A stretch of 64,000 nt of DNA, taken from NCBI GenBank assembly GCA_032622095.1, contig CP136067.1, positions 127,879,030-127,943,029 of the forward strand. The letters are read 5' to 3'. The DNA comes from Siphonodentalium dalli (lineage: Eukaryota > Mollusca > Scaphopoda > Gadilida > Siphonodentaliidae). Made by a program: the position numbers and the translations under genes. Positions 1 through 64,000 of this stretch are shown here, in pieces (position 1 is the first letter of the stretch; every line of letters starts with the position of its first letter). A model generated the notes under the pieces. That model did no database searches. It worked only from the letters and a program-made list of their open reading frames with translations, and was not told where the DNA came from.

Positions 1-229
1 GCCTGTATATGCCAGACGTGTCGCTTCTGGTGTTCGTGCATTAATAAAATGTCGATATCACACAGAGTTGACTAATTTCCGTTTGACTTCGCTTATCACT
101 ACTCACTTGTCTGGCCTGTTAACAATAAACCTCTCGCGCGCAGATGATTAATGTTGTCAATTATTGGTGTGGCCATGTAAAATACATGTATTTTACATAC
201 AGAAATTACATGCATGTGTGTATCCACCC
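1..229. mobile_element. Right end of a PIF/Harbinger-like MITE (partial)
   Basis: This is the right part of the element seen complete at 8418-9183. It ends with the terminal inverted repeat (...GTGTATCCACCC at 229) followed by TTA at 230-232. The left end lies outside the window. Confidence 0.5.
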
Positions 230-408
230 TTAGGCTGCTGAAATGTTTTCCTAAATTGCTGGATAAACTGTATTCGTGTATAGGTTTCTTGGTGTTAATT
301 GTCCGGCCATAATTTTAGCCGGTCCTATATGGTTTTTGTCAAATCTTATTAACCTATTAATGTGGCGTTCATTGTTTTCTTAATTTTAGAAATAATAATA
401 TAACGTAC

Positions 409-1014
409 CTCAGACTTAGTAGGTGTTTCTGATGGGAGAAACGAACTGAAGCTGCCCTCATGTTCGCCGATGTGTGCAGTAGTTGGTGTCTGGAAAACAA
501 ATTATATTCATTAATGTGGATATAATTAGCCATGTCAATTAAAATTTATGTCAAGGAACTCAATTACTATTTCCTGTGTGGAACATTCTGTGCCTCTTAT
601 ATTATACATTATAGCACAGACTATTGAAAGAAAATAATCGAAAATATGCGAATAAAATACATAACATAATGTGAGCATGTAGGTGTCATAATACATACGT
701 TCGTGTTCATTACTGTGGTTGCGTTCGAATCTTCGCATAAAACGAACTGACGAACTAACTTGTGATCTATTACTTAATACTGTTCTTAAATAAGCACAAT
801 GTTTAAACTGAAATTGTTTCTCTAAATTACGGATAATAGGTCATTATAAATCACATTTGTACGAGTTGGCAATTTCTCCTGCTCTAATCCTGCTTACCTC
901 TACGTCTATACCGCTATCTCTGGACGACTCGTCGACGTGAAGCTTGAAGTCACAAGGGCTCAACAGCTGGATGATATCCATGGTATCGTCTATGTCGAAA
1001 GTGATGTTAGGAAT
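409..1014 (-). CDS. CDC25: CDC25 phosphatase gene 1, N-terminal exons a and b only
   Basis: Two phase-0 exons of a CDC25-type phosphatase. Exon a is 898-1014 (39 codons, with [11 protein letters not shown]), flanked by a pyrimidine-rich acceptor ending TTTCAG and a GTAAGC donor. Exon b is 409-489 (27 codons, [20 protein letters not shown]), flanked by TTTTCCAG and GTACGT. Identical exon structure in complete copies further along joins these to the catalytic exons, which for this gene lie before position 1. The DSG sequence in exon a resembles the DSG degron region of animal CDC25A, recognised by beta-TrCP; that function is inferred. The start codon is not certain, and exon a begins in frame without an ATG. 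Confidence 0.75.
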
Positions 1015-2751
1015 CTGAAAGAAAAATGGTTTCAATTAATTAATATGGCAAAAGAGGACGTATTGACGTCAACTCGGATATCAACCTACAATCAACTACA
1101 CTCTCGATAAATATAGGCCATATATTAATAATATAATAAATTTATACTGTGGGAATTTGATCTATTCTGGTAATATTATCCGATACGTTCATTTATTTGA
1201 AATATTTAATAACACGCGGAAATATTCAGGCAACTAAAAATATATTGGGCAATAAATTGTTGCCGCTAAATTCCATCACCTCGCTAAAGAATGTCAGACA
1301 ATGAGCACATGCTACATGCCACTGATAAGATATATTTGATCCAGTTTACGCGGTGGCGATGTGAATGATAAATATAAGGGAATACATTATAACTTAAAAT
1401 CTGTGTATCGACATAGAGGTGTATTCCAGTTCGAAATTTTAAATAATAGCATTAGGGCTCTACAAGTACCAGTTTTGAAACACTTGAAATGGATTGAGGT
1501 ACACGGTAAAACTAATAACCAGCGATGACGACGATACTCACAATGGATTCAAGGCGAGAAGAGCGAATGACTAAAAAGTCCAAAATTTACTGCTTATAAA
1601 GTATGGGACATAATGTTGTTTATTTTGAAAATACGTGAGAAACGATTCGCGATGTTGTATGATAACAAATTGTAACACATCGGGATCGCGTGGCAGAATG
1701 TTGCTCACGAATACGGTTGCCTATCACAACTCGGGGCGTTAAAATTACACAGATAGTGGGAAGAGCAGCGTCGATGCGCATGACAACGTGTTAGATTTCT
1801 TGTTCAGAAGTGTTTAGTAGCATGTTTGGAAGTGAGATAACAGTTTGTGAGTGAAATTCAGCCCAGGAACTGTCAACTATATTGTTTACAACGTATCAAC
1901 TATGTTAGCAATTTAGTCAGTCGGTGATTTGCTGAAGATGAATAACGATCAATGTGGGGATCACGAACCTCACGAAGGCCCACAAACTATACTAACAGTG
2001 ACACTGCGCTTTTTTTTGTTATTTGCTGAAGAACATCGGGACCTAACTTTTCTAAATTCTATGAATTGAACAAATCTGTATCGGGCACATGTAGTCCGGA
2101 CAATGCATGCACCAATGTTACCAACAATGTGATGAGAATTCAACAATTTTATGCGACCTACTAGCTTCAATATAATACTCTTTATTCCGGCCTCCACGTA
2201 TTCCGGCTTCCACGATGAAGAGCAGTGAGGTTATTGAATTGTATGTTTTTCTATTCACAAATTCGTGGAGAGTGTATATAAACAGCAAAAAAACAATTGT
2301 AAAAGACAAATCCAAATGTAAAAGTCAGTTAGCACATATCAGCGCGGAACGGGTGTTGTAACTTAAAAAAAAAATAGGTACACATTATTAACAGATCCGG
2401 TTTTGTGTAAACATAATTTTAAACATACCATATTGTAGATAGTTGAAAGTATTGAGTGTTTATATATAAATATGCGTTTTCTACTGCAACAAAATGAAAT
2501 TGAACTGACAAGTTAAGACGGGACACCATTTTATTAACTACGCGCACATATCACGTGACTTCAGTAGAGCTTGGCTTACCATATTGTGCAAGTGATTGAA
2601 TTTCAACCGACAAAGAGTCACTTCGTACTATGTCCCTAGCACATAAGCGCGACTGGCGGCGTTTTCTCGCCTGAGAGTGTGAAAGTCTGACCCCTTTATT
2701 AATCACCGGAACCAACTTATATGTTTCGTCGTTAATGTTATCACTCCATGA
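1015..2751. other. Intergenic/upstream region of CDC25 gene 1, no supported gene
   Basis: AT-rich sequence shared with units C, D and E. The short open frames here are not maintained between copies. For example, the frame that stays open for 96 codons at 16160-16450 is interrupted here near 1330. A possible 5' exon edge is a CAATATG followed by a GTAAGC donor on the minus strand near 2580, but nothing proves it is used. Confidence 0.5.
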
Positions 2752-4030
2752 GGAGCTTATCACTCCGAGGGGAGCTTTGCGAATATGACAAGATAGAAGA
2801 ATTCGTTTCTTTTTTTTTCAACTCAGGTTTTGCCCCCAAATTATCCTTAGTAATGTTCACTTCCATAACATTCCAGTGATGTCGATAAATGCAACAATGC
2901 GGACTTCATATGCCAACGGATGACGTATACAGGCCCTATGTAAGTCATTGAGTTCTATAAATATATATAGGGGCACCATGAAACAATAAAGAGCGTTCAT
3001 TGACAGTATATTCATGACATGTTTCTAAAGAGCATATTTCTAACTCTTGTGTGGAAACAGTTTCTAATGCTCATGTGAATTTATTTTTGGAGATATATTT
3101 ATGCAGTCTGTATGACGACATTTCATCTGATTATATTGTCCATACATATATACTACCACATTTCGTAACTATGTATAGGCGTAACAAGATAAAGAGCGTT
3201 TTAGGTTCAATGTTTAACTGAGTTCAACCATCCGCACAGCAGTGAGGCAAACGCGCTATCTTTTTACCACACCGGGAACATACATAACTGAACGCTCTTT
3301 ATATGATTACATACAGCCGACTAAGGGTATGTTCCAAGAGCTGGAAAACTTCGCAGTTGGTCTTATAATTATGTGGCGCGCGTTGGAGCTTATCACTCCG
3401 AGAAGAACTTTGCGAATATGACAAGTTTGAAGAATTCGTTTCGTTTTTTATTCAACTCAGGTTTTTCCCCCAAATTATCCTTAGTAATGGTAACTTCTAT
3501 AACATTCCAGTGATGTTCGAATGATCAATATACACGTAGGTCGATAAATACAATAATGCGGACTTTATATCCCAACGGAAGACGTAGGCCCTATGTCAAG
3601 GAGGTCTATAAATATATATAGGGGCACCATGAAACAATAAAGAGCGTTCATTGACAGTATATTCATGACATGTTTCTAAAGAGCATATTTCTAACTCTTG
3701 TGCGCACAGCAATTTCTAATGCTTACATGAATTTGTTTTTGGAGATACATGTATACAGTCTGTATGACAACATTTCATCTGATTATATTGTCCATACATA
3801 TATACTACCATATTGCGTAACTATGTATAGGCGTAACAATATAAAGAGCGTTTTATGTTCAATGTTTAACTGAGTTCAACCCTCCGCACAGCAGTGAGGC
3901 AAACGCGCTATATTTTTACCGCACCGGGAACATACATAACTGAACGCTCTTTATATTGTTACATACAACCGACTAAGTTTATGTTCTAAGAGCTGGAAAA
4001 CTTCGCAATTGGTCTTATATTTATGTGGCG
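2752..4030. repeat. Two tandem ~640-bp subrepeats with AAAGAGCGTT foldbacks
   Basis: The segment starting at 2752 (GAGCTTATCACTCCGAG) restarts at 3388. Each copy holds a TATA-like run (CTATAAATATATATAGGGGC), then CACCATGAAACAATAAAGAG, then a hairpin. In the second copy the hairpin is a perfect 20-bp stem, GTAACAATATAAAGAGCGTT near 3833 and its reverse complement near 3937, around a loop of about 90 bp. Unit B has one copy; units C, D and E have two (17610-18900, 31611-32900, 41847-43140). A 67-codon frame (3670-3873) in the second copy recurs in later units, but with many amino-acid changes and stops in the sister subrepeat, so I do not call it a gene. Confidence 0.8.
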
Positions 4031-4945
4031 CGTGTTGGAATGGGACGAAGCACTGGGAATTTAGTTTTTAGTATGACACTCTTTTGTGAATTCGGTATGC
4101 CCCACGTGACCAGAAAGAGCTTGTATTATCAGATTGAGTAACGGATTGAATTCCATCAGCCAGCAAAGAGCACTTTCCCATATGGCACCAGGCAATGCAG
4201 ATGTGACAGTCGGCCTTTTCCGATTGGAGGGTGCAATAAGCCGGTCCTTTAAAGGACAGAAAATTTTGGCCAGGTGCTAAGTGAACTATGTGTTTATTTA
4301 TGTGTGTTATAATATTACCACACACATTTGGAATTTATTAGTGTCGAGATCCTTTTTTCTCCATGGAGATTGGAAGGCCCCTACCTGGTCACGATACCAC
4401 AGGTTCCTGTCAGATTAGTCATAACACAAAAGGTACCTATATATTAGACTTATATATAGGTAAGTTACACATAAGTAAAGCAAACGCCTTTACCGTATCA
4501 TCAATAAACTGGCAAGCAATACTGCTCTTTGTTATTCCGCCGACTTTTTTTTATTTTCGGAACTGGACAGGGGTGTGCGGAAAAGCGAGAACAATTCCAC
4601 GGTGATTTAAGTGGCAACCCAAAATGAACAGTGACAGTTTACAATTTAATATGCATCCGTTATAATTCAAACTATGGACAAACCCCCGTTTTATGAGCAT
4701 ATATAAATACACGATTTGATAGTCAATAGTACTTAATATATTGACTGTTCTGATTGGATATTTTTGGAGTTGTACTGAGAGTTACAATAAAAACAATCAA
4801 GTAGAGTGTCTAAAACGATTATCTCGATCCTGACCATGAAGCGAGGAAACCATACATGCATCAATTTAATGGATCTGGTTGAATTCTTCCATATAGTTGA
4901 CGTGAAGGCCACATAAGAACGTGAGAATGAGTAATCGTAACTTAC

Positions 4946-5034
4946 CTTGCGCGCCTGTGTATGAACCGGGAATGTAGAACTCTATAGGCCACCGAGTACC
5001 ACTCGAATTAGCTTACGTTTTGCTGTATATATAG
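4946..5034 (-). promoter_or_regulatory. Candidate TATA promoter and 5' leader exon, unit A
   Basis: On the minus strand a TATA-like stretch (CCTATATATACAGC, about 5022-5034) is followed about 75-80 bp downstream by a strong splice donor, CGCAAG/GTAAGTTACG, with the exon edge at 4946. A transcript starting about 30 bp below the TATA would give a short leader exon of roughly 50 bp spliced toward CDC25 gene 1. In units C, D and E the same donor reads TTAAGT, so its invariant G is lost. This is inference from motifs only; no transcript evidence is available here. Confidence 0.3.
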
Positions 5035-5832
5035 GGTTTCGATTCCTCATAAGGATTTCCCAAAATGAAGCCGCTTAATGAGATAATGTTGTTTCGGCAA
5101 TAACAAGGTTTCCTATTTCTGGATCTTTAATAATCCTCTTATGGGAATTAAAATCGTCGGGTCCTTCGTCAACAGATACCACAAGCATCCCACTTTGACA
5201 GTTTGACCAATTTTGTTTTAAGTATTGCTCACTCTTAATGAAAATTCAACACGAGACATAGTCTGGGGCTTGTACTGAAAACGGAACGAACAAGTACATA
5301 TTATGTTATTAGATGCAAGTGGCAACAGGACTTCCGGTCGTTATTATGGTAATCAACTGGATTTCTACCAATGTATGTCTCTCACTGTTGATTTAGATTC
5401 AACATACATGACGATAACTTCATTAGCAACATGCCTCCACGAGAAATTATATTCAACAGATCTTCTGCATGGGCCCTGGATTGAGGGAACTCGCAATGTG
5501 CCATTCTCGTCGATAGAGTAGTAACAAAAGTTTGACAACAATATTTATTTACAATGTAGCACGTTTTGTGAAACAATATATATTAACAATAATTTAGCGA
5601 GCTCTTTACAGCATATACATTTTAAACATAACAATAACAGTATCACAGCTAAGCTTGAAAACAAAACAAATATCTCACACACCAAGCAGTTAAACAGAGC
5701 TGAACATCATCTGAACATCGAAAATGTACGCTGATCAAATCTTAAACACTTGGTGCACTGGTGTCTGAGAAATAACATGACAACAAATAACAAATAACAA
5801 CAGAGTAACAACAACTTGATGATGACGAACAG
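5035..5832. other. Intergenic stretch between array genes, no supported gene
   Basis: AT-rich sequence repeated in units C-E. Only short, non-conserved open frames are present. In units C-E a 189-bp insertion interrupts the site equivalent to 5340/5341. Confidence 0.6.
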
Positions 5833-8800
5833 CTAGAATCTCAGCGACCTCTTCCTCTGACCGTTGGACCAGGACTTGGACTTGGCTCGGAAGTGACGTA
5901 GCTGAGATGAATAATCCTGGTGCAGCATAGGTCGATATGACTGCGGGGTGCAGAGCGCCTGGAAAGAGTAATATATAGCAAATAAGTACAAAATAATATT
6001 CACAGTTTCACGAACAATATGTAGAAAAAGTACTTGTTGAGGTGCTGAAACACCGTTGCATCGACAGTGGACTACATTTGTTGCAATTACTCTACACATG
6101 CGTGTATCAAACGTGAGCTTATTGGCACAATGTCTTGTCACCATATTTTATTAGGTATATGTACAGCGTTGAAACGAATTTCGAAAATGTAGCGAAACAA
6201 AACGCACCTGTTTGGATTCGAAGAATTCCTTATATCCGCCATGAAGGATATAGATTTCAGGGTAAAACAGGTTCGGATAATTCTCGGCGTTCATCTCTCT
6301 GTCCTTCTGTCGCAGGTGTCTGAGCCTAGAAAAAATACATTCAGATATAAACCTTCGCTCACGACATAGCAATCACGTATACATGTAGTGAACTCTATTG
6401 CTACGTGTATGCTTACATCAGATTAAATAATTAAATAATGCTCCAATATCTCCTTTTCATTTTCATGCTAAACTTAAAGGAGTACTGTATACTAAATCCG
6501 GCCATATATGGGACCATCTGCTTTTATACCGAATATAAGCATAAAATTAATGAATTTGATCCATGGATTAGTGTAAAATACACGTGTACTCTATGCACGA
6601 TGCAAACAACATGGTAATTATAATGAAAATGAATTTAGAGTTTTAAGGTTTGTCAATTAGACTATTCCATCCATATGTTAATACACTAATAAACTATGGT
6701 TGACATAGAATTGTTACTTACATTTTTGGACCGCGTTCAGATGAGAACTCGCAGTGAAAGATGACGATGGTCTGGTGTTTGAGGGGAGCGTCGCCCAAAA
6801 ACCTCTTCTCGATCATCGCCTGTGTGTGGAGATTCTCAGCATCCTGTAAATAAGAAGTTACTTGTGACTTAGATACAGACCTAAGACAATACAAACACTA
6901 CTCAATTCAACTGCAAAATCGGCCGATAGGAAAACTGATCATTATTATAACAAAAATATAATTTTGTTCTGGTATTGACGATTGTTAACAATGGGTGGCT
7001 GCATTTAGATTCTTGACACACACCACCATTAAGAGTGATACAATAAATCTGAATTGATGGTCTGAGCGTGTTACCAATTTAATTATTGGACTCATTATCA
7101 GGAAAAAAACAAACAAAAGAAATAAAACTATACGGATATACATGTAAAAATTTGTAATACATGGATATGTAATTTCAACATATATATTGATATTTGTTAC
7201 GTAATAAAATAATGTTGTCTATCAAAATAATGCCAATAAAATAATTTAACTTGACATGATCCTCATTATTTTACAAAAGAAATAAATCGATTGCTGTGGT
7301 ATATTGGCAAATATTAGAGCAGAGGTCATGTCGGTGACACACACGTACCTGGATATGTCCACCTTCGTACTCATATGGGTATCGACAGTCTACGACCACA
7401 AACTCGTCGATGCTGTTGCTGAATCGGCCTGACATCAAATCTTCCAACTGTAAACAAAAATTATGAATTTCACTATCTATATTGTAAAACTGGAACAAGT
7501 CTACGATGAAACTACGGCACTTGGATATTTTAGTATATTTGGTTTACTCATCCTATAAGAACACTGGACGTCTAGTGAAGAATTTCGAGACATGACTGTA
7601 TACACCATTTATCACACATCTTTCCTGACTACTTATTATCTTTTCCCTTCTATCACACCTCAATCTTACTCATCCCTGCACTCGCTTAACTATTCCAACA
7701 TTTATGAGAGAACAGAGAACTATATTTGAATTTCCGCCTTTACATTGTAGTTGGCTGTATTGAAAACTTGAGGTAACATTTACATAGCAATTTTTTTTAT
7801 AAAAGCCATAGGCTTGTTACCCCGTCATAATTTGAACAGTTTACTTTTCTATCAGTTTGAATTTCAGATATAGAAGGAAGTCCAGATAGTTGGGCACAAA
7901 AGCAACATGGAAACATTCATATTACATGTATGTCACAATCCAATACATGCATGTCTCGATTATCGAATACATACATTAATACGTTGAAATCACTCACTGT
8001 TTGTGGGGAGATGTACTTGAGGTCCTTGTGTCGACCTGAGATGACGCGGAGAGTGTAGCTCGAGGTCCCGTCGCCGATCAGATCAACGTTGGAGGTCATG
8101 GAGTTGAGAGCTTCTTTAATTCTCATGTCGTCTTTGTCTGATTTCTCTAACAGTTGGCGTTTGGCTGGTGGTTCGATGAAATCACATTTCTCGGTGATCT
8201 GGCGTTTCAGACAGTTGTCGGAGGATTTTGAACGTCCGAAAAGACATCGAACTGGTCTACGACGGATGGACAACTGGAAGCGAAATATTTAGAACAGTGA
8301 TACATGTATCAAAATATCATATAATTATTTGCTTAGCTGTTTGTATTTAAATACTTAAATTATAAGCTTAAACTTAAATGCCACACATACACTATGGAAA
8401 TATGGCTTCTTGTCTTAGGGTGGATACACACATGCATGTAATCTCTGTAATTATCGTGTATTTGGCGTTTTACACGGATAATACAGACAATGTAACATGT
8501 GTCCACTGACAACCCAATCATTGCGGACGTGTTGACCGCACTGAGTTCTAGTTCCAATTAAGGGATGTAGAGAAGTCGCTATCTTGGACCGAGTCGCCGG
8601 GCTACTTAAAATACTTGTTCGTGGGACAACCCAGATGGTGGACGTTCTATTTAAATAATTATTAGTCCTCTCTTGTTATTTATAGCAGTGGTGGACCGGA
8701 TTTCCACCACTCGCAGGGGCTATATATATATGATCCCGAAAGCTACCAGGCGGGGGTGGCTAACTCTGAGCTATTTAAGTAAAACATTATATTGTACCTT

Positions 8801-9968
8801 CTTGCGCAGATTATTCCGACCGATATACAACTAAGTCCCTTAGCGATTTGAAGCTTTCAGGACCCCATGCCAAACAAGCATCATGGTCGAACATATTCTA
8901 TATGAAGCCTGTATATGCCAGACGTGTCGCTTCTGATGTTCGTGCATTAATAAAATGTCACACAGAGTTGACTAATTTCCGCATCCGTAAGAGAAGACGT
9001 GTTTTGGACTGGCCTTAAATGTCCTGATAGCAGACAGTTTGACTTCGCTTATCACTACTCACTTGTCTGGCATGTTAACAATGAACGCTCGCAGATATTT
9101 AATGTTGTCAATTATTGGTGTGGCCATGTAAAATACATGTATTTTACACACAGAAATTACATGCATACTGTGTGTATCCACCCTTAGGCTGCTGAAATGC
9201 TTTCCTAAATTGCTGGATAAACTGTATTCGTGTATAGGTTTCTTGGTGTTAATTGTCCGGCCATAATTTTAGCCGGTCCTATATGGTTTTTGTCAAATCT
9301 TATTAACCTATTAATGTGGCGTTCATTGTTTTCTTAATTTTAGAAATAATAATATAACGTACCTCAGACTTAGTAGGTGTTTCTGATGGGAGAAAAGAAC
9401 TGAAGCTACCCTCATGTTCGCTGATGTGTGCAGTAGTTGGTGTCTGGAAAACAAATTATATTCATTAATGTGGATATAATTAGACATATCAATTAAAATT
9501 TATGTCAAGGAACTCAATTACTATTTCCTGTGTGGAACATTCTGTGCCTCTTATATTATACATTATAGCATAGACTATTGAAAGAAAATAATCGAAAATA
9601 TGCGAATAAAATACATAACATAATGTGAGCATGTAGGTGTCATAATACATACGTTCGTGTTCATTACTGTGGTTGCGTTCGAATCTTCGCATAAAACGAA
9701 CTGACGAACTAACTTGTGATCTATTACTTAATACTGTTCTTAAATAAGCACAATGTTTATACTGAAATTGTTTCTCTAAATTACGGATAATAGGTCCTTA
9801 TAAATCACGTTTGTACGAGTTGGCAATTTCTCCTGCTCTAATCCTGCTTACCTCTACGTTTATACCGCTATCTCTGGACGACTCGTCGACGTGAAGCTTG
9901 AAGTCACAAGGGCTCAACAGCTGGATGATATCCATGGTATCGTCTATGTCGAAAGTGATGTTAGGAAT
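5833..9968 (-). CDS. CDC25: CDC25-type M-phase inducer phosphatase, gene 2 (seven intact exons)
   Basis: Dual-specificity phosphatase that activates cyclin-dependent kinases by removing inhibitory phosphates from Thr14/Tyr15 (family knowledge). Exons: a 9852-9968, b 9363-9443, c 7998-8273, d 7349-7447, e 6722-6843, f 6208-6325, g 5833-5958 with stop TAG. Every junction has GT/AG sites, and the phases join to one 312-codon frame. Exon c enters the domain ([24 protein letters not shown]). Exon d has [12 protein letters not shown]. Exon e has the CX5R catalytic loop [10 protein letters not shown], with Cys222 and Arg228 in visible numbering. Exon f has GGYKEFF, and exon g has the C-terminal SYRPM...KSKSW tail. 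The start codon is unresolved and the known N-terminus is shorter than in most animal CDC25s, so another 5' exon may exist. Introns hold a MITE and old repeat relics. It looks functional. Confidence 0.9.
6473..6593. repeat. Dispersed ~120-bp repeat in a CDC25 intron
   Basis: Starts at TTAAAGGAGTACTGTA and ends at ATTAGTGTAAAATACAC. A related copy sits in gene 4 (about 21145-21254), and a diverged one lies outside the array at 55812-55923, so this is a dispersed element rather than part of the gene. The family is not recognised. Confidence 0.6.
7597..7857 (+). repeat. Relic related to the LINE 3' untranslated region, in a CDC25 intron
   Basis: This segment matches, in reverse complement, the region downstream of the reverse transcriptase ORF near 24270-24550. 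Shared blocks include CATCCCTGCACTCGCTTAAC and TATAAAAGCCATAGGCTTG. The equivalent in gene 4 is about 22237-22495, so it was present before the array expanded. It is probably an old 5'-truncated copy of the same or a related LINE. Confidence 0.55.
8418..9183. mobile_element. PIF/Harbinger-like MITE in CDC25 gene 2, intron b-c
   Basis: The ends are inverted repeats. The left begins GGGTGGATACACACATGCAT; the right, read in reverse complement, begins GGGTGGATACACACA and continues with the same ATGCATGTAAT after a 3-bp insertion. Both ends abut TTA (8415-8417 and 9184-9186), a 3-bp target duplication as used by PIF/Harbinger transposons. The 766-bp element has no transposase frame. Copies occupy the same intron in other array genes, so insertion predates the duplication. 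Confidence 0.55.
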
Positions 9969-11545
9969 CTGAAAGAAAAATGGTTTCAATTAATTAATAT
10001 GGCAAAAGAGGACGTATTGACGTCAACTCGGATATCAACCTACAATCAACTACACTCTCGATAAATATAGGCTATATATTAATAATATAATTAATTTATA
10101 CTGTGGGAATTTGATCTATTCTGGTAATATTGTTATCTGCTGAAGAACATCGGGACCTAACTTTTCTAAATTCTATGAATTGAACAAATCTGTATCGGGC
10201 ACATGTAGTCCGGACAATGCATGCACCAATGTTACCACCAATGTGATGAGAATTCAACAATTTTATGCGACCTACTAGCTTCAATATAATACTCTTTATT
10301 CCGGCCTCCACGTATTCCGGCTTCCACGATGAAGAGCAGTGAGGTTATTGAATTGTATGTTTTTCTATTCACAAATTCGTGGAGAGTGTATATAAACAGC
10401 AAAAAAACAATTGTAAAAGACAAATCCAAATGTAAAAGTCAGTTAGCACATATCAGCGCGGAACGGGTGTTGTAACTTAAAAAAAAATAGGTACACATTA
10501 TTAAGAGATCCGGTTTTGTGTATATGTAAACATAATTTTAAACATACCATATTGTAGATAGTTGAAAGTATTGAGTGTTTATATATGAATATGCGTTTTC
10601 TACTGCAACAAAATGAAATTGAACTGACAAGTTAAGACGGGACACCATTTTATTAACTACGTGCACATGTCACGTGACTTCAGTTGAGCTTGGCTTACCA
10701 TATTGTGCAAGTGATTGAATTTCAACCGACAAAGAGTCACTTCGTAATATGTCCCTAGCCCATAAGCGCGACTGGCGGCGTTTTCTCGCCTGATAGTGTG
10801 AAAGTCTGACCCCTTTATTAATCACCGGAACCAACTTATATGTTTCGTCGTTAACATTATCACTCCATGAGGAGCTTATCACTCCGAGTGGAGCTTTGCG
10901 AATATGACAAGATAGAAGAATTTGTTTTTTTTCAACTCAGGTTTTGCCCCCAAATTATCCTTAGTAATGGTAACTTCTATAACATTCCAGTGATGTTCGG
11001 AAGATCAATATACACGTAGGTCGATAAATACAACAATGCGGACTTTATATGCCAACATAAGACGTAGGCCCTATGTCAAGGAGTTCTATACATATATATA
11101 GGGGCACCATGAAACAATAAAGAGCGTTCATTGACAGTATATTCATGACATGTTTCTAAAGAGCATATTTATAACTCTTGTGCGGACATCAATTTCTAAT
11201 GCTTATATGAATTTGTTTTTGGAGATACATGTATACAGTCTGTATGACAACATTTCATCTGATTATATTGTCCATGCATATATACTACCATATTGCGTAA
11301 CTATGTATAGGCGTAACAATATAAAGAGCGTTTTAGGTTCAATGTTTAACTGAGTTCAACCCTCCGCACAGCAGTGAGGCAAATGCGCTATATTTTTACC
11401 GCACCGGGAACATACATAACTGAACGCTCTTTATATTGTTACATACAGCCGACTAAGGTTATGTTCTAAGAGCTGGAAAACTTCGCAATTGGTCTTATAT
11501 TTATGTGGCGCGTGTTGGAAAGGGACGAAGCACTAGGAATTTAGT

Positions 11546-12248
11546 GTACCCACCCAAGTTCAGATAGAAGGTCGCTATTGTTAGTGCTACGCGTGGCTCC
11601 TGAAACAATCCTTGCTGCTTCAAATTAAATTTTTTCAAGTCGTGTGCTCAATTCACATGTACAATTGTCCCATACTGGTGCAGCATATTCTATGATTGGA
11701 CGAATGTAAGAGAAATATATTTTTTGAAGGGTTTTTCTATTCAGCGAAAATCTATCCATTCGCATTATATTAATTTTCTTCCAAGCTCTATCAGTAATAT
11801 CATCTATGTGGTCACCCCATTTCGCTTGATTGTCAAATGTTAATCCTAAGTGCTTATGCGAGCTAACTTCTGTGATAATAGAATTGGACATCTGAAGTGG
11901 TGGGTGGGCTATGGGTGTTCGCTTTCTGGAGATGAGAAGAGATTCAGTTTTTTGAGGATTAAAAGTAACAAGCCACTGATGTGCCCAATTAGCTAGTCTC
12001 GCGATATCCATATTCATCAGATCTGCTGCTCTGTCTGGATCTTCTATAATAAGAAACATGGATGTATCGTCAGCAAAAAGTCGAATGTGACAAGTAACAT
12101 TTTCAGAGATATCGTTTATATAAACTATAAATAGTAAAGGTCCAAGTATAGATCCTTGGGGAACACCTGCTTGTACGGGTTTCCAATCTGAGTTTTCATT
12201 GTCAATTGTTACTCGTTGTTGGCGTTGACTTAGATAACTCTCGATCAA
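11546..12248 (-). pseudogene. Non-LTR retrotransposon reverse transcriptase fragment
   Basis: A 207-codon frame covers the middle of an RT domain: [23 protein letters not shown] (motif B), RLFADD (motif C), TFNPQKTESLLISR and SSHKHLGLTFD. It is related to, but clearly different from, the complete RT at 24934-27072. After LEKI an in-frame TAA replaces a codon, yet homology continues past it (ARIVSGATRS...ELGW) and stops exactly at the junction with unit B sequence at 11545. The fingers and motif A are missing upstream. The fragment is therefore truncated at both ends and interrupted by a stop. Confidence 0.85.
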
Positions 12249-13560
12249 GTGAAGTAATATTAGTAATATTGTGTTCCTTTCTCAAACCACCTCGCACCAT
12301 TCCCTGATAAATGTAGGTGAACCGTTCTATCATTACATTCTTGTCAACAGAGACCATTGTTCCGGCAGGAACACATAATATCAAACCGAAACGCCTTGTC
12401 GCGTACCGAAAATTATAGACACAGGGGAAGCTTATTTGCGAAGACACCCGGAGATCCTCGGCTGTTGTCGGTGGTTTCTTCATCCAAATTGGCAGGCTGA
12501 TTGTTTGGGCCCCAAACACCACGACTTTGTTGTAATTTGCATGACTTGAATGCGTATTATTAAGACATATATTGGTCCTAGAAAGGTAGTTTGGGCATTA
12601 TCTACCTATTTTGATACAGTAAAAATTTAAAAAGTGATTATTATTTTGTGTATTTTGGAGCGCAAACCGCCATGTGGTTTTAACCAGATGCATTCATTTG
12701 ACGCATGCATGGTTACGGTTTCCTCGCTGCATGATCGGGATCGAGATAATCCGGGAGACTCGATGGCAGTCGGAGGAATGTAACAATCGAAAGAGCGTTC
12801 CGTTTTATGTTCCTTATATGGATAAACATAAAGAGCGTTTGGAATGCCGAAAGTAGTCAAACGGGTGTGGTTTTTATGCCGTTATACACACTTTATACAT
12901 GTATACTCAGAAGCTGCGTTAAATTTTATGCAAACAAAAGCAAACGCTTTGTATTGTCATCGGTTCATGAATATACTGACTTTGAAAGCTCTTTATTGTT
13001 TCAGTATGCAGAAACATTCTCATTTAACTATATGCGTAGTGATGTATTTGCAATATACGTTGTTTTAACGGACAATTGCTCGGATCCGGTATTTAAATGT
13101 CTGGCAAGCATCAATCGTGCTATAACTCGTGGAATGTTCCCGCTCCAATAAGCGATAACCAATCGAAGACACATACTCTGTAATTCCAATATTGACTACT
13201 AAAACATTTGCAATATATATCCAGATAGCCGTCTATGGAGATTGTCATGATAATTAGCCAGCTGTGTGAACGTACCCTTAGTCGGAGGAATGTAACAATC
13301 CAACACTGTAACAGTTCCGTATTGTGTTCATTATATGGTTAAACATAAAGAGCGTTTGGAATGCCGAAAGTATTCAAACGGGTGACGTTTTTGAACATTA
13401 AACCTAAAACAATATACACGTTTACGCCAATTGGTAGAAGGGACAGTGTAATCCGATACATAGACTTTAGTGTAAACATATTTTTATTTCCAAATCCAAA
13501 CATAATACACATAATACACAAGTGACATAAATATATAACATATAAGAGATAAATGTATGG
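12249..13560. other. Foreign segment with foldback relics inside unit B
   Basis: About 12686-12760 is a diverged inverted copy of the intergenic block at 4813-4880 (shared ATTATCTCGATCC and AGCGAGGAAACC). AAAGAGCGTT occurs near 12791, 12829 and 13346, two of these followed by TGGAATGCCGAAAGTA. An open frame on the minus strand (12250-12522) has protein-like composition but no family I recognise. Confidence 0.45.
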
Positions 13561-14053
13561 AAATGAGGATCAGACGACAAGCCCGAGGGCTTATATGAAG
13601 TCTTCTCCTCTTTGGCGACATGCCCCTTCCTCAATAAGTGAGGGAGGGGTATCGATCAGACGGGAAAGGATATAAATAATGTTTTTTAAAGGAGAAGTAA
13701 CTACGTTTGAGTTGGGGATGGAAACAGCGGGAAGATAGTGTTAGGGATAGCAGGAGGCAGAGAGAGAGATAGAGAGAGAAAGAGAGCGAGAATGAGAGAG
13801 AGTGAGAAAGTGGAGGGGCAGAGTTTTCAATAATTTAGTTGCTGCGTGATGAAAATTATGCTCGTAGTAATATGCATGCGTCAGGCTCCATGGGAGGGGG
13901 TCAATCGCAATGGCCATTTCTTATTTCAATGGGGTTCACTGTGAATATCGCTGCATTCTTCATGTGGAATCATTTCACGTATATACAGGATAGTGACAAG
14001 TAAGTAACTTACAAAATAATCGTTATCGGAAGACATTTAGTACTACATATATA
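13561..14053. repeat. LINE-tail-like relic and GA-rich microsatellite
   Basis: About 13555-13620 resembles the sequence near 24285-24350 (GAGGAT-AGA--ACAAGCC followed by a GGCTTATAT-like stretch), so it is another member of the dispersed LINE 3'-tail family. A purine-rich GAGA microsatellite lies at about 13758-13815. There is no gene. Confidence 0.45.
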
Positions 14054-15872
14054 ATGGAGTTCAGAGCTTCTTTAATTCTCATGTCGTCTTTGTCTGATTT
14101 CTCTAACAGATGGCGTTTGGCTGGTGGTTCGATGACATCACATGTATCGGTGATCTGGCGTTTCAGACAGTTGTCGGAGGATTTTGAACGTCCGAAAAGA
14201 CATCGAACTGGTCTACGACGGATGGACAACTGGAAGCGAAATATTTAGAACAGTGATACATGTATCAAAATATCATATAATTATTTGCTTAGCTGTTTGT
14301 ATTTAAATACTTAAATTATAAGCTTAAATGCCACACATACACTATGGAAATATGGCTTCTTGTCTTAGGGTGGATACACACATGCATGTAATCTCTGTAA
14401 TTATCGTGTATTTGGCGTTTTACACGGATAATACAGACAATGTAACATGTGTCCACTGACAACCCAATCATTGCGGACGTGTTGACCGCACTGAGTTCTA
14501 GTTCCAATTAAGGAATGTAGAGAAGCCGCTATCTTGGATAACCCAGATGGTGGACGTTCTATTTAAATAATTATTAGTCCTCTCTTGATATTTATAGCAG
14601 TGGTGGATCCGGATTTCCCCGACGCAGGGGCTATATATATATGATCCCGAAAGCTACCAGGCGGGATGGCTAACTCTGAGCTATTTAAGTAAAACATTAT
14701 ATTGTACCTTCTTGCGCAGATTATTCAGACCGATATACAACTAAGTCCCTTAGCGATTTGAAGCTTTCAGGACCCCATGCCAAACAAGCATCATTGTAGA
14801 ACATATTCTATATGAAGCCTGTATATGCCAGACGTGTCGCTTCTGGTGTTCGTGCATTAATAAAATGTCACACAGAGTTGACTAATTTCCGCATCCGTAA
14901 TAGAAGACGTGTTTTGGACTGGCCTTAAATGTCCTGATAGCAGACAGTTTGACTTCGCTTATCACTACTCACTTGTCTGGCATGTTAACAATGAACGCTC
15001 GCAGATATTTAATGTTGTCAATTATTGGTGTGGCCATGTAAAATACATGTATTTTACACAGAAATTACATGCATGTGTGTATCCACCCTTAGGCTGCTGA
15101 AATGCTTTCCTAAATTAATGATAAACTGTATTCGTGTATAGGTTTCTTGGTGTTAATTGTCCGGCCATAATTTTAGCCGGTCCTATATGGTTTTTGTCAA
15201 ATCTTATTAACCTATTAATGTGGCGTTCATTGTTTTCTTAATTTTAGAAATAATAATATAACGTACCTCAGACTTAGTAGGTGTTTCTGATGGGAGAAAC
15301 GAACTGAAGCTGCCCTCATGTTCGCCGATGTGTGCAGTAGTTGGTGTCTGGAAAACAAATTATATTCATTAATGTGGATATAATTAGCCATATCAATTAA
15401 CATTTATGTCAAGGAACTCAATTACTATTTCCTGTGTGGAACATTCTGTGCCTCTTATATTATACATTATAGCATAGAATATTGAAAGAAAATAATCGAA
15501 AATATGCGAATAAAATACATAACATAATGTGAGCATGTAAGTGTCATAATACATACGTTCGTGTTCATTACTGTGGTTGCGTTCGAATCTTCGCATAAAA
15601 CGAACTGACGAACTAACTAGTGATCTATTACTTAATACTGTTCTTAAATAAGCACAATGTTTAAACTGAAATTGTTTCTCTAAATTACGGATAATAGGTC
15701 CTTATAAATCACGTTTGTACGAGTTGGCAATTTCTCCTGCTCTAATCCTGCTTACCTCTACGTCTATACCGCTATCTCTGGACGACTCGTCGACGTGAAG
15801 CTTGAAGTCACAAGGGCTCAACAGCTGGATGATATCCATGGTATCGTCTATGTCGAAAGTGATGTTAGGAAT
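14054..15872 (-). pseudogene. CDC25: CDC25 gene 3, catalytic exons deleted
   Basis: Exons a (15756-15872) and b (15267-15347) are intact with splice sites. Exon c starts normally at 14229 ([19 protein letters not shown]) but homology stops at 14054, after RIKEALNS, where unrelated DNA begins. The exon c donor, the LIGDG domain entry, the CRYPYEYEG exon, the HCEFSSER exon and the tail exons are absent. A transcript could at most encode the regulatory N-terminus, so this copy cannot be a phosphatase. Confidence 0.85.
14368..15088. mobile_element. PIF/Harbinger-like MITE, gene 3 copy
   Basis: Same element as at 8418-9183, 721 bp here, with TTA at both flanks. Small internal deletions account for the length difference. 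Confidence 0.5.
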
Positions 15873-18800
15873 CTGAAAGAAAAATGGTTTCAATTAATTA
15901 ATATGGCAAAAGAGGACGTATTGACGTCAACTCGGATATCAACCTACAATCAACTACACTCTCGATAAATATAGGCCATATATTAATAATATAATAAATT
16001 TATACTGTGGGAATTTGATCTATTCTGGTAATATTCTCCGATACGTTCATTTATTTGAAATATTTAATAACACGCGGAAATATTCAGGCAACTAAAATAT
16101 ATATTGGGCAATAAATTGTTGCCGCTAAATTCCATCACCTCGCTAAAGAATGTCAGACAATGAGCACACGCTACATGCCACTGATAAGATCCAGTTTATG
16201 CGGTGGCGATGTGAATGATAAATGTAAGGGAATACATTATAACTTAAAATATGTGTATCGACATAGAGATGTATTCCAGTTCGAAGTGTTAAATAATAGC
16301 ATTAGGGCTCTGCAAGTACCAGTTTTGAAACATTTGAAATGGATTGAGGTACACGGTAAAACTAATAACCACGCGATGACGACGATACTCACAATGGATT
16401 CAAGGCGAGAAGAGCGAATGAATAAAAAGTCCAAACTTTACTGCTTATAAAGTAAGGGACATAATGTTGTTTATTTTGAGAATACGTGAGAAACGATTCG
16501 CGATGTTGTATGATAACAAATTGTAACACATCGGGATCGCGTGGCAGAATGTTGCTCACGAATACGGTTGCCTATCACAACTCTGGGCGTTAAAATTACA
16601 CAGATAGTGGGAAGAGCAGCGTCGATGCGCATGACAACGTGTTAGATTTCTTGTTCAGAAGTGTTTAGTCGCATGTTTGGAAGTGAGATAACAGTTTGTG
16701 AGTGAAATTCAGCCCAGGAACTGTCAACTATATTGTTTACAACTTATCAACTATGTTAGCAATTTAGTCAGTCGGTGATTTGCTGAAGATGAATAACGAT
16801 AAATGGGGGATCACGAACCTCACGAAGGCCCACACAATATACTGACACTGCGCTTTTTTTGGTTATCTGCTGAAGAAAATCGGGACCTAACTTTTCTAAA
16901 TTCTATGAATTGAACAAATCTGTATCGGGCACATGTAGTCCGGACAATGCATGCACCAATGTTACCACCAATGTGATGAGAAGTCAACAATCTTATGCGA
17001 CCTACTAACTTCAATATAATACTCTTTATTCCGGCCTCCACGTATTCCGGCCTCCACGATGAAGAGCAGTGAGGTTATTGAATTGTATGTTTTTCTATTC
17101 ACAAATTCGTGGAGAGTGTATATAAACAGCAAAAAAACAATTGTAAAAGACAAATCCAAATGTAAAAGTCAGTTAGCACATATCAGCGCGGAACGGGTGT
17201 TGTAACTTTAACAAAAATAGGTACACATTATTAAGAGATCCGGTTTGTGTGCATATGTAAACATAATTTTAAACATACCATATTGTAGATAGTTGAAAGT
17301 ATTGAGTGTTTATATATGAATATGCGTTTTCTACTGCAACAAAATGAAATTGAACTGACAAGGTAAGACGGGACACCATTTTATTAACTACGCGCACATA
17401 TCACATATCACATATCAGTTGAGCCTGGCTTACCATATTGTGCAAGTGATTGAATTTCAACCGACAAAGAGTCACTTCTACTATGTCCCTAGCCCATAAG
17501 CGCGACTGGCGGCGTTTTCTCGCCTGATAGTGTGAAAGTCTGACCCCTTTATTAATCACCGGAACCAACTTATATGTTTCGTCGTTAACATTACCACTCC
17601 ATGAGGAGCTTATCACTCCGAGGGGAGCTTTGCGAATATGACAAGATTGAAGAATTCGTTTCGTTTTGTTTTCAACTCAGGTTTTGGCCCCAAATTATCC
17701 TTAGTAATGCTCACTTCCATAACATTCCAGTGATGTTCGGAAGATCAATATACACGTATGTCGATAAATACAACAATGCGGCCTTCATATGCAAACAGAT
17801 GACGTATACAGGCCCTATGTTAGTCATTGAGTTCTATAAATATATATAGGGGCACCATGAAACAATAAAGAGCGTTTATTGACAGTATATTCATGACATG
17901 TTTCTAAAGAGCATATTTCTAACTCTTGTGTGGAAATAGTTTCCAATTCTCATGTGAATTTATTTTTGGAGATACATTTATACAGTCTGTATGACGACAT
18001 TTCATCTGATTATATTGATCATACATATATACTACCACATTGCGTAACTATGTATATGCGTAACAATATAAAGAGCGTTTTAGGTTCAATGTTTAACTGA
18101 GTTCAACCATCCGCACAGTAGTGAGGCAAACGCGCTATATTTTTACCACACCGGGAACATACATGACCGAACGCTCTTTATATTGTTACATACAGCCGAA
18201 TAAGAGTATGTTCCAAGAGCTGGAAAACTTCGCAATTGGTCTTATATTTATGTGGCGCGCGTTGGAGCTTATCACTCCGAGAGCAACTTTGCGAATATGA
18301 CAAGTTTGAATAATTCGTTTTGTTTTTCAACTCAGGTTTTGCCCCCGAATTATCCTTAGTAATGGTAACTTCTATAACATTCCAGTCATGTTCGGAAGAT
18401 CAATATACACGTAGGTCGATAAATACAACAATCCGGACGACGTAGGCCCTATGCCAAGGAGTTCTATAAATATATATAGAGGCACCATGAAACAATAAAG
18501 AGCGTTCACTGACAGTATATTCATGACTTGTTTCTAAAGAGCATATTTCTAACTCTTGTGCGGACATCAATTTCTAATACTTATGTGAATTTGATTTTGG
18601 AGATACATGTATACAGTCTGTATGACGACATTTCATTTGATTATATCGTCCATCCATATATACTACCACATTGCGTAACTATGTATAGGTGTAACAATAT
18701 AAAGAGCGTTTTAGGTTCAATGTTTAACTGAGTTCAACCCTCCGCACAGCAGTGAGGCAAACGCTCTATATGTTTACCACACCGGGAACATACATAACTG

Positions 18801-20510
18801 AACGCTCTTTATATTGTTACATAGATCCGACTAAGGGTATGTTCTAAGAGCTGGAAAACTTCGCAATTGGTCTTATATTTAGGTGGCGCGTGTTGGAAAG
18901 GGACGACGCACTAGGAATTTAGTTTTTACACAAAAAGTACCTATATATTAGACTTATATATAGGTAAGTTACTCATAAGTTTTTTTTTTATTTTCGGAAC
19001 TGGACAGGGGTGTGCGGAAAAGCGAGAACAATTCCACGGTGATTTAAGTGGCAACCCAAAATGAACAGTGACAGTTTACAATTTAATATGCATCCGTTAT
19101 AATTCAAACTATGGACAAACCCCCGTTTTATGAGCATATATAAATACACGATTTGATATCCAATAGTACTTACTATATTGACTGTTCTGATTGCATATTG
19201 TTTGGAGTTGTACTGAGAGTTACATTAAAAACAATCAAGTAGAGTGTCTAAAACGATTATCTCGATCCTGACCATAAAGCGAGGAAACCATACATGCATC
19301 AATTTAATGGATCTGGGTGAATTCTTCCATATAGTTGACGTGAAGGCCACATAAGAACATGAGAATGAGTAATCGTAACTTAACTTGCGCGCCTGTGTAT
19401 GAACCGGGAATATAGAACTCTAGGCTACCGAGTACCACTCGTATTAGCTTACGTTTTGCTGTATATATAGGGTTTCGATTCCTCATAAGGATTTCCCAAA
19501 ATGAAGCCGCTTAATGAGATAATGTTGTTTCGGCAATAACAAGGTTTCCTATTTCTGGATCTTTAATAATCCTCTTATGGGAATTAAAATCGTCGGGTCC
19601 TTCGTCAACAAATACCACAAGCATCCCACTTTGACAGTTTGACCAAAAAAAATAATTAAGTATTGCTCACTCTTAATGAAAATTCAACACGAGATATAGT
19701 CTGGGGCTTGTACTGAAAACGGAACGAACAAGTACATATTATGTTATTAGATGCAAGTGGCAACAGGACTTCCGGTCGTGGAGAAAATCACTCTGGGCTA
19801 GACGAGGTCATGGGTTCGAACTTCGAACATATACTATTAAACTAAAATTATTGTAATGTGGTTGTTACTTTGGAATTACCCATTTTATTACAAAAGTATA
19901 GCATACACATTTTGTATTACAAAATTAGTAAATTCCAAAATAACACTCACGTTACACTAATTTTTTGTTATTATGGTAATCAACTGGATTTCTACCAATG
20001 TATGTCTCTCACTGTTGATTTAGATTCAACATACACGACGATAACTTCATTAACAACATGCCTCAACGAGAAATGATATTCAACATATCTTCTGGGACAG
20101 TATTGGGCCATGGGTTGAGGGAACTGGCAATGTGCCATTCTCGTCGATAGAGTAGTAACATAAGTTTGACAACAATATTTATTTTCAATGTAGCACGTTA
20201 TGTGAAACAATATATATTAACAATAATTTAGCGAGGTCTTTATGGCATATACATTTTATAAATAACAATAACAGTATCACAGCTAAGCTTGAAAACAAAA
20301 CAAATATCTCACACACCAAGCAGTTCATATATTGCTACCCAAATGACGTTTTTTGGGGAGGGGGTGTATTAATACATAGTTAGTCAAGAAAGACATGTGA
20401 CTACCCGTTAAGTACGCTGATCAAATCTTGGTGCACTGGTGTCTGAGAAATAACATGACAACAAATAACAACAAACAACAGAGTAACAACAACTTGATGA
20501 TGACGAACAG
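15873..20510. other. Intergenic region of unit C, no supported gene
   Basis: Includes the two AAAGAGCGTT subrepeats (about 17610-18900), the TATA-like motif near 19462 with a mutated donor at about 19390 (CAAG/TTAAGT), and the 189-bp insertion at 19779-19967. Open frames such as 16160-16450 (96 codons) are preserved only among nearly identical copies and are broken in unit A. Confidence 0.55.
19779..19967 (+). mobile_element. 189-bp SINE/MITE-like insertion
   Basis: Present in units C, D and E and absent from unit A, where the flanks meet cleanly (…CCGGTCG/TTATTATGG at 5340/5341). The left part contains GGTTCGAACTTCG, which resembles a tRNA-type B box. The right part has imperfect inverted arms, GTAATGTGGTTGTTACTTTG and the reverse complement of TAACACTCACGTTAC. 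No clear target duplication is visible. Confidence 0.5.
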
Positions 20511-23500
20511 CTAGAATCTCAGCGACCTCTTCCTCTGACCGTTGGACCAGGACTTGGCTCGGAAGTGACGTAGCTGAGATGAATAATCCTGGTGCAGCAT
20601 AGGTCGATATGACTGCGGGGTGCAGAGCGCCTGGAAAGAGTAATTTATAGCAAATAAGTACAAAATAATATTCACAGTTTCACGAACTATATGTAGAAAA
20701 AGTACTTGTTGAGGTGCTGAAACACCGTTGCATCGACAGTGGACTACATTTGTTGCAATTACTCTACACATGCGTGTATCAAACGTGAGCTTATTGGCAC
20801 AATGTCTTGTCACCATATTTTATTAGGTATATGTACAGCGTTGAAACGAATTTCGAAAATGTAGCGAAACAAAACGCACCTGTTTGGATTCGAAGAATTC
20901 CTTATATCCGCCATGAAGGATATAGATTTCAGGGTAAAACAGGTTCGGATAATTCTCGGCGTTCATCTCTCTGTCCTTCTGTCGCAGGTGTCTGAGCCTA
21001 GAAAAAATACATTCAGATATAAACCTTCGCTCACGACATAGCAATCACGTATACATGTAGTGAACTGTATTGCTACGTGTATGCTTACATCAGATTAAAT
21101 AATTAAATAATGCTCCAATTTCTCCTTTTCATTTTCATGCCAAACTTAAAGGGGTACTGTATACTAAATCCGGCCATATATGGGACCATCTGCTTTTCTA
21201 CCGAATATAAGCATAAAATTAATGAATTTGATCCATGGATTAGTGTAAAATACACGTGTACTCTATGCACGATGCAAACAACAGGGTAATTATAATGAAA
21301 ATGAATTTAGTGTTTTAAGGTTTGTCAATTAGACTATTCCATCCATATGTTAATACATTAATAAACTATGGTTGACATAGAATTGATACTTACATTTTTG
21401 GACCGCGTTCAGATGAGAACTCGCAGTGAAAGATGACGATGGTCCGGTGTTTGAGGGGAGCGTCGCCCAAAAACCTCTTCTCGATCATCGCCTGTGTGTG
21501 GAGATTCTCAGCATCCTGTAAATAAGAAGTTACTTGTGACTTAGATACAGACCCTAAGACAATACAAACACTACTCAATTCAACCTCAAAATCGGCCGAT
21601 AGGAAAACTGATCATTATTATAACAAAAATATAATTTTGTTCTGGTATTGACGATTGTTAACAATGGGTGGCTGCATTTAGATTCTTGACACACACCACC
21701 ATTAAGAGTGATACAATAAATCTGAATTGATGGTCTGAACGTGTTACCAATTTAATTATTGGACTCATTATCAGGAGAAAAACATATATATACGGATATA
21801 CATGTACAAATTTGTAATACATGGATATGTAATTTCAACTTATATATTGATATTTGTTACGTAATAAAATAATGTTGTCAATCAAAATAATGCCAATAAA
21901 ATAATTTAATAAATCGATTGCTGATTGTTATATTGGCAAATATTAGAGCAGAGGTCATGTCGGTGACGCACACGTACCTGGATATGTCCACCTTCGTACT
22001 CATATGGGTATCGACAGTCTACGACCACAAACTCGTCGATGCTGTTGCTGATTCGGCCTGACATCAAATCTTCCAACTGTAAACAAAAATTATGAATTTC
22101 ACTATCTATATTTTAAAACTGGAACAAGTCTACGATGAAACTACGGCACTTGGATATTTTAGTATATTTGGTTTACTCATCCTATAAAAACAATGGACGT
22201 CTAGTGAAGAATTTCGAGACATGAGTGTATACACCATTTATCACACATCTTTCCTGACTACTTATTATCTTTTCCCTTCTATCACACCTACTCTTACTCA
22301 TCCCTGCACTCGCTTAACTATTCCAACATTTACGAGAGAACAGAGAACTATATTTGAATTTCCGCCTTTACATTGTAGCTGGCTGTATTGAAAACTTGAG
22401 GTAACATTTACATAGCAATTTTTTTTATAAAAGCCATAGGCTTGTTATCCCGTCATAATGTGAACAGTTTACTTTTCTATCAGTTTGAATTTCAGATATA
22501 GAAGGAAGTCCTGATAGTTGGGCACAAAAGCAACATGGAAACATTCATATTACATGTATGTCACAATCAAATACATGTATGTCTCGATTATCGAATAGAT
22601 ACATTAATACGTTGAAATCACTCACTGTTTGTGGGGAGATGTACTTGAGGTCCTTGTGTCGACCTGAGATGACATGGAGAGTGTAGCTCGATGTCCCGTC
22701 ACCGATCAGATCAACGTTGGAGGTCATGGAGTTGAGAGCTTCTTTAATTCTCATGTCGTCTTTGTCTGATTTCTCTAACAGATGGCGTTTGGCTGGTGGT
22801 TCGATGACATCATATTTCTCGGTGATCTGGCGTTTCAGACAGTTGTCGGAGGATTTTGAACGTCCGGAAAGACACCGAACTGGTCCACGACGGATGGACA
22901 ACTGGAAGCGAAATATTTAGAACAGTGATACATGTATCAAAATATCATATAATTATTTGCTTAGCTGTTTGTATTTAAATACTTAAATTATAAGCTTAAA
23001 CTTAAATGCCACACATACACTATGGAAATATAGCTTCTTGTCTTAGGGTGGATACACACATGCATGTAATCTCTGTAATTATCGTGTATTTGGCGTTTTA
23101 CACGGATAATACAGACAATGTAACATGTGTCCACTGACAACCCAATCATTGCGGACGTGTTGACCGCACTGAGTTCTAGTTCCAATTAAGGAATGTAGAG
23201 AAGCCGCTATCTTGGACCGAGTCGCCAGGCCACTTAAAATACTTGTTCGTGGGATAACCCAGATGGTGGACGTTCTATTTAAATAATTATTAGTCCTCTC
23301 TTGATATTTATAGCAGTGGTGGATCCGGATTTCCCCGACGCAGGGGCTATATATATATGATCCCGAAAGCTACCAGGCGGGGGTGGCTAACTCTGAGCTA
23401 TTTAAGTAAAACATTATATTGTACCTTCTTGCGCAGATTATTCCGACCGATATACAACTAAGTCCCTTAGCGATTTGAAGCTTTCAGGACCCCATGCCAA

Positions 23501-26500
23501 ACAAGAGTTATCGTTCCTGACCGGCGGTCATGATTTTCTAGCTCTCCATAAAAGTGTCAATTATCGCGAAATGTAGTTTTCTATATGTCTACATATTCGT
23601 CTCAGTGATGGATAAGTTACTCGCGATCAGGAATATATGGACTCGGTGATATTTCCTGTGATCAACTGTGAGTTTTGGAGACTGAAAATGACTCCTCTTC
23701 ACGCCTTGTGAATCTGCCATGTAACTGTTTACGTCGCCATTTTGGCCTACGTGCTTTGATCTTCCTGCATTACAAATCGCCAGCGAGAATACTGCTATCC
23801 CACAATCAAGGTCTTGCAGAGGTGTGATAAACAACTTCCAAGCTGACAAAATTGGTGAACGGTTGTGCGTGCCCCCGATCAAACAATCAAGACTGAATCG
23901 TGGATGAACCTCCAACCGCAAAGGTGTGATAAACATTTTGAGAGACAATACAATTGACTTATCTCAAGAGACTTATTCAATCGTTTATGTCGTCATATTG
24001 GTCACTCGTCGAACTTTTGTGCTTCACAACATACTGAATGTTCTTCGTCAATCTGAACCAGAAAATGTGTGATCAACAACCACCAAGCCGCATATTTAGT
24101 ATCCGACAACACTGATTAGTGCTTCAACCTGTGACACAGTTACGGTCTCTGGCGCAATGAACTAAGGTGTGAACAACAACCATGATCCTCCCGTATCCAA
24201 TTAATGACAGTAAACAATATTTATTTGAACAAAAGAACAGAACATCAGATTGACAATTATACATATTGAGAAAAAAACATAGTTCAAATGAGGATTAGAT
24301 AACAAGCCATGAGCCTATGGCTTTTATAAAAATCTTTTCCTCCAAAAATGTTACCCCGAGTGTCAATACAGACAGCTACAGGGTAAAAAGGACGGGAATT
24401 TGAATATTGTTCTGTGTTTTCAAATAAATGTTGGGAAGTTAGTTAAGCGAGTGCAGGGATCAGAAAGATGGAGGAGTGATAGAAGGGAGGAGATTATGAA
24501 ATAGACAAGAAAGATAGTAAAGTTGGTGGAAAAGAAGTGTGATAAATGCTGTATACAATAATCCCTCAGTCATAATCTAAATTTTACATTTTGGCGTTAA
24601 ATCATGGTGTGTTGTCCAATACAGAAACGGAATTAGACCCCAAATACGTCTCGGCACCCAGGAGAGATGATGCATGAAAATAAGTATATAAGTATATATT
24701 AGGATAATTGTTATACTTGTAGTGCGTATCAATATAATCTAGATACAATTAGTACATGTAAGTACAATCAGTAGTAAGTCCATTAATATGCCAAGGTCAG
24801 CACGGTTGAGCATGCACTCCGTGGGCAGACAGGCGGATATGCCCGAACACAATGTGCAGAAACGCGACTTACATATTTATACATACAAGTTATGCACATC
24901 ATGTTCACATACACGACCCCCTGCGCACGGAGCTCACACATTATCGAAACGTCGACTTTGGATAATAAACAGTTGTACAGCTTCAAATATTATAGAATTT
25001 GTTTCATCGGACATCTCATTAGACCCATATAATAGGACATCAATGTTCACATCTGCTGGCGAAAATGGCAGAGCGGCTATCATATCAGCTCTAATTTGAC
25101 TATATTGGGGACATTGCAAAAGAAAGTGGTACGCGGATTCAACTACAAATTCTCCACAAGAGCAAAATGGGGAATCTCTTACGTAATTTACAACAAGATC
25201 TTTGTTCAGATGGCTGCACCCCAGTCTCATTCTTGTGTGATATACTTGGCCTCTACGAGAGTGACTATGATAATAAAACTTTGCTATATTAGTATGACCG
25301 ACCTTCAGAAGACGCTTGAATTCTTCCACGGTTGATGATGCTTTTATTGAGACAGGTATATTATTCCATGCGCGTATTGCTGACGGTAAGAACGTATCCA
25401 TATATTTATTTCTGTTACTATATGGAGGGTGGATACTTACGCGTCTGTGATTATATCCAGAAGATGTCGAATCGGGTGGGATCATGGTTGAAAGATAAGA
25501 TGGGGCCTGATTTCTATGCATCTTGTAAAATAATATCATATGTTGAGTATGTCTCCTGGATGAAAGGGTTTCCCAACCAGTTTCAAATAATAAGTTTTTA
25601 TCACTGACACTTCTGGTAGCCCCAGTAACAATCCTCGCCATCTCATATTGAATATCTTCAATTTTGTCACTCTTATAAATTGGTATATTATTCCAAACAG
25701 GTGACGCATATTCGAGTATCGGCCTTACATATGAGAAATAGGATTTTTCAAGTGTTGTCCTGCTCAGTCGGAATTTATGTCTCCGAATATGATTTACTCT
25801 TTTCCAGGCCTTTTCGGTCATCGTTTGTATATGAGTTTCCCAGGATCCGTTGTTATCGAAAGAGACACCTAGATGTTTATGAGAACTTACCTCTGTAACT
25901 TGCGATGCCGCCATAATTAATGGTGGGTGAACAATAGCAGAATTCATCCTTGATACTATTAACGCTTCCGTTTTTAAAGGATTAAATGTTACTAACCACA
26001 TTTTTGACCAGTTCACAATAGTTTGAATGTCATTGTTCATGATTTCTGCAGCTAACGTTGGATTTTCAACACATAAATATATTGAAGTATCGTCTGCAAA
26101 AAGTCGTATATTACATATAATATTTTCAGTTATATCATTAATGTATACAAGAAATAGGAGTGGACCTAAGATAGATCCCTGTGGTACGCCTGCTGAAACA
26201 TCATGCCAATCGGAGCTAGCATTGTCAATTAGGACTCTCTGTTGTCTGGATTGTAAATATGATTTAATCAAGTTATATGCCTTGCCATTGATACCCATTT
26301 TCGAGAGTTTATGTAGAAGCCCCTTATGCCACACTTTATCAAAAGCCTTACTGATGTCACAAAAGATACAACGCACATCCTTACCTTCATCGAGTGATCT
26401 GCTAATATAATCATATACATCAACAAGTTGGTATACGGCAGAATCACCTTTAGTGAACCCAGATTGGTAAATAGAAAGCAAATTGCGTTTGTCAAGATAC

Positions 26501-29500
26501 GACGAGAGGTATTTATATATGCACTTTTCGTATGTTTTTGATACGCAGCTCAATAGTGAGATTGGGCGGTAGTTAGATATGACACTAGGATCACCACTCT
26601 TGAAGACAGGGGTTACATTAGATCGCTTCCACTCTGATGGATAATAACCGTCATCGGTAAATTTGTTGAAGAAATATGCAAGAGGTTCACATAGGGAGGA
26701 CGCACATACTTTTAATACACGAGGGCTAATATTATCAGGGCCACTCGCTTTGGACACTTTTAGTGCCTTCAGTGCGTTATATACGTCAACTGACGTGATA
26801 CTAATTTCTGTTAATTCAGTATCAACAATTGATCTGCATTCGTGGTTATACTGTGGTATGCTATGTAATCTATCGTCTAGGTTTGATATTGCGCAAAAGT
26901 AGTCGTTTAAAGCATTCGCCTTTTCATCTGGTGAGACCATATAATTTTCCCCACTTGCAAGAGGTGGTACGGTTCTGTTATTATTTGGAAATAAGAGTTT
27001 CTGAAGTTGTGTGCCAATGACAGTACATATGCCATCGGAGTATAGTATGTTTGGTCCTGGAAAACAGCCCATTCAATTAATATAGGCGTTGACAACTGAG
27101 TGCGAAGACGGACGCTGTGAACTCGAACAGACTTACTCTCGACAACCAAATAATATCTACTCACGACGAGTTAAATTTGGTCGCTCTTATTAGCACCTAT
27201 CTGGAAAAACTGGTCGTGGTTTGTGGTAACCTTTATTGGTGCACGATTACATGTGTATGAACTTCGTCAGCTCGGTCTGTTTCAACATCGTATATCGCAA
27301 CACTTACTTCGCGTGACTGTAATGGAGGGTGTTCTTATCCAATCTGACCAAATATTAAATGGTCTCGATGATTTCGAACATTTGCAGCTAAATATGGCGG
27401 AGCATGATGTATACGAACTCCAACAAATTGGAGAGATGCGAAATGAGGAACTTGTTGCAAAGCAAAACTCTTCCTCACTCAACGCTTGCCTGCCTCCAAT
27501 GTTAAATGCACAATCATGCATTTCAAGCCCCATTGTGCATACGATCGACAAATCTGAAGCAACAGAATCGCCACCTCTTCGAAGTCTTTTGAACCTCCCA
27601 AAAGACAAATTTATCAATGAACTGTTGCATGTTATTCCAGACGAAACCGGTCTCAACGCGTTGAGACATTCCGTATTTACGGAAGCTAGACATAACAGCG
27701 AGGAACTTCAACAGTGCAAACTGAAGCAACGATTCCAACGAGACTCTGGAAAGCCAAACCGCGAAAAATACGCTAACGATATTTACAACATAGTGCAGTT
27801 TATTCGGGGTGACAATTTCAGTGTTATACGCGATGTCGTTACGAAAACACTATCTGTGAACAGTAGCACAATACAACCTGGTAATGAGCCCAACAAAAGA
27901 GAGTCTTCGGAGCCGTGCAAATGTAATACGATCTGTATACAAGATAAACTCACTGAAACTCTGACCGATTTGACTCTTACAAAAAAGAACCAATTGGAAC
28001 GTGAACAAAAATGGTCAGACGACTTGTCATCAGTGAATAGCTCTATAAACACACTGACAAAAAACCAGTCAGACATTATGGAGAAACTAACTATCTTGGA
28101 GACAATTGTTTGTGATGTCAAACTGAAGTGCAATTCTAACTCAACGTCTATTGGTAGCACCATTGGCAATGTAGCTTCAGTCAGTCTCGGACTGGATCGT
28201 CTGCGAGATGATAAGTGCATGGGTATCGACAATCTAAAGCATCGCGTTAAGATGTTAGAAAGCAACGTCGGCTCATCACAGGACGACTATCATAATTTTA
28301 TCAAATCTGTGAACTCCAAAGTGTCCGACATGTCGAAGTCTTTCGTCAAACACGAGTCGTTAGATCGAAGACTATCTTCTCTCACAAGCAAATGCTCATC
28401 GACGGTTGGAACTATTAAGCAGCATGTTGACGGTGTAGAGAGACCAATCGATTTGCTGTGGAAAGCTACCGACATGTCACATCATAATTTGTCAATAGGA
28501 GATCCTCAGGCAAACAGCAGTACAAACTCTGGAACACAAAACCAACCTAGGACACCGGGTGCTCTTGCTACAAATTCCAATGATATAATTATTGACAGTG
28601 TAGTGAATAACAGTGATGCTAGCCCTAAAATCCTGCCCGAACCGTCGGTCGATCCACTCGACCACTTATCTCCTATAAATTGGTCAAAGGATACCAGCTC
28701 CCTAATGAGGGAAATTCTTGTCAAGACCAAAAAATCTACTGACTTTACTACCACGAATCAAGCTGACACTCAGTCAAGATCTCCAACATTCAGTAATATG
28801 CTGGCGAATACCGCAGGTGTTGGCAATTCGATTGCCTCTTCGAAAGCGCAATCTGACAATGTCGCATCGGGACAACATTCCTCGCATTCTAATTCAAATT
28901 ATAACGAAAGTTTAAATAGCATTCCTGTCATTTCAACAACCGAGCAGAATGAGGAGAGACAACGAACGTACAACACAGACCGCACGCGCGACGACATGAG
29001 AATGGCCCACAACTCGTCAGTTCGTAATAAATATGACAACAACTCGAAAATGCAAGTATTCAATTCATACCACCAACAAACTTCAGCATCAGAAACCGAT
29101 TCGACGCACATATTCCATGATGTCCCACCACGCGATTACCACGATGAAGAATATCGTCACGACGATACATGCGGCTTTAAAGGCGTGTTACCTAAAAGAG
29201 GTCGGAGAACCCGTAAAATCTTTATAGGAAGGATTTATTAGAAATAATAATATAACGTACCTCAGACTTAGTAGGTGTTTCTGATGCGAGAAACGAACTG
29301 AAACTACCTTCATGTTCGCTGATGTGTGCAGTAGTTGGTGTCTGTAAAACAAATTATATTCATTAATGTGGATATAATTAGCCATATCAATTAAAATTTA
29401 TGTCAAGGAACTCAATTACTATTTCCTGTGTGGAACATTCTGTGCCTCTTATATTATACATTATAGCATAGACTATTGAAAGAAAATAATCGAAAATATG

Positions 29501-29866
29501 CGAATAAAATACATAACATAATGTGAGCATGTAGGTGTCATAATACATACGTTCGTGTTCATTACTGTGGTTGCGTTCGAATCTTCGCATAAAATGAACT
29601 GACGAACTAACTTGTGATCTATTCCTTAATACTGTTCTCAAATAAACACAATGTTGAAACTGAAATTGTTTCTCTAAATTACGGATAATAGGTCCTTATA
29701 AATCACGTTTGTACGAGTTGGCAATTTCTACTGCTCTAATCCTGCTTACCTCTACGTCTATACCGCTATCTCTGGACGACTCGTCGACGTGAAGCTTGAA
29801 GTCACAAGGGCTCAACAGCTGGATGATATCCATGGTATCGTCTATGTCGAAAGTGATGTTAGGAAT
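20511..29866 (-). CDS. CDC25: CDC25-type phosphatase, gene 4 (seven exons, LINE in intron b-c)
   Basis: Exons: a 29750-29866, b 29261-29341, c 22626-22901, d 21978-22076, e 21394-21515, f 20880-20997, g 20511-20630. All splice sites are GT/AG and the frame is open for 310 codons with [10 protein letters not shown] intact. Relative to gene 2 it has RP to GP and F to S changes in exon c, F to I in [10 protein letters not shown] (a usually hydrophobic, often Phe position), and an in-frame 6-bp loss in exon g that removes one KS pair. About 5.7 kb of foreign DNA, including a LINE, lies between exons c and b and replaced about 460 bp of the original intron. If the insert is spliced out, the product is a plausible active phosphatase. 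Confidence 0.82.
21145..21254. repeat. Dispersed ~120-bp repeat, gene 4 copy
   Basis: Same element as at 6473-6593, in the equivalent intron. Confidence 0.55.
22237..22495 (+). repeat. LINE 3'-tail relic, gene 4 copy
   Basis: Counterpart of 7597-7857. It again contains TGCACTCGCTTAAC and AAAGCCATAGGCTTG in the opposite orientation to the LINE at 24212-29237. Confidence 0.5.
23046..23505. mobile_element. PIF/Harbinger-like MITE, left part only
   Basis: The left inverted repeat with its TTA (23043-23045) is present, but the element is cut at 23505, where foreign DNA begins. The right end is missing from this gene. Confidence 0.45.
23506..24211. other. Foreign segment between unit C and the LINE, with short repeats
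   Basis: This is not found in units A or B. A short motif recurs: GGTGTGATAAACAACTTCCA near 23821, GGTGTGATAAACATTTT near 23923, GTGTGATCAACAACCACCA near 24067 and GGTGTGAACAACAACC near 24166. No coding potential is recognised. It could be an older element or host DNA carried in with the rearrangement. Confidence 0.4.
24934..27072 (-). CDS. LINE reverse transcriptase ORF, copy 1
   Basis: 712 codons, uninterrupted. Order: fingers ([17 protein letters not shown], residues 105-121; [18 protein letters not shown], 166-183), motif [12 protein letters not shown] (237-247), motif [12 protein letters not shown] (294-304), motif C LFADD (324-328), motif [15 protein letters not shown], then [11 protein letters not shown]. 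The tail carries a C-x-C-x9-H-x4-C knuckle (FCSCGEF...HFLLQC, Cys637 to Cys654). This matches Jockey/CR1-like non-LTR elements, whose RT copies RNA at a nicked target. No endonuclease domain precedes it. A stop codon lies directly before the ATG, so the original ORF2 is 5'-truncated, and this ATG is simply the first internal one. Units 2 and 3 differ by Ser91 to Cys. Confidence 0.93.
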   Translation of the reverse strand: MGCFPGPNILYSDGICTVIGTQLQKLLFPNNNRTVPPLASGENYMVSPDEKANALNDYFCAISNLDDRLHSIPQYNHECRSIVDTELTEISITSVDVYNALKALKVSKASGPDNISPRVLKVCASSLCEPLAYFFNKFTDDGYYPSEWKRSNVTPVFKSGDPSVISNYRPISLLSCVSKTYEKCIYKYLSSYLDKRNLLSIYQSGFTKGDSAVYQLVDVYDYISRSLDEGKDVRCIFCDISKAFDKVWHKGLLHKLSKMGINGKAYNLIKSYLQSRQQRVLIDNASSDWHDVSAGVPQGSILGPLLFLVYINDITENIICNIRLFADDTSIYLCVENPTLAAEIMNNDIQTIVNWSKMWLVTFNPLKTEALIVSRMNSAIVHPPLIMAASQVTEVSSHKHLGVSFDNNGSWETHIQTMTEKAWKRVNHIRRHKFRLSRTTLEKSYFSYVRPILEYASPVWNNIPIYKSDKIEDIQYEMARIVTGATRSVSDKNLLFETGWETLSSRRHTQHMILFYKMHRNQAPSYLSTMIPPDSTSSGYNHRRVSIHPPYSNRNKYMDTFLPSAIRAWNNIPVSIKASSTVEEFKRLLKVGHTNIAKFYYHSHSRRGQVYHTRMRLGCSHLNKDLVVNYVRDSPFCSCGEFVVESAYHFLLQCPQYSQIRADMIAALPFSPADVNIDVLLYGSNEMSDETNSIIFEAVQLFIIQSRRFDNV
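27073..27321. other. Spacer between divergent LINE reading frames
   Basis: About 250 bp separates the RT ATG from the first ATG of the plus-strand frame. In the twin-priming reading this is the inversion junction plus remaining 5' untranslated region. Whether it also drives transcription cannot be seen. Confidence 0.4.
27322..29241 (+). CDS. ORF1-like protein of the LINE, 3'-truncated, copy 1
   Basis: The open frame begins upstream at a GTG (27223), but the first in-frame ATG is 27322 ([10 protein letters not shown]), giving 639 codons. It is rich in Ser, Thr, Asn, Asp and Gln, with coiled-coil-like stretches (about 250-300 and 325-375 counted from the GTG) and a Cys pair PCKCNTIC. It ends [21 protein letters not shown], a basic segment that looks like the start of an RRM-like C-terminal domain of LINE ORF1 proteins. 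The stop TAG is supplied by CDC25 intron sequence at the junction, so the natural C-terminus is missing. An RNA-binding chaperone role is inferred from position and composition, not from a clear domain match. Confidence 0.6.
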   Translation: MEGVLIQSDQILNGLDDFEHLQLNMAEHDVYELQQIGEMRNEELVAKQNSSSLNACLPPMLNAQSCISSPIVHTIDKSEATESPPLRSLLNLPKDKFINELLHVIPDETGLNALRHSVFTEARHNSEELQQCKLKQRFQRDSGKPNREKYANDIYNIVQFIRGDNFSVIRDVVTKTLSVNSSTIQPGNEPNKRESSEPCKCNTICIQDKLTETLTDLTLTKKNQLEREQKWSDDLSSVNSSINTLTKNQSDIMEKLTILETIVCDVKLKCNSNSTSIGSTIGNVASVSLGLDRLRDDKCMGIDNLKHRVKMLESNVGSSQDDYHNFIKSVNSKVSDMSKSFVKHESLDRRLSSLTSKCSSTVGTIKQHVDGVERPIDLLWKATDMSHHNLSIGDPQANSSTNSGTQNQPRTPGALATNSNDIIIDSVVNNSDASPKILPEPSVDPLDHLSPINWSKDTSSLMREILVKTKKSTDFTTTNQADTQSRSPTFSNMLANTAGVGNSIASSKAQSDNVASGQHSSHSNSNYNESLNSIPVISTTEQNEERQRTYNTDRTRDDMRMAHNSSVRNKYDNNSKMQVFNSYHQQTSASETDSTHIFHDVPPRDYHDEEYRHDDTCGFKGVLPKRGRRTRKIFIGRIY

Positions 29867-32800
29867 CTGAAAGAAAAATGGTTTCAATTAATTAATATGG
29901 CAAAAGAGGACGTATTGACGTCAACTCGGATATCAACCTACAATCAACTACACTCTCGATAAATATAGGCCATATATTAATAATATAATAAATTTATACT
30001 GTGGGAATTTGATCTATTCTGGTAATATTCTCCGATACGTTCATTTATTTGAAATATTTAATAACACGCGGAAATATTCAGGCAACTAAAATATATATTG
30101 GGCAATAAATTGTTGCCGCTAAATTCCATTACCTCGCTAAAGAATGTCAGACAATGAGCACACGCTACATGCCACTGATAAGATCCAGTTTATGCGGTGG
30201 CGATGTGAATGATAAATGTAAGGGAATACATTATAACTTAAAATATGTGTATCGACATAGAGATGTATTCCAGTTCGAAGTGTTAAATAATAGCATTAGG
30301 GCTCTGCAAGTACCAGTTTTGAAACATTTGAAATGGATTGAGGTACACGGTAAAACTAATAACCACGCGATGACGACGATACTCACAATGGATTCAAGGC
30401 GAGAAGAGCGAATGAATAAAAAGTCCAAACTTTACTGCTTATAAAGTAAGGGACATAATGTTGTTTATTTTGAGAATACGTGAGAAACGATTCGCGATGT
30501 TGTATGATAACAAATTGTAACACATCGGGATCGCGTGGCAGAATGTTGCTCACGAATACGGTTGCCTATCACAACTCTGGGCGTTAAAATTACACAGATA
30601 GTGGGAAGAGCAGCGTCGATGCGCATGACAACGTGTTAGATTTCTTGTTCAGAAGTGTTTAGTCGCATGTTTGGAAGTGAGATAACAGTTTGTGAGTGAA
30701 ATTCAGCCCAGGAACTGTCAACTATATTGTTTACAACTTATCAACTATGTTAGCAATTTAGTCAGTCGGTGATTTGCTGAAGATGAATAACGATAAATGG
30801 GGGATCACGAACCTCACGAAGGCCCACACAATATACTGACACTGCGCTTTTTTTGGTTATCTGCTGAAGAAAATCGGGACCTAACTTTTCTAAATTCTAT
30901 GAATTGAACAAATCTGTATCGGGCACATGTAGTCCGGACAATGCATGCACCAATGTTACCACCAATGTGATGAGAAGTCAACAATCTTATGCGACCTACT
31001 AACTTCAATATAATACTCTTTATTCCGGCCTCCACGTATTCCGGCCTCCACGATGATGAGCAGTGAGGTTATTGAATTGTATGTTTTTCTATTCACAAAT
31101 TCGTGGAGAGTGTATATAAACAGCAAAAAAACAATTGTAAAAGACAAATCCAAATGTAAAAGTCAGTTAGCACATATCAGCGCGGAACGGGTGTTGTAAC
31201 TTTAACAAAAATAGGTACACATTATTAAGAGATCCGGTTTGTGTGCATATGTAAACATAATTTTAAACATACCATATTGTAGATAGTTGAAAATATTGAG
31301 TGTTTATATATGAATATGCGTTTTCTACTGCAACAAAATGAAATTGAACTGACAAGGTAAGACGGGACACCATTTTATTAACTACGCGCACATATCACAT
31401 ATCACATATCACATATCAGTTGAGCCTGGCTTACCATATTGTGCAAGTGATTGAATTTCAACCGACAAAGAGTCACTTCTACTATGTCCCTAGCCCATAA
31501 GCGCGACTGGCGGCGTTTTCTCGCCTGATAGTGTGAAAGTCTGACCCCTTTATTAATCACCGGAACCAACTTATATGTTTCGTCGTTAACATTACCACTC
31601 CATGAGGAGCTTATCACTCCGAGGGGAGCTTTGCGAATATGACAAGATTGAAGAATTCGTTTCGTTTTGTTTTCAACTCAGGTTTTGGCCCCAAATTATC
31701 CTTAGTAATGCTCACTTCCATAACATTCCAGTGATGTTCGGAAGATCAATATACAATTATGTCGATAAATACAACAATGCGGCCTTCATATGCAGACAGA
31801 TGACGTATACAGGCCCTATGTTAGTCATTGAGTTCTATAAATATATATAGGGGCACCATGAAACAATAAAGAGCGTTTATTGACAGTATATTCATGACAT
31901 GTTTCTAAAGAGCATATTTCTAACTCTTGTGTGGAAATAGTTTCCAATTCTCATGTGAATTTATTTTTGGAGATACATTTATACAGTCTGTATGACGACA
32001 TTTCATCTGATTATATTGATCATACATATATACTACCACATTGCGTAACTATGTATATGCGTAACAATATAAAGAGCGTTTTAGGTTCAATATTTAACTG
32101 AGTTCAACCATCCGCACAGTAGTGAGGCAAACGCGCTATATTTTTACCACACCGGGAACATACATGACCGAACGCTCTTTATATTGTTACATACAGCCGA
32201 ATAAGAGTATGTTCCAAGAGCTGGAAAACTTCGCAATTGGTCTTATATTTATGTGGCGCGCGTTGGAGCTTATCACTCCGAGAGCAACTTTGCGAATATG
32301 ACAAGTTTGAATAATTCGTTTTGTTTTTCAACTCAGGTTTTGCCCCCGAATTATCCTTAGTAATGGTAACTTCTATAACATTCCAGTCATGTTCGGAAGA
32401 TCAATATACACGTAGGTCGATAAATACAACAATCCGGACGACGTAGGCCCTATGCCAAGGAGTTCTATAAATATATATAGAGGCACCATGAAACAATAAA
32501 GAGCGTTCACTGACAGTATATTCATGACTTGTTTCTAAAGAGCATATTTCTAACTCTTGTGCGGACATCAATTTCTAATACTTATGTGAATTTGATTTTG
32601 GAGATACATGTATACAGTCTGTATGACGACATTTCATTTGATTATATCGTCCATCCATATATACTACCACATTGCGTAACTATGTATAGGTGTAACAATA
32701 TAAAGAGCGTTTTAGGTTCAATGTTTAACTGAGTTCAACCCTCCGCACAGCAGTGAGGCAAACGCTCTATATGTTTACCACACCGGGAACATACACAACT

Positions 32801-34680
32801 GAACGCTCTTTATATTGTTACATAGATCCGACTAAGGGTATGTTCTAAGAGCTGGAAAACTTCGCAATTGGTCTTATATTTAGGTGGCGCGTGTTGGAAA
32901 GGGACGACGCACTAGGAATTTAGTTTTTACACAAAAAGTACCTATATATTAGACTTATATATAGGTAAGTTACTCATAAGTTTTTTTTTTATTTTCGGAA
33001 CTGGACAGGGGTGTGCGGAAAAGCGAGAACAATTCCACGGTGATTTAAGTGGCAACCCAAAATGAACAGTGACAGTTTACAATTTAATATGCATCCGTTA
33101 TAATTCAAACTATGGACAAACCCCCGTTTTATGAGCATATATAAATACACGATTTGATATCCAATAGTACTTACTATATTGACTGTTCTGATTGCATATT
33201 GTTTGGAGTTGTACTGAGAGTTACATTAAAAACAATCAAGTAGAGTGTCTAAAACGATTATCTCGATCCTGACCATAAAGCGAGGAAACCATACATGCAT
33301 CAATTTAATGGATCTGGTTGAATTCTTCCATATAGTTGACGTGAAGGCCACATAAGAACATGAGAATGAGTAATCGTAACTTAACTTGCGCGCCTGTGTA
33401 TGAACCGGGAGTATAGAACTCTAGGCTACCGAGTACCACTCGTATTAGCTTACGTTTTGCTGTATATATAGGGTTTCGATTCCTTATAAGGATTTCCCAA
33501 AATGAAGCCGCTTAATGAGATAACGTTGTTTCGGCAATAACAAGGTTTCCTATTTCTGGATCTTTAATAATCCTCTTATGGGAATTAAAATCGTCGGGTC
33601 CTTCGTCAACAAATACCACAAGCATCCCACTTTGACAGTTTGACCAAAAAAAATATTAAGTATTGCTCACTCTTAATGAAAATTCAACACGAGATATAGT
33701 CTGGGGCTTGTACTGAAAACGGAACGAACAAGTACATATTATGTTATTAGATGCAAGTGGCAACAGGACTTCCGGTCGTGGAGAAAATCACTCTGGGCTA
33801 GACGAGGTCATGGGTTCGAACTTCGAACATATACTATTAAACTAAAATTATTGTAATGTGGTTGTTACTTTGGAATTACCCATTTTATTACAAAAGTATA
33901 GCATACACATTTTGTATTACAAAATTAGTAAATTCCAAAGTAACACTCACGTTACACTAATTTTTTGTTATTATGGTAATCAACTGGATTTCTACCAATG
34001 TATGTCTCTCACTGTTGATTTAGATTCAACATACACGACGATAACTTCATTAACAACATGCCTCCACGAGAAATGATATTCAACAGATCTTCTGGGACAG
34101 TATTGGGCCATGGGTTGAGGGAACTGGCAATGTGCCATTCTCGTCGATAGAGTAGTAACATAAGTTTGACAACAATATTTATTTTCAATGTAGCACGTTA
34201 TGTGAAACAATATATATTAACAATAATTTAGCGAGGTCTTTATGGCATATACATTTTATAAATAACAATAACAGTATCACAGCTAAGCTTGAAAACAAAA
34301 CAAATATCTCACACACCAAGCAGTTCATATATTGCTACCCAAATGACGTTTTTTGGGGAGGGGGGTGTATTAATAAATAGTTAGTCAAGAAAGACATGTG
34401 ACTACCCGTTAAGTACGCTGATCAAATCTTGGTGCACTGGTGTCTGAGAAATAACATGACAACAAATAACAACAAACAACAGAGTAACAACAACTTGATG
34501 ATGACGAACAGCTAGAATCTCAGCGACCTCTTCCTCTGACCGTTGGACCAGGACTTGGACTTGGCTCGGAAGTGACGTAGCTGAGATGAATAATCCTGGT
34601 GCAGCATAGGTCGATATGACTGCGGGGTGCAGAGCGCCTGGAAAGAGTAATTTATAGCAAATAAGTACAAAATAATATTC
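29238..34680. repeat. CDC25-array unit D
   Basis: Colinear with unit C from the equivalent of position 386 onward: exons b and a of gene 4, intergenic DNA with two AAAGAGCGTT subrepeats (31611-32900), a mutated-donor leader motif (about 33390-33465), the 189-bp insertion (33779-33967) and exon g of gene 5. Differences from unit C are scattered single bases and a 7-bp expansion of a CATATCA run near 31391. Confidence 0.88.
33779..33967 (+). mobile_element. 189-bp SINE/MITE-like insertion, unit D copy
   Basis: Same insertion and flanks as 19779-19967. The unit E copy is at 44015-44203. Confidence 0.5.
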
Positions 34681-35169
34681 AAGCGAGTGCAGGGATCAGA
34701 AAGATGGAGGAGTGATAGAAGGGAGGAGATTATGAAATAGACAAGAAAGATAGTAAAGTTGGTGGAAAAGAAGTGTGATAAATGCTGTATACAATAATCC
34801 CTCAGTCATAATCTAAATTTTACATTTTGGCGTTAAATCATGGTGTGTTGTCCAATACAGAAACGGAATTAGACCCCAAATACGTCTCGGCACCCAGGAG
34901 AGATGATGCATGAAAATAAGTATATAAGTATATATTAGGATAATTGTTATACTTGTAGTGCGTATCAATATAATCTAGATACAATTAGTACATGTAAGTA
35001 CAATCAGTAGTAAGTCCATTAATATGCCAAGGTCAGCACGGTTGAGCATGCACTCCGTGGGCAGACAGGCGGATATGCCCGAACACAATGTGCAGAAACG
35101 CGACTTACATATTTATACATACAAGTTATGCACATCATGTTCACATACACGACCCCCTGCGCACGGAGC

Positions 35170-37308
35170 TCACACATTATCGAAACGTCGACTTTGGATA
35201 ATAAACAGTTGTACAGCTTCAAATATTATAGAATTTGTTTCATCGGACATCTCATTAGACCCATATAATAGGACATCAATGTTCACATCTGCTGGCGAAA
35301 ATGGCAGAGCGGCTATCATATCAGCTCTAATTTGACTATATTGGGGACATTGCAAAAGAAAGTGGTACGCGGATTCAACTACAAATTCTCCACAAGAGCA
35401 AAATGGGGAATCTCTTACGTAATTTACAACAAGATCTTTGTTCAGATGGCTGCACCCCAGTCTCATTCTTGTGTGATATACTTGGCCTCTACGAGAGTGA
35501 CTATGATAATAAAACTTTGCTATATTAGTATGACCGACCTTCAGAAGACGCTTGAATTCTTCCACGGTTGATGATGCTTTTATTGAGACAGGTATATTAT
35601 TCCATGCGCGTATTGCTGACGGTAAGAACGTATCCATATATTTATTTCTGTTACTATATGGAGGGTGGATACTTACGCGTCTGTGATTATATCCAGAAGA
35701 TGTCGAATCGGGTGGGATCATGGTTGAAAGATAAGATGGGGCCTGATTTCTATGCATCTTGTAAAATAATATCATATGTTGAGTATGTCTCCTGGATGAA
35801 AGGGTTTCCCAACCAGTTTCAAATAATAAGTTTTTATCACTGACACTTCTGGTAGCCCCAGTAACAATCCTCGCCATCTCATATTGAATATCTTCAATTT
35901 TGTCACTCTTATAAATTGGTATATTATTCCAAACAGGTGACGCATATTCGAGTATCGGCCTTACATATGAGAAATAGGATTTTTCAAGTGTTGTCCTGCT
36001 CAGTCGGAATTTATGTCTCCGAATATGATTTACTCTTTTCCAGGCCTTTTCGGTCATCGTTTGTATATGAGTTTCCCAGGATCCGTTGTTATCGAAAGAG
36101 ACACCTAGATGTTTATGAGAACTTACCTCTGTAACTTGCGATGCCGCCATAATTAATGGTGGGTGAACAATAGCAGAATTCATCCTTGATACTATTAACG
36201 CTTCCGTTTTTAAAGGATTAAATGTTACTAACCACATTTTTGACCAGTTCACAATAGTTTGAATGTCATTGTTCATGATTTCTGCAGCTAACGTTGGATT
36301 TTCAACACATAAATATATTGAAGTATCGTCTGCAAAAAGTCGTATATTACATATAATATTTTCAGTTATATCATTAATGTATACAAGAAATAGGAGTGGA
36401 CCTAAGATAGATCCCTGTGGTACGCCTGCTGAAACATCATGCCAATCGGAGCTAGCATTGTCAATTAGGACTCTCTGTTGTCTGGATTGTAAATATGATT
36501 TAATCAAGTTATATGCCTTGCCATTGATACCCATTTTCGAGAGTTTATGTAGAAGCCCCTTATGCCACACTTTATCAAAAGCCTTACTGATGTCACAAAA
36601 GATACAACGCACATCCTTACCTTCATCGAGTGATCTGCTAATATAATCATATACATCAACAAGTTGGTATACGGCAGAATCACCTTTAGTGAACCCAGAT
36701 TGGTAAATAGAAAGCAAATTGCGTTTGTCAAGATACGACGAGAGGTATTTATATATGCACTTTTCGTATGTTTTTGATACGCAGCTCAATAGTGAGATTG
36801 GGCGGTAGTTAGATATGACACTAGGATCACCACTCTTGAAGACAGGGGTTACATTAGATCGCTTCCACTCTGATGGATAATAACCGTCATCGGTAAATTT
36901 GTTGAAGAAATATGCAAGAGGTTCACATAGGGAGGACGCACATACTTTTAATACACGAGGGCTAATATTATCAGGGCCACTCGCTTTGGACACTTTTAGT
37001 GCCTTCAGTGCGTTATATACGTCAACTGACGTGATACAAATTTCTGTTAATTCAGTATCAACAATTGATCTGCATTCGTGGTTATACTGTGGTATGCTAT
37101 GTAATCTATCGTCTAGGTTTGATATTGCGCAAAAGTAGTCGTTTAAAGCATTCGCCTTTTCATCTGGTGAGACCATATAATTTTCCCCACTTGCAAGAGG
37201 TGGTACGGTTCTGTTATTATTTGGAAATAAGAGTTTCTGAAGTTGTGTGCCAATGACAGTACATATGCCATCGGAGTATAGTATGTTTGGTCCTGGAAAA
37301 CAGCCCAT
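35170..37308 (-). CDS. LINE reverse transcriptase ORF, copy 2
   Basis: Same 712-codon protein as at 24934-27072 with one change, Ser91 to Cys. All RT motifs, including FADD and the C-terminal Cys/His knuckle, are intact. The 3' untranslated region is cut at 34681 by the tandem junction, so this copy lacks the element's 3' end, which is normally needed for mobilisation. Confidence 0.92.
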   Translation of the reverse strand: MGCFPGPNILYSDGICTVIGTQLQKLLFPNNNRTVPPLASGENYMVSPDEKANALNDYFCAISNLDDRLHSIPQYNHECRSIVDTELTEICITSVDVYNALKALKVSKASGPDNISPRVLKVCASSLCEPLAYFFNKFTDDGYYPSEWKRSNVTPVFKSGDPSVISNYRPISLLSCVSKTYEKCIYKYLSSYLDKRNLLSIYQSGFTKGDSAVYQLVDVYDYISRSLDEGKDVRCIFCDISKAFDKVWHKGLLHKLSKMGINGKAYNLIKSYLQSRQQRVLIDNASSDWHDVSAGVPQGSILGPLLFLVYINDITENIICNIRLFADDTSIYLCVENPTLAAEIMNNDIQTIVNWSKMWLVTFNPLKTEALIVSRMNSAIVHPPLIMAASQVTEVSSHKHLGVSFDNNGSWETHIQTMTEKAWKRVNHIRRHKFRLSRTTLEKSYFSYVRPILEYASPVWNNIPIYKSDKIEDIQYEMARIVTGATRSVSDKNLLFETGWETLSSRRHTQHMILFYKMHRNQAPSYLSTMIPPDSTSSGYNHRRVSIHPPYSNRNKYMDTFLPSAIRAWNNIPVSIKASSTVEEFKRLLKVGHTNIAKFYYHSHSRRGQVYHTRMRLGCSHLNKDLVVNYVRDSPFCSCGEFVVESAYHFLLQCPQYSQIRADMIAALPFSPADVNIDVLLYGSNEMSDETNSIIFEAVQLFIIQSRRFDNV

Positions 37309-37557
37309 TCAATTAATATAGGCGTTGACAACTGAGTGCGAAGACGGACGCTGTGAACTCGAACAGACTTACTCTCGACAACCAAATAATATCTACTCAC
37401 GACGAGTTAAATTTGGTCGCTCTTATTAGCACCTATCTGGAAAAACTGGTCGTGGTTTGTGGTAACCTTTATTGGTGCACGATTACATGTGTATGAACTT
37501 CGTCAGCTCGGTCTGTTTCAACATCGTATATCGCAACACTTACTTCGCGTGACTGTA

Positions 37558-39477
37558 ATGGAGGGTGTTCTTATCCAATCTGACCAAATATTAAATGGTC
37601 TCGATGATTTCGAACATTTGCAGCTAAATATGGCGGAGCATGATGTATACGAACTCCAACAAATTGGAGAGATGCGAAATGAGGAACTTGTTGCAAAGCA
37701 AAACTCTTCCTCACTCAACGCTTGCCTGCCTCCAATGTTAAATGCACAATCATGCATTTCAAGCCCCATTGTGCATACGATCGACAAATCTGAAGCAACA
37801 GAATCGCCACCTCTTCGAAGTCTTTTGAACCTCCCAAAAGACAAATTTATCAATGAACTGTTGCATGTTATTCCAGACGAAACCGGTCTCAACGCGTTGA
37901 GACATTCCGTATTTACGGAAGCTAGACATAACAGCGAGGAACTTCAACAGTGCAAACTGAAGCAACGATTCCAACGAGACTCTGGAAAGCCAAACCGCGA
38001 AAAATACGCTAACGATATTTACAACATAGTGCAGTTTATTCGGGGTGACAATTTCAGTGTTATACGCGATGTCGTTACGAAAACACTATCTGTGAACAGT
38101 AGCACAATACAACCTGGTAATGAGCCCAACAAAAGAGAGTCTTCGGAGCCGTGCAAATGTAATACGATCTGTATACAAGATAAACTCACTGAAACTCTGA
38201 CCGATTTGACTCTTACAAAAAAGAACCAATTGGAACGTGAACAAAAATGGTCAGACGACTTGTCATCAGTGAATAGCTCTATAAACACACTGACAAAAAA
38301 CCAGTCAGACATTATGGAGAAACTAACTATCTTGGAGACAATTGTTTGTGATGTCAAACTGAAGTGCAATTCTAACTCAACGTCTATTGGTAGCACCATT
38401 GGCAATGTAGCTTCAGTCAGTCTCGGACTGGATCGTCTGCGAGATGATAAGTGCATGGGTATCGACAATCTAAAGCATCGCGTTAAGATGTTAGAAAGCA
38501 ACGTCGGCTCATCACAGGACGACTATCATAATTTTATCAAATCTGTGAACTCCAAAGTGTCCGACATGTCGAAGTCTTTCGTCAAACACGAGTCGTTAGA
38601 TCGAAGACTATCTTCTCTCACAAGCAAATGCTCATCGACGGTTGGAACTATTAAGCAGCATGTTGACGGTGTAGAGAGACCAATCGATTTGCTGTGGAAA
38701 GCTACCGACATGTCACATCATAATTTGTCAATAGGAGATCCTCAGGCAAACAGCAGTACAAACTCTGGAACACAAAACCAACCTAGGACACCGGGTGCTC
38801 TTGCTACAAATTCCAATGATATAATTATTGACAGTGTAGTGAATAACAGTGATGCTAGCCCTAAAATCCTGCCCGAACCGTCGGTCGATCCACTCGACCA
38901 CTTATCTCCTATAAATTGGTCAAAGGATACCAGCTCCCTAATGAGGGAAATTCTTGTCAAGACCAAAAAATCTACTGACTTTACTACCACGAATCAAGCT
39001 GACACTCAGTCAAGATCTCCAACATTCAGTAATATGCTGGCGAATACCGCAGGTGTTGGCAATTCGATTGCCTCTTCGAAAGCGCAATCTGACAATGTCG
39101 CATCGGGACAACATTCCTCGCATTCTAATTCAAATTATAACGAAAGTTTAAATAGCATTCCTGTCATTTCAACAACCGAGCAGAATGAGGAGAGACAACG
39201 AACGTACAACACAGACCGCACGCGCGACGACATGAGAATGGCCCACAACTCGTCAGTTCGTAATAAATATGACAACAACTCGAAAATGCAAGTATTCAAT
39301 TCATACCACCAACAAACTTCAGCATCAGAAACCGATTCGACGCACATATTCCATGATGTCCCACCACGCGATTACCACGATGAAGAATATCGTCACGACG
39401 ATACATGCGGCTTTAAAGGCGTGTTACCTAAAAGAGGTCGGAGAACCCGTAAAATCTTTATAGGAAGGATTTATTAG
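37558..39477 (+). CDS. ORF1-like protein of the LINE, 3'-truncated, copy 2
   Basis: Identical in translation to the copy at 27322-29241. First in-frame ATG 37558; the open frame extends back to a GTG at 37459. Ends at the same junction with CDC25 intron sequence. Confidence 0.6.
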   Translation: MEGVLIQSDQILNGLDDFEHLQLNMAEHDVYELQQIGEMRNEELVAKQNSSSLNACLPPMLNAQSCISSPIVHTIDKSEATESPPLRSLLNLPKDKFINELLHVIPDETGLNALRHSVFTEARHNSEELQQCKLKQRFQRDSGKPNREKYANDIYNIVQFIRGDNFSVIRDVVTKTLSVNSSTIQPGNEPNKRESSEPCKCNTICIQDKLTETLTDLTLTKKNQLEREQKWSDDLSSVNSSINTLTKNQSDIMEKLTILETIVCDVKLKCNSNSTSIGSTIGNVASVSLGLDRLRDDKCMGIDNLKHRVKMLESNVGSSQDDYHNFIKSVNSKVSDMSKSFVKHESLDRRLSSLTSKCSSTVGTIKQHVDGVERPIDLLWKATDMSHHNLSIGDPQANSSTNSGTQNQPRTPGALATNSNDIIIDSVVNNSDASPKILPEPSVDPLDHLSPINWSKDTSSLMREILVKTKKSTDFTTTNQADTQSRSPTFSNMLANTAGVGNSIASSKAQSDNVASGQHSSHSNSNYNESLNSIPVISTTEQNEERQRTYNTDRTRDDMRMAHNSSVRNKYDNNSKMQVFNSYHQQTSASETDSTHIFHDVPPRDYHDEEYRHDDTCGFKGVLPKRGRRTRKIFIGRIY

Positions 39478-42400
39478 AAATAATAATATAACGTACCTCA
39501 GACTTAGTAGGTGTTTCTGATGCGAGAAACGAACTGAAACTACCTTCATGTTCGCTGATGTGTGCAGTAGTTGGTGTCTGTAAAACAAATTATATTCATT
39601 AATGTGGATATAATTAGCCATATCAATTAAAATTTATGTCAAGGAACTCAATTACTATTTCCTGTGTGGAACATTCTGTGCCTCTTATATTATACATTAT
39701 AGCATAGACTATTGAAAGAAAATAATCGAAAATATGCGAATAAAATACATAACATAATGTGAGCATGTAGGTGTCATAATACATACGTTCGTGTTCATTA
39801 CTGTGGTTGCGTTCGAATCTTCGCATAAAATGAACTGACGAACTAACTTGTGATCTATTCCTTAATACTGTTCTCAAATAAACACAATGTTGAAACTGAA
39901 ATTGTTTCTCTAAATTACGGATAATAGGTCCTTATAAATCACGTTTGTACGAGTTGGCAATTTCTACTGCTCTAATCCTGCTTACCTCTACGTCTATACC
40001 GCTATCTCTGGACGACTCGTCGACGTGAAGCTTGAAGTCACAAGGGCTCAACAGCTGGATGATATCCATGGTATCGTCTATGTCGAAAGTGATGTTAGGA
40101 ATCTGAAAGAAAAATGGTTTCAATTAATTAATATGGCAAAAGAGGACGTATTGACGTCAACTCGGATATCAACCTACAATCAACTACACTCTCGATAAAT
40201 ATAGGCCATATATTAATAATATAATAAATTTATACTGTGGGAATTTGATCTATTCTGGTAATATTCTCCGATACGTTCATTTATTTGAAATATTTAATAA
40301 CACGCGGAAATATTCAGGCAACTAAAATATATATTGGGCAATAAATTGTTGCCGCTAAATTCCATTACCTCGCTAAAGAATGTCAGACAATGAGCACACG
40401 CTACATGCCACTGATAAGATCCAGTTTATGCGGTGGCGATGTGAATGATAAATGTAAGGGAATACATTATAACTTAAAATATGTGTATCGACATAGAGAT
40501 GTATTCCAGTTCGAAGTGTTAAATAATAGCATTAGGGCTCTGCAAGTACCAGTTTTGAAACATTTGAAATGGATTGAGGTACACGGTAAAACTAATAACC
40601 ACGCGATGACGACGATACTCACAATGGATTCAAGGCGAGAAGAGCGAATGAATAAAAAGTCCAAACTTTACTGCTTATAAAGTAAGGGACATAATGTTGT
40701 TTATTTTGAGAATACGTGAGAAACGATTCGCGATGTTGTATGATAACAAATTGTAACACATCGGGATCGCGTGGCAGAATGTTGCTCACGAATACGGTTG
40801 CCTATCACAACTCTGGGCGTTAAAATTACACAGATAGTGGGAAGAGCAGCGTCGATGCGCATGACAACGTGTTAGATTTCTTGTTCAGAAGTGTTTAGTC
40901 GCATGTTTGGAAGTGAGATAACAGTTTGTGAGTGAAATTCAGCCCAGGAACTGTCAACTATATTGTTTACAACTTATCAACTATGTTAGCAATTTAGTCA
41001 GTCGGTGATTTGCTGAAGATGAATAACGATAAATGGGGGATCACGAACCTCACGAAGGCCCACACAATATACTGACACTGCGCTTTTTTTGGTTATCTGC
41101 TGAAGAAAATCGGGACCTAACTTTTCTAAATTCTATGAATTGAACAAATCTGTATCGGGCACATGTAGTCCGGACAATGCATGCACCAATGTTACCACCA
41201 ATGTGATGAGAAGTCAACAATCTTATGCGACCTACTAACTTCAATATAATACTCTTTATTCCGGCCTCCACGTATTCCGGCCTCCACGATGATGAGCAGT
41301 GAGGTTATTGAATTGTATGTTTTTCTATTCACAAATTCGTGGAGAGTGTATATAAACAGCAAAAAAACAATTGTAAAAGACAAATCCAAATGTAAAAGTC
41401 AGTTAGCACATATCAGCGCGGAACGGGTGTTGTAACTTTAACAAAAATAGGTACACATTATTAAGAGATCCGGTTTGTGTGCATATGTAAACATAATTTT
41501 AAACATACCATATTGTAGATAGTTGAAAATATTGAGTGTTTATATATGAATATGCGTTTTCTACTGCAACAAAATGAAATTGAACTGACAAGGTAAGACG
41601 GGACACCATTTTATTAACTACGCGCACATATCACATATCACATATCACATATCAGTTGAGCCTGGCTTACCATATTGTGCAAGTGATTGAATTTCAACCG
41701 ACAAAGAGTCACTTCTACTATGTCCCTAGCCCATAAGCGCGACTGGCGGCGTTTTCTCGCCTGATAGTGTGAAAGTCTGACCCCTTTATTAATCACCGGA
41801 ACCAACTTATATGTTTCGTCGTTAACATTACCACTCCATGAGGAGCTTATCACTCCGAGGGGAGCTTTGCGAATATGACAAGATTGAAGAATTCGTTTCG
41901 TTTTGTTTTCAACTCAGGTTTTGGCCCCAAATTATCCTTAGTAATGCTCACTTCCATAACATTCCAGTGATGTTCGGAAGATCAATATACAATTATGTCG
42001 ATAAATACAACAATGCGGCCTTCATATGCAGACAGATGACGTATACAGGCCCTATGTTAGTCATTGAGTTCTATAAATATATATAGGGGCACCATGAAAC
42101 AATAAAGAGCGTTTATTGACAGTATATTCATGACATGTTTCTAAAGAGCATATTTCTAACTCTTGTGTGGAAATAGTTTCCAATTCTCATGTGAATTTAT
42201 TTTTGGAGATACATTTATACAGTCTGTATGACGACATTTCATCTGATTATATTGATCATACATATATACTACCACATTGCGTAACTATGTATATGCGTAA
42301 CAATATAAAGAGCGTTTTAGGTTCAATATTTAACTGAGTTCAACCATCCGCACAGTAGTGAGGCAAACGCGCTATATTTTTACCACACCGGGAACATACA

Positions 42401-44916
42401 TGACCGAACGCTCTTTATATTGTTACATACAGCCGAATAAGAGTATGTTCCAAGAGCTGGAAAACTTCGCAATTGGTCTTATATTTATGTGGCGCGCGTT
42501 GGAGCTTATCACTCCGAGAGCAACTTTGCGAATATGACAAGTTTGAATAATTCGTTTTGTTTTTCAACTCAGGTTTTGCCCCCGAATTATCCTTAGTAAT
42601 GGTAACTTCTATAACATTCCAGTCATGTTCGGAAGATCAATATACACGTAGGTCGATAAATACAACAATCCGGACGACGTAGGCCCTATGCCAAGGAGTT
42701 CTATAAATATATATAGAGGCACCATGAAACAATAAAGAGCGTTCACTGACAGTATATTCATGACTTGTTTCTAAAGAGCATATTTCTAACTCTTGTGCGG
42801 ACATCAATTTCTAATACTTATGTGAATTTGATTTTGGAGATACATGTATACAGTCTGTATGACGACATTTCATTTGATTATATCGTCCATCCATATATAC
42901 TACCACATTGCGTAACTATGTATAGGTGTAACAATATAAAGAGCGTTTTAGGTTCAATGTTTAACTGAGTTCAACCCTCCGCACAGCAGTGAGGCAAACG
43001 CTCTATATGTTTACCACACCGGGAACATACACAACTGAACGCTCTTTATATTGTTACATAGATCCGACTAAGGGTATGTTCTAAGAGCTGGAAAACTTCG
43101 CAATTGGTCTTATATTTAGGTGGCGCGTGTTGGAAAGGGACGACGCACTAGGAATTTAGTTTTTACACAAAAAGTACCTATATATTAGACTTATATATAG
43201 GTAAGTTACTCATAAGTTTTTTTTTTATTTTCGGAACTGGACAGGGGTGTGCGGAAAAGCGAGAACAATTCCACGGTGATTTAAGTGGCAACCCAAAATG
43301 AACAGTGACAGTTTACAATTTAATATGCATCCGTTATAATTCAAACTATGGACAAACCCCCGTTTTATGAGCATATATAAATACACGATTTGATATCCAA
43401 TAGTACTTACTATATTGACTGTTCTGATTGCATATTGTTTGGAGTTGTACTGAGAGTTACATTAAAAACAATCAAGTAGAGTGTCTAAAACGATTATCTC
43501 GATCCTGACCATAAAGCGAGGAAACCATACATGCATCAATTTAATGGATCTGGTTGAATTCTTCCATATAGTTGACGTGAAGGCCACATAAGAACATGAG
43601 AATGAGTAATCGTAACTTAACTTGCGCGCCTGTGTATGAACCGGGAGTATAGAACTCTAGGCTACCGAGTACCACTCGTATTAGCTTACGTTTTGCTGTA
43701 TATATAGGGTTTCGATTCCTTATAAGGATTTCCCAAAATGAAGCCGCTTAATGAGATAACGTTGTTTCGGCAATAACAAGGTTTCCTATTTCTGGATCTT
43801 TAATAATCCTCTTATGGGAATTAAAATCGTCGGGTCCTTCGTCAACAAATACCACAAGCATCCCACTTTGACAGTTTGACCAAAAAAAATATTAAGTATT
43901 GCTCACTCTTAATGAAAATTCAACACGAGATATAGTCTGGGGCTTGTACTGAAAACGGAACGAACAAGTACATATTATGTTATTAGATGCAAGTGGCAAC
44001 AGGACTTCCGGTCGTGGAGAAAATCACTCTGGGCTAGACGAGGTCATGGGTTCGAACTTCGAACATATACTATTAAACTAAAATTATTGTAATGTGGTTG
44101 TTACTTTGGAATTACCCATTTTATTACAAAAGTATAGCATACACATTTTGTATTACAAAATTAGTAAATTCCAAAGTAACACTCACGTTACACTAATTTT
44201 TTGTTATTATGGTAATCAACTGGATTTCTACCAATGTATGTCTCTCACTGTTGATTTAGATTCAACATACACGACGATAACTTCATTAACAACATGCCTC
44301 CACGAGAAATGATATTCAACAGATCTTCTGGGACAGTATTGGGCCATGGGTTGAGGGAACTGGCAATGTGCCATTCTCGTCGATAGAGTAGTAACATAAG
44401 TTTGACAACAATATTTATTTTCAATGTAGCACGTTATGTGAAACAATATATATTAACAATAATTTAGCGAGGTCTTTATGGCATATACATTTTATAAATA
44501 ACAATAACAGTATCACAGCTAAGCTTGAAAACAAAACAAATATCTCACACACCAAGCAGTTCATATATTGCTACCCAAATGACGTTTTTTGGGGAGGGGG
44601 GTGTATTAATAAATAGTTAGTCAAGAAAGACATGTGACTACCCGTTAAGTACGCTGATCAAATCTTGGTGCACTGGTGTCTGAGAAATAACATGACAACA
44701 AATAACAACAAACAACAGAGTAACAACAACTTGATGATGACGAACAGCTAGAATCTCAGCGACCTCTTCCTCTGACCGTTGGACCAGGACTTGGACTTGG
44801 CTCGGAAGTGACGTAGCTGAGATGAATAATCCTGGTGCAGCATAGGTCGATATGACTGCGGGGTGCAGAGCGCCTGGAAAGAGTAATTTATAGCAAATAA
44901 GTACAAAATAATATTC
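39474..44916. repeat. CDC25-array unit E
   Basis: Equivalent of unit D at +10,236 bp. Subrepeats lie at about 41847-43140, the mutated-donor leader motif near 43630-43700, and the 189-bp insertion at 44015-44203. No additional gene. Confidence 0.88.
44748..44873 (-). CDS. CDC25: CDC25 gene 6, terminal exon g only
   Basis: 41 codons plus TAG, with the TTCCAG acceptor and the [10 protein letters not shown]...KSKSWSNG tail intact. The rest of the gene would lie beyond the LINE and the scaffold gap. By analogy with gene 5 the catalytic exons are probably missing here too. Confidence 0.7.
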   Translation of the reverse strand, partial: ALCTPQSYRPMLHQDYSSQLRHFRAKSKSWSNGQRKRSLRF

Positions 44917-47608
44917 AAGCGAGTGCAGGGATCAGAAAGATGGAGGAGTGATAGAAGGGAGGAGATTATGAAATAGACAAGAAAGATAGTAAAGTTGGTG
45001 GAAAAGAAGTGTGATAAATGCTGTATACAATAATCCCTCAGTCATAATCTAAATTTTACATTTTGGCGTTAAATCATGGTGTGTTGTCCAATACAGAAAC
45101 GGAATTAGACCCCAAATACGTCTCGGCACCCAGGAGAGATGATGCATGAAAATAAGTATATAAGTATATATTAGGATAATTGTTATACTTGTAGTGCGTA
45201 TCAATATAATCTAGATACAATTAGTACATGTAAGTACAATCAGTAGTAAGTCCATTAATATGCCAAGGTCAGCACGGTTGAGCATGCACTCCGTGGGCAG
45301 ACAGGCGGATATGCCCGAACACAATGTGCAGAAACGCGACTTACATATTTATACATACAAGTTATGCACATCATGTTCACATACACGACCCCCTGCGCAC
45401 GGAGCTCACACATTATCGAAACGTCGACTTTGGATAATAAACAGTTGTACAGCTTCAAATATTATAGAATTTGTTTCATCGGACATCTCATTAGACCCAT
45501 ATAATAGGACATCAATGTTCACATCTGCTGGCGAAAATGGCAGAGCGGCTATCATATCAGCTCTAATTTGACTATATTGGGGACATTGCAAAAGAAAGTG
45601 GTACGCGGATTCAACTACAAATTCTCCACAAGAGCAAAATGGGGAATCTCTTACGTAATTTACAACAAGATCTTTGTTCAGATGGCTGCACCCCAGTCTC
45701 ATTCTTGTGTGATATACTTGGCCTCTACGAGAGTGACTATGATAATAAAACTTTGCTATATTAGTATGACCGACCTTCAGAAGACGCTTGAATTCTTCCA
45801 CGGTTGATGATGCTTTTATTGAGACAGGTATATTATTCCATGCGCGTATTGCTGACGGTAAGAACGTATCCATATATTTATTTCTGTTACTATATGGAGG
45901 GTGGATACTTACGCGTCTGTGATTATATCCAGAAGATGTCGAATCGGGTGGGATCATGGTTGAAAGATAAGATGGGGCCTGATTTCTATGCATCTTGTAA
46001 AATAATATCATATGTTGAGTATGTCTCCTGGATGAAAGGGTTTCCCAACCAGTTTCAAATAATAAGTTTTTATCACTGACACTTCTGGTAGCCCCAGTAA
46101 CAATCCTCGCCATCTCATATTGAATATCTTCAATTTTGTCACTCTTATAAATTGGTATATTATTCCAAACAGGTGACGCATATTCGAGTATCGGCCTTAC
46201 ATATGAGAAATAGGATTTTTCAAGTGTTGTCCTGCTCAGTCGGAATTTATGTCTCCGAATATGATTTACTCTTTTCCAGGCCTTTTCGGTCATCGTTTGT
46301 ATATGAGTTTCCCAGGATCCGTTGTTATCGAAAGAGACACCTAGATGTTTATGAGAACTTACCTCTGTAACTTGCGATGCCGCCATAATTAATGGTGGGT
46401 GAACAATAGCAGAATTCATCCTTGATACTATTAACGCTTCCGTTTTTAAAGGATTAAATGTTACTAACCACATTTTTGACCAGTTCACAATAGTTTGAAT
46501 GTCATTGTTCATGATTTCTGCAGCTAACGTTGGATTTTCAACACATAAATATATTGAAGTATCGTCTGCAAAAAGTCGTATATTACATATAATATTTTCA
46601 GTTATATCATTAATGTATACAAGAAATAGGAGTGGACCTAAGATAGATCCCTGTGGTACGCCTGCTGAAACATCATGCCAATCGGAGCTAGCATTGTCAA
46701 TTAGGACTCTCTGTTGTCTGGATTGTAAATATGATTTAATCAAGTTATATGCCTTGCCATTGATACCCATTTTCGAGAGTTTATGTAGAAGCCCCTTATG
46801 CCACACTTTATCAAAAGCCTTACTGATGTCACAAAAGATACAACGCACATCCTTACCTTCATCGAGTGATCTGCTAATATAATCATATACATCAACAAGT
46901 TGGTATACGGCAGAATCACCTTTAGTGAACCCAGATTGGTAAATAGAAAGCAAATTGCGTTTGTCAAGATACGACGAGAGGTATTTATATATGCACTTTT
47001 CGTATGTTTTTGATACGCAGCTCAATAGTGAGATTGGGCGGTAGTTAGATATGACACTAGGATCACCACTCTTGAAGACAGGGGTTACATTAGATCGCTT
47101 CCACTCTGATGGATAATAACCGTCATCGGTAAATTTGTTGAAGAAATATGCAAGAGGTTCACATAGGGAGGACGCACATACTTTTAATACACGAGGGCTA
47201 ATATTATCAGGGCCACTCGCTTTGGACACTTTTAGTGCCTTCAGTGCGTTATATACGTCAACTGACGTGATACAAATTTCTGTTAATTCAGTATCAACAA
47301 TTGATCTGCATTCGTGGTTATACTGTGGTATGCTATGTAATCTATCGTCTAGGTTTGATATTGCGCAAAAGTAGTCGTTTAAAGCATTCGCCTTTTCATC
47401 TGGTGAGACCATATAATTTTCCCCACTTGCAAGAGGTGGTACGGTTCTGTTATTATTTGGAAATAAGAGTTTCTGAAGTTGTGTGCCAATGACAGTACAT
47501 ATGCCATCGGAGTATAGTATGTTTGGTCCTGGAAAACAGCCCATTCAATTAATATAGGCGTTGACAACTGAGTGCGAAGACGGACGCTGTGAACTCGAAC
47601 AGACTTAC
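44917..47608 (-). mobile_element. 10,236-bp tandem unit copy 3 (partial): LINE RT portion up to the gap
   Basis: Third start of the unit, same junction AATATTC/AAGCGAG. It carries the LINE 3' region and the whole RT ORF but runs into the Ns before the ORF1-like frame. It shares the copy-2 variant at Ser91 to Cys. Confidence 0.92.
45406..47544 (-). CDS. LINE reverse transcriptase ORF, copy 3
   Basis: Same 712 codons as copy 2, including Cys91. Motifs A, B and C and the C-terminal knuckle are intact. Confidence 0.92.
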   Translation of the reverse strand: MGCFPGPNILYSDGICTVIGTQLQKLLFPNNNRTVPPLASGENYMVSPDEKANALNDYFCAISNLDDRLHSIPQYNHECRSIVDTELTEICITSVDVYNALKALKVSKASGPDNISPRVLKVCASSLCEPLAYFFNKFTDDGYYPSEWKRSNVTPVFKSGDPSVISNYRPISLLSCVSKTYEKCIYKYLSSYLDKRNLLSIYQSGFTKGDSAVYQLVDVYDYISRSLDEGKDVRCIFCDISKAFDKVWHKGLLHKLSKMGINGKAYNLIKSYLQSRQQRVLIDNASSDWHDVSAGVPQGSILGPLLFLVYINDITENIICNIRLFADDTSIYLCVENPTLAAEIMNNDIQTIVNWSKMWLVTFNPLKTEALIVSRMNSAIVHPPLIMAASQVTEVSSHKHLGVSFDNNGSWETHIQTMTEKAWKRVNHIRRHKFRLSRTTLEKSYFSYVRPILEYASPVWNNIPIYKSDKIEDIQYEMARIVTGATRSVSDKNLLFETGWETLSSRRHTQHMILFYKMHRNQAPSYLSTMIPPDSTSSGYNHRRVSIHPPYSNRNKYMDTFLPSAIRAWNNIPVSIKASSTVEEFKRLLKVGHTNIAKFYYHSHSRRGQVYHTRMRLGCSHLNKDLVVNYVRDSPFCSCGEFVVESAYHFLLQCPQYSQIRADMIAALPFSPADVNIDVLLYGSNEMSDETNSIIFEAVQLFIIQSRRFDNV

Positions 47609-47708
47609 NNNNNNNNNNNNNNNNNNNNNNNNNNNNNNNNNNNNNNNNNNNNNNNNNNNNNNNNNNNNNNNNNNNNNNNNNNNNNNNNNNNNNNNNNNNN
47701 NNNNNNNN
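47609..47708. other. Assembly gap of 100 N
   Basis: Exactly 100 Ns, a common placeholder for a gap of unknown size. It separates the CDC25/LINE array from the satellite, so adjacency of the two is not established by sequence. Confidence 0.99.
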
Positions 47709-50700
47709 AGACAGTATAGGGGAGCTTTATATCTATAGTAGGATGTAAGACAGTATAGGGGAGCTTTATATCTATAGGTAGGGGGATGTAAGACAGTATA
47801 GGGAGCTTTATATCTATAGTAGGATGTAAGACAGTATAGGGAGCATTATATCTATAGTAGGAATGTAAGACAGTATAGGGAGCTATATATCTATAGTAGG
47901 ATGTACGACAGTATAGGGAGCTTTATATCTATAGTAGGATGTAAGACAGTATAGGGAGCTTTTATATCTATAGTAGGATGTAAGACAGTATAGGGAGCTT
48001 TATATCTATAGTAGGATGTAAGGACAGTTATAGGGAGCTTTTATATCTATAGTAGGATGTAAGACAGTATAGGGAGCTTTATATCTATAGTAGGATGTAA
48101 GACAGTATAGGGAGCTTTATATCTATAGTAGGATGTAAGACAGTATAGGGAGCTTTATATCTATAGTAGGATGTAAGACAGGTATAGGGAGCTTTATATC
48201 TATAGTAGGATGTAAGACAGTATAGGGAGCTTTCTTATATCTATAGTAGGATGTAAGACAGTATAGGGGAGCTTTATATCTATAGTAGGATGTAAGACAG
48301 TATAGGGAGCTTTTATATCTATAGTAGGATGTAAGACAGTATAGGGAGCTTTATATCTATAGTAGGATGTAAGACAGTACAGGGAGCTTTATAATCTATA
48401 GTAGGATGTAAGACAGTATAGGGAGCTTTATATCTATAGTAGGATGTAAGACAGTATAGGGAGCTTTATATCTATAGGTAGTGATGTAAGACAGTATAGG
48501 GGAGCTTTATATCTATAGTAGGATGTAAGACAGTTACAGGGAGCTTTATATCTATAGTAGGATGTAAGGACAGTATAGGGAGCTTTATATCTATAGTAGG
48601 ATGTAAGACAGTATAGGGAGCTTTATATCTATAGTAGGATGTAAGACAGTATAGGGAGCTTTATATCTATAGTAGGATGTAAGACAGTACAGGGAGCTTT
48701 ATATCTATAGTAGGATGTAAGACAGTATAGGGAGCTTTATATCTATAGTAGGATGTAAGACAGTATAGGGAGCTTTATATCTATAGTAGGATGTAAGACA
48801 GTATAGGGAGCTTTATATCTATAGTAGGATGTAAGACAGTATAGGGGGAGGCTTTATATCTATAGTAGGATGTAAGACAGTATAGGGAGCTTTATATCTA
48901 TAGTAGGATGTAAGACAGTATAGGGAGCTTTATATCTATAGTAGGATGTAAGACAGTATAGGGAGCTTTATATCTATAGTAGGATGTAAGACAGTATAGG
49001 GAGCTTTATATCTATAGTAGGATGTAAGACAGTATAGGGAGCTTTATATCTATAGTAGGATGTAAGACAGTATCAGGGAGCTTTATATCTATAGTAGGAT
49101 GTAAGACAGTATAGGGAGCTTATATCTATAGTAGGATGTAAGACAGTATAGGGAGCTTTATATCTATAGTAGGATGTAAGACAGTATAGGGAGCTTTATA
49201 TCTATAGTAGGAATGTAAGACAGTATAGGGAGCTTTATATCTATAGTAGGATGTAAGACAGTATAGGGAGCTTTATATCTATAGTAGGATGTAAGACAGT
49301 ATAGGGAGCTTTATATCTATAGTAGGATGTAAGACAGTATAGGGAGCTTTATATCTATAGTAGGATGTAAGACAGTATAGGGAGCTTTATATCTATAGTA
49401 GGATGTAAGACAGTATAGGGAGCTTTATATCTATAGTAGGATGTAAGACAGTATAGGGAGCTTTATATATATAGTAGGATGTAAGACAGTATAGGGAGCT
49501 TTATATCTATAGTAGGATGTAAGACAGTATAGGGAGCTTTATATCTATAGTAGGATGTAAGACAGTATAGGGAGCTTTATATCTATAGTAGGATGTAAGA
49601 CAGTATAGGGAGCTTTATATCTATAGTAGGATGTAAGACAGTATAGGGAAGCTTTATATCTATAGTAGGATGTAAGACAGTACAGGGAGCTTTATATCTA
49701 TAGTAGGATGTAAGACAGGTATCAGGGGAGCTTTATATCTATAGTAGGATGTAAGACAGTACAGGGAGCTTTATATCTATAGTAGGATGTAAGACAGTAC
49801 AGGGAGCTTTATATCTATAGTAGGATGTAAGACAGTACAGGGAGCTTTATATCTATAGTAGGATGTAAGACAGTACAGGGAGCTTTATATCTATAGTAGG
49901 ATGTAAGACAGTACAGGGAGCTTTATATCTATAGTAGGATGTAAGACAGTACAGGGAGCTTTATATCTATAGTAGGATGTAAGACAGTACAGGGAGCTTT
50001 ATATCTATAGTAGGATGTAAGACAGTACAGGGAGCTTTATATCTATAGTAGGATGTAAGACAGTACGAGGGAGCTTTATATCTATAGTAGGATGTAAAGA
50101 CAGTACAGGGAGCTTTATATCTATAGTAGGATGTAAGACAGTACAGGGAGCTTTATATCTATAGTAGGATGTAAGGACAGTACAGGGAGCTTTATATCTA
50201 TAGTAGGATTGTAAGACAGTACAGGGAGCTTTATATCTATAGTAGGATGTAAGACAGTACAGGGAGCTTTATATCTATAGTAGGATGTAAGACAGTACAG
50301 GGAGGAGCTTTATATCTATAGTAGGATGTAAGACAGTATAGGGAGCTTTATATCTATAGTAGGATGTAAGACAGTACTAGGGAGCTTTAATCTATAGTAG
50401 GATGTAAGACAGTATAGGGAGCTTTATATCTATAGTAGGATGTAAGACAGTATAGGGAGCTTTAATATCTATAGTAGGATGTAAGACAGTATAGGGAGCT
50501 TTATATCTATAGTAGGAATGTAAGACAGTATAGGGGAGCTTTATATCTATAGTAGGATGTAAGACAGTATAGGGAGCTTTATATCTATAGTAGGATGTAA
50601 GACAGTATAGGGGAGCTTTATATCTATAGTAGGATGTAAGACAGTATAGGGAGCTTTATATCTATAGTAGGATGTAAGACAGTATAGGGAGCTTTATATC

Positions 50701-53700
50701 TAGTAGTAGGAGTAAGACAGTATCGAGCTAGTAGGGTAAGACAGTATAGGGAGCTTTATATCTATAGTAGGATGTAAGGACAGTATAGGGAGCTTTATAT
50801 CTATAGTAGGATGTAAGACAGTATAGGGAGCTTTATATCTATAGTAGGATGTAAGACAGTATAGGGAGCTTTATATCTATAGTAGGATGTAAGACAGTAT
50901 AGGGAGCTTTATATCTATAGTAGGATGTAAGACAGTATAGGGAGCTTTATATCTATAGTAGGATGTAAGACAGTATAGGGAGCTTTATATCTATAGTAGG
51001 AGTAAGACAGTAAGGAGCTTTATATCTATAGTAGGATGTAAGACAGTATAGGGAGCTTTATATCTATAGTAGGATGTAAGACAGTATAGGGAGCTTTATA
51101 TCTATAGTAGGATGTAAGACAGTATAGGGAGCTTTATATCTATAGTAGGATGTAAGACAGTACAGGGAGCTTTATATCTATAGTAGGATGTAAGACAGTA
51201 TAGGGAGCTTTATATCTATAGTAGGATGTAAGACAGTACAGGGAGCTTTATATCTATAGTAGGATGTAAGACAGTATAGGGAGCTTTATATCTATAGTAG
51301 GATGCTAAGACAGTATAGGGAGCTTTATATCTATAGTAGGATGTAAGACAGTATAGGGAGCTTTATATCTATAGTAGGATGTAAGACAGTACTAGGGAGC
51401 TTTATATCTATAGTAGGATGTAAGACAGTATAGGGAGCTTTATATCTATAGTAGGATGTAAGACAGTATAGGGAGCTTTATATCTATAGTAGGATGTAAG
51501 ACAGTATAGGGAGCTTTATATCTATAGTAGGATGTAAGACAGTATAGGGAGCTTTATATCTATAGTAGGATGTAAGACAGTATAGGGAGCTTTATATCTA
51601 TAGTAGGATGTAAGACAGTATAGGGAGCTTTATATCTATAGTAGGATGTAAGACAGTACTAGGGAGCTTTATATCTATAGTAGGATGTAAGACAGTATAG
51701 GGAGCTTTATATCTATAGTAGGATGTAAGACAGTATAGGGAGCTTTATATCTATAGTAGGATGTAAGACAGTACTAGGGAGCTTTATATCTATAGTAGGA
51801 TGTAAGACAGTATAGGGAGCTTTATATCTATAGTAGGATGTAAGACAGTATAGGGAGCTTTATATCTATAGTAGGATGTAAGACAGTATAGGGAGCTTTA
51901 TATCTATAGTAGGATGTAAGACAGTATAGGGAGCTTTATATCTATAGTAGGATGTAAGACAGTATAGGGAGCTTTATATCTATAGTAGGATGTAAGACAG
52001 TATAGGGAGCTTTATATCTATAGTAGGATGTAAGACAGTATAGGGAGCTTTATATCTATAGTAGGATGTAAGACAGTATAGGGAGCTTTATATCTATAGT
52101 AGGATGTAAGACAGTATAGGGAGCTTTATATCTATAGTAGGATGTAAGACAGTATAGGGAGCTTTATATCTATAGTAGGATGTAAGACAGTATAGGGAGC
52201 TTTATATCTATAGTAGGATGTAAGGACAGTATAGGGAGCTTTATATCTATAGTAGGATGTAAGACAGTATAGGGGAGCTTTATATCTATAGTAGGATGTA
52301 AGACAGTATAGGGAGCATTATATCTATAGTAGGATGTAAGGACAGTATAGGGAGCTTTATATCTATAGTAGGATGTAAGACAGTATAGGGAGCTTTATAT
52401 CTATAGTAGGATGTAAGACAGTATAGGGAGCTTTATATCTATAGTAGGATGTAAGACAGTACTAGGGAGCTTTATATCTATAGTAGGATGTAAGACAGTA
52501 TAGGGAGCTTTATATCTATAGTAGGATGTAAGACAGTAATAGGGAGCTTTATATCTATAGTAGGATGTAAGACAGTATAGGGAGCTTTATATCTATAGTA
52601 GGATGTAAGACAGTATAGGGAGCTTTATATCTATAGTAGGATGTAAGACAGTATAGGGAGCTTTATATCTATAGTAGGATGTAAGACAGTATAGGGAGCT
52701 TTATATCTATAGTAAGGATGTAAGACAGTATAGGGAGCTTTATATCTATAGTAGGATGTAAGACAGTATAGGGAGCTTTATATCTATAGTAGGATGTAAG
52801 ACAGTATATGGGAGCTTTATATCTATAGTAGGATGTAAGACAGTATAGGGAGCTTTATATCTATAGTAGGATGTAAGACAGTATAGGGAGCTTTATATCT
52901 ATAGTAGGATGTAAGACAGTATAGGGAGCTTTATATCTATAGTAGGATGTAAGACAGTATAGGGAGCTTTATATCTATAGTAGGATGTAAGACAGTTACA
53001 GGGAGGCTTTATATCTATAGTAGGATGTAAGACAGTATAGGGAGCTTTATATCTATAGTAGGATGTAAGGACAGTATAGGGAGCTTTATATCTATAGTAG
53101 GATGTAAGACAGTATAGGGAGCTTTATATCTATAGTAGGATGTAAGACAGTATAGGGAGCTTTATATCTATAGTAGGATGTAAGACAGTATACGGGAGCT
53201 TTATATCTATAGTAGGATGTAAGACAGTATAGGGAGCTTTATATCTATAGTAGGATGTAAGACAGTATAGGGAGCTTTATATCTATAGTAGGATGTAAGA
53301 CAGTATAGGGAGCTTTATATCTATAGTAGGATGTAAGACAGTATAGGGAGCTTTATATCTATAGTAGGATGTAAGGACAGTATAGGGAGCTTTATATCTA
53401 TAGTAGGATGTAAGACAGTACAGGGAGCTTTATATCTATAGTAGGATGTAAGACAGTATAGGGAGCTTTATATCTATAGTAGGATGTAAGACAGTATAGG
53501 GAGCTTTATATCTATAGTAGGATGTAAGACAGGTATAGGGAGCTTTATATCTATAGTAGGATGTAAGACAGTATAGGGAGCTTTATATCTATAGTAGGAT
53601 GTAAGACAGTATAGGGAGCTTTATATCTATAGTAGGATGTAAGACAGTATAGGGAGCTTTATATCTATAGTAGGATGTAAGACAGTATAGGGAGCTTTAT

Positions 53701-55626
53701 ATCTATAGTAGGATGTAAGACAGTATAGGGAGCTTTATATCTATAGTAGGATGTAAGACAGTACAGGGAGCTTTATATCTATAGTAGGATGTAAGACAGT
53801 ATAGGGAGCTTTATATCTATAGTAGGATGTAAGACAGTATAGGGAGCTTTTTATCTATAGTAGGATGTAAGACAGTATAGGGAGCTTTATATCTATAGTA
53901 GGATGTAAGACAGTATAGGGAGCTTTATATCTATAGTAGGATGTAAGACAGTATAGGGAGCTTTATATCTATAGTAGGATGTAAGGACAGTATAGGGGAG
54001 CTTTATATCTATAGTAGGATGTAAGACAGTACAGGGAGCTTTATATCTATAGTAGGATGTAAGACAGTATAGGCGAGCTTTATATCTATAGTAGGATGTA
54101 AGACAGTATAGGGAGCTTTATATCTATAGTAGGATGTAAGACAGTATAGGGAGCTTTATATCTATAGTAGGATGTAAGACAGTATAGGGAGCTTTATATC
54201 TATAGTAGGATGTAAGGACAGTATAGGGAGCTTTATATCTATAGTAGGATGTAAGACAGTATAGGGAGCTTTATATCTATAGTAGGATGTAAGACAGTAT
54301 AGGGAGCTTTATATCTATAGTAGGATGTAAGACAGTATAGGGAGCTTTATATCTATAGTAGGATGTAAGACAGTATAGGGAGCTTTATATCTATAGTAGG
54401 ATGTAAGACAGTATAGGGAGCTTTATATCTATAGTAGGATGTAAGACAGTATAGGGAGCTTTATATCTATAGTAGGATGTAAGACAGTATAGGGAGCTTT
54501 ATATCTATAGTAGGATGTAAGACAGTATAGGGAGCTTTATATCTATAGTAGGATGTAAGACAGTATAGGGAGCTTTATATCTATAGTAGGATGTAAGACA
54601 AGTATAGGGAGCTTTATATCTATAGTAGGATGTAAGACAGTATAGGGAGCTTTATATCTATAGTAGGATGTAAGACAGTATAGGAGCATTATATCTATAG
54701 TAGGATGTAAGACAGTATAGGGAGCTTTATATCTATAGTAGGATGTAAGACAGTATAGGGAGCTTTATATCTATAGTAGGATGTAAGACAGTATAGGGAG
54801 CTTTATATCTATAGTAGGATGTAAGACAGTATAGGGAGCTTTATATCTATAGTAGGATGTAAGAAAGTATAGGGAGCTTTATATCTATAGTAGGATGTAA
54901 GACAGTATAGGGAGCTTTATATCTATAGTAGGATGTAAGACAGTATAGGGAGCTTTATATCTATAGTAGGATGTAAGACAGTATAGGGAGCTTTATATCT
55001 ATAGTAGGATGTAAGACAGTATAGGGAGCTTTATATCTATAGTAGGATGTAAGACAGTATAGGGAGCTTTATATCTATAGTAGGATGTAAGACAGTATAG
55101 GGGAGCTTTATATCTATAGTAGGATGTAAGGACAGTACAGGGAGCTTTATATCTATAGTAGGATGTAAGACAGTATAGGGAGCTTTATATCTATAGTAGG
55201 ATGTAAGACAGTATAGGGAGCTTTATATCTATAGTAGGATGTAAGACAGTATAGGGAGCTTTATATCTATAGTAGGATGTAAGACAGTATAGGGAGCTTT
55301 ATATCTATAGTAGGATGTAAGACAGTATAGGGAGCTTTATATCTATAGTAGGATGTAAGACAGTATAGGGAGCTTTATATCTATAGTAGGATGTAAGACA
55401 GTATAGGGAGCTTTATATCTATAGTAGGATGTAAGACAGTATAGGGGAGCTTTATATCTATAGTAGGATGTAAGACAGTATAGGGAGCTTTATATCTATA
55501 GTAGGATGTAAGACAGTATAGGGAGCTTTATATCTATAGTAGGATGTAAGACAGTATAGGGAGCTTTATATCTATAGTAGGATGTAAGACAGTATAGGGA
55601 GCTTTATATCTATAGTAGGATGTAAG
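47709..55626. repeat. 38-bp satellite array, about 208 copies
   Basis: Monomer about 38 bp: ATGTAAGACAGTATAGGGAG followed by CTTTATATCTATAGTAGG. Head-to-tail without interruption except a scrambled patch near 50701-50742. The main variant is T/C in GTATAGGG versus GTACAGGG; C forms are concentrated at about 49676-50310. A GTACTAGGG variant appears sporadically (near 50372, 51389, 51656, 51771, 52457). Many one-base insertions in G or A runs look like long-read errors. No coding potential. Confidence 0.97.
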
Positions 55627-56068
55627 GGTGGAATTTACACAATGTGAGTTAACGCGCAATAACATAGGCAGTTATGGCTATGAAGATCATTTGTATCACA
55701 TACGTATGAACAATTAAATACAGCTGTTACGACTTCTGGAAGTTGTTGTTTTATTGCCTCTTGGTTGATAATTTGTGTTTTTATAGACCTTTTTTTTATC
55801 ATTAATCCTAGTTAAAGGGGTACTGTACTCTTAATCATTAATGAGACCATTTTCATGTTATACTAAACAGAATATATGCAACAAATGAATGAATTTGACC
55901 CATTGATTAGTGCAAAATACACTATACTATTATGTGAATACTGTTGCATGTTTGCACGACTCCTCTATTTCTACCAGGCTTCTACCTCCTTTATTGTGGT
56001 TATGTAGAGTCGGTATAATCGATATTATCGGATTGATGGTTGGTTGTTTATTTTGCAAAGCCAGACGG
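55627..56068. repeat. Unique-looking spacer with one dispersed repeat copy (55812-55923)
   Basis: About 55812-55923 (TTAAAGGGGTACTGTACTCT ... GATTAGTGCAAAATACAC) is a diverged copy of the repeat found in CDC25 introns at 6473-6593 and 21145-21254. The remainder shows no recognisable feature. Confidence 0.55.
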
Positions 56069-57251
56069 TTAAAGATACGGGCGGCGTTGCGTTGTGTAAG
56101 CTGTTAAAATATTCAACTCTGTCAAAAACCACCATAGACAGAAAGAATAGTAAAATATAGACAGACTCGGTTCTTATACCAATCAGAAATATGGCATAAA
56201 CAGTATGTTATTGTCAATTGTTTTTCCTTTGTTATGTAAAAAAAAACAAAAAACATTACGTTACCTGGCTTTTGTTTAGATCCGGATATGGTAAACACAC
56301 AAAGAGCGTTATTTGCTACTGTTTTCCTGATATGGAAATAATAAAGAGCGTTTATATCATTTGTGTGTGATTAACCATTATAATTGCGTGTGTTATGTAA
56401 ACAGAAGCACAACTTATGTAACACGAGCATGTTTCTTGTTTGCGTACACCATCGTGTGTCTTGTATCAACGAGAGAGTATTCTCCCATTTAGTCATATCA
56501 TGAACCAAGAATTTTTCGGCATATTGACAGATCCTATATATGCGAAGGAATTCTTTTATCCAGCTGTGGGGAACAACGTCGAACGCCTTTATATAATCCA
56601 CCCAAGCTACGAACAAGTCTATTTTATGTCGAATACAATTTTCAATGACAATTTAATTGACGAGGAGTTGGTTCTTGCACCAGTATGTTCCCCACATTGC
56701 ACCGCGCTGCTGATGCTGGATGAGTTTGAAGGCAAGGGTGGCGTTCGTTGCAGAAATATTCATATTTGTTCAAATCGCCATCAACAGAAGAAATATTAAA
56801 ATATATATAGTTTTGCTCATATGCCAAACATAATCAGCGTGTAAATAGTATATTGTCAAGACGTATGATGGTGTACGTAAACAAGAACCTGCTCGTGTTA
56901 CAGAAGTTTGCTTCTATTTACATAACACAGCGCAATTATATTGTTAATCACACACAAATGATATAAACGCTCTTTATTATTTTCATATCAGGAAAATAGT
57001 AACAAATAACGCTCTTTATGTTTACCATATCCGGATCTAAACAAAAGCCAGGTTCTGTACAGTTGTTTGCTTTTGTTTACATAACAAAGGAAAAACAATT
57101 GGCAATAACATACTGTTTATGTCATTTCTTATTTGTATAAGAACCAAGTCTGTCCATATTTTACTATTCTTTCTGTTTATGGCGGTTTTTGACGGAGCTG
57201 AATATTTTAACAGCATACCAGTGCACCGCCAACGCCCGCCCGTATCTTTAA
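56069..57251. mobile_element. Foldback element with ~390-bp inverted arms enclosing an RT fragment
   Basis: The left arm (about 56069-56460) and right arm (about 56857-57251) are inverted, imperfect copies. Shared blocks include TTAAAGATACGGGC, GCTGTTAAAATATTCA, TTTAGATCCGGATATGGTAA and ATCATTTGTGTGTGATTAAC. Each arm carries two AAAGAGCGTT motifs. The spacer is filled by a LINE RT fragment. No transposase is visible, so the element would be non-autonomous. Confidence 0.75.
56464..56780 (-). pseudogene. Reverse transcriptase fragment inside the foldback element
   Basis: On the minus strand the frame reads QQRGAMWGT...KNQLLVN, then an in-frame TAA, then IVIENCIRHKIDLFVAWVDY and IKAFDVVPHSWIKEFLRIY (RT motif A region), ending ENTLSLI near 56464 at the edge of the left arm. 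This resembles the non-LTR RT family with QKG...TKDQLLI and WIDYKKAFDSVPHSWI. It is not the same family as the RT at 24934. It is short, with a stop, so dead. Confidence 0.7.
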
Positions 57252-57381
57252 AATTTAGGTGTATATATATTCTGCCTGTCAATGGTGGCAGTCAACAATG
57301 TGCATGTTGACGACAGGCACGTGATTGGACGAAGGATTTTTAGGGTCTCTAGTATTTTTTATTTTGTGTGCTATTTTTTCA

Positions 57382-57389
57382 CTCTCTCA

Positions 57390-57488
<99 letters not shown>

Positions 57489-57495
57489 CTCTTTC
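57382..57495. repeat. (CT)n microsatellite
   Basis: Nearly pure CT dinucleotides, perfect from about 57401 to 57484. Long Ser/Leu open frames across it are artefacts of the repeat. Confidence 0.98.
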
Positions 57496-57558
57496 TATCT
57501 ATCCACTCTGCTTATCTGTTGTGAACTTTATCATTTCCCCATATTCCCAACCCATAAA

Positions 57559-58857
57559 TGTGACCCGCCATATCAAATCCAGTCGAAAGTCGGGATTTTT
57601 TTTTACCCTGTGCCAATGCATTCTCTTATATATGCGAGTCGACCATAGGTCGCCTCGCATATATAAGAGAATCCATTGGCCTAACAATTTTTTATCATTT
57701 TTTTTAAAATAAATGTTTCTTACAATTTTTAGGACATAAAATAAAAAACATCCATTACCCTGCAGGGAGCCCCACACATATATAGAAGCATATAGAAGAG
57801 TGTCGTCTGCTCATGTTTGTCTGGGGCTCTGTATGGGTGAAATTATAAAATTAAAGAATACAAGAAAAAGTTATTTAAAATTGTAAAAAATGGTTAGGCC
57901 AATGCATTCTCTTATATATGCGAGGCGACCTATGGCCGACTAGCATATATTAGGGCTTCACGGTTTTTCGGTATTTAGTCATACCGCGGTTTTGTTTTTA
58001 ATACCGTGTAGTCGGTATTGGATTTCTTGAATAGTCGGTATACCGCTGAACACTATATTTTCTTTTTAGTTAGTTTTACGATAGCAAATGTCAATAAAAT
58101 ACATACTCTGAGGCACTAAAGCGTGCCTGTGAGTAATGAACGAGAACGAGAATCAGCGAGAGGAAACGAGAACCAGCGAGATGAAACGAGAAACAGCGAG
58201 ACGAGACGATAACCAACCAGGCGCGTAACTGCAGAAAAGTGCGAAAATCAATTATCACAAAGGCAGTGACAACATGTTGTACGCTGATGGATGTGTGTTT
58301 ATTGTCGCCTCACATGCAGCTCAAACTAGTGTACACAAAGCAATAATTTGACCATGGTCGCCATCCATACAATTATGAAATGTAAACTATACTCTTACCA
58401 TTGTTTCCGTGCTAATGTTTGTCCACCATCGAGACACCACGGATAAACACATATTGCTTGGGGACATTCTTAGTATAATCTGGACTTAAATCGCCTCATT
58501 GTACATGTATATACTTGTTTGTTTGTTGTTTTTTTGCATAAGCGACGTCAGTAGTACCCCACACATTGTTAAGATCACAATTGACATGCATTGCGTTGTA
58601 CTCTTTTCGCGTGTCCGCGTGACACTGCATTCACACGTGAATATTGCATTTCGTACTGCATGTCCCAAAGGATCTTAACTAGCGAAATGTTTGGACATTA
58701 TTCTTGACGGTATTTAGTCATACCGCGGTATGGAAATTAATACCGTAGTCGGTATTGTGAAGGTGGATACCGTGAAGCTCTAGCATATATAAGAGAATGC
58801 ATTGGCACAGGGTAAAAAAAATCCGACTTACGACTGGATTTGATATGGCGGGTCACA
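57559..58857. mobile_element. Palindromic foldback element, interrupted by a hAT element
   Basis: The ends are inverted: TGTGACCCGCCATATCAAAT at the left and its reverse complement at the right, continuing through ACCCTGTGCCAATGCATTCT. Further in, each arm contains its own small palindrome (GCGAGTCGACCATAGGTCGC region). Without the 832-bp hAT insert and its 8-bp duplication the element would be about 459 bp, nearly all self-complementary. No transposase; the family is not identified and no clear target duplication is seen. Confidence 0.7.
57951..58782. mobile_element. Non-autonomous hAT-type element, 832 bp
   Basis: Ends TAGGGCTTCACGG and CCGTGAAGCTCTA (inverted, one mismatch), flanked by a perfect 8-bp duplication GCATATAT at 57943-57950 and 58783-58790. 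An 8-bp duplication with short TIRs is the hAT signature. Subterminal ATACCGCGG/GTCGGTAT motifs recur near both ends. No transposase frame is present. A degenerate 20-bp tandem repeat (GAAACGAGAACCAGCGAGAT type) lies at 58141-58214. Confidence 0.85.
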
Positions 58858-59037
58858 AATGTTCTACCTCAACATGCGAAACATTTTCACTGTACTGTCA
58901 ACATGTATATGAATGTTATCAAACATAATATCTAATCTAATATATTTACATACTAAGTGTTGTCATCACTAAATCCAGCATTCTGATTGGTCGGCGCCCA
59001 CGTGGCTAGTTGCAGTTATTTCTCGGTGAATGCGCAA

Positions 59038-59085
59038 CAGCTCATAACAACATCGATACGTCAGCTCATAACAACATCGATACGT
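59038..59085. repeat. 24-bp perfect tandem duplication
   Basis: CAGCTCATAACAACATCGAT plus ACGT is present twice in a row. No function is evident. Confidence 0.9.
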
Positions 59086-59283
59086 CATTTGGGCTTGGAA
59101 AGACGAACGCGTAATGTTTTGGGCGCATTTGGATTCGCGCAGGATTGACTTAATAAATCAGCGGGTTTCAACTGTTAACTTTTGCCAAGGGTGCTATGGG
59201 TTATTCTGGGCTGGTTTTGTCACGATACACTTTTCGATTTAAATACATTTACAAAAGTGGCTTTTTCGCTAAATGTATATAAA

Positions 59284-59443
59284 TATAAGGATTAACTGTC
59301 ATGTGGACTGTTTTTTTATGGAGATGTAACCGTGAGGTAAATGGTCATAACTTGTATGTAAAACCCGAAAGACAAGTTATGACCACTTACCTCACGGTTA
59401 CATCTCCATAAAAACAGTCCACATGACAGTCAATCCTTATATA
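59284..59443. repeat. ~160-bp near-perfect hairpin
   Basis: Two arms of about 72 bp (59284-59355 and 59371-59443) are inverted copies with few mismatches, around a loop of about 15 bp (ATGTAAAACCCGAAAG). Blocks such as ACTGTCATGTGGACTG and GGAGATGTAACCGTGAGGTA appear in both arms. Likely a small foldback MITE; a hairpin RNA is possible but unproven. Confidence 0.8.
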
Positions 59444-62387
59444 ATCTATACACATGAACATCGTCCAATAAGTTAGCTTTTAAAGAGCATACCACATATG
59501 GGAATTTATCGTGACAATAAATGAGCACCCCCCACACACACACCCACTCCATTCATTCTGTATATATCTGATTAGTATTTATGATTGATATGTCATGTTA
59601 AAATACGAAACACGCGTATGTCCGGTTGCGAATTAGTGCCAACTTAGTATAATAAACCAAGTTGGCGTTAATACGCCGCCGTATATACGTATAGTGTGTC
59701 AATATGTGATCGTATGTTTTTTGTTTATTTTATTGTTGAAAGTTCCATCATTTTGTCAACATTTTACTGATTGCACTAGTGGTATAGCGAGTGTACTAAA
59801 TTATATGTGTTTTTAAAATTGTTAAGAGTGTAGTTATTGATATTAAAAATAAATTGATGAAATACTTGTGCTCATGGTTATAATTCTTTAACAACTGTAA
59901 AATTATTTATGAATTTTCAGCTGTGCCAACTGCGCGGCGTATTAAAAACCTGTGTTGTGTAAACGTTACCCTTAAAGTGCCATCCATGTTATCAACAAAC
60001 AGTTAAATGAGGGATTATATTACTAAATGTCAAATTATGCGGTGAAATTGACCAAGTGGAAAAGTGTATGACATATGCGTTGAAATAACCTAAATCACCA
60101 AGATTGCGAGCTGTGGATGCTCTATAATAGTAGCCTGGCATGATATTCTTCTTTCGCCAGGATGCGTATGGAAATACGGCTGAATTATGCTTGGAAATGA
60201 GCTCGATTGTCACGAAAGCCGTTGGAATGCCCTTGCTTCGTTGTTGACAAAGTGACGTAAGTTGCTATGCCGAGAAAGAAAGTTGAAAGCCAGCGACGTT
60301 GGCGGTTGGTCGGTATTTATACCCAGCCAACCGGAAACAAGGCCGTTAAAAATAGCATAGCAACTCACATCACGCGGCACGTAGGATTTCCCGTAATATT
60401 TACAATTATTCTTCTCTACGATGTATATATTTTTGGACGATCTTTCAGAATTTTGATTGACCGTGGCTATCCCTCATCCACTCACTCACATGCATGTAGT
60501 ACATTACATTGATATGTGCACAACTTGTCATCAGTCAAATTCTCCTATTGTGTGCGTGGTTTGGGAGAGGTTTTGGAGTGCTTTTTAAAAACACTTTTAT
60601 GAATAATATATCGCCGTTAATTCGTCAATTCTATCCTCCTAATCGCAACCTCGCGTGACACGATTTTGATGGAGTTGTGCGCCTTTGTTCCTCTTAAGAA
60701 TCATCATACTGGTGATGCCTCAATGATAACTTGAACAAACTTCAAAAGAAACTTTTGATAGGTGGTATATGTTCCACCTTTGAGAACACGCAGGTCATAG
60801 TCAAGATGGAATCAAATCTTTCCACAATTCGCACTTTTTTTCTTATTCGTAGCCAACGCCACAAAAGTCACATCTTAAGCGGACGTGGGCTCACCAACAT
60901 TTTTTATTTCATAACTTGTATACGCAAATGGGCACATGGGATGTTATTAGTGGGGCGGATAGATGAAAATTCGCGCATGCTATGGTAAAAGTGCAACATT
61001 TGGCACACATCTGAAACACATGAATAGTAGTTTTGGATATCATGCCAAGCTGGAAAATTGTCATGGTTGACATGGCAACCATTTTGGTGAAAAGCCTGTT
61101 TTCCTCCCATTTTAAACCATTGTAAATTGCGGGTGACCAGTAACTGCGAGGAACACTGCTCAGTTTGTAGCTATGTTGTTCGGACATGTATCAGACTGTA
61201 TACCCGTTGACAACATTATCTTATACATGTATATTATGGGTAAATTCAAAATGGCGAATTAAATGGCAGCCATTTGAGCGAAAATTGAACCTCTTAAACA
61301 CTTTAAGTTATGTATTGCCTGTATCCCAATTGTGGTGGAATGTGTGCACATTTATTTGTATTTCAAACATAAAATTTGCAAAGACAAAACACCAATCAAT
61401 TACTTTACTCCTGTGTAGATACGGACTATTGATGAGTCCCGGCTATGGGTCATGTGTCAGAAAAACCTGTGTCCATGGCAACGATATCATATATGCACAT
61501 ACTAATAAGCTAATATTTTGTTCCAATGACCATTAATGAGGCAACACAACAAGTATCTTCGTGATACAAAATTATTTCAGTATTGATTCTCAGTCTTTAC
61601 CCATTCATTGCATATATACTCCTAGTCTTCTGACGGATTGATAAACCAAGATCGCATTTTATTTAGTGTACTCATTGGCAACCGTTTGTATATAACTGAT
61701 TACTCTCCTTTGACTGTTAAATGATGTTCAATGTAAATTTCTATAGGGACATACTGACATTCGAAAATATAGATATAGATTAGTATATCTGAAGTAGTTT
61801 TCGACATATTACTATTATGATCGGAGGAATGTCCCAAAATCTATGAAGATTAGAATTTGGATATATGACATTGAAGCCAGTCACCGAATACCAGCGGTGC
61901 TATAGTTCACCAGCTAAAAGCCTTCCGACGTACACCAGAAGAGCGCATGACGCTGTCGTACATATGTACTACAGCACGAACCCGCGCTAATGTTAATTCC
62001 TAGCGACCTGCGCATACGTGTTTTGTCTGTTTTTGGTGTTGCATACAGCTAGGTCAAAATGTAACCGACACCACAATGAAACACCCATGCACGTAGAACA
62101 GGTGACACCATGAAGTGAACCGAGAAATATCTGATACCCTCACTTTGAGTCCATGTGCATAAAATGTATTATATGTTATCTTAATACCTATGTATTATGT
62201 ATGGGTCGACAAGATTAAATGAATTCATTGATCATTATTTGAAATGAAATCCCGATAAAACACACTATCTCACAAATAAACTAACGCCGGTATTCCATCT
62301 ATTGTTGTCTTGGCGTCTTCTAGCAGTTTACATTGTTCACTTTATATTTACGAGGATACGCTCGAGCATATAATCTGAAATTTCGCA
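59444..62387. other. Non-coding stretch, no supported gene
   Basis: Only short isolated open frames without splice-consistent neighbours or recognisable motifs. Around 61060-61280 and again near 63830 there are repeated ATGGCAGCCAT/ATGGCAACCATTTTGG-type palindromic fragments, suggesting old dispersed repeats. Confidence 0.5.
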
Positions 62388-62960
62388 TTGAACTCGTATT
62401 TATGTGAAATGCAGCTGCAGCTATTTATTATGACGGAATTATACACATCTTATCGCATGTGCATCAAAACAATTCAAAGGTTACCGACAAGAACGAGCAC
62501 AGAAATTGCATTGTCCCTGCTCGGAGTCAATCCACTCAGACTTGAAATTGAAAAGAAAAAACTGTTATTCATGGGCACTTTAATAAACTTACCATGCAAC
62601 CACCGTTACGCTCTCCGCATTTTCTTATTCAATCTTCACGGCCATATACTATTTAAACGCCCTCCAATTGGCTTCATAGGAAACATTATTCCTGTACTAG
62701 TAAAATACAACCGATTATGTATCTCACCACATTTGCGGAAACAGGATTCTTCCTTATTCAGTCATAATGGAAGGCAACTGTCAAACAGAATATATCACAC
62801 GCAAACGTCACGACCAAATCAGCCTGAATTAGTTGACTCCATTGAGTTCTTCCGCAGAGTAAAACCTTGTCATATATCACCATGTGGCCGTATTTTATGT
62901 TTCTCGTCGGGAAACACGTTCGTGCATTTTTTCGTGCACTTTTCATCCATGTGTCATTGA
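62388..62960 (+). pseudogene. LINE ORF2 fragment, region downstream of the RT domain
   Basis: 190 open codons without a good start (the frame begins at TTG). YRMCIKTIQRLPTRTSTEIA and LGVNPLRLEIEKKKLLFMGT match the conserved stretch that follows the RT core in many invertebrate non-LTR elements (HRFC-K-IQ-LP-RT, LLG, I-K-KLLF-G-L). The next part, GFIGNIIPVLVKYNR, fits the same protein. RT motifs A-C are absent, so this is a 5'-truncated relic, of a family different from the 24934 RT. Confidence 0.65.
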
Positions 62961-64000
62961 ACATTCAGCTCCCAGGGTTTTTTTTATGCTGATCCTAGCT
63001 TGGGGGTCCCAGAGGAAATCACTCTACTAATTTGTATTTGGTGTATTATAACCAAAAATGATGAGGATTGTTCAATTAGTTCCGGCTCTTAATTAAAGCA
63101 GTCACGTGGGTAAGGTGAGACAGCTGGTCAAGTCTTGGGTGAGACAGGGAAATCTCACCCAGCTATCCCACACGGACTGTCTGTGCTAAAATGTGTAGGT
63201 GGTGGGAGAGAAGTGTTTCTGGATATATCCTAGAAAGGGATCAGGAGAAATTGGGCATTTTCAATTCTGAAATAACATTTTACTTTCAGGAAAGAGTTCA
63301 ATGTCATGACCTTACGCCAAAACGTTAACGTCGGTTGAAATAAGTATAAATCTTGAACATATTAAAGGTCACATATTTGCAAGAAAGTATTTAACAACGA
63401 TCACTTTATTAATCCTACACCAATATTTAGGCATCTCTTATTCTCAGAATGGCAGTGATACTCCCGTCCATAGTCGAGGTATTAAGCTGTAGATTCTAGC
63501 TTTTTAGCATGCGTTTCCTAAGGCAATAGATACTAGGCTCTGAACAGAAACACAATGGCAATTTGGCCGCAATTTTGGCACCAACGGGCTCATATTTACC
63601 CCAGTATCACCACGTATGCCGGGGTGTGTGGGTGGTCGATGGGACCAACAAACAATTTTTTCCGCAACTCAATTTTGTTTTCCTGCAAGTCTGTTTGACT
63701 GTTTTTGCAATGAGTTTGGCTTAGAACACCTTAGAATGTCATTATTAACATAAATGAAAAATGTCATGATGATCAGACAAGTATATATAGTATAGCCTGT
63801 AGCCCATGCTTATGGATTGAGTTTTGAAATACAAGATGGCCGCTGGCAGCCATGTTTTTTTGGCCGAATGACCCCAAAATGACTCGTTCCTATTTACATG
63901 TCAATGTTAACATCCATGACAAATAATATGCACAGAAATTCATATACAGCGGTTTACAAAAAATGATCGGGGAAAAAAACTGCCAAAACGGAAAGAAATT
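62961..64000. other. Non-coding end of window, no supported feature
   Basis: AT-rich sequence with a GGTGAGACAG/TCTCACCCAGCT imperfect inverted repeat near 63114-63170 and an ATGGCCGCTGGCAGCCATG palindrome-like run near 63836-63854. I see no gene. Confidence 0.5.

Follow-up and report, generated by a model that had tools for sequence, protein, structure and literature searches.

A 69-kb tandem array of CDC25 phosphatase genes in Siphonodentalium dalli and its probable place in a mass-amplified family

The window (the whole 64,000-nucleotide stretch that we analyzed, positions 127,879,030 to 127,943,029 of contig CP136067.1 in assembly GCA_032622095.1 of the scaphopod Siphonodentalium dalli) very probably shows one end of a 69-kb array of CDC25 genes, which itself belongs to a mass-amplified family with six or more clusters spread over two contigs. 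With less assurance, we favor a fuller reading of the sequence: two anciently diverged CDC25 paralogs appear each to have been amplified to tens of tandem copies on two chromosomes, yielding 93 or more exon-c loci, of which a large share are predicted to be catalytically intact and under purifying selection.

All CDC25 exon placements in the window (exons a to g of a seven-exon gene) lie head to tail on the minus strand, as follows, in window coordinates:

898-1014 and 409-489, minus strand: gene 1, exons a and b; its exons d and c are beyond the left edge of the window
5833-9968, minus strand: gene 2, seven of seven exons open and encoding 312 aa, counted from exon a through to the stop
9852-9968, 9363-9443, 7998-8273 and 7349-7447, minus strand: gene 2, exons a, b, c and d
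6722-6843, 6208-6325 and 5833-5958, minus strand: gene 2, exons e, f and g
14054-15872, minus strand: gene 3 remnant, exons a (15756-15872) and b (15267-15347) and partial exon c (14054-14229)
20511-29866, minus strand: gene 4, seven of seven exons open
29750-29866, 29261-29341, 22626-22901 and 21978-22076, minus strand: gene 4, exons a, b, c and d
21394-21515, 20880-20997 and 20511-20630, minus strand: gene 4, exons e, f and g
39986-40102, 39497-39577 and 34512-34637, minus strand: gene 5, exons a, b and g; exons c to f absent
44748-44873, minus strand: gene 6, exon g, the sole exon ahead of the gap
47609-47708: assembly gap of 100 N

Junctions are in phase 0 everywhere except e/f (phase 2), splice sites are canonical, and HCEFSSER occurs in two places, 6733-6756 (gene 2) and 21405-21428 (gene 4). 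Exon placement thus bears out the same-strand, head-to-tail array of a seven-exon gene described in an earlier note on this DNA, which had read exon phases, splice sites and the HCEFSSER site directly. The gene is complete and open throughout in genes 2 and 4 (exon g of gene 4 has an in-frame 6-nt deletion), and without catalytic exons in gene 3, which retains only the first 176 of the 276 nt of exon c, and gene 5. The same note took genes 1 and 6 to be cut by the window or the gap. Gene 1 is itself also truncated, because its exons e to g were not found in the fetched left flank, where its exon c carries a 2-nt insertion. Chance can be ruled out, because identity between the exon copies and their gene 2 counterparts is 95 to 100% and the spliced product has a strong match to CDC25B. 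Among the six loci in the window, only genes 2 and 4 have coding potential for the enzyme; the idea of six window genes adding CDC25 dosage was rejected, since all seven exons are found only in these two.

CDC25B is the best solved relative of the spliced gene 2 protein (E = 2e-62), in an alignment that spans query residues 127 to 309 and includes the C-terminal YRPM stretch and the basic tail beyond the loop. Every one of the 12 top-scoring solved relatives is a chain of CDC25A, B or C (5.7e-55 or better); the next match, an Sb(V)-As(V) reductase, scores 5e-4. The Rhodanese domain (PF00581) is matched at 1.2e-10, with 42 bits against a curated cutoff of 22 bits, and genes 2 and 4 both have the CX5R catalytic loop. 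By these sequence comparisons the array genes encode a genuine CDC25 with predicted phosphatase activity; known CDC25 phosphatases, which also come in multigene families, have the same catalytic domain with its loop and the same conserved C-terminal YRPM region. A Rhodanese family search of the genome gave five matches, none inside the CDC25 clusters, which is probably an effect of introns splitting the domain. Two of these loci (L004 and L005) were not accepted as CDC25, their translation being like the rhodanese domains of MKP/DUSP proteins; the other three (L001 to L003) were translated in one frame only.

About 130 aa precede the catalytic domain, and none of the seven exons is an ATG exon. 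Translation may start in a short exon further upstream that ends in ATG, or at an in-frame ATG within exon a. Scanning upstream of genes 2 and 3 yielded only candidate exons ending in a lone ATG; a candidate ATG-ending motif is present in five copies, and a 42-codon upstream frame in gene 3 was unconvincing as a coding exon. The N-terminal half is weakly constrained: genes 2 and 4 differ at 8 nonsynonymous and 6 synonymous codons in exons a to c.

Part of the window is a larger repeat: a 10,236-bp segment occurs 2.26 times, with one mismatch (at 26802) in 12,928 bp. This repeat and the foreign sequence in the array comprise the following features:

24445-34680: unit copy 1, with the retroelement, gene 4 exons b and a, the upstream region and gene 5 exon g
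34681-44916: unit copy 2
44917-47608: unit copy 3, partial, ending at the 100-N gap
24934-27072, minus strand: 712-aa open frame matching RVT_1 (reverse transcriptase), with further copies at 35170 and 45406
27175-29241, plus strand: 688-aa open frame with no Pfam match, repeated at 37411 and lying back to back with the reverse transcriptase frame
11546-14053: transposon-rich replacement linking the gene 2 upstream region to the truncated exon c of gene 3

The unit contains the retroelement and exons a, b and g, and the catalytic exons are missing from it; genes 5 and 6 belong to it and multiply a segment that is unable to encode a phosphatase. In the intron between exons b and c of gene 4, 5.7 kb of foreign sequence takes the place of about 460 bp of intron, which is missing; we therefore rejected a single, simple retroelement insertion. 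A reverse transcriptase fragment (11625-12281, minus strand) lies inside the replacement next to gene 3. Rfam gave no match, either in the whole window at gathering scores or in bases 1-60000 at E values up to 0.01.

In the fetched flanks, the array runs 24 kb further left through three more units (m1, m2 and m3), making nine units over 69 kb, with a gene-plus-spacer unit of about 9 kb where least broken. All seven exons are open in four of the nine; the other five lack some exons. When 264 kb were searched by tblastn with the protein of gene 2, the only matches outside the nine units had E > 7. Across the compared blocks, divergence among the units from m3 to gene 4 is mostly about 1 to 6%; these units have distinct breakpoints and insertions, and similarity between units is mosaic. 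In the a-b block gene 2 falls into a group with m3, but in the e-f block it joins gene 4, apart from m1, m2 and m3. Divergence between genes 3 and 4 is 2.0% at exons a and b but 0.34% upstream. In the catalytic half, m1 and gene 2 have 11 synonymous and 2 nonsynonymous codon differences (exons d to g), genes 2 and 4 have 0 and 2 (exons d to f), and the m3 loop reads HCEFTSER instead of HCEFSSER.

A genome-wide protein search of this one assembly placed 58 exon-c loci on one contig (C7) and 35 on another (C6), at least 93 altogether and grouped into six clusters; this is a lower bound from a listing in which 127 of 907 candidates were scored. CDC25 units lie at 46.8-49.5 Mb and 127.8-128.0 Mb of C7 and at 72.4-74.5 Mb of C6. 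Five of the matches are interrupted by stops, although the stretch that was matched may extend past the exon. The tandem amplification described in the earlier note is therefore real but wider than the local event it proposed, and a single CDC25 locus per haploid genome, which it had set as the contrary outcome, is contradicted at the assembly level. Synonymous differences between the C6 and C7 classes are near or beyond saturation, and the two contigs appear to hold two old paralogs, each amplified. Exactly equal exon-c spacings, taken from hand-copied positions, recur in other clusters among the loci listed: 8705 bp three times (one such unit, L033, has exons c to g intact) and 3609 bp four times.

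Outside the window's array we sampled 21 copies, hand-picked from the listing rather than at random and compared in exons c to g only. Fourteen had exons c to g open, with AG/GT sites and HCEFSSER, and seven failed, among them L039, whose missing exon g may lie past the fetched stretch. HCEFSSER was present in 19 of the 21 and was not found in L028 or L046. Some samples are close neighbors: L036 and L041 come from one array, and L031 and L037 are separated by zero tree distance. By the same test gene 4 was scored as failed, solely for its in-frame 6-nt deletion. L045, which is intact with 465 nt in exons d to g, was omitted from the tree and the dN/dS comparisons because its length differs. 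Median dN/dS for the catalytic exons was 0.073 in the C7 class (47 of 55 pairs, those with dS > 0.02) and 0.249 in the C6 class (10 of 10 pairs), low values that, for recently duplicated copies, may in part stem from gene conversion or from constraint that preceded the duplication. Three copies from three different clusters (L029, L034 and L035) have zero branch length between them in exons d to g, and m3 differs from L029, about 79 Mb away, by 0 synonymous codons and 1 nonsynonymous codon. Given the 14 of 21 intact samples and the low catalytic dN/dS, the family appears to be mass-amplified and constrained, with decayed members.

An origin in genetic conflict seems fairly unlikely. By analogy with drivers and suppressors such as Slx/Sly and Stellate, CDC25 would have been amplified under antagonistic germline selection on the copy number of two chromosomes, and two amplified paralog classes on two contigs do recall co-amplified families reviewed elsewhere (PMC10618873). 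Slx/Sly and Stellate/Su(Ste) are likewise multicopy and co-amplified, with gene conversion (PMC10618873), but they are sex-chromosome families, and the catalytic exons are constrained here; the slow evolution of the catalytic half of the C7 class also argues against conflict.

It is unlikely that the array is dying or megasatellite-like, its copies spread as repeated DNA and mostly pseudogenes while one ordinary CDC25 does the work. Such a history would fit the five of nine units here that lack exons, the seven failing samples, the duplication of noncatalytic units (genes 5 and 6) and a possible single-copy CDC25 outside the clusters, but not the intact two-thirds of the outside samples or the low catalytic dN/dS across clusters.

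Less probable again is an assembly artifact, in which haplotype copies or repeat loops placed end to end would make many CDC25 genes out of one or a few, especially in exactly periodic stretches. The nearly perfect 10,236-bp repeat that runs into the gap, the exact spacings among loci listed in other clusters and the identical d-g sequences in three clusters are what such an artifact might leave. Against it stand the divergence of the units from m3 to gene 4 (aside from the upstream regions of genes 3 and 4), their individual breakpoints, insertions and mosaic pattern, and the two paralog classes with their near-saturated synonymous differences.

Finally, it is very improbable that genes of the gene 5 type make a catalytically empty protein of 107 aa, a competitor of active CDC25 for binding to CDK or regulators. 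In the 10,236-bp unit, exons a, b and g (all phase 0) have intact splice sites and could be joined in frame, but their splicing would have to skip the retroelement, and a by-product of an illegitimate junction is simpler.

Known CDC25 families have a few genes, in contrast to the 93 or more exon-c loci in tandem clusters described here: CDC25 is represented by CDC25A, B and C in vertebrates and by string and twine in Drosophila. Caenorhabditis elegans has four genes, cdc-25.1 to 25.4 (PMC5144981). Another parallel is DUB/USP17 in the mammalian RS447 megasatellite, likewise an enzyme gene in head-to-tail units, independently expanded on two chromosomes and with an array-internal assembly gap (PMC2874809). 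The same source reports that DUB-3 controls CDC25A stability (PMC2874809). RS447 units carry one 1593-bp frame, whereas here the genes have seven exons, units are more divergent and frequently truncated, and CDC25 itself is amplified. As for the near-identical, gene-bearing units typical of RS447, the 10,236-bp units are near-identical and lack catalytic exons, and the 8705-bp spacing occurs three times elsewhere. No report of a tandem CDC25 array was found among the best-ranked matches in titles and abstract openings of the open-licence PMC literature.

For the amplified family that we favor, unequal crossing-over between tandem copies would generate units and gene conversion would partly homogenize them, also across clusters. 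Units here are broken by deletions, by inserted foreign sequence and by one 10,236-bp tandem duplication whose junction is illegitimate; the broken ones, genes 3, 5 and 6 among them, would be by-products. Intact copies would be transcribed to give active CDC25 that strips inhibitory phosphates from CDK1, and the family would raise or diversify CDC25 output. The most ordinary guess for the selective reason is a need for dose in the germline or early embryo; the drivers to weigh are such demand (large eggs, rapid cleavage, germline) and genetic conflict.

CDC25 activity is normally scarce and tightly regulated because it decides mitotic entry. If our reading is true, this would be to our knowledge the largest CDC25 repertoire. 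Families of this kind may be collapsed or inflated by annotation pipelines and by haplotype purging. With dozens of constrained copies in labile arrays, the question would arise of how dose is controlled, and a rate-limiting mitotic switch would have become a high-copy, copy-number-labile multigene family, by way of dose selection or germline conflict.

One gene is repeated head to tail along the minus strand of the window. Gene 2, our reference for exon comparison, has seven exons with AG/GT borders, and its reading frame from exon a up to the stop codes for 312 residues:

9852-9968, minus, gene 2 exon a
9363-9443, minus, gene 2 exon b
7998-8273, minus, gene 2 exon c
7349-7447, minus, gene 2 exon d
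6722-6843, minus, gene 2 exon e
6208-6325, minus, gene 2 exon f
5833-5958, minus, gene 2 exon g

In the Protein Data Bank, its catalytic half matched CDC25B, CDC25A, and CDC25C (12 distinct sequences with E values of 2e-62 to 6e-55); the hit after these, the last one, stood at 5e-4. Pfam Rhodanese scored above its cutoff in the gene 2 protein, and genes 2 and 4 each contain one copy of the catalytic loop, HCEFSSER, the only two in the window. Exon searches reproduced the exon map of the earlier note, which had read at least six tandem CDC25 genes or remnants:

gene 1, minus, exons a and b in the window
gene 3, minus, exons a and b plus the first 176 nt of the 276-nt exon c
gene 4, minus, exons a to g
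gene 5, minus, exons a, b, and g
gene 6, minus, exon g

A candidate start codon is provided in genes 2 and 3 by a short exon whose ATG end precedes a GTAAGC or GTATGT donor; ATG-donor motifs of each type are present in five copies, and an alternative ATG in strong context, read by eye, lies within exon a. Upstream of genes 1, 3, 4, and 5 is an internal tandem duplication of ∼650 bp (2752-4039 and its copies), in a region carrying the inverted repeats ATAAAGAGCGTT and AACGCTCTTTAT; gene 2 has a single copy of the segment.

The window spans 127,879,030-127,943,029 of contig C7 in an assembly of 2.23 Gb and nine contigs, and we examined it with 100 kb on either side (264 kb in all). The left flank (negative coordinates) holds three additional units, m3 and m1 with all seven exons and m2 with exons c to f, as well as exons d and c of gene 1, the latter with a 2-nt insertion; exons e to g of gene 1 were not found in the left flank fetched. 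In the remainder of the 264 kb, exon blastn found no further CDC25 exons, and tblastn gave only matches with E above 7. The array thus comprises nine units over 69 kb (-23,904 to 44,873). In four of these, namely m1, m3, and genes 2 and 4, all seven exons are open with canonical splice sites. The m3 loop (within -23024 to -22903) reads HCEFTSER, a serine-to-threonine change unique among the loop-bearing copies tested for exons c to g.

Searching the whole assembly with the gene 2 protein yielded at least 133 exon matches (127 of 907 candidates scored). Exon c accounts for at least 93 loci, among the matches listed, in six clusters on C7 and a second contig, C6:

C7:46.86-46.99 Mb, at least 14 exon-c loci
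C7:48.60-48.93 Mb, at least 27 exon-c loci
C7:49.23-49.43 Mb, at least 10 exon-c loci
C7:127.86-127.90 Mb, 7 exon-c loci (window array)
C6:72.49-72.73 Mb, at least 13 exon-c loci
C6:74.03-74.43 Mb, at least 22 exon-c loci

All seven exon-c copies known from blastn in the window array were recovered. Identity to gene 2 among the matches listed was 54 to 61% on C6 (43% for one) and 65 to 94% on C7; stops occurred in 5 of the 93, some of which may fall outside the exon. When the assembly was searched with the Rhodanese family, the five matches listed all lay outside the six clusters, likely because introns split the domain. A single ordinary CDC25 gene may also be present elsewhere in the genome.

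We tested 21 hand-picked copies from the five other clusters for exons c to g with an open frame, AG/GT borders, and a stop after g. Fourteen passed, all with HCEFSSER; with m3, m2, m1, and genes 2 and 4 included, 17 of 26 did. Of the copies that failed, L028 and L046 are broken in exon e, with f and g missing; L036 and L041 have neither exon g nor a donor at exon f; the exon c donor is lost in L042; L043 has a broken exon c and no f or g; and L039 has no g in the stretch fetched. Exon g is also absent from m2, and gene 4 is excluded solely by an in-frame 6-nt deletion. A tree was built from 16 intact sequences of exons d to g (L045 omitted for its length); in it, the five from C6 form one clade with support of 1.000.

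Between m1 and gene 2, exons d to g differ at 11 synonymous and 2 nonsynonymous codons. Median dN/dS was 0.073 on C7 (47 of 55 pairs with dS above 0.02) and 0.249 on C6 (10 of 10 pairs), the pairs being nonindependent in both cases. C6 and C7 copies differ over 153 codons by 55 to 62 synonymous and 29 to 37 nonsynonymous changes, and their synonymous sites are close to saturation or past it. Genes 2 and 4, however, give a counter-signal: 8 nonsynonymous and 6 synonymous codon differences in exons a to c, and 2 and 0 in d to f. Their substitutions are fewer in d to g (2/459 aligned bases) than in noncoding sequence (44/2256; Fisher P = 0.017), but not in exon c (10/276; P = 0.08, opposite direction).

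Relationships among units shift along the gene. The partner of gene 2 is m3 in the a-b block but gene 4 in the e-f block, where m1, m2, and m3 stand apart from that pair. Divergence between genes 3 and 4 is 2.0% at exons a and b but 0.34% upstream. Similarity also reaches across clusters. The m3 unit and L029, ∼79 Mb apart, show one nonsynonymous and no synonymous codon difference, and L029, L034, and L035, from three clusters, have zero branch lengths in the d-g tree. These patterns fit unequal exchange and conversion, both within and between clusters; some stretches may have been duplicated by assembly. Exact spacings recur between some neighboring exon-c loci, of 8705 bp in three cases and 3609 bp in four. 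Five exon-c copies lie at exact 3609-bp intervals in C7:48857099-48871535, either a compact array of truncated genes or an assembly loop; L041, sampled there, has exons c to e but no exon g, and its exon f has lost the donor.

From 24445 to a gap at 47609, a 10,236-bp unit is repeated 2.26 times, a count for the assembled sequence up to the gap, from which the true number may differ; its copies differ once in 12,928 aligned positions, at 26802. Its left end falls within the b-c intron of gene 4, its right end 43 bp upstream of exon g in gene 5. Since the junction has one base in common with both parents, it looks illegitimate rather than homologous. Exons b, a, and g and the upstream region all lie in the unit, so the amplified segment is without the catalytic-loop exon. 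The unit also contains two frames:

in 24934-29241, minus, 712-aa reverse-transcriptase frame
in 24934-29241, plus, 688-aa frame, back to back with the former

This stretch may be a retroelement whose 5′ part is inverted (twin-priming type). An interspersed element of ∼200 bp (24312-24515) spans the left breakpoint, inverted relative to its c-d intron copies at 7618-7814 and 22247-22442. The gap is 100 N, a round length suggesting a placeholder; directly after this, the window's only N gap, come ∼207 copies of a 38-bp satellite (47709-55626), which has a plus strand rich in G (GC skew of about +0.5) and is absent elsewhere in the window at ≤4 mismatches. Right of it, 56374-62957 holds reverse-transcriptase-like fragments, seen by eye, and a search there for CDC25 exons found none.

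Among the systems compared, the nearest analogue is the DUB/USP17-RS447 megasatellite, as described in PMC2874809. The largest CDC25 family with a count cited here, that of Caenorhabditis elegans, has four cdc-25 genes, according to PMC5144981. We infer that the intact copies are expressed and active. The amplification may serve dosage in the embryo or the germline, may stem from conflict among the amplified copies, or may be passive spread. The best reading is of a mass-amplified CDC25 family, in which two old paralogs were each expanded in tandem and intact, constrained members occur together with broken ones.
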